A DNA stretch of 64,000 nucleotides, taken from the NCBI RefSeq assembly GCF_002975405.1, contig NZ_PCPS01000001.1:372001-436000 (forward strand), given 5' to 3'. The notes beneath the pieces are model-generated. The model did no database searches. It was not told the origin of the DNA and saw nothing but the letters and a program-made list of their open reading frames with translations. The first letter of the stretch is position 1. Each line of letters starts with the position of its first letter. Made by a program: the position numbers and the translations under genes. This document shows, in pieces, positions 1 through 64,000 of this stretch. The stretch comes from Arthrobacter sp. MYb229 (GTDB lineage Bacteria; Actinomycetota; Actinomycetes; Actinomycetales; Micrococcaceae).

Positions 1-197
1 TCTACGTCGGTCCGCAGCCCCAGGAGCCGCAGATCAACTGGCTGAACGTCTTCTACGGCATCGAATGGGTCGTCTTCGCCGGTTTCGCATTCTTCCTCTG
101 GTACCGGCTGGTGCGCGATGATTACCAGCGCGGCATGGACGAGATCGCCGAAGCCGCCGCGCAGACCGCCGCCCGCGAGAAGCACCTAGAGAACTAG
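1..197 (+). CDS. SURF1-like cytochrome oxidase biogenesis protein (3' end only)
   Basis: Only the last 64 codons are in the window; the first full codon is at 3 and the stop is 195-197. The fragment has one hydrophobic segment (WLNVFYGIEWVVFAGFAFFL) followed by YRLVRDDYQ and a charged, Ala/Glu-rich tail. This resembles the second transmembrane helix and cytoplasmic tail of actinobacterial SURF1-like proteins, which help assemble haem-copper oxidase in the membrane. SURF1 next to DUF3817 and guaA is a familiar order in Arthrobacter relatives. The call is from memory of the tail pattern and the neighbourhood, so it is moderate. Confidence 0.55.
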   Translation, partial: YVGPQPQEPQINWLNVFYGIEWVVFAGFAFFLWYRLVRDDYQRGMDEIAEAAAQTAAREKHLEN

Positions 198-233
198 CCC
201 CCACCTCCCACCTTCGGAAAGGACTCCTTGCAG

Positions 234-698
234 ATGTCCAGCACCACTCCCGCCGCCCGCCCCCGCAAATTCGGTGGCACCCCGGCCCAGATCCGCTCGG
301 CCGCCATCTTCTACAAGGTGTTCGCCTACGCCACCGGCGTGATGCTGCTGCTGCTGGTGGCGGAAATGATCTTCAAGTACTTCTGGCAGCTGGAGCTGTT
401 TGTCGGCGGCGAATTGCTGGGCGGCACCGCCAACACCATTTCGATGCTCAACCGCGCCGAAATCAGCGGGGGAGTGAACATCTCGCTGGGCATCCTGATC
501 GTGCACGGCTGGATGTACGTGGTCTACCTGTTCGCCGACTTCCGCCTCTGGTCGCTGATGCGCTGGCCATTTAGCCGCTTCATCACCATCGCCCTGGGCG
601 GGGTGATCCCGTTGCTCTCCTTCTTCACCGAACGCACGGTGCACGCCGAGGTGGACGCCGAGCTGGCTGCCCACCCCAAGGCCGCCAAACGCTACTAG
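234..698 (+). CDS. DUF3817 family integral membrane protein
   Basis: A 154-residue protein with a polar N-terminus and three to four hydrophobic segments (KVFAYATGVMLLLLVAEMI, then GILIVHGWMYVVYLFADF and the helix after SRFITIALGGVIPLLSFF). This is the DUF3817 layout, a small actinobacterial membrane family of unknown function. It lies 36 nt after the SURF1-like gene. A GGAAAGGA ribosome-binding site at 216-223 serves either ATG 234 (chosen) or TTG 228. A strong terminator follows, so it probably ends the transcript begun upstream. Confidence 0.8.
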   Translation: MSSTTPAARPRKFGGTPAQIRSAAIFYKVFAYATGVMLLLLVAEMIFKYFWQLELFVGGELLGGTANTISMLNRAEISGGVNISLGILIVHGWMYVVYLFADFRLWSLMRWPFSRFITIALGGVIPLLSFFTERTVHAEVDAELAAHPKAAKRY

Positions 699-711
699 GC
701 TGCTCTGCTTC

Positions 712-745
712 ATCCCCGTCACGCATCGCCGTGGCGGGGATTTTT
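712..745 (+). terminator. Rho-independent terminator after DUF3817 gene
   Basis: ATCCCCGTCAC (712-722) pairs with GTGGCGGGGAT (731-741) over 11 bp with one G-U pair and an 8-nt loop. A run of five T follows. It separates the membrane-protein operon from guaA. Confidence 0.85.
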
Positions 746-834
746 GCTTCCCGCGCCCGATGCGTGCGCGCCGCCTTATGCTCCGGGTGACGCTGATGAC
801 ACGTCATGCGCTATTTCGCGCCCGGCGAACCGCG

Positions 835-847
835 TAGACTAGAGCTC

Positions 848-850
<3 letters not shown>
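835..850 (+). promoter_or_regulatory. Leaderless guaA promoter (-10 TAGACT)
   Basis: TAGACT at 835-840 ends 7 nt before GTG 848, which places the transcription start on the start codon. The same TAGACTAGAG string precedes ispH. A small palindrome, ATGAC-AC-GTCAT, lies upstream at 796-807. No convincing -35 was seen. Confidence 0.6.
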
Positions 851-2434
<1,584 letters not shown>

Positions 2435-2473
2435 TCCCACAGCACTAGCTGGCACGGGTCCGCCCGTGGCCGC

Positions 2474-2536
2474 CAAGCGGAACCGCCTCACCTGCAGCGC
2501 CCCTAGGGGACCTTCGGTGAGGTCCGGTTCCGCTTG
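2474..2536 (+). terminator. Long imperfect hairpin after guaA
   Basis: The arm at 2474-2492 (CAAGCGGAACCG then CCTCACC) pairs with 2516-2536 over 19 bp with a 2-nt bulge. The loop contains CCCCTAGGGG. There is no proper T-run afterwards (only TTT at 2542), so this could be a terminator or another structured RNA element. Confidence 0.5.
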
Positions 2537-2610
2537 CCGGGTTTAAAACGTGTTTCGCGCCCCGGTTCTCACCGGTGCGTGCACTACGTTAGGAAGGAGG
2601 CGCGCTGTCA

Positions 2611-5600
2611 TTGTGGCGCGCCGTGATGGTCGGTTCAGTGAAGGGAATAACTGTCGTGACTAGTGGCCAAAATGCTGCTGCCGAGCGCGTCGCCACCTGG
2701 GTGAAATCCCTGGGCCAGAGTGCCGGCGCCGACACCACCTTGCGATTTGCGCCGTCGATGTCGAACAGCATCGACATCACTCACGCAAATCCATCGGGTT
2801 TGGCCCAGTTTCTTGCAGGTCGGCGCACCCGCCTGTCCACCTTGCTGCACGATGCGGAGCAGTTTGCCGCCGCGCGGCGCACCGCACGGGCGCTGAGCGC
2901 CAAAACCGCCGAGCTCTGGGAAGAGCGAGGCATCGACGTGGGCTACCTGGCCGCCGGTGTCGCCAATTGGCGTGCCGTGCACGAGGGCAAAAGCGAACCG
3001 GTATCCGCCCCGATCATGCTCGGCCGGATCACCCTGACCAAGCACCTGGACCACGACGACTACGACGTGCAGCTGGTAGGCCGCGCGGAGATTTCCCCGG
3101 CCTTCGTAAGGCAATTCGAATCCGACCACGAAGCCCGCATCGACGTGGACGCGGTGGACGCCGCCGCCTACTCCATCGCCCGCTTCGACCCGGTCCGCGG
3201 CATGGACGCACTGCGCCAGCAGCTCTCCGAGGTCCCCGGCGTGGTCATCGGCCACCGCCTGCTGGTCTCCACCTTCTCCGATCTGATCGACCCGGCCGAC
3301 CCGGCGAAGCTCACCGGCTCGCACCCGGTGATCGAGGCACTGATCCGCGCCGAGGAAAACGCCGGCGAGCCCGCCGAAGCCGAGCCAGCCGCGCCAGCCG
3401 CGCCAGCCAAGGCTCCGGCGGACGCGGACTCCGAGACGCCAACCGAGGCGGAACCCGAAGGCAAAACCGAGGAGCCGGGCGGCTCGCGGCTGCGCCGCGT
3501 CGCCAGCCTGATCAAGGACTCCTCCAAAACCCGGCGCTCCGGCGAGCCAATCGCTCCGGCGCCGGGCGGCTCCACCCGCAAGGTGCACACCGGAACCAGC
3601 GTGCTGGCCAAGAACAGCGACGAACGCGACCCGGCCGAAGAGCTCTACCTGCTGGACGCCGACGAATCCCAGGCGCGCATGCTGGACTACATCTCCTCGG
3701 GCGAATCGGTGAGCATCAACGCCGCCGCCGGCACCGGGGCCACGCAGACCGCGCTGAACGCCGCCGGCCTGCTCGCCGCCCAGGGCAAGCGCGTGCTGGT
3801 CGTCGCCGAGCAGCGTTCGGCCGCCGAGGAATTCGTGCGCCGCTTCAACGAACAGCTCGACGCCGGCAGCCTGCTGCTGGAACCCAACGAGGACCCCGAG
3901 GCGCTGCGCAACCTGCTGATCCGCGCGATCCTGCGCAACGAACGCGCCACCGAACCGCAGCTGGGCAGCCTGCTGGAAAAGCTGCGCGCAAGCCGCAATG
4001 CGCTGCACGAGCACGTCAAGTCGCTGCATTCGGTGCGCAGCCGCTGGGGCTGCTCGCCCTACCAGGCGATGCAGGAGCTGGCCCGGCTCACCTCGCTGGA
4101 CCCGGCCCCGTCCACCACCGTGCGGCTCAAACGCTCGGTGCTCGACTCCATGGGCCAGCGCGGCCACGTCGCCGCGCAGCTCAAGCGCGCCGCGCAACTC
4201 GGCGCCTTCTCCAAATCGCACACCACCAGCCCCTGGTTCGGCGCGCCGCTGCGCAACCAGGAAGCCACCGAGCAGGCGCTCACCCTGGCCAGCGGGCTGG
4301 GCCGGGACCTGCCGATCCTGCACGAGCACATGCAGAAGATCGCCGCGCAGTCGCAGATCCGCCTGGAGGACAGCTACGACAAGTGGGGGGACCAGCTCCA
4401 GCTGCTGGTCGCCGTGCGCGGTTCGCTGGACAAGTTCGAGGCGGACATCTTCGAAGGCGAGATCGACGACCTGATCGCCGCGACCGCCTCCAGCGCCTGG
4501 CGCCGCGAGCACGGGGTGGAGATGGGTTCCATCGTCCGCTCCCGGCTGCGCAAGATCGCCAAGGAGTACGTGCGCCCCGGCATGCATGTCTCCGATCTGC
4601 AGGCGGCCCTGCAGGCGGTCTCCGTCCAGCGCGACGCCTGGCGGACCTACGCCACCAGCCAGCGGAACCCCGCGGTTCCCGGCGGGCTGCTGGATGTGGA
4701 AGCCGGATACCACGACGCCGGCGCGCGGATCGACAAGCTCGCCGCGGTGCTGCCGGCCCAGCTTGGTGCGCGGCTGCGCGAAATGCCGATCGCCACGCTG
4801 CTGGACACCATCGCCGCGCTGGTGGACCGCAAGGAAGACCTGGCCGAGCTGCCCGAACGCACGCTGATCGCCGAACAGCTCTCCGAAGGCGGGCTCGCGG
4901 ATCTGCTAGCCGACTTCGCCGAACGGGAAATCGACGCGGACGCGGTGGACGCCGAGCTCGAGCTCGCCTGGTGGCAGTCGGCGCTGGAGGCGATGATCTC
5001 CGGGGACGACTTCCTCGCGATGAACGACGGCGCGAAGCTGGAGAAGATCGAGGCGGACTTCCGGCTGGCCGACGGGGCGCATATCGCCTCGGGCCCCTCC
5101 CGGATCCGCTGGGCGCTGGCGCGCAATTGGAAGGCCTCGCTGGCCGACCACCGGGCCGCCTCCAAGGCGCTGCGCGGCATCCTGAAGGACGGCACCCCCA
5201 CCGTCGCCGGCCTGCTCGACTTCGGTCCGGCGCTGGTCAACTCGCTGACCCCGGTCTTCGTTTCGGCTCCGCTGCTGCTGGGCAGCGCGCTGCCGGCAGA
5301 CACCGAATTCGATGCGGTGATCCTGCTGGAGGCCAACTACCTGACGCTGCGCGAGGTGCTCGATGCGGTGCGCCGCTCCAAGCAGGTCATCGCGATCGGC
5401 GATGAGATGCTCGGCGGCCCGAAGACCTTCGAAGTTTCGGTGGACCCCACCGCGCGGCTGAAGGAACGCAAGCCCGGGCTCTCCGCGCTCACCGCGCTGA
5501 ACCGCGTGCTGGTCACCGGCACCCTTTCCACCGTGTACCGCGGCATCGACGAGGGGCTGGTCGAGCAGCTCTCGAACACCTACTACGATTCGGCCATCTC

Positions 5601-6759
5601 GCGGCTGCCGGTGGCCGTGACGATCACCGGAAGCAGCCCGCGGCTCACCGGGGTGTACGTGCCCGATGCCACCGGAACGCTGTCCAGCAGCGAGGAGGGC
5701 GTGCAGACCACCGCCGCGGAGGTCGCCAAGGTCGTGGACCTGGTCTTCGCGCACTTCGCCGCGCACTCCACCGAGTCGCTCGCGGTGATCGCCTCGAACC
5801 GGGCCCATGCCGCGGCCATCGCCGAGGCGATCCGCGTGCAGCTGCCCAACCACAAGTACGCGATGAACGCGCTGCGCTCCAAGGTCGAACCCTTCGTGGT
5901 GACCACCATGGACCGGCTGATCGGGGTGCGCCGCGACGCGGTCATCTTCGCCTGGGGCTTCGGGCGGACCCCGCACGGCAAGACGCTGCACGAATTCGGT
6001 GCGCTTTCCCGCCCCGGCGGGGAGCAGCTGTTCGTGTCCGCGATGACCCGTTCGCGCAAGCGGATGACCCTGGTGTCCGGGCTGCTGCCCAGCGATGTGG
6101 ACCTGGACCGGGTGTACCGCGGGGCGCGGCAGTTCTTCGAGCTCTTCGGCCGCGTGCAGGCCGGGGATTCCGGAGTCAGCTCCATGCGCAGCCCGCGTTT
6201 CGACGCGCTCGTCTCCGATCTGGCCCGGCGCCTGCGCGAACGCGGCGCGATCGTGGCCGAGGACTACCGCGGGGTGCTGGATCTTTCGGCCCACGCGCTG
6301 GATATGGACGGGGCCGGCGCCGTGCGCCCGCTGGCCGTGGTCTACGACGGCACCGAGCACTATGCCGGGCTGACCGTGCGCGAACGCAGCCGGCTGCGCC
6401 CGGAATTCTTCGAGAACCACGGCTGGCGCTACGTGCCGCTGTGGACCATCGACGTGTTCACCGACCCTGCCTCGGTCACCGACCGGCTGGCCCGCAGCCT
6501 GGAGCTGAGTCCCGCCGCCTCCGCGGCGACGCACACCGGGCCGCGCACCCGGGTGCCGATGGCCCCGCCGGTCTCCGCAAGCTCCGTCACCGCCGACCCG
6601 CCGGCCGCGAAGAAACCTGCGGCCAAGCCGGCGGAGCAGCCAGCGCAGAAGCCAGCGCCGAAACCGGCGGCCGCGCAGCCCGCCGAGGAGGCCGTGCCGA
6701 CTCCCGCGCCGATCCCGGCGCGCGCGGAAGGCGCAGAGCCGAAAACCGACGGGAAATGA
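2611..6759 (+). CDS. Large SF1-helicase-like protein with degenerate motor and C-terminal REase-like domain
   Basis: A 1382-residue protein laid out like RecD/UvrD-like helicases that end in a Vsr/MTES_1575-type nuclease fold. The P-loop position reads AAAGTGATQT (371-380), with Ala where the catalytic Lys should be. The motif II position reads FDAVILLEAN (D901, E907), with Leu for the first acidic residue. Motif III reads GDEMLGGP near 930. The last domain (about 1240-1310) has VVYDGTEHY, VRERSRLRPEFF and GWRYVPLWTIDVF, as in small endonuclease domains. The tail is Ala/Pro/Lys-rich. ATPase activity is therefore doubtful. AGGAAGGAGG (2591-2600) supports TTG 2611; GTG 2623 or 2656 are alternatives. 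Its role, perhaps a DNA-binding scaffold or defence relic, is unknown. Confidence 0.6.
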   Translation: MWRAVMVGSVKGITVVTSGQNAAAERVATWVKSLGQSAGADTTLRFAPSMSNSIDITHANPSGLAQFLAGRRTRLSTLLHDAEQFAAARRTARALSAKTAELWEERGIDVGYLAAGVANWRAVHEGKSEPVSAPIMLGRITLTKHLDHDDYDVQLVGRAEISPAFVRQFESDHEARIDVDAVDAAAYSIARFDPVRGMDALRQQLSEVPGVVIGHRLLVSTFSDLIDPADPAKLTGSHPVIEALIRAEENAGEPAEAEPAAPAAPAKAPADADSETPTEAEPEGKTEEPGGSRLRRVASLIKDSSKTRRSGEPIAPAPGGSTRKVHTGTSVLAKNSDERDPAEELYLLDADESQARMLDYISSGESVSINAAAGTGATQTALNAAGLLAAQGKRVLVVAEQRSAAEEFVRRFNEQLDAGSLLLEPNEDPEALRNLLIRAILRNERATEPQLGSLLEKLRASRNALHEHVKSLHSVRSRWGCSPYQAMQELARLTSLDPAPSTTVRLKRSVLDSMGQRGHVAAQLKRAAQLGAFSKSHTTSPWFGAPLRNQEATEQALTLASGLGRDLPILHEHMQKIAAQSQIRLEDSYDKWGDQLQLLVAVRGSLDKFEADIFEGEIDDLIAATASSAWRREHGVEMGSIVRSRLRKIAKEYVRPGMHVSDLQAALQAVSVQRDAWRTYATSQRNPAVPGGLLDVEAGYHDAGARIDKLAAVLPAQLGARLREMPIATLLDTIAALVDRKEDLAELPERTLIAEQLSEGGLADLLADFAEREIDADAVDAELELAWWQSALEAMISGDDFLAMNDGAKLEKIEADFRLADGAHIASGPSRIRWALARNWKASLADHRAASKALRGILKDGTPTVAGLLDFGPALVNSLTPVFVSAPLLLGSALPADTEFDAVILLEANYLTLREVLDAVRRSKQVIAIGDEMLGGPKTFEVSVDPTARLKERKPGLSALTALNRVLVTGTLSTVYRGIDEGLVEQLSNTYYDSAISRLPVAVTITGSSPRLTGVYVPDATGTLSSSEEGVQTTAAEVAKVVDLVFAHFAAHSTESLAVIASNRAHAAAIAEAIRVQLPNHKYAMNALRSKVEPFVVTTMDRLIGVRRDAVIFAWGFGRTPHGKTLHEFGALSRPGGEQLFVSAMTRSRKRMTLVSGLLPSDVDLDRVYRGARQFFELFGRVQAGDSGVSSMRSPRFDALVSDLARRLRERGAIVAEDYRGVLDLSAHALDMDGAGAVRPLAVVYDGTEHYAGLTVRERSRLRPEFFENHGWRYVPLWTIDVFTDPASVTDRLARSLELSPAASAATHTGPRTRVPMAPPVSASSVTADPPAAKKPAAKPAEQPAQKPAPKPAAAQPAEEAVPTPAPIPARAEGAEPKTDGK

Positions 6760-7055
6760 GCAAGCAGCCGGCCGGCAAGCCAGCGGGCCGGGTGAAGCGT
6801 CCGCGCGTCATCGCCCCTCCCCAGCAGCTGAGCGTCAAGGCCGAACTGACCGGCAGCTATGCGCCGGTGCCCGCCACCGAATCGGTGGATCGGGCGCTGG
6901 CCGCAAGCCGGGACGGTTCCGCGCCAGTCGCCGAGCAACCGCAGAACCCGCTGGACGAGCTGCGCGCCAAGGACGATGACCCGCGGATGTGGGGAGAGCC
7001 GGACGAGGACCTGGCCGAAGCGATGAAGCGGGACAAGCCGCCGCACTGGGGCTAG
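6756..7055 (+). CDS. Small conserved hydrophilic protein, coupled to the helicase-like gene
   Basis: A 99-residue protein whose ATG overlaps the upstream TGA (ATGA), indicating translational coupling and a shared function. The N-terminus is Lys/Pro/Arg-rich. The C-terminus has NPLDELRAKDDDPRMWG and ends KPPHWG, an acidic/aromatic pattern. No domain is recognised. It converges on, and overlaps by 4 bp, the stop of the SAF-domain gene on the other strand. Confidence 0.6.
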   Translation: MSKQPAGKPAGRVKRPRVIAPPQQLSVKAELTGSYAPVPATESVDRALAASRDGSAPVAEQPQNPLDELRAKDDDPRMWGEPDEDLAEAMKRDKPPHWG

Positions 7056-7750
7056 TTCACCAGCACCGCGGAGACCTTGCCGCGCGAAACCGCCCCGGCC
7101 AGCTCGTCGGAGCGGGCATTGGCGGCGGCGACCACGATGATCCCTTCGCCGGGCGTGCCGGCGGCGCTGAACATTCCCAGCTCTCCGCCGCTATCGCTGC
7201 TGGGCACCCAGAGCACCGGCACCGCGCGGGCGATGGTGCGCGAACTGATCTGCTGCTCGAACCCGTCCCCGGTGGTCAAGACGATATCCACCAGCTGGCC
7301 CGGATGAATCAGGGTCACCGTCGCCGGATCGCTGAGCCGGATGGGCACCGCGACGGTCCCGGCGGCGGCACCGGTGAGCAGATTCGGCCCGACCAGCAGG
7401 TGCTCGCGCAGCACCGTGCCCGCGGGGACCGCCACCGCCAATCGTTGGCCGAGCACCGCGGCCGGCTCGCTGATCACCTGCCGGTCATCGGGAGCCAGCG
7501 GAACGCTTTGCACCTCGATCTGCTGCGCGCTCACCGTGCGCCCGGCGGCGATATCCGCCAGCGCGACCACCACCTGGCGCTGGGCCAGCTGCCCGGTGGC
7601 CAGCACGTTCAGCGCCGCGGCCAACGCCAGCAGGGTGAAGGCCAGCGCCAACGGTTTGCGGTAGCGGCGGAACAGCTCGCTGCGGCTGCGCGCGGCACGG
7701 ATCCGGGGCCGCGGAATCACCGGGGTGCGGCGTGGGGATAAATTGCTCAT
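7052..7750 (-). CDS. SAF-domain protein, CpaB/RcpC-like
   Basis: A 232-residue protein. A basic N-terminus (RRYRKP) is followed by one transmembrane helix (residues ~40-60) and then a periplasmic-type SAF domain (VVVALADIAAGRTVSAQQIEV; AVAVPAGTVL) and a C-terminal part with LIHPGQLVDIVLTTG. This matches CpaB/RcpC proteins of Flp-type pili, which sit in the envelope. No pilus genes are nearby, so it may serve a remote Flp locus. ATG 7750 is chosen because the 20-residue upstream extension is Arg/Gly-rich and lacks the expected features. Confidence 0.7.
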   Translation of the reverse strand: MSNLSPRRTPVIPRPRIRAARSRSELFRRYRKPLALAFTLLALAAALNVLATGQLAQRQVVVALADIAAGRTVSAQQIEVQSVPLAPDDRQVISEPAAVLGQRLAVAVPAGTVLREHLLVGPNLLTGAAAGTVAVPIRLSDPATVTLIHPGQLVDIVLTTGDGFEQQISSRTIARAVPVLWVPSSDSGGELGMFSAAGTPGEGIIVVAAANARSDELAGAVSRGKVSAVLVN

Positions 7751-7814
7751 GCCCCCAGCAAAACCCCGCCCGGCACGCTCGCCGCGCGGCCGGCGGCGAA
7801 CTGTGGGCAACCGG

Positions 7815-8432
7815 CTAGGGGTCGATGGTGTGCACCAGCTCCGGGGTGATCACCAGGTCCACCGGACGGTCGTGCGCGTCGACCGGGAAATGTCCGGCGG
7901 GCACGTATTCGTCCGCGTAGACCAGTGCGGCGATCCGGGTGGCCTTGTCCGCCACCTGCGGCAGGAAGCGGTCGTAGTAGCCGCCGCCCTGGCCCAGGCG
8001 CAGGCCGTGCTCGTCGACCAGCAGCGCGGGGATGAACAGCGTGTGCACCGTGTCGAAGAGCCGCGCGCCGTGGCGTTCGCCCACCGGCTCGCGCACCGGG
8101 GCCCGCGCGCTGTCCACCAGCTGCACCTCGGGGGTCCAATGCGCCCAGCACAGTTGGTATTCCGGTTCGCACACCGGCAGGTACACCTCGATGCCCGCCT
8201 GCACCAGCCGGGGCAGCAGCACCGAGGTGTCCGGTTCATCGGGCATGGACAGGTAGAGCCCGACCCGGGTGACGGTTCCGGTGGAGGAGTCCAGATAATC
8301 GAGCACGCGCGCGGCGAGCTGTTCGGCCAGCAGCGCCGAGCTGTTCGGGGTGATCCTCCGGCGGGCGGCCCGCACGGCGGCGCGCCGGGCCTGCTTGCTC
8401 TCGCCCGGCGGTGGGGAAGTGGCTGCATTCAT
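7815..8432 (-). CDS. 5-formyltetrahydrofolate cyclo-ligase
   Basis: Converts 5-formyl-THF to 5,10-methenyl-THF using ATP. The 205-residue length is normal. An N-terminal KQARRAAVRAARR helix provides the basic nucleotide-binding region. The C-terminal hallmark is LRLGQGGGYYDRFL, followed by AALVYADEYVP. TAGAGT at 8439-8444 lies 6 nt before ATG 8432, so the transcript is probably leaderless. It is read divergently from the acetyltransferase gene at 8507. Confidence 0.9.
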   Translation of the reverse strand: MNAATSPPPGESKQARRAAVRAARRRITPNSSALLAEQLAARVLDYLDSSTGTVTRVGLYLSMPDEPDTSVLLPRLVQAGIEVYLPVCEPEYQLCWAHWTPEVQLVDSARAPVREPVGERHGARLFDTVHTLFIPALLVDEHGLRLGQGGGYYDRFLPQVADKATRIAALVYADEYVPAGHFPVDAHDRPVDLVITPELVHTIDP

Positions 8433-8444
8433 GGTTTTACTCTA
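8433..8444 (-). promoter_or_regulatory. Leaderless promoter of the formyl-THF cyclo-ligase gene
   Basis: On the minus strand TAGAGT (8439-8444) is followed by 6 nt and then ATG 8432. Confidence 0.5.
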
Positions 8445-8494
8445 CGCGCCACCCGCGCCGTGGGTCATAAAAGTGCAGGTGAGCTCCGCGGGGA

Positions 8495-8509
8495 TACGAT
8501 ATGTGCATG
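8495..8509 (+). promoter_or_regulatory. Leaderless promoter of the RimJ/L-type gene
   Basis: TACGAT at 8495-8500 is followed by 6 nt and ATG 8507. It abuts the other candidate ATG at 8501, which therefore could not be in the transcript. This decides the start. Confidence 0.55.
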
Positions 8510-9124
8510 CTGAGTTTTCTGCGCGGAAAAGCCGCGTTGCCCGAGTTGTCCTCCTCGCGCTTGCTGCTTCGCGAGCTGCTGCTGCGCGATCAGGAGCAAT
8601 GGCTTGCCCTGCGCTCGGCGAACGCGAGCTGGCTCAAGCCCTGGGACCCGACAAATCCCTTGGGTCCGCCGGAGCCGATGAGCTTCCGGCAGCTGCTGCT
8701 CGCCAAGCGGGCGGCGGCGCGCGAGGGCACCGGGTACTCCTGGATTATGACGCTGCCGCAACTGCACCGAGCCCACCCGCGGATCATCGGGCAGATTTCG
8801 GTCAGCGGGATCCAGTACGGGGCGGCGCGCTCCGCCTCGCTGGGCTATTGGATCGACGGCGCCCATGCGGGCTACGGGTTGGTCCCGGAGGCCTGCGCGC
8901 TGGTGATCGATTACTGTTTCCAGGACTTGGCGCTGCACCGGATGGAGATCAACATCCGCCCGGAGAACGCCCCGAGCCTGCGCGTGGTGGACAAGCTGGG
9001 CTTCCGCGACGAGGGGCTGCGCAAGGGGTTCCTGCATATCGACGGGCAATGGCGCGACCATCGAACATTTGCACTAAACCGCGAGGAGCTGGATTCCAGC
9101 ATGCTAGAACGCATCTACGAATAA
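8507..9124 (+). CDS. RimJ/RimL-type GNAT acetyltransferase
   Basis: A 205-residue GNAT enzyme; the family transfers acetyl from acetyl-CoA to protein N-termini or small amines. The opening SSSRLLLRELLLRDQEQW and WLKPWDPT resemble ribosomal-protein-alanine acetyltransferases. The core has IIGQISVSGI, ASLGYWIDGAHAGYGLVPEA (acetyl-CoA loop region) and MEINIRPENAPSLRVVDKLGF with GLRKGFLHIDGQWRDH, the RimJ signature end. ATG 8507 is chosen over 8501 because of the -10 position. The natural substrate is not known from sequence. Confidence 0.85.
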   Translation: MLSFLRGKAALPELSSSRLLLRELLLRDQEQWLALRSANASWLKPWDPTNPLGPPEPMSFRQLLLAKRAAAREGTGYSWIMTLPQLHRAHPRIIGQISVSGIQYGAARSASLGYWIDGAHAGYGLVPEACALVIDYCFQDLALHRMEINIRPENAPSLRVVDKLGFRDEGLRKGFLHIDGQWRDHRTFALNREELDSSMLERIYE

Positions 9125-9306
9125 AGCGGTGCGCCCGTTGGCCGAAAGCCCGCTGCGGGCCCAGAAGTGCCCATCACTTGCGAATTCTTGCGGACACACC
9201 GAGAAATTTGCCCGTCGATGCACCCGGCGTTGCATAGTGTTGACCGAGGAAGCTAACTATTCGGCTTCCACCTGATCTGACCGTTCAAACGGTGTTGGAG
9301 GACCCC

Positions 9307-10092
9307 ATGGCTGGCACGTCACAGAGCGAAACGCGAGCGCAGTCTGCCGAGAGCGGACTCAAGATACGTGTGCGCTATGGGCGGTTGGCGGTGGCGGTGC
9401 TCGGCCTGTTGGCGGTGCTCGCCACGCTTCTCGGCCTCGTGCTGGCGCCCTTCACCGCGCTGAGCTTCTCCGCCGTGGGCATCTTCTTCGCCGTCGCCCT
9501 GGCGTCGGTGGCCACGCTGCGCGCCCTGGCGGTGCGTGATCGCAACCGCAAGCTGCTGGCGCATCTGCAGGCCACCCGCGAGCAGGCCCTGCAGACCCCG
9601 GCCTTCGCCGACGAGGCGAACCAGGTAATCACCCGCAAGTCGGGCGAGGATGAGGTTTTCGACGCCCGCCCGGGTTCGGCCCGGCGCGCCCCGGCGATCA
9701 CCGCCGAGGAACTGCGTGCCGAGGCGGTGCGCGTGGCCCGCGGGGACGGCGGCGTGAAGCAGCCGGCCACCTGGGAGCCGACCAATGTGCCCAAGCCCAC
9801 CTACGTGGAGGTGCGCGAGGCGACGCAGCGCGAAATCGTCGACCGGGTGCGTCCCGAGCCGATCCCGGTCTCCGAACCGCTGCGCCCGACCAAGCACATC
9901 AGCCTCAAGGCCGCCGAGGGCGCCAAGCGCCTGGCCGCCGAGGTCAGCGCAGAGGAACGCGCCTCGATCGCCAGCGTCGTGGCCAAAACCGAAGCCCCAG
10001 CGCCGGCGCCGGTGGAAAAGCCGGTCGAAGCCTCGGCAGCGAGCAAGCCGAAACTGAACCTGGACGCCGTGATGCAGCGCCGCCGCGCCTAG
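9307..10092 (+). CDS. Conserved two-TM hypothetical membrane protein
   Basis: A 261-residue protein. A short N-terminus is followed by two adjacent hydrophobic helices (VAVLGLLAVLATLLGLVL and AVGIFFAVALASVATL). The rest is a long hydrophilic cytoplasmic region rich in Glu, Ala, Pro and Arg, with VPKPTYVEVREA and a final LNLDAVMQRRRA. No enzymatic motif is visible. GGAGGA at 9297-9302 sits just before ATG 9307; GTG 9292 is an alternative. A strong terminator follows. Confidence 0.65.
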   Translation: MAGTSQSETRAQSAESGLKIRVRYGRLAVAVLGLLAVLATLLGLVLAPFTALSFSAVGIFFAVALASVATLRALAVRDRNRKLLAHLQATREQALQTPAFADEANQVITRKSGEDEVFDARPGSARRAPAITAEELRAEAVRVARGDGGVKQPATWEPTNVPKPTYVEVREATQREIVDRVRPEPIPVSEPLRPTKHISLKAAEGAKRLAAEVSAEERASIASVVAKTEAPAPAPVEKPVEASAASKPKLNLDAVMQRRRA

Positions 10093-10105
10093 CACACCAT
10101 ATGAC

Positions 10106-10137
10106 GAAGGCCCGCATCGACAAGGATGCGGGCCTTC
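10106..10137. terminator. Bidirectional terminator
   Basis: GAAGGCCCGCATC (10106-10118) pairs perfectly with GATGCGGGCCTTC (10125-10137) around a 6-nt loop. It sits between two convergent genes and can serve both, although the T-run is short. Confidence 0.8.
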
Positions 10138-10153
10138 TGCTATGCCGGTGGGA

Positions 10154-10654
10154 CTAGAGCTCGCCGAAGGGCAGCGGTCCGCGGTTTCCCAGCTGGTGGT
10201 CGAAGACGAGCGTGGTTTCGGTGTGCCCGACCGATTCGTCGGTGGCCAGGTTGTCCAGCACCCAGTCGCGCAGTTCCTCGGTGGAGCCGACCGCGATATG
10301 CAGCAGGTAGTCGGTGCCGCCGGAGACATGGAACATCGAGAGCACCTCGGGCAATTGCGGGATGCGCTGGCGGAAGGTGTCGATCTTCTCGCGGTCGTGG
10401 GCGCGCAGCTTGACCGAGATCAGCGCCTGCACGGTGCGCCCCACCGCGGCCAGCGAAACCTCCGCGTGGTAGCCGGTGAGGATGCCGCGGTCCACCAGCG
10501 AGCGGGTGCGCAGCAAGGCGGTGGACGGGGCGATGCCCGCGCGCTGCGCGAGCGTCGCATTGGAGATGCGGGCATTGCTGACCAGCTCGTCGATGATGAT
10601 TCGATCGATCTCGTCCAGATCGGTGCCGAAGGAAGACTCTGCGTGCGATGACAT
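10154..10654 (-). CDS. Lrp/AsnC family transcriptional regulator
   Basis: A 166-residue regulator. The N-terminal HTH (LDEIDRIIIDELVSNARISN, LAQRAGIAPSTALLRTRSL, GILTGYHAEV) is typical of Lrp/AsnC. The C-terminal RAM/AsnC ligand domain has ALISVKL, FHVSGGTDYLLHIAV and ELRDWVLDNLA. Members bind amino acids and control their metabolism; the ligand here is unknown. It is divergent from the Nudix gene. Confidence 0.9.
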   Translation of the reverse strand: MSSHAESSFGTDLDEIDRIIIDELVSNARISNATLAQRAGIAPSTALLRTRSLVDRGILTGYHAEVSLAAVGRTVQALISVKLRAHDREKIDTFRQRIPQLPEVLSMFHVSGGTDYLLHIAVGSTEELRDWVLDNLATDESVGHTETTLVFDHQLGNRGPLPFGEL

Positions 10655-10753
10655 AAGAATATTTCACCATACCCGCCGCGGTTCGTTGAAATGTTTGGCG
10701 GTTTTCTGCTTCGCCTCAGCCCGCAGATCCCGCCGCCGGTGGCGCCCGGCCGA

Positions 10754-10769
10754 TATATTGGGGCCTATG
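10754..10769 (+). promoter_or_regulatory. Leaderless promoter of the Nudix gene
   Basis: TATATT (10754-10759) ends 7 nt before ATG 10767. Confidence 0.6.
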
Positions 10770-11240
10770 ACACGACGTTCCGAAACCACCGGTGAACCCT
10801 TCGACACCCGCCTGGCGGCCTACGCCCTGGTGGAGCACGAGTCCAAGGTGCTGCTCACGCTGTGGGATATGCGTCATCGCGATGCCAGATTCACCCCGCG
10901 CTGGTCCTTGCCCGGGGGAGGGGTGGACCTGGGCGAACAGGCCACCGACGGGGTCATCCGCGAGGTCTACGAGGAGACCGGCTACCGGGTGGGCCAGCTC
11001 TCCCTGCTCGATGTCAGCACCGGCATCATCCCCGCCGCGAAGCGCTACTCCGGGGATGGGCACCCGATGCAGACCGTGGCGGTGACCTACCGGGCGCGGC
11101 TGCTCGGCGGGGCATTGCGCCACGAGCAGGACGGCTCCACCAGCGAAGCGGCCTGGTTCACCCGGGAGGAAATCCTGGGGCTGAACCGCATCGAACGAGT
11201 GGACAGCATCCTGCGTTTGACCTCGCCCGGCGTGCGCTAG
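10767..11240 (+). CDS. Nudix hydrolase
   Basis: A 157-residue protein with a complete Nudix box: GGGVDLGEQATDG followed by VIREVYEETGY, that is G-x5-E-x7-REVxEETG-aliphatic. The family cleaves nucleoside diphosphates linked to another moiety, needing Mg2+ held by the box glutamates. The substrate cannot be read off. ATG 10767 is chosen over longer in-frame openings because of the -10 element 7 nt upstream and the normal family length. Confidence 0.9.
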   Translation: MTRRSETTGEPFDTRLAAYALVEHESKVLLTLWDMRHRDARFTPRWSLPGGGVDLGEQATDGVIREVYEETGYRVGQLSLLDVSTGIIPAAKRYSGDGHPMQTVAVTYRARLLGGALRHEQDGSTSEAAWFTREEILGLNRIERVDSILRLTSPGVR

Positions 11241-11263
11241 CGCAAAAGCAAGACCCGCTGGCC

Positions 11264-11281
11264 TAGAATTCAGGGGAGATG
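11264..11281 (+). promoter_or_regulatory. Leaderless promoter of the lipoprotein gene
   Basis: TAGAAT (11264-11269) ends 9 nt before ATG 11279. AGGGGAG touches the ATG and is too close to act as a Shine-Dalgarno. Confidence 0.55.
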
Positions 11282-12106
11282 AATTTAGCTAAAATCACCA
11301 CCGCCGGCGCGCTGGCCCTCGCCGCGACGCTGACGCTGTCCGCCTGCACGAGCCAGTCCCCGGAGCCGGTCGAAGAATCCAAGGGGATCGAGCTCTCCCT
11401 GTCCGCCGGGACGGACCCCACCCAGCGCGCGCTGGGAAAGATCTATGCCGATGCGCTGCGTGCGGCCGGCTACCAGGTCACCGAGCTCCAGCCGAGCACG
11501 GATCCCTACCAGCAGGTGCTCGACGGCAACGCCGACGTGGCCCTCGCCGAGTCCACCGCAGCCGAGCTGCGGGCGGCCACCGCCGGAACCGCGGCGCACA
11601 GCCTGGCCTCCAGCGGCACCAATGGCTCCGCGGTGCTGGTGATGAGCGCCGCCGAGGCCAAGCACCATGCGGTGGATTCGGTGCCCAGCCTCGCCGCCGC
11701 CTGCCCGGAGCTGAGCTTCATCGGCGCCCAGCCGGCCAGCGACCAGCTGCTGGAAGCCCTGGAAGACGCCGGATGCGCCAAGCCCGAGGTGAAAACCGTG
11801 GCCGCGGAGCAGCTGCCCGGGCAGCTGCGCGCCTCGCTGGATCGGGTGCTGGTGCTCTCGGCCGCCGATGCGATCATCGGCGACGAGGGCTTCTACATCG
11901 TCCCGGGCAGCGAGGAGATCTTCGCGGACGCGCCGCTGGTGCCGCTGGCCGGTGCGGACCTCGACGAGCCGGCGCAAAACGTCGTGGACCAGGTCAGCGA
12001 GCAGCTGGACCAGGAGGCCTTGATCGGCATCAACCGGATGGTCAGCGGAGCCGACGCGCTGGACCCGGAAACCGCCGCCACCCGGTACAAGCTGCTGAAC
12101 AACTAA
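11279..12106 (+). CDS. Lipoprotein, glycine-betaine-type substrate-binding fold
   Basis: A 275-residue secreted lipoprotein. A signal peptide ends in the lipobox LSAC, giving lipidated Cys23. The mature part looks like an OpuAC/ProX type solute-binding domain: IELSLSAGTDPTQRALGKIYADALRAAGY-like opening split by YQQVLDGNADVALAEST, and a final ALIGINRMVSGADALDPETAA. No ABC permease or ATPase is adjacent, so the transport partner is not visible. The ligand is unknown. Confidence 0.65.
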   Translation: MNLAKITTAGALALAATLTLSACTSQSPEPVEESKGIELSLSAGTDPTQRALGKIYADALRAAGYQVTELQPSTDPYQQVLDGNADVALAESTAAELRAATAGTAAHSLASSGTNGSAVLVMSAAEAKHHAVDSVPSLAAACPELSFIGAQPASDQLLEALEDAGCAKPEVKTVAAEQLPGQLRASLDRVLVLSAADAIIGDEGFYIVPGSEEIFADAPLVPLAGADLDEPAQNVVDQVSEQLDQEALIGINRMVSGADALDPETAATRYKLLNN

Positions 12107-12173
12107 CCGCGGCGGGTGTTCATGCGCCGACAAGAAGGCGCGCGCCCCGCCCCAATCATGAGAAAGTGTACCC

Positions 12174-13394
12174 ATGGCAGAATTCAAGCAATCCTCGAAG
12201 CTCCACAACGTGCTCTACGACATTCGCGGGCCACTGCTTGAGCACGCCCAGCGGATGGAATCCGAGGGGCACCGCATCCTGAAGCTGAACATCGGCAACC
12301 CGGCGCCCTTCGGGTTCGAGGCGCCCGACGCGGTGCTGGTGGACATGATCCGCAACCTGCCCAACGCGCAGGGCTACTCGGACTCCCGCGGCATCCTCTC
12401 GGCGCGCACCGCCGTCTCGCAGTACTACCAGACCCGCGGCATCCAGACCATCGGGGTGGACGACGTCTACCTGGGCAACGGGGTCTCCGAGCTGATCACG
12501 CTGTCGCTGAACGCGCTGCTGAACAACGGCGACGAGGTGCTGATCCCGGCGCCCGACTACCCGCTGTGGACCGCCTCGGTCTCGCTGGCCGGCGGCACCC
12601 CGGTGCACTACCTGAACACCGAGGAAGAGGGCTGGCTGCCGGACCTGGCCGATATGGAAGCGAAGATCACCGATCGCACCAAGGGCATCGTGGTCATCAA
12701 TCCGAACAACCCCACTGGCGCGGTCTACCCGAAGCAGACCCTGGAGGGGATCCTGGAGCTGGCGCGCAAGCACAACCTGATCGTCTTCTCCGACGAGATC
12801 TACGAGAAGATCCTCTACGACGATGCGGTGCACATCAACACCGCGGCGCTGGCCGACGACGTGCTGGTGCTGACCTTCTCCGGGCTGTCCAAGGCCTACC
12901 GGGTCTGCGGCTTCCGCTCCGGCTGGATGGCCATCTCCGGGCCCAAGCACCTGGCGAAGGACTACGTGGAGGGCATCAACCTGCTCACCAACATGCGCCT
13001 GTGCGCCAATGTGCCCGGGCAGCACGCGATCCAGACCGCGCTGGGCGGCTACCAGTCCATCGATGACCTGATCCTGCCCGGCGGCCGGCTGCGCGAACAG
13101 CGCGACGCCGCCTACGATCTGCTCCAGGCGATTCCGGGGGTGAGCGTGCAGAAGGCCAAGGGCGCGCTGTACATGTTCCCGAAGCTGGACCCCGAGGTCT
13201 ACCCGATGCACGACGATGAGAAGTTCGCCCTGGAACTGCTCAAGGCGCAGAAGATCCTGATCACCCAGGGCACCGCGTTCAACTGGCCGGCCCCGGACCA
13301 CTTCCGCCTGGTCACCCTGCCGGCGGTGCGGGATCTGAAGGACGCGGTGGGCCGCATCTCGGTGTTCCTCGAGGATTGGCGCGCCCGGGCCTAG
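12174..13394 (+). CDS. alaA: PLP-dependent aminotransferase, AlaA-like
   Basis: A fold-type I aminotransferase of 406 residues. Family members transfer the amino group between glutamate and pyruvate to make alanine. The PLP lysine is K240 in SGLSKAYRVCGFRSGW; NPNNPTGAVYP and DEIYEKILYD are the other cofactor motifs. The N-terminal SSKLHNVLYDIRGPLLEHAQ and LKLNIGNPAPFGF match the AlaA (YfbQ) subgroup rather than aspartate aminotransferase. It is transcribed with the PPK2 gene but the latter has its own promoter. Confidence 0.88.
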   Translation: MAEFKQSSKLHNVLYDIRGPLLEHAQRMESEGHRILKLNIGNPAPFGFEAPDAVLVDMIRNLPNAQGYSDSRGILSARTAVSQYYQTRGIQTIGVDDVYLGNGVSELITLSLNALLNNGDEVLIPAPDYPLWTASVSLAGGTPVHYLNTEEEGWLPDLADMEAKITDRTKGIVVINPNNPTGAVYPKQTLEGILELARKHNLIVFSDEIYEKILYDDAVHINTAALADDVLVLTFSGLSKAYRVCGFRSGWMAISGPKHLAKDYVEGINLLTNMRLCANVPGQHAIQTALGGYQSIDDLILPGGRLREQRDAAYDLLQAIPGVSVQKAKGALYMFPKLDPEVYPMHDDEKFALELLKAQKILITQGTAFNWPAPDHFRLVTLPAVRDLKDAVGRISVFLEDWRARA

Positions 13395-13404
13395 GCCTGG
13401 GCGC

Positions 13405-13419
13405 TAAGCTGAAGCGATG
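13405..13419 (+). promoter_or_regulatory. Leaderless promoter of the PPK2 gene
   Basis: TAAGCT (13405-13410) ends 6 nt before ATG 13417. Confidence 0.5.
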
Positions 13420-14280
13420 AGCGAATATCCACAGAATCTGCTGGCCCGGCTGCGCGTGGTCGGCGAGGTCGACCTGTCCCAGCACGCCACCGGCGAACCC
13501 GACTGGTGGCCGAAGGACGCCCCGCGCAGCAAGCGCAAGGCGGCCAAGCGGCTGGAGGCCATCGCCGCGGAGCTCACCGAGCTGCAGGAGCGGCTATTCG
13601 CCTCCGCGCTGCACGGGCAGCTGCGCGACTCGCTGCTGCTGGTGCTGCAGGGGATGGACACCGCGGGCAAGGGCGGGATCGTGCGCCACGTGATGGGCCT
13701 GTTCGACCCGCAGGGCGTGGACCACCACGCGTTCAAGGCACCCACCGACGAAGAGCAGGCCCACGATTTCTTGTGGCGCGTTCAGCAGCGGCTCCCCGAA
13801 CCGGGGATCATCGGCGTCTTCGACCGCTCGCACTATGAGGACGTGCTGATCCACCGGGTGCAGAAGCTCAGCAGCACTCAGCAGATCGAGGCGCGCTACC
13901 CGAAGATCGTCGACTTCGAGCACGCCCTGCACGAACGCGGAATCCACCTGCACAAGGTGATGCTGCATATCGGCCCCGCGGAGCAGTACGCGCGGCTGAG
14001 CGAACGGCTGGATCGCGAAGACAAGCACTGGAAGTATTCCCCGGCCGATGTCGAGGACCGGCTGCTCTTCGCCGAATACCAGCGCGCCTACGAGCTGGCC
14101 ATCGAACGCACCGCGACGGTGGATGCGCCCTGGTATGTGATCCCGGCGGATCAGAAATGGCGGGCGCGGCTCTGCGTGGCGGAGCTGCTGCTGCACACCC
14201 TGCGGGAGATCGACCCGCTCTGGCCGAAGGCCGACTTCGACGTCGCCGCCGAACGCAAGCGCCTGGACGCGACCAAGTAG
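13417..14280 (+). CDS. PPK2-family polyphosphate kinase/phosphotransferase
   Basis: A 287-residue one-domain PPK2. These cytoplasmic enzymes use polyphosphate to phosphorylate nucleoside mono- or diphosphates, or run in reverse. Walker A GMDTAGKG is at 79-86 and the Walker B-like FDRSHYEDV has D136. The lid region has RLSERLDREDKHWKYSPAD. The short single-domain length and the YPKIVDFE segment fit the AMP/ADP phosphotransferase groups, but the class cannot be assigned with certainty. Confidence 0.9.
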   Translation: MSEYPQNLLARLRVVGEVDLSQHATGEPDWWPKDAPRSKRKAAKRLEAIAAELTELQERLFASALHGQLRDSLLLVLQGMDTAGKGGIVRHVMGLFDPQGVDHHAFKAPTDEEQAHDFLWRVQQRLPEPGIIGVFDRSHYEDVLIHRVQKLSSTQQIEARYPKIVDFEHALHERGIHLHKVMLHIGPAEQYARLSERLDREDKHWKYSPADVEDRLLFAEYQRAYELAIERTATVDAPWYVIPADQKWRARLCVAELLLHTLREIDPLWPKADFDVAAERKRLDATK

Positions 14281-14284
14281 GAGC

Positions 14285-15004
14285 TCAGCCGACGGCATGC
14301 ACCGCGAAGGCGGTGAGGAAGCCGGCGGTGGCGATCAACCCGGTGAAGTCGTGCTCCACGGCCCAGGCCTCGGGGATCATCGTATCGGCCACCATGGTCA
14401 GGATGCCGCCGGCGGCCAGCGCGATCGCGAAGGCGGTCCACCCCGGATCGGTGAGCGAAAGCAGGGCGAACCCGGCCCAGGAGGCCACCCCGGCGACCAG
14501 CGTCACCGAGCCCCAGAGCAGGAAGATGCCGCCGGCCTTCTTGCCCGCCTGCTTCTGCTGCGCCGTGCTGGCCAGCGCTTCGGGAATGTTGGAGATGAAG
14601 ATGGCGACGAGCATCGCCGGATTCACCGCGCCTCCGGCGACCAGCCCGACACCCAGAGCCACCGATTCGGGGATGCCGTCGATCAACGCCCCGACGGCCA
14701 GCGCATTGCCCGAGGCCGAGGCGGAACCCGGGGCGCGGGAGCGCTTGGCCACGATCCGGTTCGCGAAGAAGTAGAGCAGCGCGCCGCAGATCAGCCCGAG
14801 CGCGGTGACCAGCAGCCCGCCGGTGGCGTAGGACTCGGCGACCAGCTCGAAGGCCAGCGCGCAGATCAGCACGCCCGCGCCGAAGGCCATGATCCCGGCC
14901 ACGGCAGCCCGCGGAAGTTTCAGCCACCAGCCCGCCGCGGCGCCCAATAAAAGCGAGGTCCCGGAAACCAGACCCCAGATCAGTGCCCACCATGCCATGC
15001 TCAT
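14285..15004 (-). CDS. ZIP family metal transporter
   Basis: A 239-residue membrane protein with about eight hydrophobic helices. The metal-site helices carry DGIPESVALG and ISNIPEALAS, with DTMIPEAW further on, as in ZIP (Zn/Fe/Mn importer) proteins of the GufA type. ATG 15004 is preferred because TACGCT lies 7 nt upstream on the minus strand; ATG 15022 would start upstream of the transcript. Metal preference cannot be read. Confidence 0.85.
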   Translation of the reverse strand: MSMAWWALIWGLVSGTSLLLGAAAGWWLKLPRAAVAGIMAFGAGVLICALAFELVAESYATGGLLVTALGLICGALLYFFANRIVAKRSRAPGSASASGNALAVGALIDGIPESVALGVGLVAGGAVNPAMLVAIFISNIPEALASTAQQKQAGKKAGGIFLLWGSVTLVAGVASWAGFALLSLTDPGWTAFAIALAAGGILTMVADTMIPEAWAVEHDFTGLIATAGFLTAFAVHAVG

Positions 15005-15017
15005 AATGCCCAGCGTA
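15005..15017 (-). promoter_or_regulatory. Leaderless promoter of the ZIP gene
   Basis: On the minus strand TACGCT (15012-15017) ends 7 nt before ATG 15004. Confidence 0.5.
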
Positions 15018-15052
15018 GCCAAGATACTGGCCGCTGGGCAGGCAAGAGCGGA

Positions 15053-15280
15053 CTAGTCGGCCGAGTTTTCCACCCGGCGGCGGGCCTGGTCCAGGCGTTC
15101 GGAGACGCCGTTGAGCCAATTCTCGCAGTGCGCGGCCAACGCTTCGCCGCGCTCCCACAGCGCCAGCGAGGCTTCCAGCGGGACTCCGCCGGTCTCCAGC
15201 TGATTGACCACCGCCATCAGCTCCTCACGGGCCTGCTCATAGGAGAGCTGTGCGATATCTTCGGGGATTTGCTCGGTCAT
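15053..15280 (-). CDS. xseB: Exodeoxyribonuclease VII small subunit
   Basis: A 75-residue helical protein with LSYEQAREELMAVVNQLETG, GVPLEASLALWERGEALA and CENWL, the XseB pattern. It forms ExoVII with XseA and degrades single-stranded DNA. It starts 9 nt after xseA ends, and its ribosome-binding site (AAGGAAA on the minus strand) overlaps the xseA stop, so the two are coupled. Confidence 0.93.
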   Translation of the reverse strand: MTEQIPEDIAQLSYEQAREELMAVVNQLETGGVPLEASLALWERGEALAAHCENWLNGVSERLDQARRRVENSAD

Positions 15281-15289
15281 GGGGTTTCC

Positions 15290-16558
15290 TTAAAGTGCTT
15301 CGGTGGCCGGTGCGGCCGGGAAAATTTCGTCGACGGTGGCGCTCAGCTTGCCGGCGGCCACGCGGATGCGCAGGCCCTGGCCGGGATGCAGCTCCTCGGC
15401 GGTGCGCACCACCGTGCCATCGGCAAGCTGGGTGACCGAATAGCCGCGGTCCAGGGTCTGCTGCGGGGAGAGCGCGCGCATCTGCGCGCGCAGATGGCCC
15501 AGCTCGTCTCCGGCGCGTTGCACCCGGTGGCGGATCAGCGCCATCGAGCGTTCCCGCCAGCGCCCCAGATCCTCGGCGCGCGCGTCGATCATGGCCTGCG
15601 GATTGGCCAGCACCGGGCGCTGGCGCAGCGCCGTGATGGTCTGCGCCTCGCGCTGCAGCAGGTTGTTGATCGCCCGGTCCAGGCGTTGGCGCGAGAGCTC
15701 GATGCCGGCGAACTCCTCGTTCAAATCCGGGACGATGCGCTTGGCCGCGTCCGTCGGCGTCGAGGCGCGCAGATCGGCCACATCGTCCAGGATGGGCCGG
15801 TCCGCCTCGTGCCCGATGGCCGAAACCACCGGGGTGGTGGCGGCGAAGACGTCGCGGATGAGTTCTTCGTTGGAAAAGGGCAGCAGGTCCTCCAGGGCGC
15901 CGCCGCCGCGGGCGATCACGATGACCTCGACGTTCGGGTCGGCGTCCAGCTCGGACAGCGCGGCACGCACCTGGGCGACCGCGTCGTTTCCCTGCACCGC
16001 GGTGTTGATGATGCGAAAGCGCACCGCCGGCCAGCGCAGCGTCGCGTTGCGCACCACGTCCTTCTCGGCGTCCGAATCGCGGCCGGTGATCAGCCCGATG
16101 GTGCGCGGCAGCACCGGCAGCGGCAGCTTATGCTCCATCGCGAACAAGCCCTCGGCGCCCAGGGCCTGGCGCAGGCGTTCGAGCCGCGCGAGCAGTTCGC
16201 CCAGGCCCACCGGGCGCAGGTCGGTGGCGTTCAGCGAGAGCCGCCCGGTTTTCGCATACAGGCTCGGCTTGACCCGGGCGACCACGCGTGCGCCGACCTC
16301 CGGGGTGGATTCCAGCTTGCGCATCACCGAGGACCAGACGGTCACCGAGAAGGAGTTGTCCGCGTCCACATCGCGCAGCGTCAGATAGCCGTGGCCATTG
16401 CGCACATTCGCTTCGAGCAGTTGGCCCTCCACCCAGGTGACCGGGGAGTTCTCGATGTGGATCTTCAGTTTTTCGGTCAGTATGCGCAGCGGCCACGGGT
16501 TTTCGGCACTGGTCTCCGCGGCCGTTGCCGGCATGGTGCGCGGCGCTTCTGGTGGCAT
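15290..16558 (-). CDS. xseA: Exodeoxyribonuclease VII large subunit
   Basis: A 422-residue catalytic subunit. The N-terminal OB-fold (WVEGQLLEANVRNGHGYLTLRD) is followed by the nuclease domain with IGLITGRDSDAEKDVV, VIVIARGGGALEDLLPF, AIGHEADRPILDDVADLRASTPTDAA, then the long helical region and the tail LDRGYSVTQLADGTVV. ATG 16558 is backed by AGGAGAGG upstream. xseA-xseB sit close to ispH as in many actinobacteria. Confidence 0.96.
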   Translation of the reverse strand: MPPEAPRTMPATAAETSAENPWPLRILTEKLKIHIENSPVTWVEGQLLEANVRNGHGYLTLRDVDADNSFSVTVWSSVMRKLESTPEVGARVVARVKPSLYAKTGRLSLNATDLRPVGLGELLARLERLRQALGAEGLFAMEHKLPLPVLPRTIGLITGRDSDAEKDVVRNATLRWPAVRFRIINTAVQGNDAVAQVRAALSELDADPNVEVIVIARGGGALEDLLPFSNEELIRDVFAATTPVVSAIGHEADRPILDDVADLRASTPTDAAKRIVPDLNEEFAGIELSRQRLDRAINNLLQREAQTITALRQRPVLANPQAMIDARAEDLGRWRERSMALIRHRVQRAGDELGHLRAQMRALSPQQTLDRGYSVTQLADGTVVRTAEELHPGQGLRIRVAAGKLSATVDEIFPAAPATEAL

Positions 16559-16853
16559 GGGTCCTCTCCTGCATAACCGGGGCCCGTCCGTGATTAAACG
16601 TGCCGGTGGCTCATGAGAGACTATCGCACAATGCCGACGATTTGCCGGATTGCAGGGTGCCCGCCGGGGTGCGCGAGCGGCGGTGCCAGGGTCACAATCC
16701 GGGCAAAAAATGACGGATTTTCATGCCGCGCAGGCGGTGCGCGGCGCGTTTTTCAACGATTGGGATAATCCTGCCTCAAGCCGTTGTCCGCCTTCGGGCG
16801 GGGGAGGACACTGAGCGGTAATTGGGGAAAATTACATAGAGAGATGCAGGATC
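16559..16853. other. Divergent intergenic region between xseA and the deacetylase gene
   Basis: No gene is seen. A GATAAT hexamer at 16764-16769 could be the -10 of the rightward gene, giving a leader of about 85 nt with a small GC hairpin (GTCCGCC...GGCGGGGGAGGAC, 16786-16808). A c-di-AMP riboswitch was considered because of the cell-wall gene downstream, but its conserved core was not found. Confidence 0.35.
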
Positions 16854-18026
16854 ATGCGGTGGCCATTGGGGAAGAAAAATCATGTTCGTTCGTCCACCGC
16901 GACCTGTTTGGCCTTGGGATTACTGGTGGGCATGGCGCCTCTGGCCGCAGCGGCGGCAGCCCCCGCGAGCGCGGCCATCGCTGTGGCCGCGGAGCTGTCC
17001 ATCGACCTGCCGGCCAAGGTACGCACCACCGACAACCTCAATCTGCGCACCGGCCCGTCCACCGCCTATCGGATCCTGGTCTCGATCCCCAAAGGCACCG
17101 CGGTCCCGGTCTCCGGGCGCGCCTCCAACGGGTGGTACAAGGTCAGCTACGCCGGGCATACCGGCTACGTCAGCGGATCCTACGTAGTCGCCGCCACGGT
17201 GCGCACCCTGGACAGCCTGAATCTGCGCAGCGGAGCGTCCACCTCGTACAGGATTCTGGTGACCATTCCGCGCGGGAGCACGGTCCCGGCCTACGCACGG
17301 GCGGGCAACGGATGGTACAAAGTCAGTTATGCCGGGCGCACCGGCTGGGTCAGCGGCAGCTATGTCACGACCTATCCGAAGCCACCGGCGGCCCCGCAAT
17401 CCACCGGCCCGAATCGGACCGGCCGGGTGGTGCTGACCTTCGACGACTGCCCGAGCAGCCTGAGCTCCTTCAACTCGGTCATTTCCTATGCGGCGACCAA
17501 CAATATCGGCCTGGTGCTCGCTCCGACCGGTAATTGCCTCGGCTCCTACAAATCGCGCTACGCTGTGGACCTCGCGGCGCTGGCCCGGGCCAAGGGGCAA
17601 TGGGTCATCAACCATTCGATCAGCCATCCGGACCTGCGTCCGCTGTCCTGCCTGCAGGCCGGCGCCCAATTGAGCGGCAGCGGAGTGCATACGAACTTCG
17701 GCCGGCCACCCTACGGCGCCATCGATGCCAGCGTGCGATGCGGCTACGACAGCCGCGGCATGGGAATCTGGACCTGGACGCGGGACACCCGGGACTGGGA
17801 GGCGAAATCCAAGTCGATCACCGTGGCGCGGGCCGCCGCGGCAGTCCCCGGGGACACGGTGCTGATGCATATGCAATGGTACGGATTCTCACCCGATGCG
17901 CTGAAGCAGATCAAGGCCAAGCTGGCGCAGCGCGGGGTGAACGTGTGCCGTGCCTATCACGGGACCGATGGCGTCGGCGCCGTGGTGCGCACCCCGGTCA
18001 GGCTGCCGAGTTCCCTGCCTTGCTAG
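16854..18026 (+). CDS. Secreted polysaccharide deacetylase with two SH3b domains
   Basis: A 390-residue exported protein. The signal peptide has a basic start and a long Ala-rich core (to about residue 45). Two bacterial SH3 repeats follow (about 56-112 and 119-175), each with NLNLR or SLNLRSG, NGWYKVSYAG and GSYV, which usually bind cell wall. The C-terminal NodB-type domain has TFDDCP (metal Asp pair), NHSISHPDL (H-x3-H), GRPPYGA and a late LMHMQW. It likely removes acetyl groups from peptidoglycan or another amino-sugar polymer outside the membrane. Confidence 0.88.
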   Translation: MRWPLGKKNHVRSSTATCLALGLLVGMAPLAAAAAAPASAAIAVAAELSIDLPAKVRTTDNLNLRTGPSTAYRILVSIPKGTAVPVSGRASNGWYKVSYAGHTGYVSGSYVVAATVRTLDSLNLRSGASTSYRILVTIPRGSTVPAYARAGNGWYKVSYAGRTGWVSGSYVTTYPKPPAAPQSTGPNRTGRVVLTFDDCPSSLSSFNSVISYAATNNIGLVLAPTGNCLGSYKSRYAVDLAALARAKGQWVINHSISHPDLRPLSCLQAGAQLSGSGVHTNFGRPPYGAIDASVRCGYDSRGMGIWTWTRDTRDWEAKSKSITVARAAAAVPGDTVLMHMQWYGFSPDALKQIKAKLAQRGVNVCRAYHGTDGVGAVVRTPVRLPSSLPC

Positions 18027-18113
18027 CAGCGATTACGGCCACGGAGGCAGATCTCACAGCCCGTTAAGGGTGGCGCGCATCATATGAGCATGCGCTAACT
18101 TGCGCCGGGTTCG

Positions 18114-18128
18114 TAGACTAGAGATATG
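18114..18128 (+). promoter_or_regulatory. Leaderless ispH promoter (-10 TAGACT)
   Basis: TAGACT (18114-18119) ends 6 nt before ATG 18126. The surrounding TAGACTAGAG string is identical to that before guaA. Confidence 0.6.
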
Positions 18129-19220
18129 GCTACTTCCACTTCTGTCCCGGTCTCGTTGCCGATCCCTCGGATTCCGCGTATTCGCCGCACTCCCGAGCAG
18201 ATCGCCGCAGCCTCCTCGCAGGTCACCGAACGCAAGGTGCTGCTCGCCGCCCCGCGCGGCTACTGCGCCGGCGTGGACCGCGCGGTCATAGCGGTGGAGA
18301 AGGCCCTGGAGCACTACGGGGCCCCGGTGTACGTGCGCAAGCAGATCGTGCACAACGTGCATGTGGTCTCCGAACTCGAATCCCGCGGCGCGATCTTCGT
18401 CGAAGAGAACGAAGAGGTGCCCAGCGGCGCGCTGGTGGTGTTCTCCGCCCACGGCGTCTCCCCGGCGGTGGTGCAGTCCGCCGAGGACCGCGGCCTGCGC
18501 ACCATCGACGCGACCTGCCCGCTGGTCACCAAGGTGCACCGCGAGGCCGTGCGCTTCGCGAAGAATGACTACGAAATCCTGCTGATCGGCCACGAAGGCC
18601 ACGAAGAGGTCGAGGGCACCTACGGCGAAGCGCCGGAGGTCACCACCATCGTGAACAACCCCGAAGAGGCCGACACCGTGCAGGTGAAGGACCCGGATAA
18701 GCTCATCTGGCTCTCGCAGACCACGCTGAGCGTGGACGAGACCATGGAGATCGTGCGCCGGCTGCGCAAGCGCTTCCCGAATCTGCAGGATCCGCCCAGC
18801 GATGACATCTGCTACGCGACCACCAACCGGCAGGCGGCGATCAAGGAGATCGCCCCGAGCTCGGAGCTGGTGATCGTGGTCGGTTCGGCCAACTCCTCGA
18901 ACTCGGTGCGCCTGGTCGAGGTTGCGCTGGATCACGGGGCGAAGGCGGCCTACCGGGTTGACTTCGCCAACGAGGTGGACGAGACCTGGTTCGAGGGCGT
19001 GTCCAGCATCGGGGTCACCTCCGGCGCCTCGGTGCCAGATGTGCTCGTCCAGGAGGTGCTGGCCCTGCTCGCCGACTACGGATTCACCGACGTCGCGGAG
19101 GTCACCACCGCCCAGGAAGACATCATCTTCTCGCTGCCCAAGGAAATCCGCGGCAAGCTCAAGGAGTCCGGCGACGACGCCCGGGCCCTGGGCGGACGGC
19201 GCTCCTCGGAAACCCGCTAA
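18126..19220 (+). CDS. ispH: 4-hydroxy-3-methylbut-2-enyl diphosphate reductase
   Basis: Last step of the MEP isoprenoid pathway, making IPP and DMAPP with a [4Fe-4S] cluster. The three cluster cysteines sit in [23 protein letters not shown] and [11 protein letters not shown]. Also present are [28 protein letters not shown] and the late [13 protein letters not shown]. The 364-residue length includes an actinobacterial N-terminal extension ([17 protein letters not shown]). It is leaderless and lies just upstream of ychF. Confidence 0.97.
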
Positions 19221-19252
19221 GCACTTCATTTCCCGCATCTCCTAAGCAAAGG

Positions 19253-19269
19253 TAGAATTTCCTCCCGTG
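19253..19269 (+). promoter_or_regulatory. Leaderless ychF promoter
   Basis: TAGAAT (19253-19258) ends 8 nt before GTG 19267. Confidence 0.55.
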
Positions 19270-20352
19270 GCTCTTACTATCGGAATCGTCGGACTGCCCA
19301 ACGTCGGCAAGTCCACCATGTTCAACGCGCTGACCCGTGCCCAGGTACTGGCGGCCAACTACCCGTTCGCGACCATCGAACCCAATGTGGGTGTCGTCCC
19401 GCTGCCGGACGCGCGGCTGAAGGTGCTCTCCGGAATCTTCGGTTCCGAGCGCATCCTGCCAGCTACGGTGTCCTTCGTGGACATCGCCGGCATCGTCAAG
19501 GGCGCCTCGGAAGGCGAAGGCCTGGGCAATAAGTTCCTCGCCACCATCCGCGAAGCCGACGCGATCTGCCAGGTGACCCGCGCGTTCGTCAACGACGACG
19601 TGATCCACGTGAACGGCAAGGTCGACCCGGCCTCGGATATCGAGACGATCGCCACCGAGCTGATCCTCGCCGATATGCAGACCATCGAGAATCAGCTGCC
19701 GCGCCTGGAGAAGGAACTGCGCACCAAGAAGATCGAGAAGTCCTTCGTGGACGCGGTGCTCAACGCGCAGAAGATCCTCGAAGAGGGCAAGACGCTGTAC
19801 TCCGCGGCCAAGACCGACGGGGTGGACCTCGAAGAGCTCGCCCCGATGCAGCTGATGACCACCAAGCCATTCATCTACGTGTTCAACACCGATGAGGCCG
19901 GCCTGGCCGACACCGAGATGCAGGCTAAGCTTTCGGCGCTGGTCGCGCCGGCCGAGGCGATCTTCCTGGATGCGCAGTTCGAGGCCGAACTCGCCGAGCT
20001 GGAAGAAGACGAAGCCGAAGAGATGATGGAAGATGCGGGCATCGTCGAGTCCGGTCTGGGCAAGCTGGCTCGCGTCGGCTTCGACACCCTGGGACTGCAG
20101 ACCTACCTGACCGCTGGCCCGAAGGAAACCCGCGCCTGGACCATCAACAAGGGCGCCACCGCACCCGAGGCTGCCGGAGTCATCCACACCGACTTCCAGC
20201 GCGGCTTCATCAAGGCCGAGGTTGTCGGCTTCGAGGACCTGGTTGAGGTCGGCTCGATTGCCAACGCCAAGTCTGCGGGCAAGGCGCGCATCGAAGGCAA
20301 GGAATACATCATGAAGGACGGCGACGTGGTGGAGTTCCGCTTCAACGTGTAG
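19267..20352 (+). CDS. ychF: Redox-regulated ATPase YchF (Obg family)
   Basis: A 361-residue Obg-family P-loop NTPase (ATP-preferring). The G1 loop GLPNVGKST lies near residue 10; other motifs are FVDIAGIVKGASEGEGLGNKF (switch II/G3, split here for length as FVDIAGIVKG and ASEGEGLGNKF), YVFNTDE and the C-terminal TGS domain ending in DGDVVEFRFNV. It associates with ribosomes and stress responses in studied bacteria. Its final 34 bp act as the master copy of the repeats found ten more times downstream, so this gene is probably the anchor site of the cassette array. Confidence 0.97.
   Translation: MALTIGIVGLPNVGKSTMFNALTRAQVLAANYPFATIEPNVGVVPLPDARLKVLSGIFGSERILPATVSFVDIAGIVKGASEGEGLGNKFLATIREADAICQVTRAFVNDDVIHVNGKVDPASDIETIATELILADMQTIENQLPRLEKELRTKKIEKSFVDAVLNAQKILEEGKTLYSAAKTDGVDLEELAPMQLMTTKPFIYVFNTDEAGLADTEMQAKLSALVAPAEAIFLDAQFEAELAELEEDEAEEMMEDAGIVESGLGKLARVGFDTLGLQTYLTAGPKETRAWTINKGATAPEAAGVIHTDFQRGFIKAEVVGFEDLVEVGSIANAKSAGKARIEGKEYIMKDGDVVEFRFNV
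20319..20352 (+). repeat. att-like repeat copy 0: 3' end of ychF
   Basis: Reads CGGCGAC, spacer GTGGTGGA (20326-20333), GTTCCGC, then TTCAACGTG and the stop. It encodes DVVEFRFNV. The two 7-mers form an imperfect inverted repeat around 8 bp, the geometry of a tyrosine-recombinase core site. Similarity to copy 1 continues about 20 bp past the stop. Confidence 0.8.
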
Positions 20353-20377
20353 TCGCGTTTCGCTTTAACCTCTTGCG

Positions 20378-20412
20378 AATGCGCCGGATCCGATTGTCGG
20401 GTCCGGCGCATT
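20378..20412 (+). terminator. ychF terminator
   Basis: AATGCGCCGGA (20378-20388) pairs with TCCGGCGCATT (20402-20412), 11 bp, 13-nt loop, weak T-run. It follows the ychF stop by 26 nt. Confidence 0.75.
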
Positions 20413-20887
20413 TGTCTCCGCAATCGGGGTATTGAATCCGTGAATGGTCTTCAGATTCAGGATCAAAGATTTGATCGATCGGAAGTGCTGTGCCCATCGA
20501 CAGAGGAACAGTCCCGATCCTATTCTGTTGCTGAGCGCGCGGTGAAGGAGTCCTGCGGTGATGGGAGGTGTTCAGCCCGTCCATGAAGTTTATCAAGGAC
20601 GGCCAGATCGGTCCTGGCGTGTCTGCCATGGTGAAGACTCTGACAGATACTGGTATGGGCGGCTGGATACTCTAGGCCTGGTTGTGTACGCTGACAGGGC
20701 CGTTGAGTGATGAGATCCTGTGTGAGTCGGTAAAGGGTCACCCCGAGCGTGCCTTCACATTCGCCTCCTGCGCCACTCAACACCACACCCTCCTGGCAGA
20801 GGAATAGAACTCCCAGGCGGCCCGGAGGGTCGCGTGGTGGGGTAGAAATCCAATAGCTGCGGTTTGTATGGACAAAAGGGGAGTGTC
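20413..20887. other. Gene-poor left end of cassette 1
   Basis: 475 bp with no convincing gene. An 88-codon minus-strand frame (20520-20786) has no recognisable domain and no ribosome-binding site. The stretch may carry the promoter of the large cassette 1 gene. Confidence 0.4.
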
Positions 20888-23350
20888 ATGGAGAAGAAGC
20901 AGGGTCGCGATTTGCCTTCGCGACGAATCGTCACGGCCGATGATGAGGGTCTGGCCGTGGCCTTTGAACGCATGGGGGAAATGCTTGGTCGAATGAACGA
21001 GGGGGAGAACCCGAGGGAGTACCTACTTCGTGGCCCAACGATAATCGCCGAGCATGTCAAGGCCATCGCGGACTCATTGAAGGACGCTGACGCCTTCGAC
21101 GTGATCGAGCTCATGCGGATGCGCGAGATGCCGATGATCCTCGATGGCTACCGCGAAAGCCTTGCTGATCAGATGCCAGCAGCGGTCGAACTCATTGCGC
21201 TCATTCTGCTCACCAGGGGGCAGCGCGAGCCTAGGTCGACGCCGACGAGCAAGACCCGCCCTGCGGGATTGATTCCCGACCTGCATGAACGGGCGCGGGA
21301 AATGTTGATGCTGGGCTCCTTCGCCCTATTCAGTTCGGGTGATCGAAACGAATTCGGACCGCTGACCATGTTGTCCGCCCAATTCGTCAGTCACGATCTG
21401 ACAGTGCGGTTCATGCAGTACGCGCATATCCATGACGAGATCAACGAGGAGCTGTTCTCATCGCGCCACCTCGGTGATTTGCTCCCCGAGACGCTTGGTT
21501 TCAGCTACGAGGACTTCTGCGCCGTGCGTGAGTCAATCATTCGCGTCCACGGGGAGAAGTTCTTCGCTATCCGCGACACCGTCGGCGAGATGTTCGAACA
21601 GCATGCCGAGAAGAAGAACGATCCTGCGTTTGAAGAGGACGCGCGCTCCGCCTTGATGAGCATGTTGGAGTTTCCTGGCGAGCGCGCAACCATCACTGTT
21701 CAAGAGGTTGCCGCAGCTTCGGGTGTGCCGGCAGAGCGGACCCAGGCCGTTCTGGATCGGTTCAGCCTGGCGTTCAACGGCGCTGACGACGCGCTTGCCG
21801 TAGTGACGAAGTACCTGAGCGGCGATAACCCGTTCCGCTTTGCATCGCTGGTCAATGACGCCGACGGCAACTACATCCTGACAGGCAAGCCGATCGGCAC
21901 CGACTGCTTCCGTCAGATCGTCGAAGAGGCACTCAAGGCGGCCCCCGCAAAGTTTCGCCGTTATGAGAAGCGCCGCATGTTCGTAAGTGAGGAGCTCGCT
22001 CTGAAGCGTCTGGCCGCCATCCTAGACTCAGATGCAGCCCACGCGAACCTCAAATACTTCCGCGCCAATCCGGGCATCGAGGTTTCTGAGCTCGGACCCG
22101 ATGCGCAAGACATCAACTCGATCGCCGAGCAGACTGAAGCAGATGGGCTATTCATCATCGAGGATGTCGCGATTTGCGTAGAAGTGAAGGCAAAGAGCAT
22201 CTCCAGTCACGCCCGGCGTGGGCATGTCCAGAGGTTGTCTGCCGACCTGCGGGAGACGGTCGGGAGCGCGACTGACCAGGCACTCAGGCTTGAGAACCAT
22301 ATCCGAACCAATCACGGGCTGTGGCTTGAGAATCGCGAATGGCTGGATCTCTCGGAGATCCACGAGATTCGCTCGGTGACTGTCTACCTCGACGACTTCG
22401 GCCCGCTGTCCACTGCCTTGGACGAACTCGTGCGTGCCAAGGTCGTGGGAAGCGATCGTTTCCCTTGGCTCGTGACGTTGCACGACCTGAGCGTCATTGC
22501 CGAGGTCATCGATAGGCCCACGGAGTTCTTGCTCTATCTGCGACGTCGTACAGAGTCAGAAGTGTCGCTGAAGTTCTCAGCCGTCGACGAGCTCGATCTC
22601 TTCATGCTGTTTCTCTCCGGCGGCTTGTGGGTTGAACCGGACCCAGATCGGGTAAGCGAAGAGTTCCTTGGCGTCGCGCCTTCCACGGGCAAGGAGCGTC
22701 GCCGGTATCAGGTGTCGGCTGTTCCCACTCGTGTGATGACTCAAACCGATGAGTTGGATGCTTGGGTCTACTTCCAGGAAGGCTCTAGCGCTGTAGAAGC
22801 TGAGAAGCCTTCCTTCGGCATCCCGCCGGGCATCGCCCGGATCGTAGACTTCCTTCAGGATGGGCACAAGCCGGGGTGGTTCCGCTTCAGCGCCGATCTG
22901 TTGAACCTTGCTGAGGAGTCGCAGGAGTCGCTGGGTGAGATGGTCGAACGCTTGGCGTTGATGACACGGCAGGACGGCCTCCACCACAATTCGATGATGG
23001 CGTTCGCCGGAGCGTGGGGCTACCCGACGTTGTTCATGGGCTCCAAACCTCGAAAGATGTCTATCCAAGAGGCTAGCACCCGGCTCGCGACCTACGGATT
23101 CGCGAAGAAGCACCAGATTCAGTCGGATCGTGCGCTCATGGTGGTATTCGATGAGGAGCAGCGCATCGTATCGATCCGTTGTGACAACTCGCCTCCGGTA
23201 GAGAACAAAGAGTTTGACAGCCTCATTGTGGAGATGGGCCTCATCCCTCCGGCTGTAATGAGTCGTCTGACCCCACCGTCGGCGCGAAGAGCGACCGCCA
23301 GGCAGAATCCGAGTCGGAAGCCGAAGAAGAGGGGCAAGCGACGCCGCTAA
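20888..23350 (+). CDS. Large cassette protein with PD-(D/E)XK-like nuclease motif
   Basis: An 820-residue hydrophilic protein of unknown family. A NERD/PD-(D/E)XK-like motif is visible in the middle: EADGLFIIEDVAICVEVKAK, with D419, E432 and K434 in the D-x12-ExK spacing, which suggests a metal-dependent nuclease. The tail is strongly basic (KPKKRGKRRR), as in nucleic-acid binders. ATG 20888 has AAGGGGAG just upstream; TTG 20864 is an alternative. It is the only gene of cassette 1, next to ychF. A defence role is plausible from location and motif but unproven. Confidence 0.5.
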   Translation: MEKKQGRDLPSRRIVTADDEGLAVAFERMGEMLGRMNEGENPREYLLRGPTIIAEHVKAIADSLKDADAFDVIELMRMREMPMILDGYRESLADQMPAAVELIALILLTRGQREPRSTPTSKTRPAGLIPDLHERAREMLMLGSFALFSSGDRNEFGPLTMLSAQFVSHDLTVRFMQYAHIHDEINEELFSSRHLGDLLPETLGFSYEDFCAVRESIIRVHGEKFFAIRDTVGEMFEQHAEKKNDPAFEEDARSALMSMLEFPGERATITVQEVAAASGVPAERTQAVLDRFSLAFNGADDALAVVTKYLSGDNPFRFASLVNDADGNYILTGKPIGTDCFRQIVEEALKAAPAKFRRYEKRRMFVSEELALKRLAAILDSDAAHANLKYFRANPGIEVSELGPDAQDINSIAEQTEADGLFIIEDVAICVEVKAKSISSHARRGHVQRLSADLRETVGSATDQALRLENHIRTNHGLWLENREWLDLSEIHEIRSVTVYLDDFGPLSTALDELVRAKVVGSDRFPWLVTLHDLSVIAEVIDRPTEFLLYLRRRTESEVSLKFSAVDELDLFMLFLSGGLWVEPDPDRVSEEFLGVAPSTGKERRRYQVSAVPTRVMTQTDELDAWVYFQEGSSAVEAEKPSFGIPPGIARIVDFLQDGHKPGWFRFSADLLNLAEESQESLGEMVERLALMTRQDGLHHNSMMAFAGAWGYPTLFMGSKPRKMSIQEASTRLATYGFAKKHQIQSDRALMVVFDEEQRIVSIRCDNSPPVENKEFDSLIVEMGLIPPAVMSRLTPPSARRATARQNPSRKPKKRGKRRR

Positions 23351-23390
23351 CGACAACCCCTCGCAACACCGCAAGCAAAGGTTGGTATGT

Positions 23391-23425
23391 GCGGCGACGT
23401 CGTGGAGTTCCGCTTCAACGTCTAA
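23391..23425 (+). repeat. att-like repeat copy 1
   Basis: GCGGCGAC-GTCGTGGA-GTTCCGC-TTCAACGTC-TAA, encoding DVVEFRFNV. The similarity to ychF runs through the stop (TCTCGTTTCGCTCTTAAC versus TCGCGTTTCGCTTTAAC). Upstream AGGTTGGTATGTG is shared with copy 4 (AGGTTGGTATCTG). Confidence 0.85.
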
Positions 23426-23462
23426 TCTCGTTTCGCTCTTAACTCTATTGGTTTTGCAGCGA

Positions 23463-23503
23463 GAGGGCTGGATCTGCACTTCGGTGCGGTTCCAGCCCTC
23501 TTT
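23463..23503 (+). terminator. Terminator behind att copy 1
   Basis: GAGGGCTGGA (23463-23472) pairs with TCCAGCCCTC (23491-23500) and is followed by TTTC. Its position relative to the repeat matches that of the ychF terminator, as expected if this is a displaced ychF 3' end. Confidence 0.8.
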
Positions 23504-23600
23504 CGTTAGGCTGAGAGGTCAGCGAGCATTCATGCCGAGCTGACTGGATTCAGCGATACTGTGTGGTGCAGTAACCCACAGGTTTTCGAGAGGGAAGAAC

Positions 23601-24029
23601 ATGGTTTCTGGGTATGGGAAATACATTTCGCGCGCTGCACAGTCGGAGTGGATGCACTCACTTCGACCGAACACTGCTCACATAGAATTCGCCTTCAACA
23701 ACGGGGACGACGGCCACCCGTTGCTTGCAGCATTGGCTCACCTGAATTCAATTAGAACGGTGGGCGTCGAGTCTGGGAACGGATACTATTTTCGGCCACG
23801 TCCGACGGTGGTGAAGCGAAGGTTTGTCTATGACCGAGAAATCATCCGAGCCATTGACCGTTTTGGGTGTTTCTTCCCTGAATCTGCGAGCTCGGAACAA
23901 TGGACAGAGCTGGGCGATGTTGATGTGGTGTTCCTCGACAAGTGGGGAAGGATGCTCGGAGCGACAGTGACACACGAGGGAATGATCATTACGCCTGACG
24001 ATGAAGATGAGAATCGTCTGCCTCGTTGA
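23601..24029 (+). CDS. Unknown 142-aa cassette protein
   Basis: Sole gene of cassette 2. A soluble protein with IEFAFNNGDDGHPLLAALAH, a basic patch RPRPTVVKRRFVYDRE, and an acidic end (ITPDDEDENRLPR). No domain is recognised. ATG 23601 has AGAGGGAAG about 6 nt upstream. The stop is 18 nt before the next repeat copy. It could be an immunity or effector-type small protein, but nothing in the sequence proves this. Confidence 0.5.
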   Translation: MVSGYGKYISRAAQSEWMHSLRPNTAHIEFAFNNGDDGHPLLAALAHLNSIRTVGVESGNGYYFRPRPTVVKRRFVYDREIIRAIDRFGCFFPESASSEQWTELGDVDVVFLDKWGRMLGATVTHEGMIITPDDEDENRLPR

Positions 24030-24046
24030 TCATGAGGTTGCTTCGT

Positions 24047-24081
24047 GCAGCGACGTGGTGGAGTTCCGCTCCAACGTCTAA
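24047..24081 (+). repeat. att-like repeat copy 2
   Basis: GCAGCGAC-GTGGTGGA-GTTCCGC-TCCAACGTC-TAA, encoding DVVEFRSNV. Preceded by GAGGTTGCTTCGT. Confidence 0.8.
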
Positions 24082-24091
24082 ACCTGCTTAG

Positions 24092-24319
24092 CTAAACGCC
24101 CCCGGGTCTCGAAGCGCTGGCCTTCGTGTGGGCTCGATAACTGCTGATCGCAAGCACAAGTGCCGTCAGCAGCAGCGCTCCACCGACGGCCCAGCCGCCC
24201 ACAGTGTAGTCGACGAGCTGAGGGACGCGAGGCAGGTTGATCGCGGACACTGCGAGGAAGAGAAACACCACGACGGCGCTCTTCCTTGCGGTGGACGGCT
24301 TATTCCGAATCGTTGCCAT
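24092..24319 (-). CDS. Small two-TM membrane protein
   Basis: A 75-residue protein with two hydrophobic segments (SAVVVFLFLAVSAINLP and WAVGGALLLTALVLAISS) and a basic tail. It lies 21 nt downstream of a truncated Cys-rich peptide frame on the same strand. That arrangement resembles bacteriocin plus immunity protein, but this is inference only. Confidence 0.45.
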   Translation of the reverse strand: MATIRNKPSTARKSAVVVFLFLAVSAINLPRVPQLVDYTVGGWAVGGALLLTALVLAISSYRAHTKASASRPGGV

Positions 24320-24340
24320 TTGCTTGTTCGTTTCTCGTGA

Positions 24341-24547
24341 TTAGCTGACACCGATTAAGCACGGTCCGACGGATGCGCCGGCAACTGCAGTGAAGCCAGC
24401 CACGCAGATGATGCAGCCTGCTCCCACGGTAACAGCGCAGAAGGCTGCGCTGTCGCACCGCTGCTGCTGATCTACGGTGCTGCGTGTCTGGCAGGGAACG
24501 TCGTGGGTGGGCGGTTGCGGATCGAGAGCTGAACCGTGCTCACATGA
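24341..24547 (-). pseudogene. Truncated Cys-rich hydrophobic peptide (bacteriocin-like)
   Basis: An open frame without any usable start codon. Its C-terminal part reads CDSAAFCAVTVGAGC then IICVAGFTAVAGASVG then PCLIGVS and stops. Five Cys in a Gly/Ala/Val-rich hydrophobic peptide recall halocin-C8-like or circular/disulfide bacteriocins of actinobacteria. The N-terminal leader is missing: the frame runs back into the MFS relic on the other strand. A broken bacteriocin precursor is the best guess. Confidence 0.3.
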
Positions 24548-24878
24548 TCACGCTCACCGGCACGGGACTCTCATTGCTCGTCGCAGGATTTGTCAGTGCC
24601 AGTCCGGTCGGTGCCACGTATTTTCCACCTTCCCGCCTCTGAACACCTGGATCGCTACCAGTGCCGATGGAATCGCGCCCGGGCTGGCCCTCGCTGTCAA
24701 CAGCTCCGCGTTCAACATCGCCGCCGCCGGAGGGCGCGGCGGTGCAGTACTGACCGCCGGGCTGGATGCCATCAGGCTTCCCTATCTTGGAATCATCGGC
24801 GCTCTGGCTGTGGCCGTCCTGATCTCTACCGTGTTCCGGGCAACCCAAAAGTCCTCGGCTCACGTGCTTCGACCATGA
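24541..24878 (+). pseudogene. MFS transporter relic (C-terminal part, frameshifted)
   Basis: Frame 1 gives MITLTGTGLSLLVAGFVSAS and stops. After a shift the sequence continues LNTWIATSADGIAPGLALAV, NSSAFNIAAAGG and a last hydrophobic helix. This is the C-terminal third of a drug-exporter-type (DHA1) MFS protein. The N-terminal two thirds are absent. Confidence 0.55.
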
Positions 24879-24966
24879 GGGCTGAATGGCTTCGCCGCGG
24901 GTGCAGCATCGTCCGAAGTCTGCATGGGTCTCGCGTCGACGGCGATTTAACGCGCAAAGTTAAATA

Positions 24967-25000
24967 CCGGAACGCCGTGGAGTTCCGGTTTTCAATTTAA
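24967..25000 (+). repeat. att-like repeat copy 3 (perfect inverted core)
   Basis: CCGGAAC (24967-24973), spacer GCCGTGGA, GTTCCGG (24982-24988), then TTTTCAATT and TAA. The arms are a perfect 7-bp inverted repeat around 8 bp. It encodes NAVEFRFSI. Class B left arm (ATACCGGAAC). Confidence 0.65.
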
Positions 25001-25342
25001 TGTCTGGTGAGGTTCCAGGTGCTAATCGGCAACCTGTCGTTACCTGGTCGATTCGGTTGATTTCGTCTCTCAGGAAAAAGTTTGCGTGAGCTATCCACAG
25101 GGGTCTCTAAGTGTAGGAGGCTGAGCGCCACGTTGGCGATTGCTAAGGACGACTGCACAGAGCCACACCCCATGTCCCCGATGATCGGTGCACCGAGCAC
25201 TTTTACGACGGACTCGCCTTGAACTAAGCATTCTGTTTACGGGGACGCGAGTCCCGCCCACGGGCGCAGAATTGGCTTGAGAGGAGATGTCTTGGCTACC
25301 CTCCGAACGGCTTCAGTTCTCTCCGAAGTTCGTCGCACTGGC
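25001..25342. other. Gene-free left end of cassette 4
   Basis: About 340 bp with lower GC than the flanks. No gene, RNA or repeat was recognised. Confidence 0.4.
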
Positions 25343-26035
25343 CTACTGCCGCTTTTCGTTCGCTCTGCTCAGCCCGCCGAGCCATTCGATGAGGAGCTGG
25401 GTCTCTGCCCTGCCAAGGACGTCTGGTTGTGCTGCGGCGAGCTCGATGGTGGTGGTGATCGGGTTGTCGGCTCGTGTTCCCGCACCGGTGATCGCTGAGA
25501 TAGCACCTTCACGGACAGCCTGAGAGAGGGTAGGGTCCGGCGCTGCCAAGACGATCTGCCGCAGGGTGACACCGATATTTGTCACGAGGATGTGTGCCGC
25601 AGCCTGCTGCGCAGGAACGGCGAGCCGGCCCTGCGTGGCTGCGCGCGTCGTGAGGCCGAGGAGGATTTCGCTTGGCCGCGACTGCGCTTCAGGGGAGTAG
25701 CCTGGTTGAACTTTGCCGTACATGAGTGAGTAGAAGCCGGGATTGGCCAGGCCGAAGGTGACGTGGGCGTCCCATCCGACGCGGATGTCCTGGATGGGGT
25801 CCCCGGACGACTCCATCGAAGACTTCTCGCCCAGGTACAGGTCAAAACCATGTTTAATGACCGCATCGATCAAACCCTGCTTGGAGCCGAAGAAGTGGTA
25901 CAGCGTCGGCATCTTCACTCCGACCGTCTCGCACACCGCACGTAGCGAGAACTCCTCCCCGGGGGCGGCAGCGATGAGGTCGGCAGCCGCCGAAATCAAT
26001 CGCTCCCGTGTATGGCTTGTCGGCGTTACTGTCAT
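25343..26035 (-). CDS. TetR family transcriptional regulator
   Basis: A 230-residue regulator. The N-terminal HTH has RERLISAAADLIAAA, SLRAVCETVGVKMPTLYHFFGSK, the classical TetR pattern. The C-terminal ligand domain is unassigned. It is divergent from an SDR gene, with a near-palindrome at 26039-26058 between them, so it probably represses itself and the SDR operon. Confidence 0.88.
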   Translation of the reverse strand: MTVTPTSHTRERLISAAADLIAAAPGEEFSLRAVCETVGVKMPTLYHFFGSKQGLIDAVIKHGFDLYLGEKSSMESSGDPIQDIRVGWDAHVTFGLANPGFYSLMYGKVQPGYSPEAQSRPSEILLGLTTRAATQGRLAVPAQQAAAHILVTNIGVTLRQIVLAAPDPTLSQAVREGAISAITGAGTRADNPITTTIELAAAQPDVLGRAETQLLIEWLGGLSRANEKRQ

Positions 26036-26038
26036 GAT

Positions 26039-26058
26039 GCTATGTTAGCTGATATAGC
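26039..26058. promoter_or_regulatory. Putative TetR operator
   Basis: GCTATGTTAGCTGATATAGC is an imperfect 20-bp palindrome centred on AGCT, with 8 of 10 positions matched in each half. It lies directly in front of the TetR start and 41 bp before the SDR start. Confidence 0.6.
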
Positions 26059-26099
26059 GGGATGATACTGTTGCATACTGACGATACAGAGGGAACATC

Positions 26100-26855
26100 A
26101 TGGCTGAGCACACACTCAAGGGCAAGAACGTTCTGATCGCGGGCGGCGCGAAGAACCTCGGCGGGTTGATCGCCCGCCAAGCGGCCGAGGGCGGCGCGAA
26201 CGTCGCGATCCACTACAACTCCGACTCCAGTCGCGCCGACGCGGAGCAGACACTCGCTTCGGTCAAAGCCGCTGGAGCCAAGGGGGCAATCTTCCAGACA
26301 GACCTCACCGTGCCCTCGAACGTGACCCGCCTGTTCGCTGACGCGGAGGCGGCTCTGGGAAAGATTGACATTGCGGTGAACACATCCGGCAAGGTGCTGC
26401 GTAAGCCGATCATGGAGACCACCGAGGACGAGTACGACTCGATGTTCGACATCAATTCCAAGGCTGCCTACTTTTTCATTCAGGAGGCCGGCAAGAACCT
26501 CGCCGACGGTGGCAAGATCATCACCATCGTCACGGCTTTGCTGGCTGCCTTCACCGACGGCTACTCAACCTACGCCGGAGGCAAATCCCCGGTCGAGCAC
26601 TTCACCCGAGCTGCGGCCAAGGAATTCGCTGGCCGCGGCATCTCCGTCACCGCAATCGCACCGGGCCCCATGGACACGCCTTTCTTCTACGGCCAGGAGA
26701 CCCCCGAGCGGGTAGAGTTCCACAAGTCCCAGGGCATGGGCAACCAGCTCACTAAGATCGAAGACATCGCCCCGATCGTCCGCTTCCTCGCCTCCGAAGG
26801 CTGGTGGATCACAGGCCAGACGATCTTCGCCAACGGCGGCTACACCACTCGCTGA
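26100..26855 (+). CDS. Short-chain dehydrogenase/reductase (SDR)
   Basis: A 251-residue classical SDR. The cofactor loop reads VLIAGGAKNLGGLIAR (TGxxxGxG variant), followed by NVAIHYNSDSSRAD, which suggests NADP. The active site has YSTYAGGK (Tyr-x3-Lys) and a late GPMDTPFFYG. The canonical Ser before the Tyr appears replaced (IVTALLAAF). It is the first gene of a rightward run with the NTF2-like and LtrA genes, controlled by the divergent TetR gene. The substrate is unknown. Confidence 0.87.
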   Translation: MAEHTLKGKNVLIAGGAKNLGGLIARQAAEGGANVAIHYNSDSSRADAEQTLASVKAAGAKGAIFQTDLTVPSNVTRLFADAEAALGKIDIAVNTSGKVLRKPIMETTEDEYDSMFDINSKAAYFFIQEAGKNLADGGKIITIVTALLAAFTDGYSTYAGGKSPVEHFTRAAAKEFAGRGISVTAIAPGPMDTPFFYGQETPERVEFHKSQGMGNQLTKIEDIAPIVRFLASEGWWITGQTIFANGGYTTR

Positions 26856-26884
26856 GCTCGACCCCACGAAAAGAGGAGTATCTC

Positions 26885-27214
26885 ATGGCAGCACCGACCA
26901 TCCCCGAACCAGTGGCCTCGTTTATCACCGCGGTTAACAACCACGACGAACAAGCCTTCCTGGACGCTTTCACTCCGAAGGGAGCCGTCGACGATTGGGG
27001 CCGCGACTTCACTGGACGCGATCAGATCAAAACCTGGAGCGACAAAGAGTTCATCGGTTCACACGGCACGCTCACCGTCGAGAAAGTCGAGAGGGTAGGT
27101 GGTTCTATTACGGTCATCGGCGACTGGCGCTCCACCCACGCCAACGGCCGGTCGAAGTTCGTCTTCGACGTCGACGGCGACAAGCTCGCGAAGATGACAA
27201 TCCGCGAAGGCTGA
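26885..27214 (+). CDS. NTF2/SnoaL-like small protein
   Basis: A 109-residue protein with the NTF2-like fold pattern: VASFITAVNNHDEQAFLDAF, GAVDDWGRDFTGRDQI, then alternating strands ending FVFDVDGDKLAKMTIREG. Such proteins are small enzymes or binding modules. AAGAGGAG upstream supports ATG 26885. It lies 29 nt behind the SDR gene and probably shares its mRNA. Confidence 0.75.
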   Translation: MAAPTIPEPVASFITAVNNHDEQAFLDAFTPKGAVDDWGRDFTGRDQIKTWSDKEFIGSHGTLTVEKVERVGGSITVIGDWRSTHANGRSKFVFDVDGDKLAKMTIREG

Positions 27215-27320
27215 GAGCCGGCACTTGCATCTCGATCGGGCGTCCAGCCAGATGTACGCCCGATCGGTGCTGTCGCCTTCGAGACCCCCATACGACACGC
27301 ATATACGAGGATCGCCAACC

Positions 27321-28478
27321 ATGACTACCGTCCCGCTCGCCCGCACCGGGCACCGCCGATCCGAGGTTGGCCCCGTCGAGCTCTTCTTCGACCTGGTCTA
27401 CGTCTTCGCCATCATCCAGCTCTCGCACCTGCTCATCGAGCATCTCTCCTGGGAGGGCGCTGCCCAGACCATCGTGGTGTTCGCCGCCGTGTGGTGGGGG
27501 TGGAATTACACCGCCTGGGCGATGAACTGGCTGGATCCGAGCCGCACCCCGGTGCAGCTGCTCTCCGGAGTGCTGATGCTTGCCGCACTGGGCATGTCGA
27601 TCGCCATCCCCAGCGCTTTCGGCGATGGAGCATGGTTGTTCGTAGGGTGCTACCTGTTCATGGGCATACTTCGTCCGGTGTTCATGATGATCGCCTACCG
27701 CGGCCACCAGCTCGCAGCCAACTACCGCATGCTGTTGCTGTGGACACTTTTGGCCGGCATCTTCTGGGTCCTCGGTGCGGCGCTTCCCCTCGAATGGCGG
27801 CTGGGGCTCTGGTTGATCGCGGTGCTCATCGACTACGCGGCCCCGCTGGCCCACTATAGGATCCCTGGTATCGGTGCAGCCCCCATGCACCATTGGGACA
27901 CAGACGCCGAGCACCTGGCCGAGCGCAACCGTCTCGTCTTCATCATCGCCCTCGGCGAATCCATCCTACTCATGGGCGGCAGCATCGTCTCCCACGGGCA
28001 GCTCACCCCGTCACTCGCGTTGAGCATGGTCGTCGGCTTCGCGTCGCTGTTCGTGCTCTGGTGGAACTACTTCGCACTCGCCGGGCCAGATACGCAAGGC
28101 GGAGATTCTTCCACGGGTGCTCTAAGGTCGGCCTATGCCTACGCGCATTCCTTCATGGTCCTGGGCGCGATCCTCGTCGCCGTGTCCATCGAACTTCGGA
28201 TCTCGCATGACCACCTCACGCCCGCCATCGTTCTCGTGACGGCAGCAGGTCCGCTCGTTTACCTGGCGGGGAACCTGTTGTTCCTCCGGTCCCGCTTCGG
28301 ACGCCTCGCACGGTCCCGTTTCATCGCAGCAGCCGTGCTGGTGGTGATCACGATCGCTGCGATGGTGCTGATGGATCACTTGCCGGTAATCGGGCTCAGT
28401 GCAGCCGTACTTGCCGTGACAGCCGTTCTCGCCGCCCACACCGCGTACACGACATCGAAACATTCGGCGCTCGGATAA
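27321..28478 (+). CDS. Low temperature requirement protein A (LtrA) family membrane protein
   Basis: A 385-residue protein with about ten membrane helices. The opening EVGPVELFFDLVYVFAIIQLSH is the LtrA signature, and HLAERNRLVFIIALGESILL is the second conserved block. The function of the family is unclear; it was named from a Listeria cold-growth mutant. ATG 27321 is chosen because the signature begins about 20 residues in. Confidence 0.85.
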   Translation: MTTVPLARTGHRRSEVGPVELFFDLVYVFAIIQLSHLLIEHLSWEGAAQTIVVFAAVWWGWNYTAWAMNWLDPSRTPVQLLSGVLMLAALGMSIAIPSAFGDGAWLFVGCYLFMGILRPVFMMIAYRGHQLAANYRMLLLWTLLAGIFWVLGAALPLEWRLGLWLIAVLIDYAAPLAHYRIPGIGAAPMHHWDTDAEHLAERNRLVFIIALGESILLMGGSIVSHGQLTPSLALSMVVGFASLFVLWWNYFALAGPDTQGGDSSTGALRSAYAYAHSFMVLGAILVAVSIELRISHDHLTPAIVLVTAAGPLVYLAGNLLFLRSRFGRLARSRFIAAAVLVVITIAAMVLMDHLPVIGLSAAVLAVTAVLAAHTAYTTSKHSALG

Positions 28479-28877
28479 TTGGCGATGGCCTAGCAACCTT
28501 TACCTGAGATTCCTTTGCCCCCGTTCACGGTGCTCAGGATCGAGCGACGCGCTTGTTTTTTTGCGACAGCGGTCGCCTGCCATAGCTGCCCGAACGGATT
28601 CCCATATATGCTTCTGGGCATCGCAGGTGGCTTCGCGCTCTTGGCCTCCGCCGTGCACAGTACGACCTGCTCAGCGGAACACTCTGATCCTCGCGATCAC
28701 TAACGATGGCAACGTAGCTACTGGAAGTCGGAGGTTGGGCTATGTCGGAACTCGTGTGGAAGACCAGTTCAAAACTGTTAGTCCATTGTCTGCAGAGCGC
28801 ATTGCCCCGTACTTGATGTCCAGGGCATAGCATCCCAATCTCGGATTGGCCCGCAGCTTCATGCTGGGAACGTCGGT
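28479..28877. other. Gene-poor stretch in cassette 4
   Basis: About 400 bp between the LtrA gene and the converging 521-aa gene. Short frames on both strands (for example 28561-28830 plus, 28534-28890 minus) show no domain or ribosome-binding site. Nothing else is seen. Confidence 0.4.
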
Positions 28878-30443
28878 TTAGTAACGCCACCAGCTTGGTC
28901 TGTCGCGCATACCCATGTGCCAGGCGCGCGGTTGCGGTAAGTGCACCTGTTGCTGCTCTGGTTTGCCAAATCCGGCGCTGTAGTCCTTGCGATGACGCAA
29001 AGGATCCCAGCCCTCCATGTGGGGACGAAGGTCGTCTGCTGAGGGTTCGGCATCGAATACACCGTCGTCGAGGTGTTCGAGATTGGCAAGCGGATCAATG
29101 TCGTCTGCGCGAATACGCGCCCATTCGAGCCATTCTCGCAACTTCGGACGGTTCGCCAGCAGTCCCTGTGCCGTGGCTTCTGTCTCTAGTTGTTTCGCGA
29201 ATGCCCGCAGTTCTTGGGCTCCTTGCCAAGCCTCGAACGCGCGTGCAAACGTAGCTTCTCGGAGTTCGAGGATCGCTTTCGCTCGGGCATGGTCCCGTAA
29301 GTTCTCCCATGCGCGCAGTTGTGCAGCTTGTTCGCGTTGGTGTGCTTCGTGCGCCTCGGCGTGCCGTTGTTTCTGGCGTTCGAGGGCGTCGTCGTCATCG
29401 ATCACCCCTTTCTTGATCTCGCGTGCGATTTCGCGGACTTGACGTTCAAGGGGCTTCTTCTTCTCGTCAGACCACGTATCGCCGTTGCGTTCGTACCGAT
29501 AGTTTTGGCGGTCGATCTTTACCTCGTGCGTGCCGTCTCGTTCCACATGGAGTTGCAATCGGCCGGATGGCGAGCTGTCGAACTTCGGGATTCGCGTCCA
29601 CGGTGCACGCAAAAGCTCGCGCTGCTCTGCTGCTGTCGTAACGTGGGGGACCTCATTCAAGATCTCGGTGAGGTAGAGATTTCGGCGGCGGGTGTCGTCT
29701 TGAACAAACAACTTCGGTGTCTTGAGCTTGGTGTTCGCACCTAGCTTGAAGTCATGCGCGCGTAGGTGCTCGGCGAGATCAAGGACTATCTCAATGGCTC
29801 GGGGCCGGAGGGGTTCGCTGACCGGTTTGAGGATAGATGTGGTCTCTAATGCTTTGCGGAGCACGTCGAGGTTTGTCGTGATCTTTCGCGTAGTCGTTCT
29901 GATGCGATCCCAGTCGGAAGAATCTGCAGACGAGCCCGTGCTGAGCATGATGACGATCTCACCTGAGCTGCGTCCGGTGAAGCGTAATTCGTGGTCTTCC
30001 GGTACCAGATGATGGACCCTGCACGCGTGGAGAACGCGGCGGTAACGGGCGCGAGTCGACTCCACTGGGTCCGCGACGGTGATTCGTTCTGAGTCCCGGA
30101 GTTGAGCGATGAGGGCCTTCGCTTGTGCGAGCGTCTCTGACGCGCCGTCGCCAAGGCCGAGATCGACTGCTACGGCGCGGTGGGCTCGGACGGCGGGAAC
30201 GGTAGGGGCCTTAGGCGACGCGCTAGGCGGGTAGGTGCCGTGCTCAAGGTAGTGGGTTCCCGCTTTGGTAACAGCGGCGGTCCAAGTACTGCCGTGACGC
30301 GTGATCGTTACGAGTCCCCGGGACTTCAATGCGGCGGCACTGGTCTTATAGGGGAATCCGTCCTCGGGCCACTTGCCTTCAGGGCAACCATCGGAGATCC
30401 ATCGCAAAACTTCGAGCTGCCGCTCGTTTACAAGTCCGTCCAT
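28878..30443 (-). CDS. Unknown 521-aa protein with N-terminal winged-helix-like and coiled-coil regions
   Basis: The first 70 residues (RQLEVLRWISDGCPEGKW, AAALKSRGLVTITRHG, VTKAGTHYLEHG) look like a winged-helix module. The middle has DHELRFTGRSSGEIVIMLS and a Lys/Arg-rich part. A long Glu/Ala/Arg coiled-coil (about 345-430) and an acidic section (DDGVFDAEPSADDLRP) follow. The sequence ends RAWHMGMRDRPSWWRY. Similar large unknown proteins are scattered in actinobacterial genomic islands. No catalytic motif or recombinase signature was found. Confidence 0.5.
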   Translation of the reverse strand: MDGLVNERQLEVLRWISDGCPEGKWPEDGFPYKTSAAALKSRGLVTITRHGSTWTAAVTKAGTHYLEHGTYPPSASPKAPTVPAVRAHRAVAVDLGLGDGASETLAQAKALIAQLRDSERITVADPVESTRARYRRVLHACRVHHLVPEDHELRFTGRSSGEIVIMLSTGSSADSSDWDRIRTTTRKITTNLDVLRKALETTSILKPVSEPLRPRAIEIVLDLAEHLRAHDFKLGANTKLKTPKLFVQDDTRRRNLYLTEILNEVPHVTTAAEQRELLRAPWTRIPKFDSSPSGRLQLHVERDGTHEVKIDRQNYRYERNGDTWSDEKKKPLERQVREIAREIKKGVIDDDDALERQKQRHAEAHEAHQREQAAQLRAWENLRDHARAKAILELREATFARAFEAWQGAQELRAFAKQLETEATAQGLLANRPKLREWLEWARIRADDIDPLANLEHLDDGVFDAEPSADDLRPHMEGWDPLRHRKDYSAGFGKPEQQQVHLPQPRAWHMGMRDRPSWWRY

Positions 30444-30890
30444 GAAAGCACTGTACCGAATAACGCTTGACCCTCTTGGGCATCACCTCAGAGCGCGTCC
30501 AAGGGAAGCTGTGTGAGGAGTTTTTCCGATGCTGATTCTGGACGTGCTTTCGTGAAGTTCGTTCTGATCTCCCACACCACCGAAATGCGGTGGGGATGAA
30601 CGCTAAAAGGACCGGCAGCGAACGTACCGTTTTACTCAGTTCTGTCCTCGATCACGATCATGCCGATTTTGAGGATGGTTCCAACATCGATGACTACAAC
30701 GATCTTTACAACTAGACGTTCGGAAAGAAATTGAAAGCCGTGTCCTTGGCCAACCACAATGAGCGCCTCCTGGAGTTCTTAGAGAACTATGGGAGTTTCA
30801 CTATGCCGTTAAGGTTAGGTTCTCGTACGTTCCCTACCTCTTGTCGAGTAGCTCTCAGAGGTTACGTCGGTCGACTTCGAGACAGCGGCA
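30444..30890. other. Gene-poor right end of cassette 4
   Basis: About 450 bp before repeat copy 4. A 39-codon frame at 30596-30715 and a 69-codon frame at 30731-30940 that runs into the repeat are present but lack supporting features. Confidence 0.35.
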
Positions 30891-30905
30891 CAGAGGTTGG
30901 TATCT

Positions 30906-30940
30906 GTGGCGACGTGGTGGAGTTCCGCTCCAACGTCTAG
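30906..30940 (+). repeat. att-like repeat copy 4
   Basis: GTGGCGAC-GTGGTGGA-GTTCCGC-TCCAACGTC-TAG, encoding DVVEFRSNV. The left flank AGAGGTTGGTATCTG matches that of copy 1. Confidence 0.85.
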
Positions 30941-30949
30941 AACATCGTG

Positions 30950-30982
30950 CTCCGGAAGCCGGGTGACTTCCGGCTTCCGGAG
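30950..30982 (+). terminator. Hairpin behind att copy 4
   Basis: CTCCGGAAGCCGG (30950-30962) pairs perfectly with CCGGCTTCCGGAG (30970-30982), loop 7 nt, no T-run. It occupies the place of a ychF terminator relative to the repeat. Confidence 0.6.
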
Positions 30983-31026
30983 AGCTTGCGGGACGGTGGC
31001 TGATAGACGCTAACTGCGAGCGGATT

Positions 31027-31401
31027 TCACAGGTAGGGGCGTGTGATCAGCTCGAGGTAGTGGCCTGAGGGATCGAGCAGATAGACGCCGCGACCGCCGT
31101 GCTCATTGTTGATCTCTCCGGGTCGGGATCGTTGAGGGTCGGCCCAGTGCTCCTGCCGTCGGTCGACGATCTTCGCGTATGCGCGATCGAAATGCGCGTC
31201 ACCGAGCAGGTAGGCGTAGTGCTGCGGCGGGAACTCCATCGGTGGGCTTGCGAACTGCAGCAGGACACCATCGGCGATTTTGATGTTGACGAACGGACCC
31301 CAGGCCGGAGCGTCGTCCGCTTCGAGCAGGTCTCGATAGAACCTGGACATATCGGCAGGGTCCGTTGAGGCGATGATCGTGTGATTGAAGTGCGCTGTCA
31401 T
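31027..31401 (-). CDS. VOC/glyoxalase-type protein
   Basis: A 124-residue vicinal-oxygen-chelate protein: HTIIASTDPADMSRFYRDLL opens the first beta-alpha module and GRGVYLLDPSGHYLELIT closes the second. The family includes glyoxalases, dioxygenases and antibiotic-binding proteins; the substrate here is unknown. ATG 31401 has AGGAG 4-8 nt upstream on the minus strand. It is the only gene of cassette 5. Confidence 0.8.
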   Translation of the reverse strand: MTAHFNHTIIASTDPADMSRFYRDLLEADDAPAWGPFVNIKIADGVLLQFASPPMEFPPQHYAYLLGDAHFDRAYAKIVDRRQEHWADPQRSRPGEINNEHGGRGVYLLDPSGHYLELITRPYL

Positions 31402-31593
31402 GATTCTCCTGGTGGTGGCGTGAGTGAGCTCCGCTGACCTCACGCAAGGATGGACACGAATCAGGGAACAACCAGAGAGCCGTTCCCGGTGCGTCCGACT
31501 TGGGCCTGACTTGTCATCATCGCGGAGAGCCTACCTCCCCGTTGGATGGAGGTCAATCATCATTTGTTCTGACCAGAGCGCAGAAGTTGTTCG

Positions 31594-31630
31594 GTGCCCG
31601 AACTGGGTTGAATTCCGCTTCAACGTCTGA
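31594..31630 (+). repeat. att-like repeat copy 5
   Basis: GTGCCCGAAC-TGGGTTGA-ATTCCGC-TTCAACGTC-TGA, encoding NWVEFRFNV. Class B left arm (GAAGTTGTTCGGTGCC). A small hairpin, CCTGCA-GATCT-TGCAGG, follows at 31651-31667. Confidence 0.75.
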
Positions 31631-31670
31631 CACACAAGTTCTGGATAATTGCCTGCAGATCTTGCAGGGT

Positions 31671-31817
31671 CTAAACTGTTGGCGTCTGGAGTGTAGACAT
31701 CGAGCTGATCGCGGGCGACAAGGCTGGCGATTAGTAGCGTTTGTACAAGAGGAGCATTCCACTGGCTGACGTACTGTTCGATGAGCACCTGCGCAGATCG
31801 AGAGGAGAACGATCGAG
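31671..31817 (+). pseudogene. Decayed HigB/RelE-type toxin
   Basis: One frame reads VWSVDIELIAGDKAGD, two consecutive TAG stops (31731-31736), then RLYKRSIPLADVLFDEHL. This is the C-terminal half of the toxin family whose tail reads GDKxGnWxxWYxxxIPxADxLYDEHL; the stops sit where the Trp codon would be. The N-terminal half is missing up to repeat copy 5. The antitoxin gene follows directly. Confidence 0.6.
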
Positions 31818-32123
31818 ATGGCCAAGACCCTGAAGGACTTCGTCGCCAAGCACCCCGTGGACCGGGAGCTCGTTGAAGCGCACAAGGAGCGGATGCTCGC
31901 CGAGGTGCGTGCGTACCGCCTCCGCGAGTTGCGCGAAGGGGCGGGCCTGACCCAGGCCCAGCTCGCCGAGCGCATCGGCGTGGGCCAGCGCCAAGTCTCC
32001 AAGATCGAGCATGGCGACCTCGACAGCGCGAAGATCGGCACGATCCGCAGCTACCTCGAGGCAGTCGGTGGCGGGCTGGCAATCGAGTTCGTGGTCGGCG
32101 ACCAGCGCGTCCGGGTGGCCTGA
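31818..32123 (+). CDS. XRE-family antitoxin (orphan)
   Basis: A 101-residue HTH protein. LRELREGAGLTQAQLAERIG and VGQRQVSKIEHGDLDSAKIGTI form the Cro/C1 HTH; the tail (YLEAVGGGLAIEFVVGDQRVRVA) is typical of antitoxins paired with HigB/RelE-like toxins. GAGGAGAA precedes ATG 31818. The frame is intact although its toxin is broken, so it may act as a solitary antitoxin or regulator. Sole intact gene of cassette 6. Confidence 0.82.
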   Translation: MAKTLKDFVAKHPVDRELVEAHKERMLAEVRAYRLRELREGAGLTQAQLAERIGVGQRQVSKIEHGDLDSAKIGTIRSYLEAVGGGLAIEFVVGDQRVRVA

Positions 32124-32142
32124 GCCCAGACGTTTGCCAACC

Positions 32143-32177
32143 GTGGCGACGTGGTGGAGTGCCGCTTCAACGCCTAA
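32143..32177 (+). repeat. att-like repeat copy 6
   Basis: GTGGCGAC-GTGGTGGA-GTGCCGC-TTCAACGCC-TAA, encoding DVVECRFNA. Class A core. Confidence 0.8.
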
Positions 32178-32396
32178 AACTCCTGACTAGAATGAATTTA
32201 TCCTTCTTGAGATCGGTGTAGTTTCGTTGAAGCTGTAGCCGACTTGTCGCAGCCGTCGCGAACGTGTTGATTTCGATGGTGGGCCCATCGGAGGCCTAGC
32301 AATCGTCCCTCGATCCGGCGGCCATCGGAGTTCGGGGTCGGTTTCGTTGAGCCTAACGTTCGAGCAGCCTGTGGTTGGCGACAAAGGACACCAGGG

Positions 32397-32450
32397 GCGA
32401 GAGCGAAGCTAACCGGACTCCGTTGAAGACACGGTTGGCTTCGCTCTCGC
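32397..32450 (-). terminator. Terminator of the oxidoreductase gene
   Basis: GCGAGAGCGAAGC (32397-32409) pairs perfectly with GCTTCGCTCTCGC (32438-32450); AACCG/CGGTT extends the stem after one mismatch. It lies 11 nt beyond the stop of the minus-strand gene. Confidence 0.75.
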
Positions 32451-32460
32451 GTGCCCGAAC

Positions 32461-33405
32461 TCAGACGGTCAGAACGATTTTCCCTGCGACGTGTCCGCTC
32501 TCGCCGAGTTCGTGGGCGCGGTGCCCATCTCTCAGAGGGAAGGTAGCTGCGATCACGGGGCGGACAGCCCCGTCGTGGAGGAGTTCGGCGATCGCCTGCA
32601 TGCCCGCTTGGTCGCCTTCTACGAGCATCATCTCGTGGCGGGCACCGATGGCGCTGGCTTCGGCAGAATGGTCAGTGGTGGTGTTCAATGCGATGGAGAC
32701 GATGGTGCCGCCGGCTCGGAGGGTTCGCAGGGAGCGAGGAACGTAGTCGCCGCCGATTGTGTCCAGTACTACGTCAATGTCTTGTGCGGCTGCCGAGAAG
32801 TCATCTTTGGTGTAATCGATGACTTCGTCTGCTCCCAGCGACGTGACCAGTTCATGGTTCTTGGAACTCGCCGTCCCGATCACATATGCACCCTTGGCTT
32901 TGGCGATCTGCACGGCGAAGTGACCAACTCCACCAGCGGCCGCATGGATGAGAACTCGCTGTCCCGGTTGCACGTCGGCGACATTGACGAGCGCCTGCCA
33001 CGCGGTCAACGCTGCGAGTGGCACGGCAGAAGCTGCTTCATGATCGATGTTCGCCGGCTTCCGGGTCAAGTGCCGCGCAGGGGAAACGACGAACTCGGCC
33101 GCGGCTCCGTGCCCCTGCGGGTAAGGGAGCATTCCGAACACCTCATCACCCGCCTTGTGGATGGAGACACCGAGGCCGACCTCCTCGACGACGCCCGACA
33201 CATCCCAGCCGAGCACTTTCGATCCGTCCCCTAGGAATCCGGGGATACGCCGGTGCACCCAGTCTGTCGGGCTCAGTCCCGTCGCGCGGACCCGGACGAG
33301 GACTTCGGCTGGTCCAGGGGTCGGGCGCGGCTGTTCAGTCAAGTGGAGTACTTCTGGCCCGCCGAGAATGTTCTGGGTGAGCGCTTGCATGGTGTGATCT
33401 GTCAT
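32461..33405 (-). CDS. Quinone-oxidoreductase-type MDR enzyme
   Basis: A 314-residue zinc-independent medium-chain reductase. The N-terminal GroES-like part has ATGLSPTDWVHRRIPG and LGWDVSGVVEEVG; the NAD(P) loop reads VLIHAAAGGVGHFAVQIAKAKGA, broken here as AAAGGVGHFAVQIAK, followed by GADEVIDYTKDDF. The Cys/His zinc ligands of alcohol dehydrogenases are absent. It is divergent from the GlxA-type regulator 71 bp away, which probably controls it. Confidence 0.85.
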   Translation of the reverse strand: MTDHTMQALTQNILGGPEVLHLTEQPRPTPGPAEVLVRVRATGLSPTDWVHRRIPGFLGDGSKVLGWDVSGVVEEVGLGVSIHKAGDEVFGMLPYPQGHGAAAEFVVSPARHLTRKPANIDHEAASAVPLAALTAWQALVNVADVQPGQRVLIHAAAGGVGHFAVQIAKAKGAYVIGTASSKNHELVTSLGADEVIDYTKDDFSAAAQDIDVVLDTIGGDYVPRSLRTLRAGGTIVSIALNTTTDHSAEASAIGARHEMMLVEGDQAGMQAIAELLHDGAVRPVIAATFPLRDGHRAHELGESGHVAGKIVLTV

Positions 33406-33476
33406 GGTTCCAATTCTGGTCTCCTCGCGTCGCCCTGACGAGTGGCCCGCTGGCCATTATGTGGGAGGATTGGGCC

Positions 33477-34433
33477 ATGCATCGTGTTGTAGTTCTCGCA
33501 TCCCAAGGAGTGCTTCCCTTCGAGCTGAGTATCGCGACGCGGCTGTTCGGTTCCGCGCTCGACGAGAATGGTGAGCCTCTGTATGAGGTGATCACCTGCT
33601 CACCAGATGGGCACCCGGTCCGCACGGCCGCAGACTTCACGATCACGGTGACGCACGACGCGTCCGTTCTCGCGACCGCGGACACTATCGTCATCCCCGC
33701 GGGGGAACACCACGCGAACATCACCGGGCCGGAGCAGCTCCCAGAGGACCTCGCTGCCGCCGTCGCGCTCGTCCCGCCCGCTGCGCGCATCGTTGCCATT
33801 TGCCTGGCGTCGTATGTGCTCGCTGCGGCGGGTCTACTCGAAGGGTGTCGCGCCACAACGCATTGGAAGAGAACTGAGCATTTCATCGCTTCCTACCCGG
33901 CCATCGAGGTAGAAGTTGATGTGCTCTATGTGCAAAGTGGACGGATCTTCACGTCCGCCGGAGCCGCGGCCGGCATCGACCTGTGCCTGCAGCTGATCCG
34001 CATCGACCACGGCAGCCGGGTTGCGAACGATGTTGCACGACGCTGCGTCATTCCGCCCTGGCGTGACGGTGGACAGGCGCAGTACGTGGAAAGACCCGTG
34101 CCCCATTCTGACGACTCGAGCACCTCTGGGACCCGAACGTTTGCACTCCGACACCTTCAGCGTCCGCTACCCGTCGCCGAGCTGGCCGAACACGCCGGAA
34201 TGAGTCGCCGGACCTTCACCCGACGATTCCGCGCGGAAGTCGGACAAAGCGTCGGGGAGTGGCTCACCCGACAACGAATCGAACTCGCGAGAGCGCTCCT
34301 TGAGACCACAACGCTCCCCATTGATCAGGTCGCAGAGCAAGCCGGATTCGGAAGCGCCTTCACGCTCCGTGACCACTTCCGCGCTTCTCTTGGCACGTCT
34401 CCTAGCCAATATCGGAACAGTTTCCACGAATAG
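33477..34433 (+). CDS. GlxA-type AraC family regulator (DJ-1/PfpI plus HTH)
   Basis: A 318-residue regulator. The N-terminal DJ-1/PfpI-like domain begins HRVVVLASQGVLPFELSIA and has IVAICLASYVLAAAGLLEG with the nucleophile-elbow Cys. The C-terminal AraC HTH (ELAEHAGMSRRTFTRRF ... QVAEQAGFGSAFTLRDHF) follows. GGGAGGA at 33462-33468 is well placed for ATG 33477. It is divergent from the oxidoreductase gene of the same cassette (7) and likely its regulator. Confidence 0.88.
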   Translation: MHRVVVLASQGVLPFELSIATRLFGSALDENGEPLYEVITCSPDGHPVRTAADFTITVTHDASVLATADTIVIPAGEHHANITGPEQLPEDLAAAVALVPPAARIVAICLASYVLAAAGLLEGCRATTHWKRTEHFIASYPAIEVEVDVLYVQSGRIFTSAGAAAGIDLCLQLIRIDHGSRVANDVARRCVIPPWRDGGQAQYVERPVPHSDDSSTSGTRTFALRHLQRPLPVAELAEHAGMSRRTFTRRFRAEVGQSVGEWLTRQRIELARALLETTTLPIDQVAEQAGFGSAFTLRDHFRASLGTSPSQYRNSFHE

Positions 34434-34574
34434 CAACAGGGCCCGGCATGCCAGTCTCGCCCCGGAGCAGCAAGCGACGAGGGATAGAAATATCGGAACC
34501 CGGATTCTGCGCCTTGGCCACCGGCGAGAGGTCTATCGATGAGGGACAGTATGGCTCAGAGTCAGAGGTTATTC

Positions 34575-34612
34575 CGTACCGTAATGCGGTGGAGTTCCGC
34601 TTCAATATCTAA
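34575..34612 (+). repeat. att-like repeat copy 7
   Basis: CGTACCGTAATGC then GGTGGAGTTCCGC then TTCAATATC-TAA, encoding NAVEFRFNI. Class B left arm (AGAGGTTATTCCGTACC). Confidence 0.75.
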
Positions 34613-35136
34613 GCTTGGCAAGCGCTCGGTCTTCTTCGGCATCGTCGAGCCCGCCTGCGGCGAACGATTATGGTGTTGTTCGTAGGCATAAACGTCGGGC
34701 GAATCATTAAACTTGAGCCGGGCTATTGTGTCATGCAGGAGGGCCCGAGGCATGGCGATCGTGACGCAGTCGCGCTAGCCCGGTTCCATGATCCACAGCG
34801 GCAGCGTAGCAGGCTCTATCCATGAATTGATGCCAAGAACTGAGCGCCATCCGGCAGGCATGAATCGGATCAATCCCGAGGGCACAATCGTCGAGGAAGA
34901 CTCAGTGAATTGCGATCATCGCAGCTAGACCGGATTGGGCCTGTTGGCCCCATCGAATACGAGACCATCTAGGATCTGGCCGTGACCCTCGCGGTCCGGC
35001 ACCCCACCGCCGCCTAATCTTCTTGCAACCCTCAGACGGGTGGCTGAGGTGATCGCGAGGCAATTTGCTCCGCTCAGAAACGCCACCTATCCTGAGCGAG
35101 GTATTCAGAAACATCTATAGGTGGGAGGTATCGCAA
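34613..35136. other. Gene-poor left part of cassette 8
   Basis: About 520 bp with no convincing gene. Short frames have no domain or ribosome-binding site. Composition is less GC-rich than the core genes. Confidence 0.35.
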
Positions 35137-35373
35137 GTGAGAAAAATTTCACGGGTTGCCATGCAACGCGTGGCGCTATACCTCGGCATCTCCGTTTTTG
35201 GCATGGGCCTGCTGATTGGAGCGTATTGCCTGATATCGGGTAGGTCGCCGGTAGAAGTTCTTGAAAACCTGTGGGTCGCATTGTTATTCGCTTTCTTTGT
35301 GGCCGTAGCCACCGCGTTGCGCGACCAGCGGAAAGACGAAGCACCGCGTTCCAAGGGAACGAATCGCAAGTGA
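35137..35373 (+). CDS. Small two-TM membrane protein, cassette 8
   Basis: A 78-residue protein with a basic start (RKISRVAMQR), two hydrophobic helices (VALYLGISVFGMGLLIGAY and LWVALLFAFFVAVATAL) and a basic hydrophilic tail. GGGAGG at 35122-35127 lies 9 nt before GTG 35137, which decides the start over TTG/ATG codons further up. Function unknown. Confidence 0.5.
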   Translation: MRKISRVAMQRVALYLGISVFGMGLLIGAYCLISGRSPVEVLENLWVALLFAFFVAVATALRDQRKDEAPRSKGTNRK

Positions 35374-35374
35374 G

Positions 35375-35527
35375 GTGGGGGCCTTCTTTTTGTTCCGTCT
35401 GGGCAGCTCAGGCCAGTCGCTGCTGGGCATGCTGAGCGAGGTCTCCGGGGGAGAGTCAGACGAGGACATCCGTGAGGCGAATACACTGTGCAGATTCGTT
35501 GTGCCCGACCGCGAGAGCTACAGCTAG
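35375..35527 (+). CDS. Possible 50-aa peptide, cassette 8
   Basis: Begins at GTG 35375, 2 nt after the previous stop: short hydrophobic start (GAFFLFRLGSS), then an acidic stretch (GGESDEDIRE) and FVVPDRESYS. Coupling to the membrane-protein gene is the only support. Confidence 0.25.
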   Translation: MGAFFLFRLGSSGQSLLGMLSEVSGGESDEDIREANTLCRFVVPDRESYS

Positions 35528-35550
35528 TGCCCACTTTTCCAATGGCGTAC

Positions 35551-35587
35551 GTGCCAGAACGCGGCTGTATTCAGGTTTAACGTCTAG
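35551..35587 (+). repeat. att-like repeat copy 8 (diverged)
   Basis: GTGCCAGAAC-GCGGCTGT-ATTCAGG-TTTAACGTC-TAG, encoding NAAVFRFNV. Class B; the right arm carries changes. Confidence 0.6.
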
Positions 35588-35608
35588 CGTTATTGACGCA
35601 CTCCGTTA

Positions 35609-35623
35609 TATACTGGAACTGTG
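35609..35623 (+). promoter_or_regulatory. Leaderless higBA promoter
   Basis: TATACT (35609-35614) ends 6 nt before GTG 35621. It lies only 21 bp after repeat copy 8, so the promoter is inside the cassette. Confidence 0.5.
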
Positions 35624-35902
35624 ATCAGATCGTTTGGCAGCAAGGATACCGAGCGTCTGTGGCTTCGTGAGCGCGTGCCGTCCATTGATCCTCGGATACT
35701 CCGGGTGGCGCTGCGCAAGCTCCGCCAGGTGGGGTCAGCGACGAACCTGGATGACTTGCGAAGTCCGCCGGGCAATCGGCTCGAAGCCTTGAAAGGCGAC
35801 CGGGCCGGCCAGCACAGCATACGTGTTAATGACCAATGGCGGATCTGCTTCAAATGGACAGACGCCGGACCAGAGGAGGTGGAGATCGTTGACTACCACT
35901 GA
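35621..35902 (+). CDS. higB: HigB-type toxin (RelE/ParE superfamily)
   Basis: A 93-residue toxin of the plasmid-maintenance killer group: MIRSFGSKDTERLW, LRKLRQVGSATNLDDLRSPPGNRLEAL, KGDRAGQHSIRVNDQWRICF and EVEIVDYH. These proteins cleave mRNA on the ribosome. It is followed by an overlapping antitoxin gene and both look intact, so cassette 9 carries a working-looking addiction module. Confidence 0.92.
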   Translation: MIRSFGSKDTERLWLRERVPSIDPRILRVALRKLRQVGSATNLDDLRSPPGNRLEALKGDRAGQHSIRVNDQWRICFKWTDAGPEEVEIVDYH

Positions 35903-36191
35903 GAAGATGCAGCCCATCCACCCGGGCGAGGTCCTCATGGAGGACTTCATCGAGGGATTCGGGATCACGCAGAACAAGCTCGCTGTGTCGATCGGAGTGC
36001 CGCCGCGGCGCATCAACGAGATCGTGCACGGCAAGCGTGGGATCTCGGCGGACACCGCGCTGCGGCTCGCGAAGTACTTCGGCACATCGGCCGAGTTCTG
36101 GCTCAACCTGCAGAGCCACTACGAGCTCGATCGCGCAGAGGACATTGCGGGGGAGCAGATAGCTTCGATCACGCCGCTGAAGGTGGCATGA
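35889..36191 (+). CDS. higA: HigA-type antitoxin (XRE family)
   Basis: A 100-residue HTH antitoxin: MQPIHPGEVLMEDFIEGFGI, TQNKLAVSIGVPPRRINEIVHGKRGISADTALRLAKYFG (HTH plus the conserved HigA part), SAEFWLNLQSHYELDRA. Binds and silences HigB and represses the operon. AGGAGG at 35875-35880 fits TTG 35889, overlapping higB by 14 nt; ATG 35907 is an alternative. Confidence 0.9.
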   Translation: MTTTEKMQPIHPGEVLMEDFIEGFGITQNKLAVSIGVPPRRINEIVHGKRGISADTALRLAKYFGTSAEFWLNLQSHYELDRAEDIAGEQIASITPLKVA

Positions 36192-36264
36192 ACGGTGGAG
36201 TGCGGGTCGCAGGCCCCGATCGACACATGCCAAATGATGTCGCGCTCCTGCTCGTCACGGTTTC

Positions 36265-36540
36265 CCAGTAGTTCGGGCAACCGGAATCCAACGCCGAGCT
36301 GCGTTTCACCGTTGTCGGCCGAGCAGTGCACGGTTCAGGCCTCGGTACCTCGATGCGCAGGGTTATCGATGACGCCGCCCACCACGGGGCCTGCTTCCTG
36401 GAAGTGAAGACGCTCGCAGCCTCTCATCGGGATGCCGGATTCACGCGTACACGCGCTTTCTCCGCGAAGTGGGGGATTCTAGCCGCTGGTGGAGGCTGAA
36501 CTATGGGGTGAAGCCGGGCACTTGGGCAGCAGCTGCTTCC
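36265..36540 (+). pseudogene. Decayed GNAT acetyltransferase, paralogue of the gene at 43564
   Basis: Several DNA blocks match the intact acetyltransferase at 43.56-44.06 kb in order: TTCGGGCAACCGGAATCCAACGC here versus TTTGGGCAGCCTGAATCCAACGC there (23 bp, written in part), then GAAGTGAAGACGCTCG and CTCATC. Frames are broken by indels and stops. It follows higA by about 75 bp. Confidence 0.6.
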
Positions 36541-36735
36541 TGAGAATCCGGGCGTAAAGAATTGCCGGCTCGTGATCTGAACGAGTGCGGGCAAGGGAGC
36601 GGACCGACGAGGTGGACCCTGGCACTGGTCAACGGCTTGTCGACCAGAAAGCCTTGCGCCTAAGTCGGGCGAGCCCGTAAAAAAGATTTGGCCCAGGGTG
36701 TTTCTGTCGGAATGCGCTTTCGCGAGAGGTTTCTC
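36541..36735. other. Right end of cassette 9
   Basis: About 195 bp with no recognised gene between the acetyltransferase relic and repeat copy 9. Confidence 0.3.
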
Positions 36736-36773
36736 CGTGCCCGAACTCGGTGGAGATCCGCTTGAACGTGTAA
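36736..36773 (+). repeat. att-like repeat copy 9
   Basis: CGTGCCCGAAC-TCGGTGGA-GATCCGC-TTGAACGTG-TAA, encoding NSVEIRLNV. Class B left arm (AGAGGTTTCTCCGTGCC). Confidence 0.75.
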
Positions 36774-36896
36774 AAATTCATTGAAAAGTGCTTGTAGGCC
36801 CGCGGGCTGACGGGCACCTTTATTCCTGGCGTGGTGATGCCGCCGCGAGAACCATTTCCAATGATACTTCTCTGGCAGGAGCCGGCTAGAACTTGC

Positions 36897-37565
36897 CTAC
36901 GTGAGGCTGTCTCGCAGCGACATCAGGTGAGCGCGGCTGCGCTGAGCGGCCGCGGCCGCGTCTCGATCGAAGATCGCGTCGGCGAGCCCACCGTGAAGGT
37001 CCTGGTCCGCCGTGTGCCCAAATGTCTTGCGGATTCGCAGCATTTCGATCATCGCCTCGCGAAGCCGCGGGGTGAAGCTGTCGAACAGATCCAGAAGTAT
37101 TGGATTGTGCGCTGCGGCCACGATCGCGCGGTGGAACGCGGTGTCGGCATCGACGTGGCTCTCGATTTCATCGCGGTATTCGGCGCGGGCGGAGAGGGCC
37201 TGCCGGATCGCACGGACATCCGCCGGGGTCCGGCGTGCGGCTGCGAGCGAGGCGGCTTCCGTTTCGATGGCGATACGTGCCTCGATGACCGAGATGATGC
37301 CGGCGCGACGCAAGACGATATCCCAGTCTTCCGAGACATCCAGGGCTGTGATGAAGACACCCGATCCCTGCCGGGAGGCCAGGACTCCGCGCCCTGCCAG
37401 CTGGCGAATGGCCTCGCGCAGTGTGGATCGTCCGACGCCGAGCTGGGGAGCAAGCGTGGTCTCGCCCGGGAGTTTTTCTCCCAGCGCCCATTCGCCCGAC
37501 CGGATGCGTTCGAGTAGCAGATCCGCTGCCTGATCCGCCAACGGTGTTCGAGTCACTTGTGCCAC
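36897..37565 (-). CDS. GntR/FadR-type transcriptional regulator
   Basis: A 222-residue regulator. The winged HTH reads PLADQAADLLLERIRSGEW, KLPGETTLAPQLGVGRSTLREAIRQLAGRG; the helical FCD ligand domain has EARIAIETEAASLAAARR, DADTAFHRAIVAAAHNPIL and later His positions expected to bind metal/ligand. GGAAGG lies 7 nt before GTG 37565. It is divergent from the leu leader and leuA, and an inverted repeat CAACTC...GAGTTG (37578-37604) sits between them. Confidence 0.85.
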   Translation of the reverse strand: MAQVTRTPLADQAADLLLERIRSGEWALGEKLPGETTLAPQLGVGRSTLREAIRQLAGRGVLASRQGSGVFITALDVSEDWDIVLRRAGIISVIEARIAIETEAASLAAARRTPADVRAIRQALSARAEYRDEIESHVDADTAFHRAIVAAAHNPILLDLFDSFTPRLREAMIEMLRIRKTFGHTADQDLHGGLADAIFDRDAAAAAQRSRAHLMSLRDSLT

Positions 37566-37577
37566 GTAATCGCCTTC

Positions 37578-37604
37578 CAACTCATCAGCTTGTCTGAGGA
37601 GTTG
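37578..37604. promoter_or_regulatory. Putative GntR operator
   Basis: CAACTC (37578-37583) and GAGTTG (37599-37604) form a perfect inverted repeat with 15 bp between, directly upstream of the leu leader -10 (TACAGT, 37608-37613). Confidence 0.45.
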
Positions 37605-37619
37605 TGTTACAGTCTATCC

Positions 37620-37667
37620 ATGTTCTTCGAAAATTTCCTTCTACTTCGCCGCCACGGCGGGGCGTAG
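37620..37667 (+). CDS. leuL: leuA leader peptide
   Basis: ATG 37620 opens a 15-residue peptide, MFFENFLLLRRHGGA, with three consecutive Leu codons, then TAG. The LLLRR-(H)-GGA pattern is the known actinobacterial leuA attenuator leader: ribosomes stall at the Leu codons when leucyl-tRNA is short. TACAGT ends 6 nt before the ATG, so the mRNA is probably leaderless at the leader itself. leuA starts 70 nt downstream. Confidence 0.75.
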   Translation: MFFENFLLLRRHGGA

Positions 37668-37692
37668 CCAGACCGGCTCCCCGTCGTGGAGG
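37652..37692 (+). promoter_or_regulatory. leuA attenuator hairpin
   Basis: CCACGGCGGGG (37652-37662) can pair with CCCCGTCGTGG (37680-37690), 11 bp with one G-U. The left arm is inside the leader codons after LLLRR, so a ribosome stalled at the Leu codons or at the stop would change the folding. Confidence 0.55.
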
Positions 37693-37736
37693 CGAATGCT
37701 GTGCCGGTCGCAATTCTTGGACTGAAGGAAACAAAA

Positions 37737-39551
37737 ATGACAAAGACATCATTTCCCCATATCTCGACTCCGGCAGGCTCCGTGCCGGATAATGCACCGA
37801 GCTGGAACCAGCAGCGATACTCACAGATGCCCTCGCACCGCTACTCCAACGTCTACTCTCGAGTCGACGTGCCACTGGCCGCACGCGACTGGCCGTCGAA
37901 GCAGCTTACCGAGGCTCCGCAGTGGGTTCCGGTTGACTTGCGCGATGGCAACCAAGCGCTCGCTGAGCCGATGGACCCGGCACGCAAGCGCCGCTTCTTC
38001 GAGCTCATGGTCGCCATGGGCTACAAGGAGATCGAGGTCGGCTACCCTTCGGCATCACAGACCGACTACGACTTCGTGCGGCTGATCGCGGAAACCGGCA
38101 TCGCCCCGAATGACGTGACGATCGTCGTATTCACCCCAGCTCGACGAGAGCTCATCGAGCGGACGGTTGCCTCGCTCAAGGGGATTTCCAACCCGGTCGT
38201 GATCCACATGTATACGGCGACCGCCCCAACGTGGCGCAACCTGGTGCTCGGATACGAGCGGGAAGCGCTCAAAGAACTGATTTTGGCCGGTGGACGTGAT
38301 GTGCTCGAATTTGCCGGGGACATGCCGAACGTACGCTTCGAATTTTCCCCAGAGGTTTTTAATCTGACCGAACCGGACTATGTACTCGACATCTGCAACA
38401 GCATGACAGAGCTGTGGGATGCGAGGCCTGAGCGTCCGGTGATTCTCAATCTTCCGGCCACCGTCGAAATCGCAACTCCAAACGTGTATGCCGACCAGAT
38501 CGAATACATGCACAAAAATCTTGCACGCCGGGATTCCGTCATCCTGTCGGTGCATCCGCATAATGACCGCGGTACCGGGATCGCCTGCGCCGAGCTTGCG
38601 GTCCTCGCCGGAGCTCAACGCGTCGAGGGGTGCATCTTTGGAAACGGCGAACGCACCGGAAACGTCGACATCGCGACTCTGGCGCTGAATCTCCATGCCC
38701 AAGGCATCGACCCAATGATCGATTTTTCCGACATCGATGAGATCCGTCGAACGGTGGAGTATTGCAATCGTCTGGAGGTGCACCCGCGCCAACCCTACGT
38801 CGGGGACCTCGTGCACACCGCCTTCAGCGGCACCCACCAGGATGCGATCAAAAAGGGGTTTATCGCTCATCGCGTTCAGGCAAGCGCCGAACAGCGTCCG
38901 GAACACGATATTCCCTGGAACGTCCCTTACCTGCCGATCGACCCGGCAGATTTAGGGCGAAATTATGCTGCCGTAATACGCGTGAACTCCCAATCGGGCA
39001 AGGGCGGAATCGCATATCTGCTCGAAGCTGAGTACGGGATTGAGCTGCCACGGCGCCTGCAGATTGACTTCGCCCGCCACGTGCAGCGGCATACGGACTC
39101 CACCGGCAGCGAAGCTAGTGCAGCCGGGCTGTGGAGTGTTTTTCAGCAGGTCTATCTGCATCAGGGCTCATCGGCCGAGCGCCTCGCGTTGCACAGCTAT
39201 CAGGTTGTAGATATGGAGGGAGCCGCTCGTGTAGAGGTTGTTCTCGACGTTTCCGGGCAGCAACACAGCAGCACGCATGATGGTGTTGGGCCGGTTGAGG
39301 CTTTGACTTCCGCACTGGAGATTCACGGCATCGCAGTTGACGTCCTCAGCTTGCACCAGACCAGCGTGGGTGCAGGCAACGACAGCGAGGCATTAACTCT
39401 GCTTGAATGCCGAACCGATGACGGCATTTTCTGGACCGCTGGGCGTGGGCGTTCGGTGTTGGCGGCGAGTATGTCGGCTGTTATGTCAGCGGCCAATCGG
39501 GTGACCGCACAGAGGCAGCCGGAAAAATCGGGGGTTATTGGCCTGCCGTAG
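37737..39551 (+). CDS. leuA: 2-isopropylmalate synthase
   Basis: First committed step of leucine synthesis (acetyl-CoA plus 2-ketoisovalerate). 604 residues, the long actinobacterial type. The TIM barrel has WVPVDLRDGNQAL (metal Asp), GYPSASQTDYDF, SVHPHNDRGTG (metal His pair) and GCIFGNGERTGNVDI. The C-terminal regulatory domain ends with ECRTDDGIFWTAGRG. GAAGGA 7 nt upstream supports ATG 37737. It sits inside the cassette array with its own GntR gene and attenuator and has lower GC than the core, so it may be an extra, transferred copy; whether another leuA exists lies outside the window. Confidence 0.95.
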   Translation: MTKTSFPHISTPAGSVPDNAPSWNQQRYSQMPSHRYSNVYSRVDVPLAARDWPSKQLTEAPQWVPVDLRDGNQALAEPMDPARKRRFFELMVAMGYKEIEVGYPSASQTDYDFVRLIAETGIAPNDVTIVVFTPARRELIERTVASLKGISNPVVIHMYTATAPTWRNLVLGYEREALKELILAGGRDVLEFAGDMPNVRFEFSPEVFNLTEPDYVLDICNSMTELWDARPERPVILNLPATVEIATPNVYADQIEYMHKNLARRDSVILSVHPHNDRGTGIACAELAVLAGAQRVEGCIFGNGERTGNVDIATLALNLHAQGIDPMIDFSDIDEIRRTVEYCNRLEVHPRQPYVGDLVHTAFSGTHQDAIKKGFIAHRVQASAEQRPEHDIPWNVPYLPIDPADLGRNYAAVIRVNSQSGKGGIAYLLEAEYGIELPRRLQIDFARHVQRHTDSTGSEASAAGLWSVFQQVYLHQGSSAERLALHSYQVVDMEGAARVEVVLDVSGQQHSSTHDGVGPVEALTSALEIHGIAVDVLSLHQTSVGAGNDSEALTLLECRTDDGIFWTAGRGRSVLAASMSAVMSAANRVTAQRQPEKSGVIGLP

Positions 39552-39607
39552 TCTTCCCGTTCGAGAAGCTGCCAGGTTTCCGGCAGAGCACGCCTGGCGG
39601 TGGTTTC

Positions 39608-39640
39608 GTGTGGCGACGTGGTGATTTCAGGTTCAATGCC
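39608..39640 (+). repeat. att-like repeat copy 10 (oldest-looking)
   Basis: GTGTGGCGAC-GTGGTGA-TTTCAGG-TTCAATGCC. One base is missing in the spacer relative to the others and the stop codon is lost; with the base restored it would encode DVV.FRFNA. Class A left arm (GGTGGTTTCGTG). It marks the right end of the array. Confidence 0.55.
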
Positions 39641-39790
39641 GTGGTCCCTGAGCTACGCTAAACCTTTGCGATGGCGCCATGAACAAGTGTTCGTGGCGGT
39701 CATGCGCATTTCCGAGCGGTTGCCACCTTGGTGCAGCAATCAGATTTTGTGCACAACCAACCAGCGGCGAAAATTGTGTTCGTAATTCCC

Positions 39791-40558
39791 TTAGAACAGC
39801 GGCCAGGGAACCGCTGGCATCTCACCGCTCGGTGCCGGAAACTGCCCTGCCGAGCGCAACTTGGCGCAGCGCGCGGCGAGAGATGCGAGTTCTTCGGCGC
39901 TGAGCAACGCCGCCAGGCTTTGGCCCAGTTCACCGTGCAGCCCTTCGCTGACACGGTGTATGCCCGCTTCTTCCTCGGCGGTTAGCGCCTCTCCGCGCCA
40001 TCCCCACAGCACCGTGCGCAGCTTGTGCTCATGGTGAAAGGTGAGCCCGTGGTCCACGCCGTGGCGGTGACCGTCGGCCAGGGCGAGGATGTGGTCGCCC
40101 TTGCGGTCGGCGTTGTTGACGATGACGTCGAACACCGCCATGCGTCGCAGAGCCGGGGTGTCTTCGTGAACGAGGGAGACCGCTCGTCCGCTCTCATCTT
40201 GTCCCTGGAGAACCTGTTTCCAACCAGTTGCCGGCACCTGGTCCGCCGCGATCAGGTTCACGGCATCTTGGGCGGGGTCCGGCTCCTGCCAAAGCTGCAC
40301 CATGCCAACGCCGAGCGGGCCATCGCGCAGCCAGGTGCGGGGCACCACGCCCCAGCCGAGGGCCTGCGAGACCTGGTAGGCGGCCACCTCCCGGTGGGCC
40401 AGCGTTCCCTGGGGGAAATCCCACAGCGGGCTTTCGCCGGCGATCGGCTTGTAGACGACCACCGTCTCGCCGATGCTGCCAAGAAAGGTGGCGTTTGACG
40501 CGGTGGTGATGCGGCCGGTGAGCGTCAACTCGGCGGCCATGAGTTCAGGAGATTGCAT
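39791..40558 (-). CDS. SCO1664 family protein
   Basis: A 255-residue protein with a PI3/4-kinase-like look: VVVYKPIAGESPLWDFPQG (nucleotide-binding Lys), AAYQVSQALGWGVVPRTWL, FDVIVNNADRKGDHIL (catalytic-loop-like) and HGVDHGLTFHHEHKLRTVLWGW. Members occur in actinobacteria beside DUF3090, an MSMEG_4193-type phosphatase and mycothiol gene mshC. Its ATG overlaps the DUF3090 stop (TAATG), so it is translationally coupled. The physiological role is not established. Confidence 0.9.
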   Translation of the reverse strand: MQSPELMAAELTLTGRITTASNATFLGSIGETVVVYKPIAGESPLWDFPQGTLAHREVAAYQVSQALGWGVVPRTWLRDGPLGVGMVQLWQEPDPAQDAVNLIAADQVPATGWKQVLQGQDESGRAVSLVHEDTPALRRMAVFDVIVNNADRKGDHILALADGHRHGVDHGLTFHHEHKLRTVLWGWRGEALTAEEEAGIHRVSEGLHGELGQSLAALLSAEELASLAARCAKLRSAGQFPAPSGEMPAVPWPLF

Positions 40559-41118
40559 TAGGCCTCGGGAAGGGTGCAGGTGTGTCCGTCGGCGTCCACG
40601 GGATAGCCGCACAGCAGGCACATCGGACGCCCGGCATCTACGATCTCGCGGGTGCGCTTGGCGAATGCGCGGGCGGTGCCCACCGGCATCCGGACGCGCA
40701 GCATTTCGGTCTCCTCGGCCTCCTCGGGGTGAAGCGACTCCTCACCGAGCTGCGCATCGGGATCTTCCTCGGCGAGGGGATGGGCCTCGATCACGATCTG
40801 GGACGTGGATGGGTCCCAGCCCAGGCTCATTGCACCGGCGCGGAACTGCTCCTGGTCCTCCTCAATCGGGTCATTGTCGACAAGTTCAGGGGGAGTTCCG
40901 GTGGGAATGCTGAACGGGTTGCCGTCGACGGTGAGGAGCTGGTCGAGAATGTCATCGATATTCTCCGCGAGCTGAGCCGACTGCTGCTTTTCCAGCACGA
41001 TGCTCACCAGCTGCTTGCCCGCGCGCACCTGCAGGTAGAACGTACGCGACCCTGGAAGGCCGGTGACGCCAACGACGACCCGATCGGGCCAGGAAAATTC
41101 GTGAATACGTGTAGGCAT
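40558..41118 (-). CDS. DUF3090 family protein
   Basis: A 186-residue protein of unknown function: FSWPDRVVVGVTGLPGSRTFYLQ, GKQLVSIVLEKQQSAQLAE, VRMPVGTARAFAKRTREIVDAGRP and a C-terminal CLLCGYPVDADGHTC with a probable zinc-binding Cys/His set (written in pieces for length). It is the middle gene of the phosphatase / DUF3090 / SCO1664 operon. Confidence 0.9.
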   Translation of the reverse strand: MPTRIHEFSWPDRVVVGVTGLPGSRTFYLQVRAGKQLVSIVLEKQQSAQLAENIDDILDQLLTVDGNPFSIPTGTPPELVDNDPIEEDQEQFRAGAMSLGWDPSTSQIVIEAHPLAEEDPDAQLGEESLHPEEAEETEMLRVRMPVGTARAFAKRTREIVDAGRPMCLLCGYPVDADGHTCTLPEA

Positions 41119-41127
41119 ATAAATATT

Positions 41128-41835
41128 CTAGGCTCCTGAAGTCCGTGGTGTCTGTTGCCCTGCGCCGCCGCCCACCGGGGCATCTGCCGAGTGGAGGCCT
41201 TTGGCCAGCCACGAGAGATCACCCGCATCGGTATTCATCGCGTAGACGCTTGGCCGGCCAGCGCCGTAGCGCACGATCGAGATGGAGGCTGGGCCCACAT
41301 TGATGCGCTGGAACAGGTCAAGGTGCATGCCGAGCGCGTCGGCGAGAACTGACTTGATGATATCCCCGTGGCTCACCGCAGCCCACACGGCCTCTGGCCC
41401 GTGCTCGGCTTCAAAGGCCGCATCGTGGCGTCGAATCGCCGCGACCGATCGCGCCTGCATCAGTGCCATGGATTCACCACCGGGAAAGGTGACTGCTGAG
41501 GGTTGCGACTGCACCACCGGCCAGAGGTCTTCGGCAGCCAGCTCGCTGAGCGTGCGGCCTTGCCACTGGCCGTAGTCGCATTCGGTGAGATCTAGATCGG
41601 TGGGCGCGTAGGGGGTGCCGGCCTGGCGGTCCAGAATGTACCGTGCGGTTTGCTGGCAGCGTTCCAGCGGGCTTGAGACCACCCCGGCTAAGGGCACCGG
41701 CGCGAGCCGCTCTCCGGCCAGTGCCGCTTGATCCATCCCGGTCTGATCCAGATTGACGCCGGACGCCCGGCCGGCCAGCAGGCCCGTGGCGTTGGCTGTG
41801 GTGCGGCCGTGCCGCACGAGAATAACTGTTGCCAT
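41128..41835 (-). CDS. Histidine phosphatase, MSMEG_4193-like
   Basis: A 235-residue phosphoglycerate-mutase-like phosphatase. The phosphohistidine motif RHGRTTAN is at the start; SSPLERCQQTA and the late VSHGDIIKSVLADAL supply the other active-site residues. It is the first gene of the three-gene conserved cluster (9 nt before DUF3090). The substrate is unknown. Confidence 0.9.
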   Translation of the reverse strand: MATVILVRHGRTTANATGLLAGRASGVNLDQTGMDQAALAGERLAPVPLAGVVSSPLERCQQTARYILDRQAGTPYAPTDLDLTECDYGQWQGRTLSELAAEDLWPVVQSQPSAVTFPGGESMALMQARSVAAIRRHDAAFEAEHGPEAVWAAVSHGDIIKSVLADALGMHLDLFQRINVGPASISIVRYGAGRPSVYAMNTDAGDLSWLAKGLHSADAPVGGGAGQQTPRTSGA

Positions 41836-41971
41836 CCACCCAGCCTATCCACTTGCCATCGGCAAACACAGCGGCCGTTCCATTGTTGCCCGTGGCGGAA
41901 TCATGCAACTGCAAGGATTGGCGAAAGCTGGGCTTCGATGGCGGATGCGAACTCCGCGTTATTGCTCGACG

Positions 41972-43054
41972 CTACCGATTCTTGAAAGATGCCCGCCAGC
42001 TCTGCACTGCGTAGCAGAGGGTGCCGACCAGCAATGCTGCGAATATCGTTGTCCGCCAGGTCACGAATGATTGCGCGTTGAGGATCGAAACCACGATGAG
42101 CGCCGCGATCAGCGCGCTGCCAGCTGTCCAGGCCCACGCCGCACGGCGCGCGCGATAGGGCTCATTCGGTGTGAAGCTGGCCGCATAGCTGGCCGGAGTA
42201 CCGAATTCCTCCTGCAGAGATGCCTCGGCCTCCGCAGCGTGGGCGCGGGTTTCGTTCACGATCACGCGAATCCGTCGGTCACTGAGATCACCGCGAAGCC
42301 GGAGATTCGCCTGAAGCTCGCCCACCCATTCGTCTTGAGAAACTGCAGCGGCTTCCGGCGCGATGCGCGCAGCGGCCTTTGGGTTGCGCTTCAGGACGAC
42401 GCCGATTGCGTAGTGAATGAGCACGTACGGCGGCACCGGTGCCAGATACCAAAGAACGCTTCCTGTCCCAGCCGAACCTTGCAAGAGCATGGCGAGAGAG
42501 CTGAGGGCAAGAGTGCCAACGATTAAGGACACCGCGGTCCAGACCATCGCCATCGGGCGCGTAAATTTGCGCACCGCCAGATTCCAAACTTGCACTAGGC
42601 CTATGGTTGCTGCTGCCAAGAAGAAGGGAAGGGCGAACATCATCCAGCTCAAGCGTGCTGTCCACCCGTCGTCGATCAGCGCAACAATGGTTACTGCCAC
42701 GGTAATCAATGTCGCGCTGAAGCAGATGGCTTGCGTGAACTGCCCCGTCGAGAGCAATTCGTGCCGGTCGTAGGCGGGGGTTCCGGACTGCTGCCAGCGC
42801 TCCTGCTGTTCCTTGGCCCAGACCTTTGGATCGCCGAACAGGTCTTCCGCCGGTTCCTGCGCATCTCTGAGTACCGGCAAAAGCTTGATGAGTGCCTCTT
42901 TGGCGGTAGCAATCTTGACGCCGTCGAGCATGAGCCGCCCTGCAACGGTTCGCAGCCACTTAACGTCGCTTTCCGCTCCCCGGGCCGCACGAAATTCTTC
43001 GATGAGCCCGGTGAGATCAAGCTCGGTGAGTGGCTGAGGGGAATGCTGAGTCAT
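41972..43054 (-). CDS. HAAS/DUF1700-like membrane protein
   Basis: A 360-residue protein. A hydrophilic N-terminal third (LIEEFRAARGAESDVKWLR) is followed by about six hydrophobic helices; a C-terminal soluble piece has WVGELQANLRLRGDLSDRRI and LQEEFGTPASYAASF, the HAAS-type helical signalling region. It overlaps the PadR gene by 4 bp (ATGA). PadR plus HAAS membrane protein is a common pair, suggesting an envelope-stress or permease-regulating module. Confidence 0.65.
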   Translation of the reverse strand: MTQHSPQPLTELDLTGLIEEFRAARGAESDVKWLRTVAGRLMLDGVKIATAKEALIKLLPVLRDAQEPAEDLFGDPKVWAKEQQERWQQSGTPAYDRHELLSTGQFTQAICFSATLITVAVTIVALIDDGWTARLSWMMFALPFFLAAATIGLVQVWNLAVRKFTRPMAMVWTAVSLIVGTLALSSLAMLLQGSAGTGSVLWYLAPVPPYVLIHYAIGVVLKRNPKAAARIAPEAAAVSQDEWVGELQANLRLRGDLSDRRIRVIVNETRAHAAEAEASLQEEFGTPASYAASFTPNEPYRARRAAWAWTAGSALIAALIVVSILNAQSFVTWRTTIFAALLVGTLCYAVQSWRASFKNR

Positions 43055-43428
43055 GGCTGCTTTCCTTCGCGGTCCGAGTCGTTGTCAGTAGCTGGTTTTG
43101 GCGCGCTTAGCGATTCGGCTAGAGCATGCCAGGCCCGGCGTTCCTCTTGGAGCCTTGTATGCCCGGGCGGAGTCAGTGCATAGTTGCGTTTTCCGGGGCC
43201 GTTCTGTCCTTGCTCCCATTGCGCGATCACGGCGCCATCGTTTTCCAAGCCGGTTAGCAACGGGTAGAGGGAGCCGCCCTTTGGACGTCCGAAGCCAAGT
43301 TCGTTAACTGCCTGCGCGATTCCGTACCCGTGCAGCGGCCCGTTCTCAAGACTGGCGAGAACGGCCGTTCCCAGCGCGGCACGAGTCCACGTTGACGGCC
43401 ATTCCGGTTTCACCTCATCGTCGTTCAT
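43051..43428 (-). CDS. PadR family transcriptional regulator
   Basis: A 125-residue regulator with the PadR winged helix: TAVLASLENGPLHGYGIAQAV, GRPKGGSLYPLLTGLENDGAV, RNYALTPPGHTRLQEER. TATACT lies 7 nt before ATG 43428 on the minus strand, and the region holds TATCTAGATA and related half-sites, so autoregulation is likely. It heads an operon with the membrane protein. Confidence 0.9.
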   Translation of the reverse strand: MNDDEVKPEWPSTWTRAALGTAVLASLENGPLHGYGIAQAVNELGFGRPKGGSLYPLLTGLENDGAVIAQWEQGQNGPGKRNYALTPPGHTRLQEERRAWHALAESLSAPKPATDNDSDREGKQP

Positions 43429-43456
43429 GTATCTAAGTATAATGTGTATCTAGATA
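43429..43456 (-). promoter_or_regulatory. padR leaderless promoter and operator-like repeats
   Basis: Minus-strand TATACT (43436-43441) ends 7 nt before the ATG. The palindrome TATCTAGATA (43447-43456) and a second TATCTA (43430-43435) flank it. Confidence 0.5.
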
Positions 43457-43563
43457 TTTGAATTACGAAAGTGGCGGTAACTGTTGTTTTGCCGGTCGAT
43501 GGCTGGGCTACGCTCAAATAGGACGGTTAGCGAGCTTTGCGAAAGGCCGATGCGGTTGTGAAG

Positions 43564-44061
43564 ATGAATAGTGCACCTTGGACGGCGGGACGAGATGCTC
43601 AGCTCCCGGAAGACACCGCACGACTGTTGTCAACCGTTCCCGAGTGGTTTGGGCAGCCTGAATCCAACGCGGAGTACATCGAGGCCGCGCGCACCAAAGA
43701 AACCTGGACGGTTCGGGACAACGCGGGGAAAGTCATCGGACTCACGCTGGTTGACCGGCATTTTCCGCATGTCGCGGAAATCCATCTGACAGTTGTTGAT
43801 CGTGAATTCCATGGATCCGGCGTGGGTAGTGCGATGGTTGAGGCGCTTGAAGCCGAGGCGATCGGCAACGGGGTCAAGCTGCTGGAAGTGAAGACGCTCG
43901 GAGCATCTCATCCGGATGAAGGATATCGACGCACGCGCTACTATTATGAAAAGTGCGGTTTTCTTGCTCTGGAGGAGACCAACCTGTGGGGCGAAGATAC
44001 CCCTTGTCTGATTATGGTGAAGCCGCTATTCCCGAAGGCAACAACCAGGCGCCGAAGCTGA
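43564..44061 (+). CDS. GNAT family acetyltransferase
   Basis: A 165-residue GNAT enzyme: EWFGQPESNAEYIEAAR, ETWTVRDNAGKVIGLTLVDR, VAEIHLTVVDREFHGSGVGSAMV (acetyl-CoA loop), KLLEVKTLGASHPDEGY, RRTRYYYEKCGFLALEE. Substrate unknown. A decayed relative lies in cassette 9 at 36.3-36.5 kb, so this gene family has travelled. The start could also be GTG 43558 or TTG 43537. Confidence 0.85.
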   Translation: MNSAPWTAGRDAQLPEDTARLLSTVPEWFGQPESNAEYIEAARTKETWTVRDNAGKVIGLTLVDRHFPHVAEIHLTVVDREFHGSGVGSAMVEALEAEAIGNGVKLLEVKTLGASHPDEGYRRTRYYYEKCGFLALEETNLWGEDTPCLIMVKPLFPKATTRRRS

Positions 44062-44335
44062 ACCGACTATTCTCGGGTCTGATCTGTACCGCACTGCAAT
44101 CCGGGATTCGCGCAATTATATGGACCGCCGGGAAGCCCTTGAACTGCCTCAAGCACTACGCCTCTAAGCTGTGGGAACTCCAAGGGATGGGCACTCTGTT
44201 GTTTACCCCGGCCAACGAGAGTTATCGGGAATACCTCTGCCTGTTCATCGACCCGCTCCATGAGCGATATGGTGGGGAAGCCCAACCGGTAAACTGTCGC
44301 CGTCAAGGGATAAGGTGCAGGATAAGGAAGCGCTG
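44062..44335. other. Intergenic region
   Basis: About 270 bp; a frame continuing from the acetyltransferase region has no coding features. Nothing recognised. Confidence 0.3.
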
Positions 44336-44866
44336 ATGAGAAGCTCGCCAGAAAACATCTTGTTGCGATTGGCGGATGCCGAGGAGCAACAGATCCGCGA
44401 GGTGTTCGCGCGTCTTTCCGAGCGTGGGTTTCCGGCGCAACAGCAGACGCCGCATATCACCATCACCTTTTCACCTGCAATGGCCGATGAGGTTGCGCAA
44501 TGTTCTGCGCGGTTGCTTCCTGCGCTGATCCCGGCACGGCTGGAACGTGCGGGCACCGTTGTTTTCGGAACGAAGCGAAAGCAAACCGTCGCCTGGTTGC
44601 TTGAAGCCTCCGAAGAACTGGAATCCGCTGCACGCGAGATTAGCGCGCTGAACCCGGATGGTCGAGGGTCGAGATGGACTCCGCATCTGACGATGGGCCT
44701 TCGGCTGCCACGAGAAATCGTCCCGGACTACATTCGTGCGTTGGATGAGCTGACTCCACGGAATTTGGAGCAGCTCACCGCTATCCGGGCGGCACTGTGG
44801 AAACCACTTGGCGGTGAGCTCACCGTACTTGCCGAGGCGAGCAGCGCTCACGAGACAAGAACCTAA
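44336..44866 (+). CDS. 2'-5' RNA ligase/2H phosphoesterase family protein
   Basis: A 176-residue 2H-type protein with both HxT motifs: PHITITF and PHLTMGL. The family hydrolyses or ligates 2',5' or cyclic phosphodiester bonds. AAGGA about 7 nt before ATG 44336 decides this start over GTG 44315. The substrate is unknown. Confidence 0.8.
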   Translation: MRSSPENILLRLADAEEQQIREVFARLSERGFPAQQQTPHITITFSPAMADEVAQCSARLLPALIPARLERAGTVVFGTKRKQTVAWLLEASEELESAAREISALNPDGRGSRWTPHLTMGLRLPREIVPDYIRALDELTPRNLEQLTAIRAALWKPLGGELTVLAEASSAHETRT

Positions 44867-44951
44867 GCGGACTAGATTGCACAAGCAGGCAGGATAGGCA
44901 CGGACAAAATTCCGGAATTCAGCGTAGCTGCAAAGTCTCTGGGCAGGCGGC

Positions 44952-45839
44952 CTAGGAATTGAGCTGGGCCGCTGCGGCTTTGAGATGTTCGTCGGCTCCG
45001 GTCTGCAGCGCGAAGAGGCCGTAATCAACGGCGGCGGTACTGAAAAGTTCGGCGCAGTGCTCCGCCAAAAGCGGAGAAACCACCCCGCCTTGAGCTACGT
45101 ACCGGGCCACGGTGGCATCGAACGCCTGCGGAGAAACGCTTGCCTGGTGGAAGACGAAATCCCGGGCCGGGTCGCCGATGGCCGCGGTGGTCCAGTCCAG
45201 TATGCTGTCGATGCGCTCGCCGGTCATCAGTTGGTGCGCGGGATAAATTTCTCCGTGCGTCACGGTGGTGTGCTGCGGCCAGTACCGGTCATCGGCCAAC
45301 CAGGCGTTCCAGCGGTCCTGCAAATCTGGGGCTACCTCAAATTCGTTCACGACTGTGGCGATGTCCTCTCGCTTGCGTTGGCGCACGGAGTCGGGAGTGA
45401 ACACCTCGATCCCGCTGTCGGCAACTACCCGTGGATCCACCGCATGCAATTGCTCAATCACATCCGCCAAGGAGTGCGCGTAGTGCCGGGATTCCAGGTC
45501 GAAATGCCACTGTGGCTGCCCTGCCTCGTCGAGGGTGAGCCCCGGTTCGCCGGGCAATAGCGGATAGGCGATCAACTGCTCGCTATGGATTTTCCAATCG
45601 GGAATCGCTACGTCCAGGTGCGGCGCTAGGCAGTGGAGCAGCCGGCCTTCTACCGCCGCGCGTTCGGTGACATCGGGGCGGCGTGGAATCCGCAGTACCC
45701 AGGAATCGCCGGAATTTGTGGTGCCGATGGCGACCTGGAAATCCAAGCCTAGTTCGTTGATGGTGATACTCGAAGGATCCAGCGTCAATCCGTGGATCTC
45801 GGCCAGCGCACAAATTTCTCGAATCGCAGAGTTTTCCAT
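44952..45839 (-). CDS. Macrolide 2'-phosphotransferase-like kinase
   Basis: A 295-residue APH-fold kinase close to Mph proteins: ITINELGLDFQVAIGTTNSG, SWVLRIPRRPDVTERAAVEG (ATP-lysine region), LIAYPLLPGEPG, VTHGEIYPAHQLM (catalytic loop, HGE where HGD is usual), SILDWTTAAIGDPARDFVFH (metal Asp). Mph enzymes inactivate macrolides with a nucleotide cofactor. The Glu in place of the catalytic Asp leaves activity uncertain. ATG 45839 gives the family's usual length. Confidence 0.8.
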   Translation of the reverse strand: MENSAIREICALAEIHGLTLDPSSITINELGLDFQVAIGTTNSGDSWVLRIPRRPDVTERAAVEGRLLHCLAPHLDVAIPDWKIHSEQLIAYPLLPGEPGLTLDEAGQPQWHFDLESRHYAHSLADVIEQLHAVDPRVVADSGIEVFTPDSVRQRKREDIATVVNEFEVAPDLQDRWNAWLADDRYWPQHTTVTHGEIYPAHQLMTGERIDSILDWTTAAIGDPARDFVFHQASVSPQAFDATVARYVAQGGVVSPLLAEHCAELFSTAAVDYGLFALQTGADEHLKAAAAQLNS

Positions 45840-46112
45840 GATCCCAGCCTTGCTGGTTGAGCGGGAAAAGTACATAGCGGTGCTGGCACCTGGCCGGCTG
45901 AACATCACCGAGCCGCTGAGCACGAGGGCCCCGTCAAGGCCGCGAAGCCCAACCTTTCGTCGAGGGACTGGGGTGGCGATTCGATCCAGGCATGGCGCTG
46001 GCCCGTTTGAATTTAGTCTCCCTCGCCTCTGGAATCTGGACGGGCCCGATAGTTGGTTTGTCGCTTGGACTGGCAGCGAAGAGGCACCACAGAGCTGTGA
46101 GCAGTGGAGCGC
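45840..46112. other. Intergenic region
   Basis: About 270 bp between two minus-strand genes; no feature recognised beyond a possible promoter for the kinase gene. Confidence 0.3.
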
Positions 46113-47111
46113 TTAGCGGAAAACTCGGCCGATGCCACCGCTCAGTTGCGACAGCTGCATCCAGATCCCGAAACGAACGAGCGGGCGAAGGAGCAGTTCG
46201 ATCCATGGGTGAACGACGCGGTTGGCATTGCGTTCCCAGCGCAGGTGGATATGAAGCTGGGTGCCGCCAGCTGCAGGCTCCAACTCAATACGTATTCGCT
46301 TGATGTTGGCCCGCGCCGATTCTGGAAAGGTGAACTGCCACTCGATCAATGTTGCGTCTCTGCATGCGACAAGCTCGACATCCTGGGTCTGGAATTCAGG
46401 CTTAATTCGAAGCTGCTTGCCATCGGGCCGCTGCGTGCGAGTGCGTGCGCTCCAGCGTTCGCCAATATGGATGCGTCCCAGTGGATCGTTGCCGGCGATT
46501 TCATTGATAGTCGGTTCCCACTGAGGTATCCGCGACGGGCTGTAGAGCAAATCCCAGACCTGTTCAACGGCAGCGGGAATAAATGCCTCGATGCTTCCCG
46601 AACGTTGGTCCGGCCGAATGCTGTGTCGTGGCTTGAAGGCAGTGAAGTGCTGGGCTTCATCGATTAGCGCGATCACCTGATCGGGTGCCGTATTTAGCCG
46701 CCGTAGTATTTGGTCGATCATGCCGCTCGGCTCCGTCATGAGTTCACCCAGTACGTCAGCGGCAGTTCCCCGACGCCCGCCGCCGCTCGCGCGTTTGATC
46801 ACGGCTAACGCGCGGTCGCTCCATTCGTAGCCACCGGTTTCATGGAAGACGATCCGCCCTTGTGGCGGGAGTCCGCTGTTGACGCCGAGCGAGGCGAGTT
46901 GTGCCGAATGCTGCTCGTTGACGGCAGCTCTTGCCGATTCAAGAGTGATCCCCATGCTTCGCAGGACCTGTCCGGCGCTCTGCTCGCTGAGGACGAGTGC
47001 AAGAAGCAGATGCTCGATGTCGGCGGTGCGCTGTCCGATGCGGGAGGCTTCCTCCATGGCGGCGAGCGAGAGCGTGTGCGATGTAGTTGCCGCGTCGCTG
47101 AACTTGCTCAA
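46113..47111 (-). CDS. Clp N-domain protein fused to SRPBCC domain
   Basis: A 332-residue fusion. The first 150 residues are two Clp_N repeats (LAAMEEASRIGQRTADIEHLLLALV; SDRALAVIKRASGGG ... ADVLGELM), as in ClpA/ClpC adaptors-binding domains but without AAA modules. Residues ~175-320 form an SRPBCC/polyketide-cyclase-like domain: GSIEAFIPAAVEQVWDLLYS, PSRIPQWEPTINEIAG, LRWERNANRVVHPWIELLLRPL. It is coupled by ATGA overlap to an HTH gene upstream. The protein may be a ligand-sensing partner of the Clp system. Confidence 0.7.
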   Translation of the reverse strand: MSKFSDAATTSHTLSLAAMEEASRIGQRTADIEHLLLALVLSEQSAGQVLRSMGITLESARAAVNEQHSAQLASLGVNSGLPPQGRIVFHETGGYEWSDRALAVIKRASGGGRRGTAADVLGELMTEPSGMIDQILRRLNTAPDQVIALIDEAQHFTAFKPRHSIRPDQRSGSIEAFIPAAVEQVWDLLYSPSRIPQWEPTINEIAGNDPLGRIHIGERWSARTRTQRPDGKQLRIKPEFQTQDVELVACRDATLIEWQFTFPESARANIKRIRIELEPAAGGTQLHIHLRWERNANRVVHPWIELLLRPLVRFGIWMQLSQLSGGIGRVFR

Positions 47112-47353
47112 TGGGCCCTCCTTGCTACGGGGATAGTCTGATCGACCTTCTTCGCGTACTTCTTGTGCGCTGCCTGGCGGGAGACCCCGAGTGCGTCGGC
47201 AATGTTCTGCCAGCTCATGCCCAAGCGCAGGGCCGCCTCAACTTGCGCGAGTTCGAGCCGCTCGGTGAGTGCACGCAGGGAAGCGATAGCGCGAAGCCCG
47301 GAGCGTGGGTCGCTGGTGTCTGCCGCGACCGTGGTGATCTGTGTTGACTCCAT
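47108..47353 (-). CDS. Small HTH protein upstream of the Clp_N fusion
   Basis: An 81-residue protein. The C-terminal half has LELAQVEAALRLGMSWQNIADALGVS then RQAAHKKYAKKVD, a sigma-70-r4/HTH-like helix-turn-helix. It starts the operon with the Clp_N-SRPBCC gene and probably regulates it through two CAAC-N4-GTTG sites in the promoter. Confidence 0.7.
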   Translation of the reverse strand: MESTQITTVAADTSDPRSGLRAIASLRALTERLELAQVEAALRLGMSWQNIADALGVSRQAAHKKYAKKVDQTIPVARRAH

Positions 47354-47358
47354 GCTGT

Positions 47359-47398
47359 CAACCTACGTTGCCAAGCAATCGCCTGTCAACAAAGGTTG
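47359..47398 (-). promoter_or_regulatory. Operon promoter with twin CAAC-N4-GTTG palindromes
   Basis: Palindromes at 47359-47370 and 47387-47398 are 28 bp apart, centre to centre. On the minus strand a TTGACA -35 (47384-47389) and a TAGGTT -10 (6 nt before ATG 47353) overlap them, an arrangement suited to repression. Confidence 0.55.
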
Positions 47399-47433
47399 CT
47401 AGCCGGGTGTCTGTGGCGGGGGATTGGTTGGAC

Positions 47434-47634
47434 TTACCGGTGATTGTTAGGTGTGGCGACGAGATAGGGGCCCGCATCAAGATCTAATAATGCCAAGAAA
47501 CCCGCATTCTGAGAGGCGTTTTCCCGGATCGCAGCAGTGGAGCTGAGAACATCATGCCCGTCAAGGAGCTCGCTCTCCAGATATTCGGCCGCCAAACCGA
47601 TTGCGGATCGAAAATGCTCTGCGCTAGGGTTCAA
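47434..47634 (-). CDS. Possible small 66-aa protein
   Basis: SAIGLAAEYLESELLDGHDV then LSSTAAIRENASQNAGFLALLDLDAGPYL look like a folded acidic small protein. It begins with TTG 47634 and has no clear ribosome-binding site. Unknown family; may be spurious. Confidence 0.35.
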   Translation of the reverse strand: MNPSAEHFRSAIGLAAEYLESELLDGHDVLSSTAAIRENASQNAGFLALLDLDAGPYLVATPNNHR

Positions 47635-47668
47635 GTGATTCCAGATCTCAAGAGCTTAGGGAGTTGCC

Positions 47669-48313
47669 ATGGTCCGGACGCGGGTACATAACTTGCTAGT
47701 TTCCTCGGATGGCTATGCCGCAGGTGAGTACGTGACGCTCGAGAAGCCGATCGGTGACGCCCGCGCGCTTTTCGGCAAATTCGACGGACGCGTCATCCAC
47801 GGCATCCATGGCATCGATGACCCGGTGACCGTGGATCGGGCCATGTTCAGCATGTGGGGCCAGGGGATCGGGGCGGAGATCATGGGCCGCCGTAAATTCG
47901 GTCCGCAGACGGGCGAATGGCCCGATGACGGCTGGGAAGGGTGGTGGGGAGACGAACCGCCCTTCCTCACCCCGGTGTACATCCTGACCCACTATCCACG
48001 CCAGAAACTCGAATTCGCCAACGGCACCAGCTTCCACTTCGTCGATGCGTCGCCGAAGCAAGCGCTTGGCCTGGCGCAGGAAGCGGCCGGCGGGTTGGAT
48101 GTCCGGATTGGCGGTGGACCATCGACCGTGAGCCAGTTCTTGCAGGCTGATCTCATCGACTTCCTGCATGTGGTGATCGTTCCGATCGTGCTCGGTTCCG
48201 GTGTCCGGATCTGGGATCACCTGGCCGGCTTGGAAGACCGCTTCAGCGTCGAATCCATTGGCACCTCCAGCGGACTGACCCATCAGTTGTGGAATAGGAC
48301 GAGCCGCGAGTGA
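47669..48313 (+). CDS. RibD C-terminal/dihydrofolate-reductase-like protein
   Basis: A 214-residue DHFR-fold reductase: VRTRVHNLLVSSDGYAAGEY, EIMGRRKFGPQTGEW, TPVYILTHYPRQ, DVRIGGGPSTVSQFLQADLIDFLHVVIVPIVLGSG. Members use NADPH on pterin-like or other substrates; the role is undefined. Confidence 0.85.
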   Translation: MVRTRVHNLLVSSDGYAAGEYVTLEKPIGDARALFGKFDGRVIHGIHGIDDPVTVDRAMFSMWGQGIGAEIMGRRKFGPQTGEWPDDGWEGWWGDEPPFLTPVYILTHYPRQKLEFANGTSFHFVDASPKQALGLAQEAAGGLDVRIGGGPSTVSQFLQADLIDFLHVVIVPIVLGSGVRIWDHLAGLEDRFSVESIGTSSGLTHQLWNRTSRE

Positions 48314-48445
48314 AGTCCTCATGTGGCCACCAAGTGGAAACCATGAACTGGAATTCTGCCTTTCTGCGTCCAACGCCTGCCTGGGAACTGTGCATGCATC
48401 CTGCCGCACGCCACTGGCCTGTCTGAACGAGGGAAGCTGAGAACC

Positions 48446-48766
48446 ATGAGAATGCTGCTGGGGGATGTGTTGCGGACCGCGGGCGATCTGCCGTGGACGC
48501 ACGCCCTGTATGCTTCCGCAGGCCGGCGGTCCTTCGAGGAGTCCGCGCCGGTGCTGGTCTGGGATGTGGATGACGTCTCCGATGCCGCCATGGATCTGCC
48601 GGCCGAAGCGATCGCGCTCGACTACGAGTATGTCCTCGCGATCGATGACGTGCAAAGCATCGTCGCCAACGCCCTAGCGCAGCGACCGGGCGCGACAACC
48701 GCGGAGCTGCTCCTGGCGTTCCAGCACTATCTCGACCGCGACGCATTCATCGTGTGGGATGGTTGA
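48446..48766 (+). CDS. Small unknown protein, SUKH-neighbour
   Basis: A 106-residue acidic protein: LGDVLRTAGDLPWTHALYA, VLVWDVDDVSDAAMDLPAEA, FQHYLDRDAFIVWDG. It lies 3 nt before a SUKH-type gene, so the two are likely co-translated. Such pairs are often immunity proteins; no toxin is visible here. Confidence 0.6.
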   Translation: MRMLLGDVLRTAGDLPWTHALYASAGRRSFEESAPVLVWDVDDVSDAAMDLPAEAIALDYEYVLAIDDVQSIVANALAQRPGATTAELLLAFQHYLDRDAFIVWDG

Positions 48767-48769
48767 ACC

Positions 48770-49171
48770 ATGCTTTCAAGAGAGGCACTGAGCGAGAAGT
48801 TCACCCTGCATCCGCCCGCCTCGCCCGCTGTTCTGGAGACCGAGCGGGGCGAGTATGGCGGTCCGCTGCCCGAGGAATATGTGGATTTGCTTCGGATCTC
48901 CAACGGTCTGTACACCGAAGGGAACCTGAGCATCCTCGGGGCCGAGGGCGTAGTGCAACGCAACGTCGACTACGAGGTGCAGGCCTACCTGCCCGGCTAC
49001 TTCATGATCGGCGACGACGGCGGCGGGACCGCGATCCTGCTGAACCTGCAGGACCGTGGCATCTACGAGGTGGACATGGGCGTCATGGATGAGCAGAGCA
49101 TGGAACGCAACGCCGGTTCCCTCGATGAATTGCTCCGGCTCGGCACGTGCCTGGCCGAGCGCAACGGCTAG
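48770..49171 (+). CDS. SMI1/KNR4 (SUKH) family protein
   Basis: A 133-residue SUKH-fold protein: YGGPLPEEYVDLLRISNGLYTEG, LPGYFMIGDDGGGTAILLNL, IYEVDMGVMDEQSM, SLDELLRLG. In bacteria these are typical immunity proteins against polymorphic toxins. No cognate toxin is adjacent. Confidence 0.8.
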   Translation: MLSREALSEKFTLHPPASPAVLETERGEYGGPLPEEYVDLLRISNGLYTEGNLSILGAEGVVQRNVDYEVQAYLPGYFMIGDDGGGTAILLNLQDRGIYEVDMGVMDEQSMERNAGSLDELLRLGTCLAERNG

Positions 49172-49511
49172 CGAGGGAACAAGCACCGGCGGGCACCTTG
49201 ATGAAATTGATCAATCTAGTTAAGCCATTGAGCTGCGTCTGATTCCGGTGCGGGCGCCAGCCTCGGGCGCGTTGCCCTGCCCGTGGCTATTGAATGTTTC
49301 TGCTGGGATCGGCTGACTTTTCGCAAGCAGCTACACGGTGCGGGAATAGCGGTATCCCCAAAAATCGCGAGCACGCTCAATCCGGGACGAGCTCAGGGGG
49401 TTCAACGCAGGATCCAACGGGCCATTCAATTACTACGGAGCACAGTGGCAATGGAGTAGCACCTTGAAAAGTCGCAAAGCTGTGGTTCCGTCAAGTCCAT
49501 TGTTCTCCTCG
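49172..49511. other. Gene-free region
   Basis: 340 bp with no convincing coding frame, repeat or RNA. Confidence 0.35.
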
Positions 49512-50102
49512 TTATTCTGAGCTCCGGATTCTCATCGACAGATAGTTCGAGAATCCGGCACGCTTGGCAAACTTCACCGGGCGCGAGTGCGATTCACGGA
49601 ATCCGAGCTTGCGGTATAGCGCCAACGCGGCGGTGTTCGTATTCTTGATGTCTCGGAGCACGAATTCCTGGTAAGGCAACCGCAGCAAATGCTTCATCAG
49701 AGCGGTTGCGACGCCCTGGCCTTGACGTTGTGGCACGGTGGTCACGAAGCCGATCTCGGCCAGAGCGGGCCGTGCGTCCGCGTAGGCCCCGAGGAACTGG
49801 CTCCGAACGATAAAGTAGCTGATTGCTCCGTGCCAGTTTCCCAACGCACGCCGAAATTCACGTCCGCTGGGCTTGAAGCACTCCTGATCTCCTTCCGTCA
49901 GGGTCGCAACCGCCGCAGGTTCTCCATCGACCAGTGCAATATAGAAGCGCTCTAGGATGATCATGTGTTCGAAAGCGTCCGCCAGAACCTGCGGGTCTTT
50001 CGAGAAGTACTTGAAGTCGTCGGCAAATCCGTGGATTAGCACCGCGGTGATGTCCCGGCGGGAGTTCTCGCCAAGCTCGTCGCCACGTTTGATCTCGATC
50101 AT
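49512..50102 (-). CDS. GNAT family acetyltransferase
   Basis: A 196-residue GNAT enzyme: RFYIALVDGEPAAVATLTEG, ALAEIGFVTTVPQRQGQGVATALM (acetyl-CoA loop), FVLRDIKNTNTAALALYRKLGFRE. It overlaps the TetR gene by 4 bp (ATGA) and is the likely regulated partner. Substrate unknown. Confidence 0.85.
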   Translation of the reverse strand: MIEIKRGDELGENSRRDITAVLIHGFADDFKYFSKDPQVLADAFEHMIILERFYIALVDGEPAAVATLTEGDQECFKPSGREFRRALGNWHGAISYFIVRSQFLGAYADARPALAEIGFVTTVPQRQGQGVATALMKHLLRLPYQEFVLRDIKNTNTAALALYRKLGFRESHSRPVKFAKRAGFSNYLSMRIRSSE

Positions 50103-50716
50103 GGGTTTCCCTCGCCAGTTAGTAGGCGAAGCACAACGTCTGCGCCTGAGTCGGTCAACGCGTCCTGGATGACCAGGCGCATGTTCGCAATACCCGACAG
50201 CATTGCGAAATAATAGGCGGTTAGTTGCTCCGGATCGCCATCTGCGAACTGTCCGGAGGTTTGTCCCCGACGGATGAGCTTGGCGAAGGCTTCCCAGAGA
50301 GAGCCCTGTTCGGCCGCGAGCCGTGCCGCCGTTCCTGCCGGGGTGTCGCTCAGGAATCCTTGGTTGATCACGAGATAGAACTCGGCTGCCTCTTGATCTC
50401 CCGCAAGGTCGGAGAGGAAGTCATGTGTGAAACCGCGCACTAAGGCGAGCGGATCGCCGTCGCCCGAAAGAGTATCGGAGACCGCTTCTAGGCCGGCCGC
50501 GGCCTGCTTGAGCAGGTCGTCGAAGAGGACTTCCTTGCTCGCATAATGCCGGTAGATGGATCCGATGCTGAGCCCAGCTTCTTCCGCGATGTGCCGGATG
50601 CTCGACGCAGCAAATCCATGCCGTGCAAAAATGCGGACGGCGGCGCGCTCGATCGCCTGGCGCGTAGTCTCGCGCAAGGCCCGATTCTGTTCTGCTACAC
50701 GCACGAACACCTCCAT
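50099..50716 (-). CDS. TetR/AcrR family regulator
   Basis: A 205-residue regulator: TTRQAIERAAVRIFARHGFAASS, IRHIAEEAGLSIGSIYRHYASKEVLF is the HTH. Its start codon lies inside a perfect 13-bp-arm palindrome, so it probably represses its own operon with the acetyltransferase. Confidence 0.9.
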   Translation of the reverse strand: MEVFVRVAEQNRALRETTRQAIERAAVRIFARHGFAASSIRHIAEEAGLSIGSIYRHYASKEVLFDDLLKQAAAGLEAVSDTLSGDGDPLALVRGFTHDFLSDLAGDQEAAEFYLVINQGFLSDTPAGTAARLAAEQGSLWEAFAKLIRRGQTSGQFADGDPEQLTAYYFAMLSGIANMRLVIQDALTDSGADVVLRLLTGEGNP

Positions 50717-50742
50717 AGAATGAACTGATGTTCATTCTATGG
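50713..50742. promoter_or_regulatory. Perfect palindromic TetR operator
   Basis: CCATAGAATGAAC (50713-50725), TGAT, GTTCATTCTATGG (50730-50742). The left arm contains the TetR start codon (minus strand). Confidence 0.8.
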
Positions 50743-51029
50743 ATTTCAGACCTGGCGTGCAATGCTCATCTGTTATCGAATGGCTGACCGTCGATGTTTT
50801 CGCCACGGAACAATAGCGGGATTCGCGATTCGCACGATCCGTAGTCCTTATCTGGATAATATCCAGCTCGTCCCTTCCCCGGAAGGCCAGGCTTGCGACT
50901 CGACGCAGATTTCCTTGCGGTCACCGCATCAGCATGATTGCTGCTCTGGCTCCTCGAATTGGCCGCTGAATAAGAGCTGCAGAGCTGTGCGCCCCGGGGC
51001 ATTTGCGGCAGGCACCGAACCGCAGCGCG
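50743..51029. other. Intergenic region
   Basis: About 290 bp; a 107-codon plus-strand frame here lacks coding features. Nothing recognised. Confidence 0.3.
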
Positions 51030-52208
51030 TCAGCAATTGGCGTCCGCAGGAGTCTTCGCCTGGGTGCGCCCCGCCAGGGCCATGATCAGCAGCGCGAGCG
51101 CCGTCAGCGCGGAGGCCACCCAGATCGGGGAGAGCAGGCCCAGCCCGGTGGCCAGGCCGAATGCACCCAGCGCGGGCCCGGCGGCGGCTCCGGTGTTCAG
51201 CGCCGCGGTGGCGTAGGAACCACCCATCGTCGGCGCCCCCGAAGCCGCGTACAGCACTTGTGTGATCAGGGTGCTGCCCACGCCGAAGGACAGCGCTCCC
51301 TGTACGAACAGCAGGATCATCAGGGCGCCCGGATGGGATGCGCTCAAGGCCAAGGCAATCCAGCCGGCAAGCAGCAGCGGTCCGCCGACGGCGAGCACGG
51401 CCCCCGAATGCCGATCCGCGAGCCGCCCCGCGAGCGTGACGCCGAGGAGCGACCCGCCGCCGAAGATCACCAGGGCGACGGGGATCCACCCTTCGGCCAG
51501 CTGCGCGTGTTCGGTGACTACCGGTGCCAGGAAGGTGAACGCGGCGAAGGTGCCGCCGTTGACCAGGGCGCCGAGTCCCAGGGCGAGACTCAGGCGCGGC
51601 GTGGCCAGCTCGCCGAGTTCCACGCGCAGCCTCGGAGCGCCCGAAGCGTCCGCGGGCTGCCCGGGAGTGGGCCCGAGACCGCGCAGGATGCCAATGGCTG
51701 CGGGAATGCAGAGGACGGCGATCGCCCAGAATGTGGTGCGCCAGCCCATCGCCGTGCCCAGCAGCGCCCCCGCGGGGACGCCCGCGATGGTTGCGAGCGT
51801 GGTTCCAGCGAGCAGGATCGACAGCGCGCGTCCCTTCTGGTTCTCCGGCACGAGCGTGCCGGCCGCGCTCAGTGCGACGGCGAGAAATCCGGCGTTGGCG
51901 AGGGCGCCGAGCACGCGGGTGATGAGCAGAATCGAGAACAGGGGCGTTATCGCTCCGATGACGTGGCTTGCGGCAAAGAGGAGAAGGCAGAGCAGCAGCG
52001 TGAGCCGCGGCGGCCAACGCCGGGCGAAAGCGGCCATCACCGGCGCGCCGATGACCATGCCGAGCGCAAAGGCGGAGGTCAGCAGCCCGGCAGTGCCGAG
52101 GGGCACGTCAAGTTCGGTGGCGATAGCGGGCAGCAGGCCCGCGAGCATGAATTCTGAGGTGCCCATGACAAAAACGGCCAGGGCAAGCAGGTAGAGAGCA
52201 AAAGGCAT
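51030..52208 (-). CDS. Cmx/CmrA-type chloramphenicol-family MFS exporter
   Basis: A 392-residue, 12-helix MFS protein. The start MPFALYLLALAVFVMGTSEF and the blocks SAFALGMVIGAPVMAAF, ARRWPPRLTLLLCLLLF, RVLGALANAGFLAVAL and GTTLATIAGVPAGALLG resemble the actinobacterial Cmx/Cmr chloramphenicol exporters, also in length. Actual substrate is unproven. Upstream lies a 21-codon leader ORF with its own promoter, as is known for inducible chloramphenicol-resistance genes. Confidence 0.85.
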   Translation of the reverse strand: MPFALYLLALAVFVMGTSEFMLAGLLPAIATELDVPLGTAGLLTSAFALGMVIGAPVMAAFARRWPPRLTLLLCLLLFAASHVIGAITPLFSILLITRVLGALANAGFLAVALSAAGTLVPENQKGRALSILLAGTTLATIAGVPAGALLGTAMGWRTTFWAIAVLCIPAAIGILRGLGPTPGQPADASGAPRLRVELGELATPRLSLALGLGALVNGGTFAAFTFLAPVVTEHAQLAEGWIPVALVIFGGGSLLGVTLAGRLADRHSGAVLAVGGPLLLAGWIALALSASHPGALMILLFVQGALSFGVGSTLITQVLYAASGAPTMGGSYATAALNTGAAAGPALGAFGLATGLGLLSPIWVASALTALALLIMALAGRTQAKTPADANC

Positions 52209-52312
52209 CGAGGACTCCGAGGTGAGAGGTCAAAAGGGGGTTCCTTTTTGTCACCACGGCCAGGGGCCCGGATAAGTCAGGCACGCGTGCGCGCAGGGCG
52301 CGGCGCTGGTGC

Positions 52313-52378
52313 TTAGCGGTTCAGGGGACTGGCGGGGTGACCGGCAGTCCCCGACTTGTCTGACTCGGGACTCGACAT
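52313..52378 (-). CDS. Leader ORF upstream of the MFS exporter
   Basis: A 21-residue frame, MSSPESDKSGTA followed by GHPASPLNR, ending 104 nt before the exporter start. TATAGT (52386-52391, minus strand) ends 7 nt before its ATG. A hairpin (GGGGACTG ... CAGTCCCC) forms within the leader codons. It could act in translational attenuation, but ribosome-stalling residues are not known here. Confidence 0.45.
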   Translation of the reverse strand: MSSPESDKSGTAGHPASPLNR

Positions 52379-52391
52379 GCCTGAAACTATA
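52379..52391 (-). promoter_or_regulatory. Promoter of the exporter leader
   Basis: Minus-strand TATAGT ends 7 nt before the leader ATG at 52378. Confidence 0.55.
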
Positions 52392-52447
52392 CATGGTGCC
52401 GATGCGCCGCATTCCGGAATTTCCGCCGGGCTGCCCGGGAGAGTGGA

Positions 52448-53098
52448 TCAGCAGGAGGCGGCTTGCGCGACGGTGAAATGCTGGCCGCCGCCGGGGCTCT
52501 CGAGTTCGTCGAGCACGGAGATGGCTAGGTCGGCCGCGGTGATCCGCGAGATGCCATGCGCATCGGTGAGCAGTGTGCCCCGCCCGCGCCGATATCCGCC
52601 CGTGCGCTCGCCGGGTTCGAGAATCGCCGGCGGGCTCAGGTAGATCCATCCGCTGTAGGGGTGCCTCTGGCAGGTTTTGAACTGGTCGAGGCTGGCCTGC
52701 GCGACGTGCTTCCACGCAGCGGGCACGTAGTCGGGGTCTTCGATCAAGAGCCGGCCGGGATCCGTCGGGGAGCGCAGCGGTGCCGCGCCGCCGACGATCA
52801 GCACCCGAGTGCCGTGCTGCTCGGCGGCGTCCAAAACGCCTCGGGTGAGCGGCGCCAATCGGGACTCTTCGCCCGGGCCGAGCCGGATGGCGAGCACCGC
52901 CGCGTCGGCCTTGCCGAGCACCGGGTGCAACGCTGCGGTGTCGGCTGCATCAACGGCCAGTGTACTCAGTCGGTCGTGGCGAGGTGCTGCGGCGTGGTGC
53001 CCTCGGGAGAGCGCGATGACGTGGTGTCCGCGGTCGAGGGCTTCTGCGGCGATGGCTTTGCCGGCCATGCCGGTGGCGCCGAGAACTGCAATGTTCAT
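52448..53098 (-). CDS. NAD(P)-binding atypical SDR (NmrA/YwnB-like)
   Basis: A 216-residue protein starting MNIAVLGATGMAGKAIAAEAL, the GATGxxG dinucleotide loop, followed by HHVIALSR. RVLIVGGAAPLRSPTDPGRLL and ADLAISVLDELESP match flavin-reductase/NmrA-like SDRs. It overlaps the EamA gene by 4 bp (ATGA), so both form one operon. Confidence 0.85.
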   Translation of the reverse strand: MNIAVLGATGMAGKAIAAEALDRGHHVIALSRGHHAAAPRHDRLSTLAVDAADTAALHPVLGKADAAVLAIRLGPGEESRLAPLTRGVLDAAEQHGTRVLIVGGAAPLRSPTDPGRLLIEDPDYVPAAWKHVAQASLDQFKTCQRHPYSGWIYLSPPAILEPGERTGGYRRGRGTLLTDAHGISRITAADLAISVLDELESPGGGQHFTVAQAASC

Positions 53099-54015
53099 GC
53101 GGGGAACCGTGCTTTCTTCTTCGTTGGGCCCAGTTGACCGGCGACCATGGCGATGAGCGCGACGGCGAAGCCGAAAAGTTGGCCTGGTGTGAGGACCTCG
53201 GCGGCGATGGCCGCGCCGAGGGTTGCGGCTACCAGCGGGGAAAGCAGCCCGAGCAGTGCGGTCGCGGTCACCGGCAGCCGGCGGATGCCGGAGAACCATA
53301 GTCCGTAGGTCAACAGCGTGCCGATCAGGCTCAGCCACAGGTATCCGGCGACCGCCGGGCCATCGATGCCCGGCGGGATTCCGTCGAAGAGCATGGCCGG
53401 GATGAGCAGCAGCAGTCCGGCGGCGGTGAGCTGCCAGCCGGCGAGTCCGATCGCCGAGACGCCCTCGGGCCTGCCCCATTTCTTCGTGAGCACGACGCCG
53501 GTGCCCATCGAGGCGGCCCCGGCTAGGCCCGCGAGGATGCCGAGGGGATCAAGCCCCGCGTCGGGACCGAGCACCACGAGGCCGACCCCGGCCATGCCGC
53601 CGAGGCCCCAGATGACCCGCCATGCGGAGAGCTTTTCGTGCAGGATTGCCACGGCGAGCAGCGCCACCACGATCGGCTGCGACGCACCCAAGGTGGCGGC
53701 GATGCCGCCGGGCAGGCGCTGGGCGGCGAGGAACAAGAGTGGAAAGAACGCGCCCATGTTCAGCGTGCCGAGAACCAGGGACTTCCACCACCAGGACCCG
53801 CGCGGCAGCCGCCGGGCGATCAGCAGGGCGAGCAACCCGGCGGGCAGTGAGCGCATCAGCGCCGCGAAGAAGGGATGCCCCTCGGGCAGCAAGTGCGTCG
53901 TGACGATGTAGGTCGTGCCCCATACGGCCGGGGCGATCGCCGTCAGCAGCGTCCAGCCGATGCGCGAGGGCAGCAGGGTGCCGGGAACTGGCAGCGGGAT
54001 CGTCGTTGTGTTCAT
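53095..54015 (-). CDS. EamA/DMT family transporter
   Basis: A 306-residue, ten-helix drug/metabolite transporter: TLLTAIAPAVWGTTYIVTTHLLPEGHPFF, LRSLPAGLLALLIARRLP, AFFPLLFLAAQRLPGGIAATLGASQPIVVALLA, and ATALLGLLSPLVAATLGAAIAAE are EamA blocks (split for length). Exporter of unknown metabolite. It is divergent from a LysR gene. Confidence 0.88.
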   Translation of the reverse strand: MNTTTIPLPVPGTLLPSRIGWTLLTAIAPAVWGTTYIVTTHLLPEGHPFFAALMRSLPAGLLALLIARRLPRGSWWWKSLVLGTLNMGAFFPLLFLAAQRLPGGIAATLGASQPIVVALLAVAILHEKLSAWRVIWGLGGMAGVGLVVLGPDAGLDPLGILAGLAGAASMGTGVVLTKKWGRPEGVSAIGLAGWQLTAAGLLLLIPAMLFDGIPPGIDGPAVAGYLWLSLIGTLLTYGLWFSGIRRLPVTATALLGLLSPLVAATLGAAIAAEVLTPGQLFGFAVALIAMVAGQLGPTKKKARFPA

Positions 54016-54017
54016 AT

Positions 54018-54043
54018 ATTCATCTTCTGTCGCACCGATGAAT
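54018..54043. promoter_or_regulatory. Possible LysR binding site
   Basis: ATTCAT (54018-54023) and ATGAAT (54038-54043) form an inverted repeat in the 78-bp divergent promoter between the EamA and LysR genes; further ATGAA copies follow. Confidence 0.4.
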
Positions 54044-54093
54044 GAGTCCAACACATTGTTGTCATGCCATCGATGAACTGCAATCATGAATGC

Positions 54094-54972
54094 ATGGAAC
54101 TTCAGCAGATGCGCTATGCGGTCGCGGTCGCCGAGGAACGCAGCTTCACCCGCGCCGCCGCGCGCTGCCACGTGGTGCAGTCCGCGCTCAGCCACCAGAT
54201 CAAGGCCCTGGAACGCGAACTGGGTCTCAGCCTATTTGCCCGCACCAGCCGCCGCGTCGAAGTCACCGCCGCCGGCGAAGCGTTCCTCGTCTCGGCCCGG
54301 CTGAGCCTCGAGGCTGCCGAACGCGCGGTCTCGGCTGCCGCCGCCGCGACCGGAGAGATCCGCGGCACGCTGACCATCGGGGTGATTCCGACGGTGACGG
54401 CGCTCGACATTCCCGCGGTGCTTGGAGCCTTCCACCGTGCACATCCAGCAGTGGGGATCAGGCTGCGCAGCGGAGGCAGCGACGAATTCATCGCAGCCAT
54501 CGCCGACGGAAGCATGGATGTGGCCGTGCTGGGGCTCCCCGGGGCGATACCGCACGGCGGGGTCGACGCCAGCGTGCTGGCGCGTGAACGGCTCGTCGCC
54601 GTCGTATCCGCGCAGCATGAGCTCGCCGGCCGACGCGAGCTGCGGCTGGCGGAGCTGGCCGAGGAGACGTTTGTGGACTTCCCCGTAGGCACAACCGGAC
54701 GAGCCCCCTCGGATCTTGCCTTCGCGGCGGCCGGGATCCGTCGTGAGGTCGCGTTCGAGGCGATGAGCACCGACCTCATGCTGGGCCTGGTGCGCAGCAA
54801 CCTCGCCATCGCGCTCCTCTCCCCGGCGGTGATCCCCGACAGCGGCGACTTCCGCGCCATCCCGATCAGCGACGGGCCGACGCGCATCGAGTACCTGGCG
54901 TGGAGCGGCTTCAACCTCTCGCCGGCGGCCAAGGCCTTTCTGGACGGTCTGCATGGTTCTGCAAGCGCCTGA
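54094..54972 (+). CDS. LysR family transcriptional regulator
   Basis: A 292-residue LysR regulator: MELQQMRYAVAVAEERSFTR, AAARCHVVQSALSHQIKALERELG is the winged HTH; GTLTIGVIPTVTALDIPAVL opens the ligand domain. The divergent EamA/NAD-binding operon is its natural target. Confidence 0.92.
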   Translation: MELQQMRYAVAVAEERSFTRAAARCHVVQSALSHQIKALERELGLSLFARTSRRVEVTAAGEAFLVSARLSLEAAERAVSAAAAATGEIRGTLTIGVIPTVTALDIPAVLGAFHRAHPAVGIRLRSGGSDEFIAAIADGSMDVAVLGLPGAIPHGGVDASVLARERLVAVVSAQHELAGRRELRLAELAEETFVDFPVGTTGRAPSDLAFAAAGIRREVAFEAMSTDLMLGLVRSNLAIALLSPAVIPDSGDFRAIPISDGPTRIEYLAWSGFNLSPAAKAFLDGLHGSASA

Positions 54973-55069
54973 ATCCCCACGGTCCGGGCCTCGCGGCGAC
55001 AATCGAATCGAGCCGGGCCGATCCACGACTTCAACCTCAGGCTCCGGGTTGAGATTCTCGAGATTGTGC

Positions 55070-55084
55070 CAGAATGATTTCATG
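55070..55084 (+). promoter_or_regulatory. Leaderless promoter of the acetyltransferase at 55082
   Basis: CAGAAT (55070-55075) ends 6 nt before ATG 55082. Confidence 0.45.
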
Positions 55085-55630
55085 ATTCTGCCGACCCCGA
55101 CCATGGAGACCGAACGCCTGCGCTTGCGTCCCTTCACGGATGCCGACACGGAGGACCTTTTCGCCTTGCAAAGCGATGCCCAGGTGCTGCGCTATTGGGA
55201 CTCGCCGCCCTGGGATGACCGGGCGTCGATCGCCCGCTTCATGGCGGGGTGCAGGAAAATGGCGGAGGAAGGCAGCGGTGCCCGCGTGGCCATTGAACGC
55301 CGCTCCGACCAGGCATTCGTCGGCTGGTGCACGCTGAACAGCTGGAATCCGGCATTTCGAAGCGCTTCTCTGGGATATTGCCTCAACCAGGCCGCCTGGG
55401 GCAACGGCTATGCGACGGAAGCGGGACACGCCCTGCTGCGCTGGGCGTTCGGCGCCTTCGACCTCAATCGCATCCAATCCGAGGTCGATACCCGCAACGC
55501 CGCATCGGCTCGGGTGCTCGAAAAGCTGGGCTTCCGCTTGGAAGGCACCTTGCGCGAGGACTGCATTGTCGATGGCGTGGTATCCGATTCCTGGGTGTAT
55601 GGCTTGTTGGGCAGCGAGTGGGCCGGTTGA
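55082..55630 (+). CDS. RimJ/RimL-type GNAT acetyltransferase
   Basis: A 182-residue GNAT: METERLRLRPFTDADTEDLF, SASLGYCLNQAAWGNGYATEAGH, NRIQSEVDTRNAASARVLEKLGF, RLEGTLRED (family end motif). ATG 55082 fits the -10 position and the family start. Substrate unknown. Confidence 0.88.
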   Translation: MILPTPTMETERLRLRPFTDADTEDLFALQSDAQVLRYWDSPPWDDRASIARFMAGCRKMAEEGSGARVAIERRSDQAFVGWCTLNSWNPAFRSASLGYCLNQAAWGNGYATEAGHALLRWAFGAFDLNRIQSEVDTRNAASARVLEKLGFRLEGTLREDCIVDGVVSDSWVYGLLGSEWAG

Positions 55631-55776
55631 GGGGCACATGGCCGCAACGGAACATGGCGATGTCAAGGGGCTCGGGCAATTGATCTGGAGCCTTTGACGC
55701 ACCCGTCGTGCGGCTGCCCGCCGAGGTAGCAGGGCGTCGGCCGCGTGCCTGGCCTTTCGAGGACTGGAGGAGCCCC

Positions 55777-55815
55777 TGACATATTGGTCAGTATGCGCTG
55801 TATAGTCATTGTATG
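55777..55815 (+). promoter_or_regulatory. cmtR-like promoter/operator
   Basis: TATAGT (55801-55806) ends 6 nt before ATG 55813. TGAC-ATATTG-GTCA (55777-55790) is an inverted repeat just upstream, near a CTGACA -35 candidate. Confidence 0.55.
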
Positions 55816-56172
55816 CTGACTATTGCTTCTCGTCTGGATGTCATGAACCGGCTCGGCCGGGCCATGGCCGATCCGACCCGCTCCCGCATCTTGATGACCC
55901 TGCTCGGTGGGGCGAGCTACCCGGCGGTGCTGTCGCGGGAACTGGAATTGACCCGCTCGAACGTCTCGAATCACCTGGCCTGCCTGCGCGACTGCGGGAT
56001 CGTGGTCGCCGAACCCGAGGGCCGGCAAACCCGCTACGAGATCGCCGACCCGCACCTCGCCGCGGCGCTCACCGCGCTGGTGGACGTGACCTTGGCCGTG
56101 GACGAGAGCGCGATATGCCTGGATCCGGCCTGCGCGGTTCCCGGCTGCTGCGCAAAGGGTGCCGTGCAGTGA
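55813..56172 (+). CDS. cmtR: CmtR-type ArsR-family metal sensor
   Basis: A 119-residue ArsR/SmtB repressor. ADPTRSRILMTLLGG and LELTRSNVSNHLACLRDCGI form the winged helix. C57 and C61 (HLACLRDC) and C102 (AICLDP) fall at exactly the positions of the Cd/Pb-binding cysteines of Mycobacterium tuberculosis CmtR; extra Cys follow (PACAVPGCC). It is leaderless and its stop overlaps the cation transporter start, so it probably derepresses that gene on Cd/Pb stress. Confidence 0.88.
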   Translation: MLTIASRLDVMNRLGRAMADPTRSRILMTLLGGASYPAVLSRELELTRSNVSNHLACLRDCGIVVAEPEGRQTRYEIADPHLAAALTALVDVTLAVDESAICLDPACAVPGCCAKGAVQ

Positions 56173-56852
56173 TGGCCGCGGAACTCACGCTGGCACGGAG
56201 GGACGTGCTGCGGCGGCGGATCAAGATCGTCGTGGCAATCACGATCTCCTGGAACGTGATCGAAGCCGTGATCGCGCTGATCGCCGGTTCGGCCGCCTCC
56301 TCGGCGGCGCTGATCGGCTTCGGACTGGACTCGATCGTCGAAGTCCTTTCTGCCGCGGCGGTGGCTTGGCAGTTCGCCGCGCCGGACCCCGAACGGCGGG
56401 AGAAGGCCGCGCTGCGGGTCATCGCGGTCTCGTTCTTCGCTTTGGCTGCCTACGTCTCGGTGGATGCCGTGCTTTCGCTCTCCGGGCTGCGCGAGCCGGA
56501 ACACTCCCCGGTGGGTATCGCGATCGCCGGGTTGAGCCTCATCGCCATGCCGCTGTTCAGCTGGTTCGAGCGCCGCACGGGCCGCGAGCTCGGGTCCGCC
56601 TCCGCGGTCGCAGATTCCAAGCAGACCCTCATCTGTGCCTACCTGAGCGCCGCCCTGCTCGCCGGCCTGCTGCTCAACAGCCTGCTCGGATGGGCATGGG
56701 CCGACTCGGTCGCCGCACTCGTGATCGCCGTCTTTGCCGTCCGCGAAGGAGTCGAAGCGTGGAAGGGCGATGCCTGCTGTGCCGCCCCGCTGGCCGTGCT
56801 CACCGGGGAACTGAAGGCAGAGGGGTGCAGCGATGATTGCGGTGACCACTGA
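56172..56852 (+). CDS. Cation efflux (CDF-like) transporter
   Basis: A 226-residue membrane protein with about six helices: VVAITISWNVIEAVIALIAG, GFGLDSIVEVLSAAAVAWQ, SWFERRTGRELGSASAVADS, WADSVAALVIAVFAVREGVEAW. The helix Asp/Glu residues fit cation-diffusion-facilitator metal sites. The C-terminus is Cys-rich (GDACCAAP, EGCSDDCGDH), suited to soft metals. ATG 56172 shares one base with the cmtR-like stop (TGATG). Confidence 0.8.
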   Translation: MAAELTLARRDVLRRRIKIVVAITISWNVIEAVIALIAGSAASSAALIGFGLDSIVEVLSAAAVAWQFAAPDPERREKAALRVIAVSFFALAAYVSVDAVLSLSGLREPEHSPVGIAIAGLSLIAMPLFSWFERRTGRELGSASAVADSKQTLICAYLSAALLAGLLLNSLLGWAWADSVAALVIAVFAVREGVEAWKGDACCAAPLAVLTGELKAEGCSDDCGDH

Positions 56853-56874
56853 CCGAGCCAAAAGCTTCCCGATT

Positions 56875-56891
56875 GCTAATCTGGGAAGATG
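56875..56891 (+). promoter_or_regulatory. Leaderless promoter of the gene at 56889
   Basis: GCTAAT (56875-56880) ends 8 nt before ATG 56889; weak match to TANNNT. Confidence 0.35.
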
Positions 56892-57296
56892 AACATTCGG
56901 CGAGCCGTGCTTCGCGGCCTGATGCTGTGGTTGATCTTCTCGCTGGTCGGGATCGGCATCGTGGCGGTACCCGACAGTGGTGGTGCGGTTTTCCGGCTGA
57001 GCCAGGGGCATGGGCCTTCGCCGTGGGATCTGCTCGGTATCGCGATGCTGCTGCTCGGCTGGGTCCTTTTCCTCGTGCCGCTTATCCGGGCCCGAGCGCT
57101 GTGGCCGGTTCCCGGTCTCGTCCTCGGCGGGTTCTTGGCCGGCCTGGCAATAGTAGTGTGGTCGGTGCTCTCGGATACCGGATCGTGGTGGATTCTTGGT
57201 GCCTCGCTATCAGCCGGGGTCCAGCTGGTGGCCGCAATTGCTGTCGCCGCCGGGCGGGGCCCCACCCTGCGCGGAATTCGGCCGCAACGGAAATAG
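56889..57296 (+). CDS. Four-TM membrane protein of unknown function
   Basis: A 135-residue protein with four hydrophobic helices (LMLWLIFSLVGIGIVAV, LLGIAMLLLGWVLFLVPL, VLGGFLAGLAIVVWSVL, LSAGVQLVAAIAVAAG) and a basic tail. No family recognised. Confidence 0.6.
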   Translation: MNIRRAVLRGLMLWLIFSLVGIGIVAVPDSGGAVFRLSQGHGPSPWDLLGIAMLLLGWVLFLVPLIRARALWPVPGLVLGGFLAGLAIVVWSVLSDTGSWWILGASLSAGVQLVAAIAVAAGRGPTLRGIRPQRK

Positions 57297-57364
57297 CCCC
57301 AAGGCAGCTCATGGCACGGGCCACCACATCCGGGTGCGGAGCTGCAACCGGTCGGCGACGGCGG

Positions 57365-58087
57365 CTACTTCGAGGCTAGCTGCCGTTGAATCCGCCGCCC
57401 GGTGCAGAAGCCCACGATCGGTTGCAATGCGATGCCGAGCGCCGCGAGCACGATCCACAGGGCCAGATTCGCCTCGGCAGGCGGGGACATGAACAACCTG
57501 GAGCCAAGCCACATGCCGATACCGGTGACGGCAAACAGGAATACGTAACCGAGGAGCTTGCTCGGCATTTTGCTGGCCGTCATCCCCAAGAGGGCCAATG
57601 ACGACCAGAAGAACGAGGCGATGACAAACAGCGCCGACAACCCAAATGCCAGCGGCTCAGAGATGTACCAAGCGGCAACGGTTGTGCCGTAGATATTTTG
57701 GTCAACGGCTATGGGCCAGCTGATCATGAAGATCAGCATCAGCAGGACTGCAACCAGCGTGGAGAGCATTAAGAGCTGAGGCAGGCCTTTGGCGGGCAAT
57801 CCCGAATCCGGGCGCTTGGAGTCAACGCCCAGGAAAGTGAAGAGCAATGCGCACATGGCGACGGCGATGCCGGACCATGCGCCATCTCGCTGGACTTCAT
57901 TGATGTGGTTTGTGGTCAGGAGCCCGGTAGCGGAAAGCAACACCAAGATGGTCCCCATGACCGCGACGAAGATCGCCTTGTAGAACATCGTCCGGAGCAC
58001 CGGAATCCAGATCAGCGGCGAATCACCCTTGGCGCGCTTTGACGTTTGCTGATCCGATTTTGCTGCGCGTCGGTTAAGGGAACCCAT
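57365..58087 (-). CDS. Multi-TM membrane protein of unknown function
   Basis: A 240-residue protein with a Lys-rich N-terminus and about six hydrophobic helices (AIFVAVMGTILVLLSATG; LLMLSTLVAVLLMLIFMIS; FGLSALFVIASFFWSSLALLG and others). No motif recognised. It follows the CDP-alcohol phosphotransferase gene by 29 nt and probably shares its mRNA. Confidence 0.65.
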   Translation of the reverse strand: MGSLNRRAAKSDQQTSKRAKGDSPLIWIPVLRTMFYKAIFVAVMGTILVLLSATGLLTTNHINEVQRDGAWSGIAVAMCALLFTFLGVDSKRPDSGLPAKGLPQLLMLSTLVAVLLMLIFMISWPIAVDQNIYGTTVAAWYISEPLAFGLSALFVIASFFWSSLALLGMTASKMPSKLLGYVFLFAVTGIGMWLGSRLFMSPPAEANLALWIVLAALGIALQPIVGFCTGRRIQRQLASK

Positions 58088-58116
58088 CTGACTATTCTGC
58101 CTCAATGCGGCGGGAG

Positions 58117-58692
58117 CTAGGGTGCCTTGCGCTGTTCGCTGGCGGTCTTCCGCATGATCCGCAGGTAGCCGAAACCGACGAACAGATGCAGCAGGGCACC
58201 AGCGGCGAGAATGTAGATACCCGGGGTGAAGAGTACCGAAAGCTGTTCGATGCGCCCCAGCGCAACACAGGCCAAGCCCAGCATCATGATCCCTGTTCTG
58301 ATCTTTCCAAGCCATGTTGATTCCGGCGGGGAAGACAGGCGCAAGAAGAAGTAGGTGCACAGCAAGGTCAGATCGGTGATGAAGATGGCCAACCCGATCC
58401 ACAGCGGAACCGATCCGTTCAGCACAAAGGCGATGGCGATGGCAACGATTCCCAGGCGGTCGGCGATGGGATCGAGCAGAATGCCGAGCCGGGAAACCTG
58501 GCCGAACTTGCGTGCGATGAAACCGTCGATCCAATCGCTCAGGCCGAAGGCCAGCAGCAAGATGGCGGTGAGCACCGGCCGCGTATCGGAGATCAGGTAG
58601 CCGCAGATGGGTATGACTAGCAGGAAGCGGAGCACCGTGATGGCGTTGGGGATCGTTGCCCAATCATGCTTACGTCCCGAGCGCATCGCCAC
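58117..58692 (-). CDS. CDP-alcohol phosphatidyltransferase family protein
   Basis: A 191-residue membrane enzyme with the CDP-OH-P motif: LSDWIDGFIARKFGQVSRLG and ILLDPIADR give the D-x2-DG-x2-AR-x8-G-x3-D-x3-D pattern. It transfers a phosphatidyl-type group from a CDP-linked donor to an alcohol in phospholipid synthesis, similar to PgsA. The acceptor alcohol is not determinable. Confidence 0.88.
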   Translation of the reverse strand: MAMRSGRKHDWATIPNAITVLRFLLVIPICGYLISDTRPVLTAILLLAFGLSDWIDGFIARKFGQVSRLGILLDPIADRLGIVAIAIAFVLNGSVPLWIGLAIFITDLTLLCTYFFLRLSSPPESTWLGKIRTGIMMLGLACVALGRIEQLSVLFTPGIYILAAGALLHLFVGFGYLRIMRKTASEQRKAP

Positions 58693-58857
58693 CGTTTTCT
58701 CCTTTTCTCCTACGTTGAACGATTGCTTACTGTGGAGAAAATTACAAGAGCTCGGGGGGCTTCGCGGGGATTAAAACACTGATTGGAAGCCACCCTAGAG
58801 TGCGGATACGGTCACTGGTACGCTGAGCCTTGTTCAGCGACTCCAAGGAGAACCCAC

Positions 58858-59625
58858 ATGTCTGATGTCACACAGCTCGCCCAGCAGCTCGCCGACCTGC
58901 ACGATTCCGGCCGTACTTTGGTTCTTCCCACGGTTTGGGATACCTGGAGCGCCAATGTTGCGGTCAGTGCGGGATTTGAAGGTCTCACCATCGGAAGCCA
59001 CCCCGTAGCTGACGCCACGGGCAGCGCAGATGGCGAAAAGATGGACTTCAAGGATTATCTGCGCCACAGCCAGGTCATTATGGATTCGGTCAACATCCCG
59101 GTCAGCGTCGATGTTGAATCCGGCTACGGACTGGAACCAGCGGAACTTATCGGGCGGCTTCTCGATGCTGGCGCCGCCGGTGCGAACATCGAGGATGTGG
59201 TGCACTCCGAGTCAAAGCGCGTGCGCGATCGCCAGGAACATGCCGACTACATTGCCGCCGCGCGCCAGAGCGCCGATGAGGCGGGTGTTTCCTTCGTCAT
59301 CAATGGGCGTACCGACGCGTTGAAGTTCGGCACCGACGTCTTCGCGGACCCCGCGGAAGAAGCGATCGCGCGGGTGAAGCTCATGGAGCAGGCCGGCGCG
59401 CGTGCAGTCTACCCCGTGGGGCTGAGCACCGCCGAACAGGTCCGGCGCTTTGTCGAAGCGGTGCAGATCCCGGTCAACGTCACGGCTCATCCGGTCAAAG
59501 CCCACGGCGCAGGGAACCTCGCGGAGCTCGGCTCGCTCGGAGTTCGCCGCGTGACCTTCGGCCCGCTATGGCAAATATGGTTGGCAGAACTTTCCGCGGC
59601 GGAACTGGCCAAATGGGTCAAGTAG
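58858..59625 (+). CDS. Isocitrate lyase/PEP mutase family protein
   Basis: A 255-residue TIM-barrel enzyme: LVLPTVWDTWSANVAVSAGF, IPVSVDVESGYGLEPAELIG (metal Asp/Glu), GAAGANIEDVVHSESKRVRD, VINGRTDALKFG. It resembles oxaloacetate-decarboxylase-like or PEP-phosphomutase-like proteins. CCAAGGAGAA upstream supports ATG 58858. The exact reaction is unknown. Confidence 0.87.
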   Translation: MSDVTQLAQQLADLHDSGRTLVLPTVWDTWSANVAVSAGFEGLTIGSHPVADATGSADGEKMDFKDYLRHSQVIMDSVNIPVSVDVESGYGLEPAELIGRLLDAGAAGANIEDVVHSESKRVRDRQEHADYIAAARQSADEAGVSFVINGRTDALKFGTDVFADPAEEAIARVKLMEQAGARAVYPVGLSTAEQVRRFVEAVQIPVNVTAHPVKAHGAGNLAELGSLGVRRVTFGPLWQIWLAELSAAELAKWVK

Positions 59626-59660
59626 CCCGTCGCGAAAGGTAATTTGCGCTGGAGTGCACT

Positions 59661-59693
59661 CCTCGATCGGGATGGCTAACTTCCCGATCGAGG
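59661..59693 (+). terminator. Hairpin behind the PEP-mutase-family gene
   Basis: CCTCGATCGGGA (59661-59672) pairs perfectly with TCCCGATCGAGG (59682-59693); no T-run. Confidence 0.6.
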
Positions 59694-59742
59694 ATGACCG
59701 ATCCCCTGGGGGAGCGGCTGGCCCCCGAGGTGGCTTCAGCGA

Positions 59743-60246
59743 TCAGGCCAGGGTTCCGGCCGCGTAGGCGGCCTGTCCGACATGCTGGATTGCATCGTCG
59801 AGCATGGAGAGCAGCCGAACCCCGCGGGTCACCGGTGGCTCCCACGCGCGGTCGACGATCTCATCGAGCTGCGCTTCGCCCAAGGTTCGGACGTACCCGC
59901 TCAGCGCGGCGAGCGTTGCCTCGAGGTAGTCGAGCAGCAGCTGCTGGTCCTCGACGACAATGCTCCTCGCCTGCTCTCGGCTATGCCCGTAGCCGATGCC
60001 CATCCCGATCTCGCCAAGCTCAAACCGCTCGCCGAAGTCTTCCCAGACCTGGCGCCGGTCGTTGAGCTCGGCTAATTGCACATCGATTTCCCGGGCGCTA
60101 TGCCACAGCAGCCAGGCAATTGAATTCGGGTGTCCCGCAGGATGCGCGTTGAGCTGCGCGGCGCCGAGCGGTGGAAGATTTCGGGCGGCCGAAAGCGGCA
60201 GCGTAGCCAGCTGGATGAGCATCTCTTTGGAATCCATATTCCACAT
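59743..60246 (-). CDS. DinB/mycothiol-dependent transferase-like protein
   Basis: A 167-residue DinB-fold protein (DUF664/MDMPI type): NSIAWLLWHSAREIDVQLAEL, RSIVVEDQQLLLDYLEAT, LLSMLDDAIQHVGQAAYAAG, with three spaced His typical of the metal site. Many actinobacterial members use mycothiol. ATG 60237 is an alternative start. Confidence 0.8.
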   Translation of the reverse strand: MWNMDSKEMLIQLATLPLSAARNLPPLGAAQLNAHPAGHPNSIAWLLWHSAREIDVQLAELNDRRQVWEDFGERFELGEIGMGIGYGHSREQARSIVVEDQQLLLDYLEATLAALSGYVRTLGEAQLDEIVDRAWEPPVTRGVRLLSMLDDAIQHVGQAAYAAGTLA

Positions 60247-60269
60247 TGTGCCCCGCTCGCCGCGCTATG

Positions 60270-61382
60270 TCAGCCCGGCGGCTCGGCGAGCAGCTCAAAG
60301 TGCACGGTGTGCGTGGGAACCCCATTGATCTGCAATGCGATCCCATGAAGCCCGGGATAATACCGGCGGGTGGTGATCGCCCGGAATGAATGGGAACGGC
60401 CGATGTCCAGGCTTTCGCCCGGTGCCAAGGTGCGCGTGGCAATTTTGAAGACCTTGGCGCTGGTGGACCCGTTGGCCTTGAGATGGTGGACGAGGTAGTC
60501 GATGGCCAGCGCGCTCGGCTCGGCGCCGGCATTGCGTATGGCCGCGGTGAATTCCACGTTTCCACCCCATGGAACTTGTTGCTGGCCGAGCCGCGGGCCG
60601 TCGATCTCCAGCGTCGCCGGAGCAAAGCCGAGGACCGCCAGGGCCTGGGGATCTCCGCGCTTGATCAAGGTACGCAGCGCGTGCTTCACCAGCGGCAGTG
60701 TGGTTTTCTCGGGAGCTTGCAGCCAGCGGCGAGCGGTCTGCGTGACCAGCTGCGGAGCATCGCGGCTCAGGTCGTTCAGGTGGTTCGCCACGGAACGACG
60801 CACATACTGGCTTTCATCGCGGTACAGCGCATCGAGGATGGGGATGGTGCGGCCGGGCGTCGCGGTGAGCTGCGGAACGCGAACCGCCCAGGGCAGATAG
60901 GGGCGGGTGCCCTCGCTGGCCAGCCGGCGCACGTGCTCGTCGGGGGACCGGGTCCACTCTTCGGCGATCTCCAGGGCCTTGTCCAGGTCATGGATGAGCA
61001 GCGTCCGAATGGCGAACTCCGCGGTCAATCTCCCGGTGAGCGCGGCCAACAGGGCCATAGCGTCGTTGAATGCCGCGGAGGTATTCTCCCGTACCGCACG
61101 GGTCGCCACCGCGCTGGTCACCGGCCAGATCATCCAACCGGTGAAGGTCGCGGAACGCTCGCTGGCTTCTCGGATGACCGTTGCCAGCCGCGCGTAGTCA
61201 TCGGGGAATTCCGCCAGCAGGGCATCGCGCAGGGCATCGGCGCGTTCGCGCAGGCTCAGCTCGGCCAGAGCGGCACTGGCTGCCGGCAGGAATTGCAAGG
61301 GGTGCTCCGGGATGACGGCCTGGATCTCATGGGCGAGCTGTTCGGCGACATCGGCACCGATGAGTTGATCGGCGAAAGGCAT
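60270..61382 (-). CDS. DNA alkylation repair (AlkD-like HEAT-repeat) protein
   Basis: A 370-residue helical protein. GWMIWPVTSAVATRAV, RTLLIHDLDKALEIAEEWT, RDESQYVRRSVANHLNDLSRDAP and WLQAPEKTTLPLVKHALRTLIKRGDPQAL are AlkD-like repeats. A C-terminal beta domain (ATLEIDGPRLGQQQVPWGGN ... HTVHFELLAEPPG) is added, as in the larger actinobacterial members. ATG 61382 gives a start at PFADQLIGADV. Confidence 0.85.
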   Translation of the reverse strand: MPFADQLIGADVAEQLAHEIQAVIPEHPLQFLPAASAALAELSLRERADALRDALLAEFPDDYARLATVIREASERSATFTGWMIWPVTSAVATRAVRENTSAAFNDAMALLAALTGRLTAEFAIRTLLIHDLDKALEIAEEWTRSPDEHVRRLASEGTRPYLPWAVRVPQLTATPGRTIPILDALYRDESQYVRRSVANHLNDLSRDAPQLVTQTARRWLQAPEKTTLPLVKHALRTLIKRGDPQALAVLGFAPATLEIDGPRLGQQQVPWGGNVEFTAAIRNAGAEPSALAIDYLVHHLKANGSTSAKVFKIATRTLAPGESLDIGRSHSFRAITTRRYYPGLHGIALQINGVPTHTVHFELLAEPPG

Positions 61383-61460
61383 AATGCCATTGTTTCCCGC
61401 ATCTGCGGGATCTGCGAATTCTGAGACCGGGGAATTCGGATGAAGCGCTGGGCTGATGCC

Positions 61461-61503
61461 CAAAAAGCCTGCGAGGGCCGCCCGGCTGGGCGACCCTCGC
61501 GGG
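61461..61503 (-). terminator. Terminator of the HesB-like gene
   Basis: GCGAGGGCCGCCC (61471-61483) pairs with GGGCGACCCTCGC (61488-61500) around a 4-nt loop. On the minus strand it runs into CTTTTTG, so it ends transcription of the gene at 61526. Confidence 0.8.
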
Positions 61504-61525
61504 AAGCTTAAGGAGCGAACCGAGG

Positions 61526-61822
61526 TTAGCTTTTAGGGAGGATCTGGAAGCTGACGGCGCCTTGCTCGTCAACGGCCGCGTCGAGCACCTTGTCGTCGAG
61601 CTCATCGGTGATCAGCTCGTCCAGGTAAACCGGGCTTCCTTCGCCGCGAACTACCACGTCGGCTGGTTCCGGTGCGGGAACAATCTGCACCGCGAAGGCT
61701 GCTTCGTTCGGCGCTCCGGCACCTTCGGACTGATGGATTCGGAGTCCGGCATCGGCTGCCTCGGACTGGTTGGTGACGATCGCGGTAACGATCGTATCTG
61801 CCTGGTCGGTCAGTGTGAGCAC
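61526..61822 (-). CDS. HesB/IscA-like protein without cysteines
   Basis: A 98-residue A-type fold: MLTLTDQADTIVTAIVTNQS, AGLRIHQSEGAGAPNE, VYLDELITDELDDKVLDAAVDEQ, ending FQILPKS. The three cluster-binding Cys of IscA proteins are absent, as in a known actinobacterial subgroup, so an iron-sulfur role is doubtful. Confidence 0.75.
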   Translation of the reverse strand: MLTLTDQADTIVTAIVTNQSEAADAGLRIHQSEGAGAPNEAAFAVQIVPAPEPADVVVRGEGSPVYLDELITDELDDKVLDAAVDEQGAVSFQILPKS

Positions 61823-61984
61823 GAGGCTCTCCTTCCGGTTGCGGACATGCCAAGATCAGGGCACGTGGGTGCCACCATTCCAAAAACAAGCACGAATCTC
61901 AACCCCGCTTAACACCTGCGAAATACGCATACGCATCACCGAGCTCTCAGGTACCCTCCTCCTTCGCAAAGGCGCCGCAGGGCT

Positions 61985-62578
61985 CTAGCCGAAGGCGAGG
62001 TACGGCGCGGATTTCCCGGGCTCGCGCACCCTGAACCGCAGTTCCAGGTCGCTGCGCTCGATCAATTGCAGCTGATGTGCGTAGGGCTCGCTGATGACAT
62101 ACACGGTGTCGCGCAGCTGCCATTGCTCGGCGAACCATTGGCGCAGCGCAGCCAAGAGGCGTTCATCGAGCCCGGATTCCAGCCGCGATTCACGAACCCA
62201 GAAATAGATGACCGCCTCCAGCTCCGCCCATGCGCCGGAGCCCACGGCGCTCACGGTGGATTTGGCCAGGAATTTGGCGCCGGGCGGGTAGACGTACACG
62301 CAGCCCAGGCACTCGGTTTCGCTGGGATCGAGCATCGTGTAGGTAAAGGCGCGATGCTCCTTGTGGAAGCGCTCATGCTCGATGAGGTCCTCGCGGTTCT
62401 CCGCCACGCTGAAGTCATCGGCCGGCCACGGGTCCTGCTCCCAGAGCCGCAAGGACTCGCGGGTTTCCATCACCGCCGCGTAGTCCAATGCGGCATCCTC
62501 GGCGGTGGGCGGACGCAGCAAGAACTCCGCGTTGCGCAACTGAACGGGAATCGGTGCGTTCGGATCGGTGATCAACAC
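61985..62578 (-). CDS. GNAT-like acetyltransferase family protein
   Basis: A 197-residue protein: FLLRPPTAEDAALDYAAVME, LIEHERFHKEHRAFTYTMLD, ETECLGCVYVYPPGAKFL, AVIYFWVRESRLESGLDERLLAALRQWF. A GNAT fold with a weak acetyl-CoA loop; function unknown. Confidence 0.7.
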   Translation of the reverse strand: MLITDPNAPIPVQLRNAEFLLRPPTAEDAALDYAAVMETRESLRLWEQDPWPADDFSVAENREDLIEHERFHKEHRAFTYTMLDPSETECLGCVYVYPPGAKFLAKSTVSAVGSGAWAELEAVIYFWVRESRLESGLDERLLAALRQWFAEQWQLRDTVYVISEPYAHQLQLIERSDLELRFRVREPGKSAPYLAFG

Positions 62579-62661
62579 GAGCAGCTCCTGACGGCGAAGG
62601 GGTCAACCCAGCATAGATTGCTATGCAGGGAAGTTGTGGCCGAAGTCCGTGTGCGGTGCGC

Positions 62662-62676
62662 TAGCGTAAGACCATG
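62662..62676 (+). promoter_or_regulatory. Leaderless promoter of the sugar O-acetyltransferase gene
   Basis: TAGCGT (62662-62667) ends 6 nt before ATG 62674. Confidence 0.5.
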
Positions 62677-63258
62677 AGCAACATTGCAGGACTCGAGGAA
62701 CTATTAACCGCCCTGAACGCGGGCCAGAGCATCACCGGAGGTTCCGGGCATCACCAGGCGATGCACGCCGCGAGCCAGGAGGCGTTGCGCATCGCCGCTC
62801 AGCTGAACGGGAGCTACCACTCGCCCGCGGCGGTCCGTGCGCTGCTCGGCGAGCTGACCGGGAGAGAGGTGCCAGAATCCGTCCAGCTGTTTCCGCCATT
62901 TACGGCCGACTTCGGCAAGAATATCCACTTCGGCGAGAACGTGTTCGTCAACAGCGGCGCCAGATTCCAAGACCAGGGCGGGATCGAGATCGGCGAGGGT
63001 TCGCTGATCGGGCATAACGCGGTGATCACCACGTTGAACCATGACATCGTGCCTAGCCGGCGCGCGGATATGCACCCGGCACGGGTGGTGCTTGGCGCCG
63101 GCGTCTGGCTTGGCGCGAATGTGACGGTGCTCCCCGGGGTGCGCATCGGCGATGGCGCGGTGGTCGGTGCCGGGGCGGTGGTGACCAAAGACGTGCCGGC
63201 CGGGGCCATCGTCGTGGGAGTTCCCGCCAAGCAGGTGGGCAGCGTACCGCAAGAGTAG
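62674..63258 (+). CDS. Hexapeptide-repeat sugar O-acetyltransferase
   Basis: A 194-residue left-handed beta-helix enzyme of the maltose/galactoside acetyltransferase type. Hexapeptides run through [41 protein letters not shown] (catalytic His), [20 protein letters not shown] and [16 protein letters not shown]. The substrate sugar is unknown. Confidence 0.9.
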
Positions 63259-63271
63259 TCCAACGTCGGGT

Positions 63272-63622
63272 TCAGCGGCCGCCACCGGTCAGCGCACGGT
63301 TGAATTCCAGGGCTGTGCCCAGCCACGAAGCCAAAGCATCGTCCTTCTCGAGGCTCGCGGCGTCCACCTGGATCCAGCCCGGCCCCATGCTCCGTCCGGT
63401 GCCCATTTCCGCCTGGCCGGCTCCGGGGCTCAGCAAGAGCTCGGCGTGGTTCGCCGGGGCAACATGAACCAATAACGCCCCTTCCTTGAGCGCGCCGACC
63501 AGAAGTTTCTCGTTGACCATAAATGAGTGGCCGCCGAACATCGATACCTCGCGCAGGACCGGCTCGCCGGCTAGTTTCTCGCGAATGCGCTCGATGAGCA
63601 GCTGCTGGGCCGTGTGCATCAT
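63272..63622 (-). CDS. TfoX N-terminal domain protein
   Basis: A 116-residue protein with the TfoX_N pattern: VSMFGGHSFMVNEKLLVGAL, LLVHVAPANHAELL, GWIQVDAASL, ALASWLGTALEF. In gammaproteobacteria TfoX controls competence; the actinobacterial members are uncharacterised. Confidence 0.83.
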   Translation of the reverse strand: MMHTAQQLLIERIREKLAGEPVLREVSMFGGHSFMVNEKLLVGALKEGALLVHVAPANHAELLLSPGAGQAEMGTGRSMGPGWIQVDAASLEKDDALASWLGTALEFNRALTGGGR

Positions 63623-63634
63623 CTCTGCCCTCGC

Positions 63635-63994
63635 TTAGCGGGGCTCGGCCGGAGCATAGGACATCCGGTCAAAGACCAGCACGCTGTCGCTGATCTGGCC
63701 GTCGGAGACGGTAAAGCATTCGCCGGCCACGGCGGAGGAGGTGCTGGTGGTCTGCGGGTAGTAGAACAGCGCCACGCGGTTGCCCTCGGCGAATTCGGCG
63801 ATCTGCGCGGTACCGGTCAGCAGTGGCGCGAACCCGGCGATGAACTGCCGGTAGGCCTGTTTGCCCTCCAGATCGAGGCCCGGCGCCCGGCAGGTGATGG
63901 CATCGGCGACATAGCTCATCGCCAGCTCGACATCGCCCGAAGTCCAGGCCCGATGATAGTTCTTGACAATTTCCAACGCTGAGGATTGCTCCAT
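63635..63994 (-). CDS. NTF2/SnoaL-like protein
   Basis: A 119-residue NTF2-fold protein: IVKNYHRAWTSGDVELAMSYVADAI (written for its pattern), DLEGKQAYRQFIAGF, VALFYYPQTTSTSSAVAGE, DGQISDSVLVFDR. A small enzyme or binding protein of unknown role. The start codon ATG 63994 lies at the end of the window. Confidence 0.78.
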   Translation of the reverse strand: MEQSSALEIVKNYHRAWTSGDVELAMSYVADAITCRAPGLDLEGKQAYRQFIAGFAPLLTGTAQIAEFAEGNRVALFYYPQTTSTSSAVAGECFTVSDGQISDSVLVFDRMSYAPAEPR

Positions 63995-64000
63995 GGAGGG

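Follow-up and report, generated by a model that had tools for sequence, protein, structure and literature searches.

The 3' end of ychF recurs again and again behind the gene itself in Arthrobacter sp. MYb229, with unrelated genes between the copies. How was such an array assembled, and by what class of enzyme? The locus lies within the window, the 64,000-nucleotide stretch of DNA that was analysed, and its features are collected in Table 1.

Number, orientation and anatomy of the sites

A search of the window with the 20-mer from the ychF end, allowing ≤3 mismatches, gave eight matches, all on the + strand, and none in 100 shuffles. A position matrix placed ten sites, at 20,329 (ychF), 23,402, 24,058, 24,977, 30,917, 31,607, 32,154, 34,589, 35,564 and 36,750, with site-to-site spacings of 3073, 656, 919, 5940, 690, 547, 2435, 975 and 1186 bp. 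The array thus has ten sites, the ychF end included, over 16.4 kb in a single orientation. No site above the matrix threshold was found on the opposite strand of positions 19,001-50,000, and none at the threshold used on the opposite strand of 33 oriented regions. Scans of the window with Rfam and for tRNAs gave no matches.

The initial annotation had described one-way recurrence of the ychF end with essentially these spacings, and both points hold. It had treated the 5.9-kb interval as a single cassette; the interval stands, but it is split at 28,755, where a left half-site lacks its right half and homology to the relative G181 stops. At 39,621 a decayed copy has a score of 4.5, which is within noise; it is credible because it lies 0.15 kb ahead of the conserved right flank. 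Variation stops short of 39,789, where this block, conserved in relatives, begins. Sixteen regions from relatives were compared: 11 have the block, at a variable distance from ychF, and in the other five it was absent from the fetched stretch.

Table 1 Features of the window, with predicted site types (P, LSR-type left arm; B, B', ychF-like arms; LSR, large serine recombinase).
Feature	Position	Strand	Remarks
ychF	19267..20352	+	3' end is insertion target (candidate attB); TIGR00092 422.5 bits, cut-off 279.2
Site 1, ychF copy, B-B' type	20304..20352	+	centre GT at 20329-20330
Cassette 1	20353..23376	+	one gene, 820 aa (20888-23350 +)
Site 2, P-B'	23377..23425	+	
Cassette 2	23426..24032	+	ORF 23601-24029 +, no family; partly 79-80% alike to G169_5, G230_11
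Site 3, P-B'	24033..24081	+	
Cassette 3	24082..24951	+	ORF 24477-24878 +, no family
Site 4, P-B', diverged	24952..25000	+	
Cassette 4a	25001..28729	+	TetR (25343-26035 -), short-chain dehydrogenase (26100-26855 +), SnoaL-like (26885-27214 +, slightly under Pfam cut-off), LtrA (27321-28478 +)
Site 5, P (left) half alone	28730..28755	+	right half lost; end of G181 homology
Cassette 4b	28756..30891	+	ORF 28878-30443 - (521 aa), no family
Site 6, P-B'	30892..30940	+	
Cassette 5	30941..31581	+	glyoxalase-like ORF 31027-31443 -; E 0.0079, under Pfam cut-off
Site 7, P-B'	31582..31630	+	
Cassette 6	31631..32128	+	helix-turn-helix protein 31818-32123 +; G230: 90% alike, 422 bp
Site 8, P-B'	32129..32177	+	
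Cassette 7	32178..34563	+	zinc-type dehydrogenase (32461-33405 -), AraC/DJ-1 regulator (33459-34433 +)
Site 9, P-B'	34564..34612	+	
Cassette 8	34613..35538	+	no confident gene
Site 10, diverged	35539..35587	+	centre GC instead of GT
Cassette 9	35588..36724	+	HigB-like toxin (35705-35902 +), HTH antitoxin (35907-36191 +); relatives in G254, G220, G004, others
Site 11, P-B'	36725..36773	+	
Cassette 10	36774..39595	+	GntR/FCD regulator (36897-37580 -), 2-isopropylmalate synthase (37686-39551 +)
Decayed last site	39596..39644	+	weak, score 4.5
Conserved right flank	39789..41847	-	SCO1664 family, TIGR03847, MSMEG_4193

The sequence shared by the sites is ~49 bp long, with conservation from -25 to +23 around the GT centre, which is present in 89 of 95 cassette sites. 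The right half is ychF-like and the outer left part is foreign to ychF, while the left half's innermost ten bases resemble ychF in 4 of the 9 non-ychF window copies and in 26 of all 95. An outer GTT lies at -21 in 56/95 cassette sites and at -16 in none (ychF ends carry it at -21 in 1 of 26 cases), and an outer AAY lies at +15 in 78/95 and at +20 in none; the matrix that picked the sites covered -12 to +25 and did not include -21. The outer motif is therefore displaced by 5 bp between the two halves; a displacement of the zinc-domain motif by 5 bp likewise distinguishes attP from attB in LSRs (PMC3783163, in part). The site has the features of an LSR attachment site, namely a length of ~50 bp, a central dinucleotide and an outer motif 5 bp farther out in the P arm than in the B arm. 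As judged from these features it is a hybrid, its P arm being of LSR type and its B' arm ychF-like, and not a plain copy of ychF. The initial annotation had described ~34 bp of the ychF 3' end; the shared sequence is longer than this and foreign in its outer left part.

Exchange of cassettes between strains

Cassettes recur at full length in other strains with changed neighbours. Cassette 1, whose gene had no match in Pfam, PADLOC or NCBIfam, is 99.8% identical over 3019/3019 bp in G169, where its right neighbour differs, and cassette 4a is 88% alike across 3.4 kb in G181. Relatives differ from one another and do not carry one invariant block, and homology breaks do coincide with cassette boundaries: 248 of 281 homology ends within arrays, counted from non-independent pairs, fall ≤60 bp from a site compared to 22% for random points. 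Together, the varied relatives and homology ends support the proposal, made from the window alone, that cassettes were inserted one after another, and site-specifically, at the 3' end of a protein-coding gene.

In nine comparisons, polymorphisms of left and right origin separate on either side of approximately -1 to +8, which maps the exchange close to the middle of the site's dyad. The breakpoints lie near GT, at places where adjacent sites have little common sequence. Repeats of this kind are able to recombine, and old ychF-end duplications might have been spread by homologous recombination, with no site-specific exchange; we regard this as very improbable, as the foreign outer left halves and the GT-near breakpoints amid so little shared sequence contradict homologous recombination acting alone.

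The intervals are short (median 1448 bp, n = 87), and the short cassettes, the single site orientation and the changes at sites give the array the layout of an integron. A true integron, with IntI and folded attC sites, is nevertheless extremely unlikely. The layout is what speaks for it; against it stand the position of the exchange, close to the middle of the dyad, and the lack of an integron integrase in the window's own genome, where neither of the two tyrosine recombinases (135.5 and 115.4) reaches the integron-integrase cut-off of 265. Cargo was surveyed with one ORF each from 62 of the 78 ORF-yielding cassettes among the 87 intervals, omitting near-duplicates and some short or doubtful cassettes. 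Arrays of this type would offer a cargo catalogue with exact boundaries, covering toxin-antitoxin systems, defence, regulators, enzymes and many unknown genes.

Recombinases at ychF and in the host genome

A survey for LSRs used the protein P0001, which contains Resolvase and Recombinase domains and matches solved serine integrases, as the query and listed 30 LSR loci. ychF was present on the fetched stretch for 20 of these, and in all 20 the LSR lies ~0.07 to 19 kb downstream of it. The ychF tail is altered at 19 of the 20, and the islands carrying an LSR use the same GT centre in ychF as the array sites. As for the other loci, five (G138, G153, G340, G220 and G130) had no ychF in the fetched stretch of 11.6 to 20 kb, none was found at G197 (60 kb) or G036 (20 kb), the loci of G251 and G174 are cut off by contig breaks, and G041 fell outside the examined set.

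To compare these junctions with the array, the ychF tails of 13 LSR genomes were reverse-complemented and scored with a 27-bp matrix, which had been built from 66 array left arms with LSR-island genomes excluded. The tails matched the array left arm in 12 of the 13 (scores 2.6 to 27.1), G332 being the exception at -14.8, while all 26 ordinary ychF ends scored ≤0.9. For ten of the 12 no scanned position within ≤4 kb on either side equalled the score; for G185 and G243 three scanned positions each scored as well, and their P' scores are weak. As the altered tails match the array left arm and the 5-bp offset is present, the junctions resemble LSR attR sites. Serine-type chemistry is thereby indicated. 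Four LSR islands lie ahead of P-B' sites (seven in G151, three in G202 and two each in G210 and G032); the first of the seven in G151 is perhaps the island's own end.

In a tree of 29 LSRs, which omitted the truncated G202 protein, 19 rows form one clade (support 97/99), 12 of them then labelled ychF and five labelled site. The labels were distributed no better than in shuffles (ychF, 4 changes, with 190/500 shuffles as low; site, 186/500). Because G180, G135, G206 and G235 are at ychF yet outside this clade, ychF targeting is broader than the clade.

The window's own genome contains no match to P0001 at E ≤ 1e-30, its own LSR (L008) likewise giving no match to P0001 at this threshold, and its single PF07508 protein is located away from the ychF region. 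An LSR gene of this kind within the element is thus found at ychF in 20 relatives and, at this threshold, not in the window genome. Its PF00589 proteins number only two, one XerD-like (341.8, cut-off 329.6) and one XerC-like (324.1, slightly under 335.15). Their presence would be compatible with host XerC/XerD moving the cassettes, as for dif-using elements; however, the site resembles an LSR attR and the LSR islands share its GT centre in ychF, and we consider a Xer-driven array highly unlikely.

A phage-borne tyrosine integrase inserting cassettes at ychF is another, very improbable, candidate. The Streptomyces satellite phage Mulchroom carries a ychF-end core that adjoins the gene for a 250-aa tyrosine integrase, and two IMG/VR contigs share its sequence at this place; the available portion of the Mulchroom paper (PMC10690885) does not name ychF. 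Mulchroom shares with the window the core beside an integrase gene and differs in its enzyme class and in having no array. Its type of integrase gave 0 hits in 395 family genomes at E ≤ 1e-12, which by itself shows nothing as the search had no known positive; phage tyrosine integrases are unsupported as drivers in the family, and the 5-bp offset and the P' match indicate serine recombinases instead.

Among the same 395 genomes, 49 have LSR matches (E ≤ 1e-30), 20 of them placed at ychF, while ~68, by a hand count from a long table, have two or more cores. Many arrays therefore have no LSR. In a set of 25 genomes, selected mostly because they have arrays, matches to an integrase or resolvase lay in or beside the ychF region in only three. 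Arrays with such sites are probably present in many Actinomycetes. As no relative of the ychF-targeting LSRs turned up in its own genome at E ≤ 1e-30, the window array probably lies dormant, awaiting a helper island.

A model for array growth and its relation to known systems

The site anatomy, the single orientation, the breakpoints near GT and the LSR genes beside ychF in relatives, with P arms that match, can be read directly; from them we infer the movement of cassettes, and we consider it likely that recombinase-less cassettes were stacked at the ychF 3' end by LSRs. The ychF end would serve as the attB, with half-sites B and B' around the central dinucleotide GT. An LSR island would bring attP (P, P'), its insertion leaving B-P' in ychF and P-B' at the far end; the window cassettes end in putative P-B' sites, of which one retains the P half alone and one is badly decayed. 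Cassettes would most likely move as passengers, a route that needs known LSR reactions alone. With an LSR island at ychF and older cassettes behind it, a directionality factor and the LSR would allow B-P' to recombine with any downstream P-B', releasing a circle that includes the nearest cassettes. This circle would insert at ychF of a new host, from which the LSR part may later depart alone while the cassettes remain. New cassettes may, more speculatively, originate as islands from which the recombinase disappeared and at which a normal ychF end was restored. The ychF-like inner left halves and the lack of GTT at -21 in 39/95 sites count against the model, as do the lack of a P0001 match in the window's own genome, the many arrays without an LSR, the scarcity of integrase or resolvase matches near ychF among the 25 genomes, and the weak P' scores of G185 and G243.

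Alternatively, the LSR might act on P-B' directly, inserting single circles at ychF and excising them inside the array as a serine counterpart of the integron. Cassette orders fit this: G169 has A before B and C whereas G230 starts with B, C, a pattern of front insertion, and G230 has B, C, D where G075 has B, D, the B|D junction combining the B left arm with the D right arm even though the sites on the two sides of C are not the same. Also in its favour, the NCBIfam models nearest to P0001 are XisF, CcrB and CcrA, all far under their cut-offs (CcrB, 60.2 bits against 900; CcrA, 35.6 against 700; no CcrC model was listed). But pairings of P-B' with P-B' or with B-B' are disfavoured by the published rules for serine integrases unless extra factors are present (PMC3783163, in part), and the passenger route can yield the same orders, leaving direct action possible yet doubtful. 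Since such pairings are disfavoured, single-cassette moves need either the passenger route or relaxed enzymes. A tentative reading, likewise doubtful, is that of an Actinomycete integron counterpart in which ychF would be the shared platform, the cassettes would carry P-B' sites and LSRs of relaxed directionality on visiting islands would both insert single cassettes and reorder them.

SCC and SCCmec elements of Staphylococcus use large serine recombinases, insert at the 3' end of a housekeeping gene, rlmH, and form tandem elements with repeated end sites, some of which lack a recombinase. The window array is likewise tandem, with repeated end sites and elements without their own recombinase. 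It differs in that its target is ychF (TIGR00092) and not rlmH, P0001 is neither CcrA nor CcrB by curated cut-offs, its intervals are short and its hosts are Actinomycetes. The ECC elements of Enterococcus are comparable in their LSRs, 3'-end insertion and tandem repeated-site organization (PMC6222049, in part). Serine-integrase islands and phages follow the same attB, attP, attL and attR rules with the 5-bp offset (PMC3783163, in part), whereas the window has a long tandem array of recombinase-less units at one attB. With integron arrays it shares short cassettes, a common one-way site, cassette-wise exchange and a recombinase outside the cassettes, and it departs from them in having LSR half-sites around GT for attC, the ychF end as platform and no integron integrase in the genome. 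SCC-like chemistry in an integron-like layout is thus the most likely description. Because its site matches that of the ychF-inserting LSRs, the array looks like an integron-style store run by another enzyme class; the initial annotation, which saw an integron-like store with a ychF-derived site for attC, captured the layout and not the enzyme family.

If the model is correct, the arrays would constitute a widespread gene-capture platform in Actinomycetes, separate from integrons, and, being tied to one conserved gene, easily located in any genome. They would also supply naturally occurring LSRs together with the sites that match them, at a target that is conserved, and they raise the question of how strictly one-way LSRs build and move arrays of hybrid sites. 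Over 11 arrays, sites tend weakly to decay with distance from ychF (281 of 10,000 permutations gave a trend as extreme), although G331, G326 and G230 show the reverse. Some copies carry a second GT half-site 23 bp downstream (15 of 121 by a looser count, 10 by a stricter one).

Sites behind ychF and their two dissimilar halves

The initial annotation described the ychF end as recurring in one orientation, and this holds: the ychF-end 20-mer gives eight matches with at most three mismatches in the window (contig C1, 372,001–436,000, of a 4.0-Mb genome), all on the plus strand, and none in shuffled sequences. A position-matrix scan places ten sites at spacings that agree with the annotation's figures. 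Five matches to a 29-base core occur genome-wide, all inside the window, and the sole 20-mer match elsewhere in the genome lies on contig C19, with three mismatches.

Features of the window (Arthrobacter sp. MYb229) and of stretches fetched from other genomes
Stretch	Position	Feature
Window	20,329 to 36,750	Ten sites (position-matrix scan)
Window	20352-20375	Second GT half-site, 23 bp 3' of the first
Window	~28,755	End of G181 homology, at a left half-site standing alone
Window	39,621	Decayed further copy
Window	39,789	Start of conserved block; right limit of the variable stretch lies before it
Window	47464	Weak site-like match, past the conserved flank
L047 (G202)	~5889-5999	Weak tyrosine-integrase remnant adjoining array site
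L060 (G169, contig 1)	7958 and 9397	Array-type sites flanking one cassette
L076	8558-8585	ychF-end core by tyrosine integrase (Mulchroom/IMG/VR set)
L077	7602-7629	ychF-end core by tyrosine integrase (same set)
L080	7346-7375	ychF-end core by tyrosine integrase (same set)

We collected 121 copies of the site from 33 oriented regions, 26 being ychF ends and 95 lying elsewhere. Conservation in the latter spans −25 to +23 around a GT centre (present in 89 of 95) and is near background beyond. The right half resembles ychF. The left-half consensus is TCAGAGGTTGTTATGTGCCGGAACGTG, the outer part of which is not ychF-derived. Its inner bases are GGAAC or GGAAT in 39/95 copies and the ychF-like GCGAC in 26/95 (4/9 within the window). 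Because the site-picking matrix spanned only −12 to +25, conservation to the left of −12 was unselected. The outer motif sits at −21 in the left half and at the equivalent of −16 in the right: an outer GTT is found at −21 in 56 of the 95 copies and at −16 in none, and the right outer AAY at +15 in 78 and at +20 in none. The attP and attB sites of large serine recombinases (LSRs) differ by a 5-bp shift of this kind, according to passages of PMC3783163.

The additional GT half-site seen in the window recurs in several relatives, with 10/121 (strict count) to 15/121 (loose) copies having one 23 bp downstream. The match at 47464 scored 28.6 in the first matrix, was absent from the later matrix's results, and is perhaps a stray remnant.

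Recombinases at the ychF end

Among 25 genomes picked mainly for arrays, PF00589/PF00239 matches lay away from the ychF region, with the exception of G202, G210 and G127, the last a broken resolvase piece. The ychF ends of G112, G210 and G202 are unusual, and each has an LSR or LSR piece downstream. The clearest case is G112, where an altered ychF tail is followed by a 12-kb island carrying HmaC- and HmaB-like defence genes, a 524-residue LSR (P0001) and, ~450 bp further, a P-B' site, the junction expected at the far end of an island inserted in ychF. A search of genomes of the bacterial family with P0001 found matches at E ≤ 1e-30 in 49/395, the MYb229 genome having none at that threshold. 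For 20 of the 30 LSR loci listed, ychF was on the fetched stretch, and its tail was altered in 19; only G332 shows an ordinary ychF end, lying 0.1 kb from its LSR.

Of 13 altered tails compared as reverse complements, 12 matched the left arm of the array sites. The left arm is therefore read as the LSR P arm and the altered tail as P', and, from sequence, the array junctions are read as P-B', or attR-type. In G151, an LSR island at ychF precedes seven such sites.

In the ychF ends of 19 relatives the islands replace the YchF C-terminus (e.g., EFRHGITSA...GKK versus EFRFNV); thus, insertion alters a conserved ATPase. Mulchroom, a satellite phage of Streptomyces, and two IMG/VR contigs also have a ychF-end core adjoining a 250-residue tyrosine integrase, and tyrosine integrases seem to target ychF independently.

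Cassette exchange and cargo

Comparisons between strains suggest that cassettes move as units, matching over their whole length next to different neighbours. The first window cassette matches that of G169 at 99.8% (3019/3019 bp) and the next differs. A 1447-bp cassette is in position one in G075 and G230 and position two in G169, the order is B, C, D in G230 versus B, D in G075, and the first cassette of G023 is the second of G254. Within arrays, 248 of 281 homology ends fall within 60 bp of a site, versus 22% expected for random points, the pairs being non-independent. In nine pairwise comparisons of such cassettes, bases left of the centre tended to track the left cassette and those from ~+8 onward the right, position +2 being mixed.

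Most probably, such exchange would arise when an LSR island at ychF excises with the nearest cassettes and inserts at ychF in a new host, its LSR part later leaving; this route would require only attP × attB and attL × attR reactions. To begin with, a cassette would have had to shed P' and recover an ordinary ychF end. Direct movement of P-B' cassettes by the LSR, a more novel reading, has a lower but appreciable probability; it would contravene the serine-integrase pairing rules given in PMC3783163.

The 87 cassette intervals have a median of 1448 bp, 71 being <3 kb. A survey of one ORF per cassette (62/78 cassettes) gave 70 Pfam families. Short-chain dehydrogenases and GNAT acetyltransferases were the most frequent (four members each), followed by PIN and HTH (three each). 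Single cargo members matched defence models, e.g., GajA, HEC-05 and PDC-S06; for the window proteins submitted to PADLOC the best match was no better than E 8e-7.

The L060 cassette resembles G230_1 (89%). No ychF was found in the 20 kb fetched around its flanking sites, a possible secondary insertion site.

Distribution among Actinomycetes

Among the matches listed, open-licence literature on ychF with integrases and islands, actinobacterial serine-recombinase cassettes and hotspots described no ychF cassette system, and a text search of the Integrase-On-Demand main text (PMC12884075) found no mention of ychF. A paper linking ychF and serine recombinases concerns pneumococcal prophages near ychF.

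The 26-base core was matched in 309/395 family genomes, in many as the ychF end alone, with two or more matches in ~68 (counted by hand). The P-B' pattern occurs in at least 117 stretches of named genomes, organism names being given for 80. Among the matches listed, 1 of 129 was assigned to a ychF end, 90 of 117 stretches held more than one site, and hosts include Glutamicibacter, Arthrobacter, Kocuria, Rothia, Nesterenkonia, Brevibacterium and Microbacterium, as well as Cryobacterium, Demequina, Brachybacterium, Cellulomonas, Nocardia and Rhodococcus.
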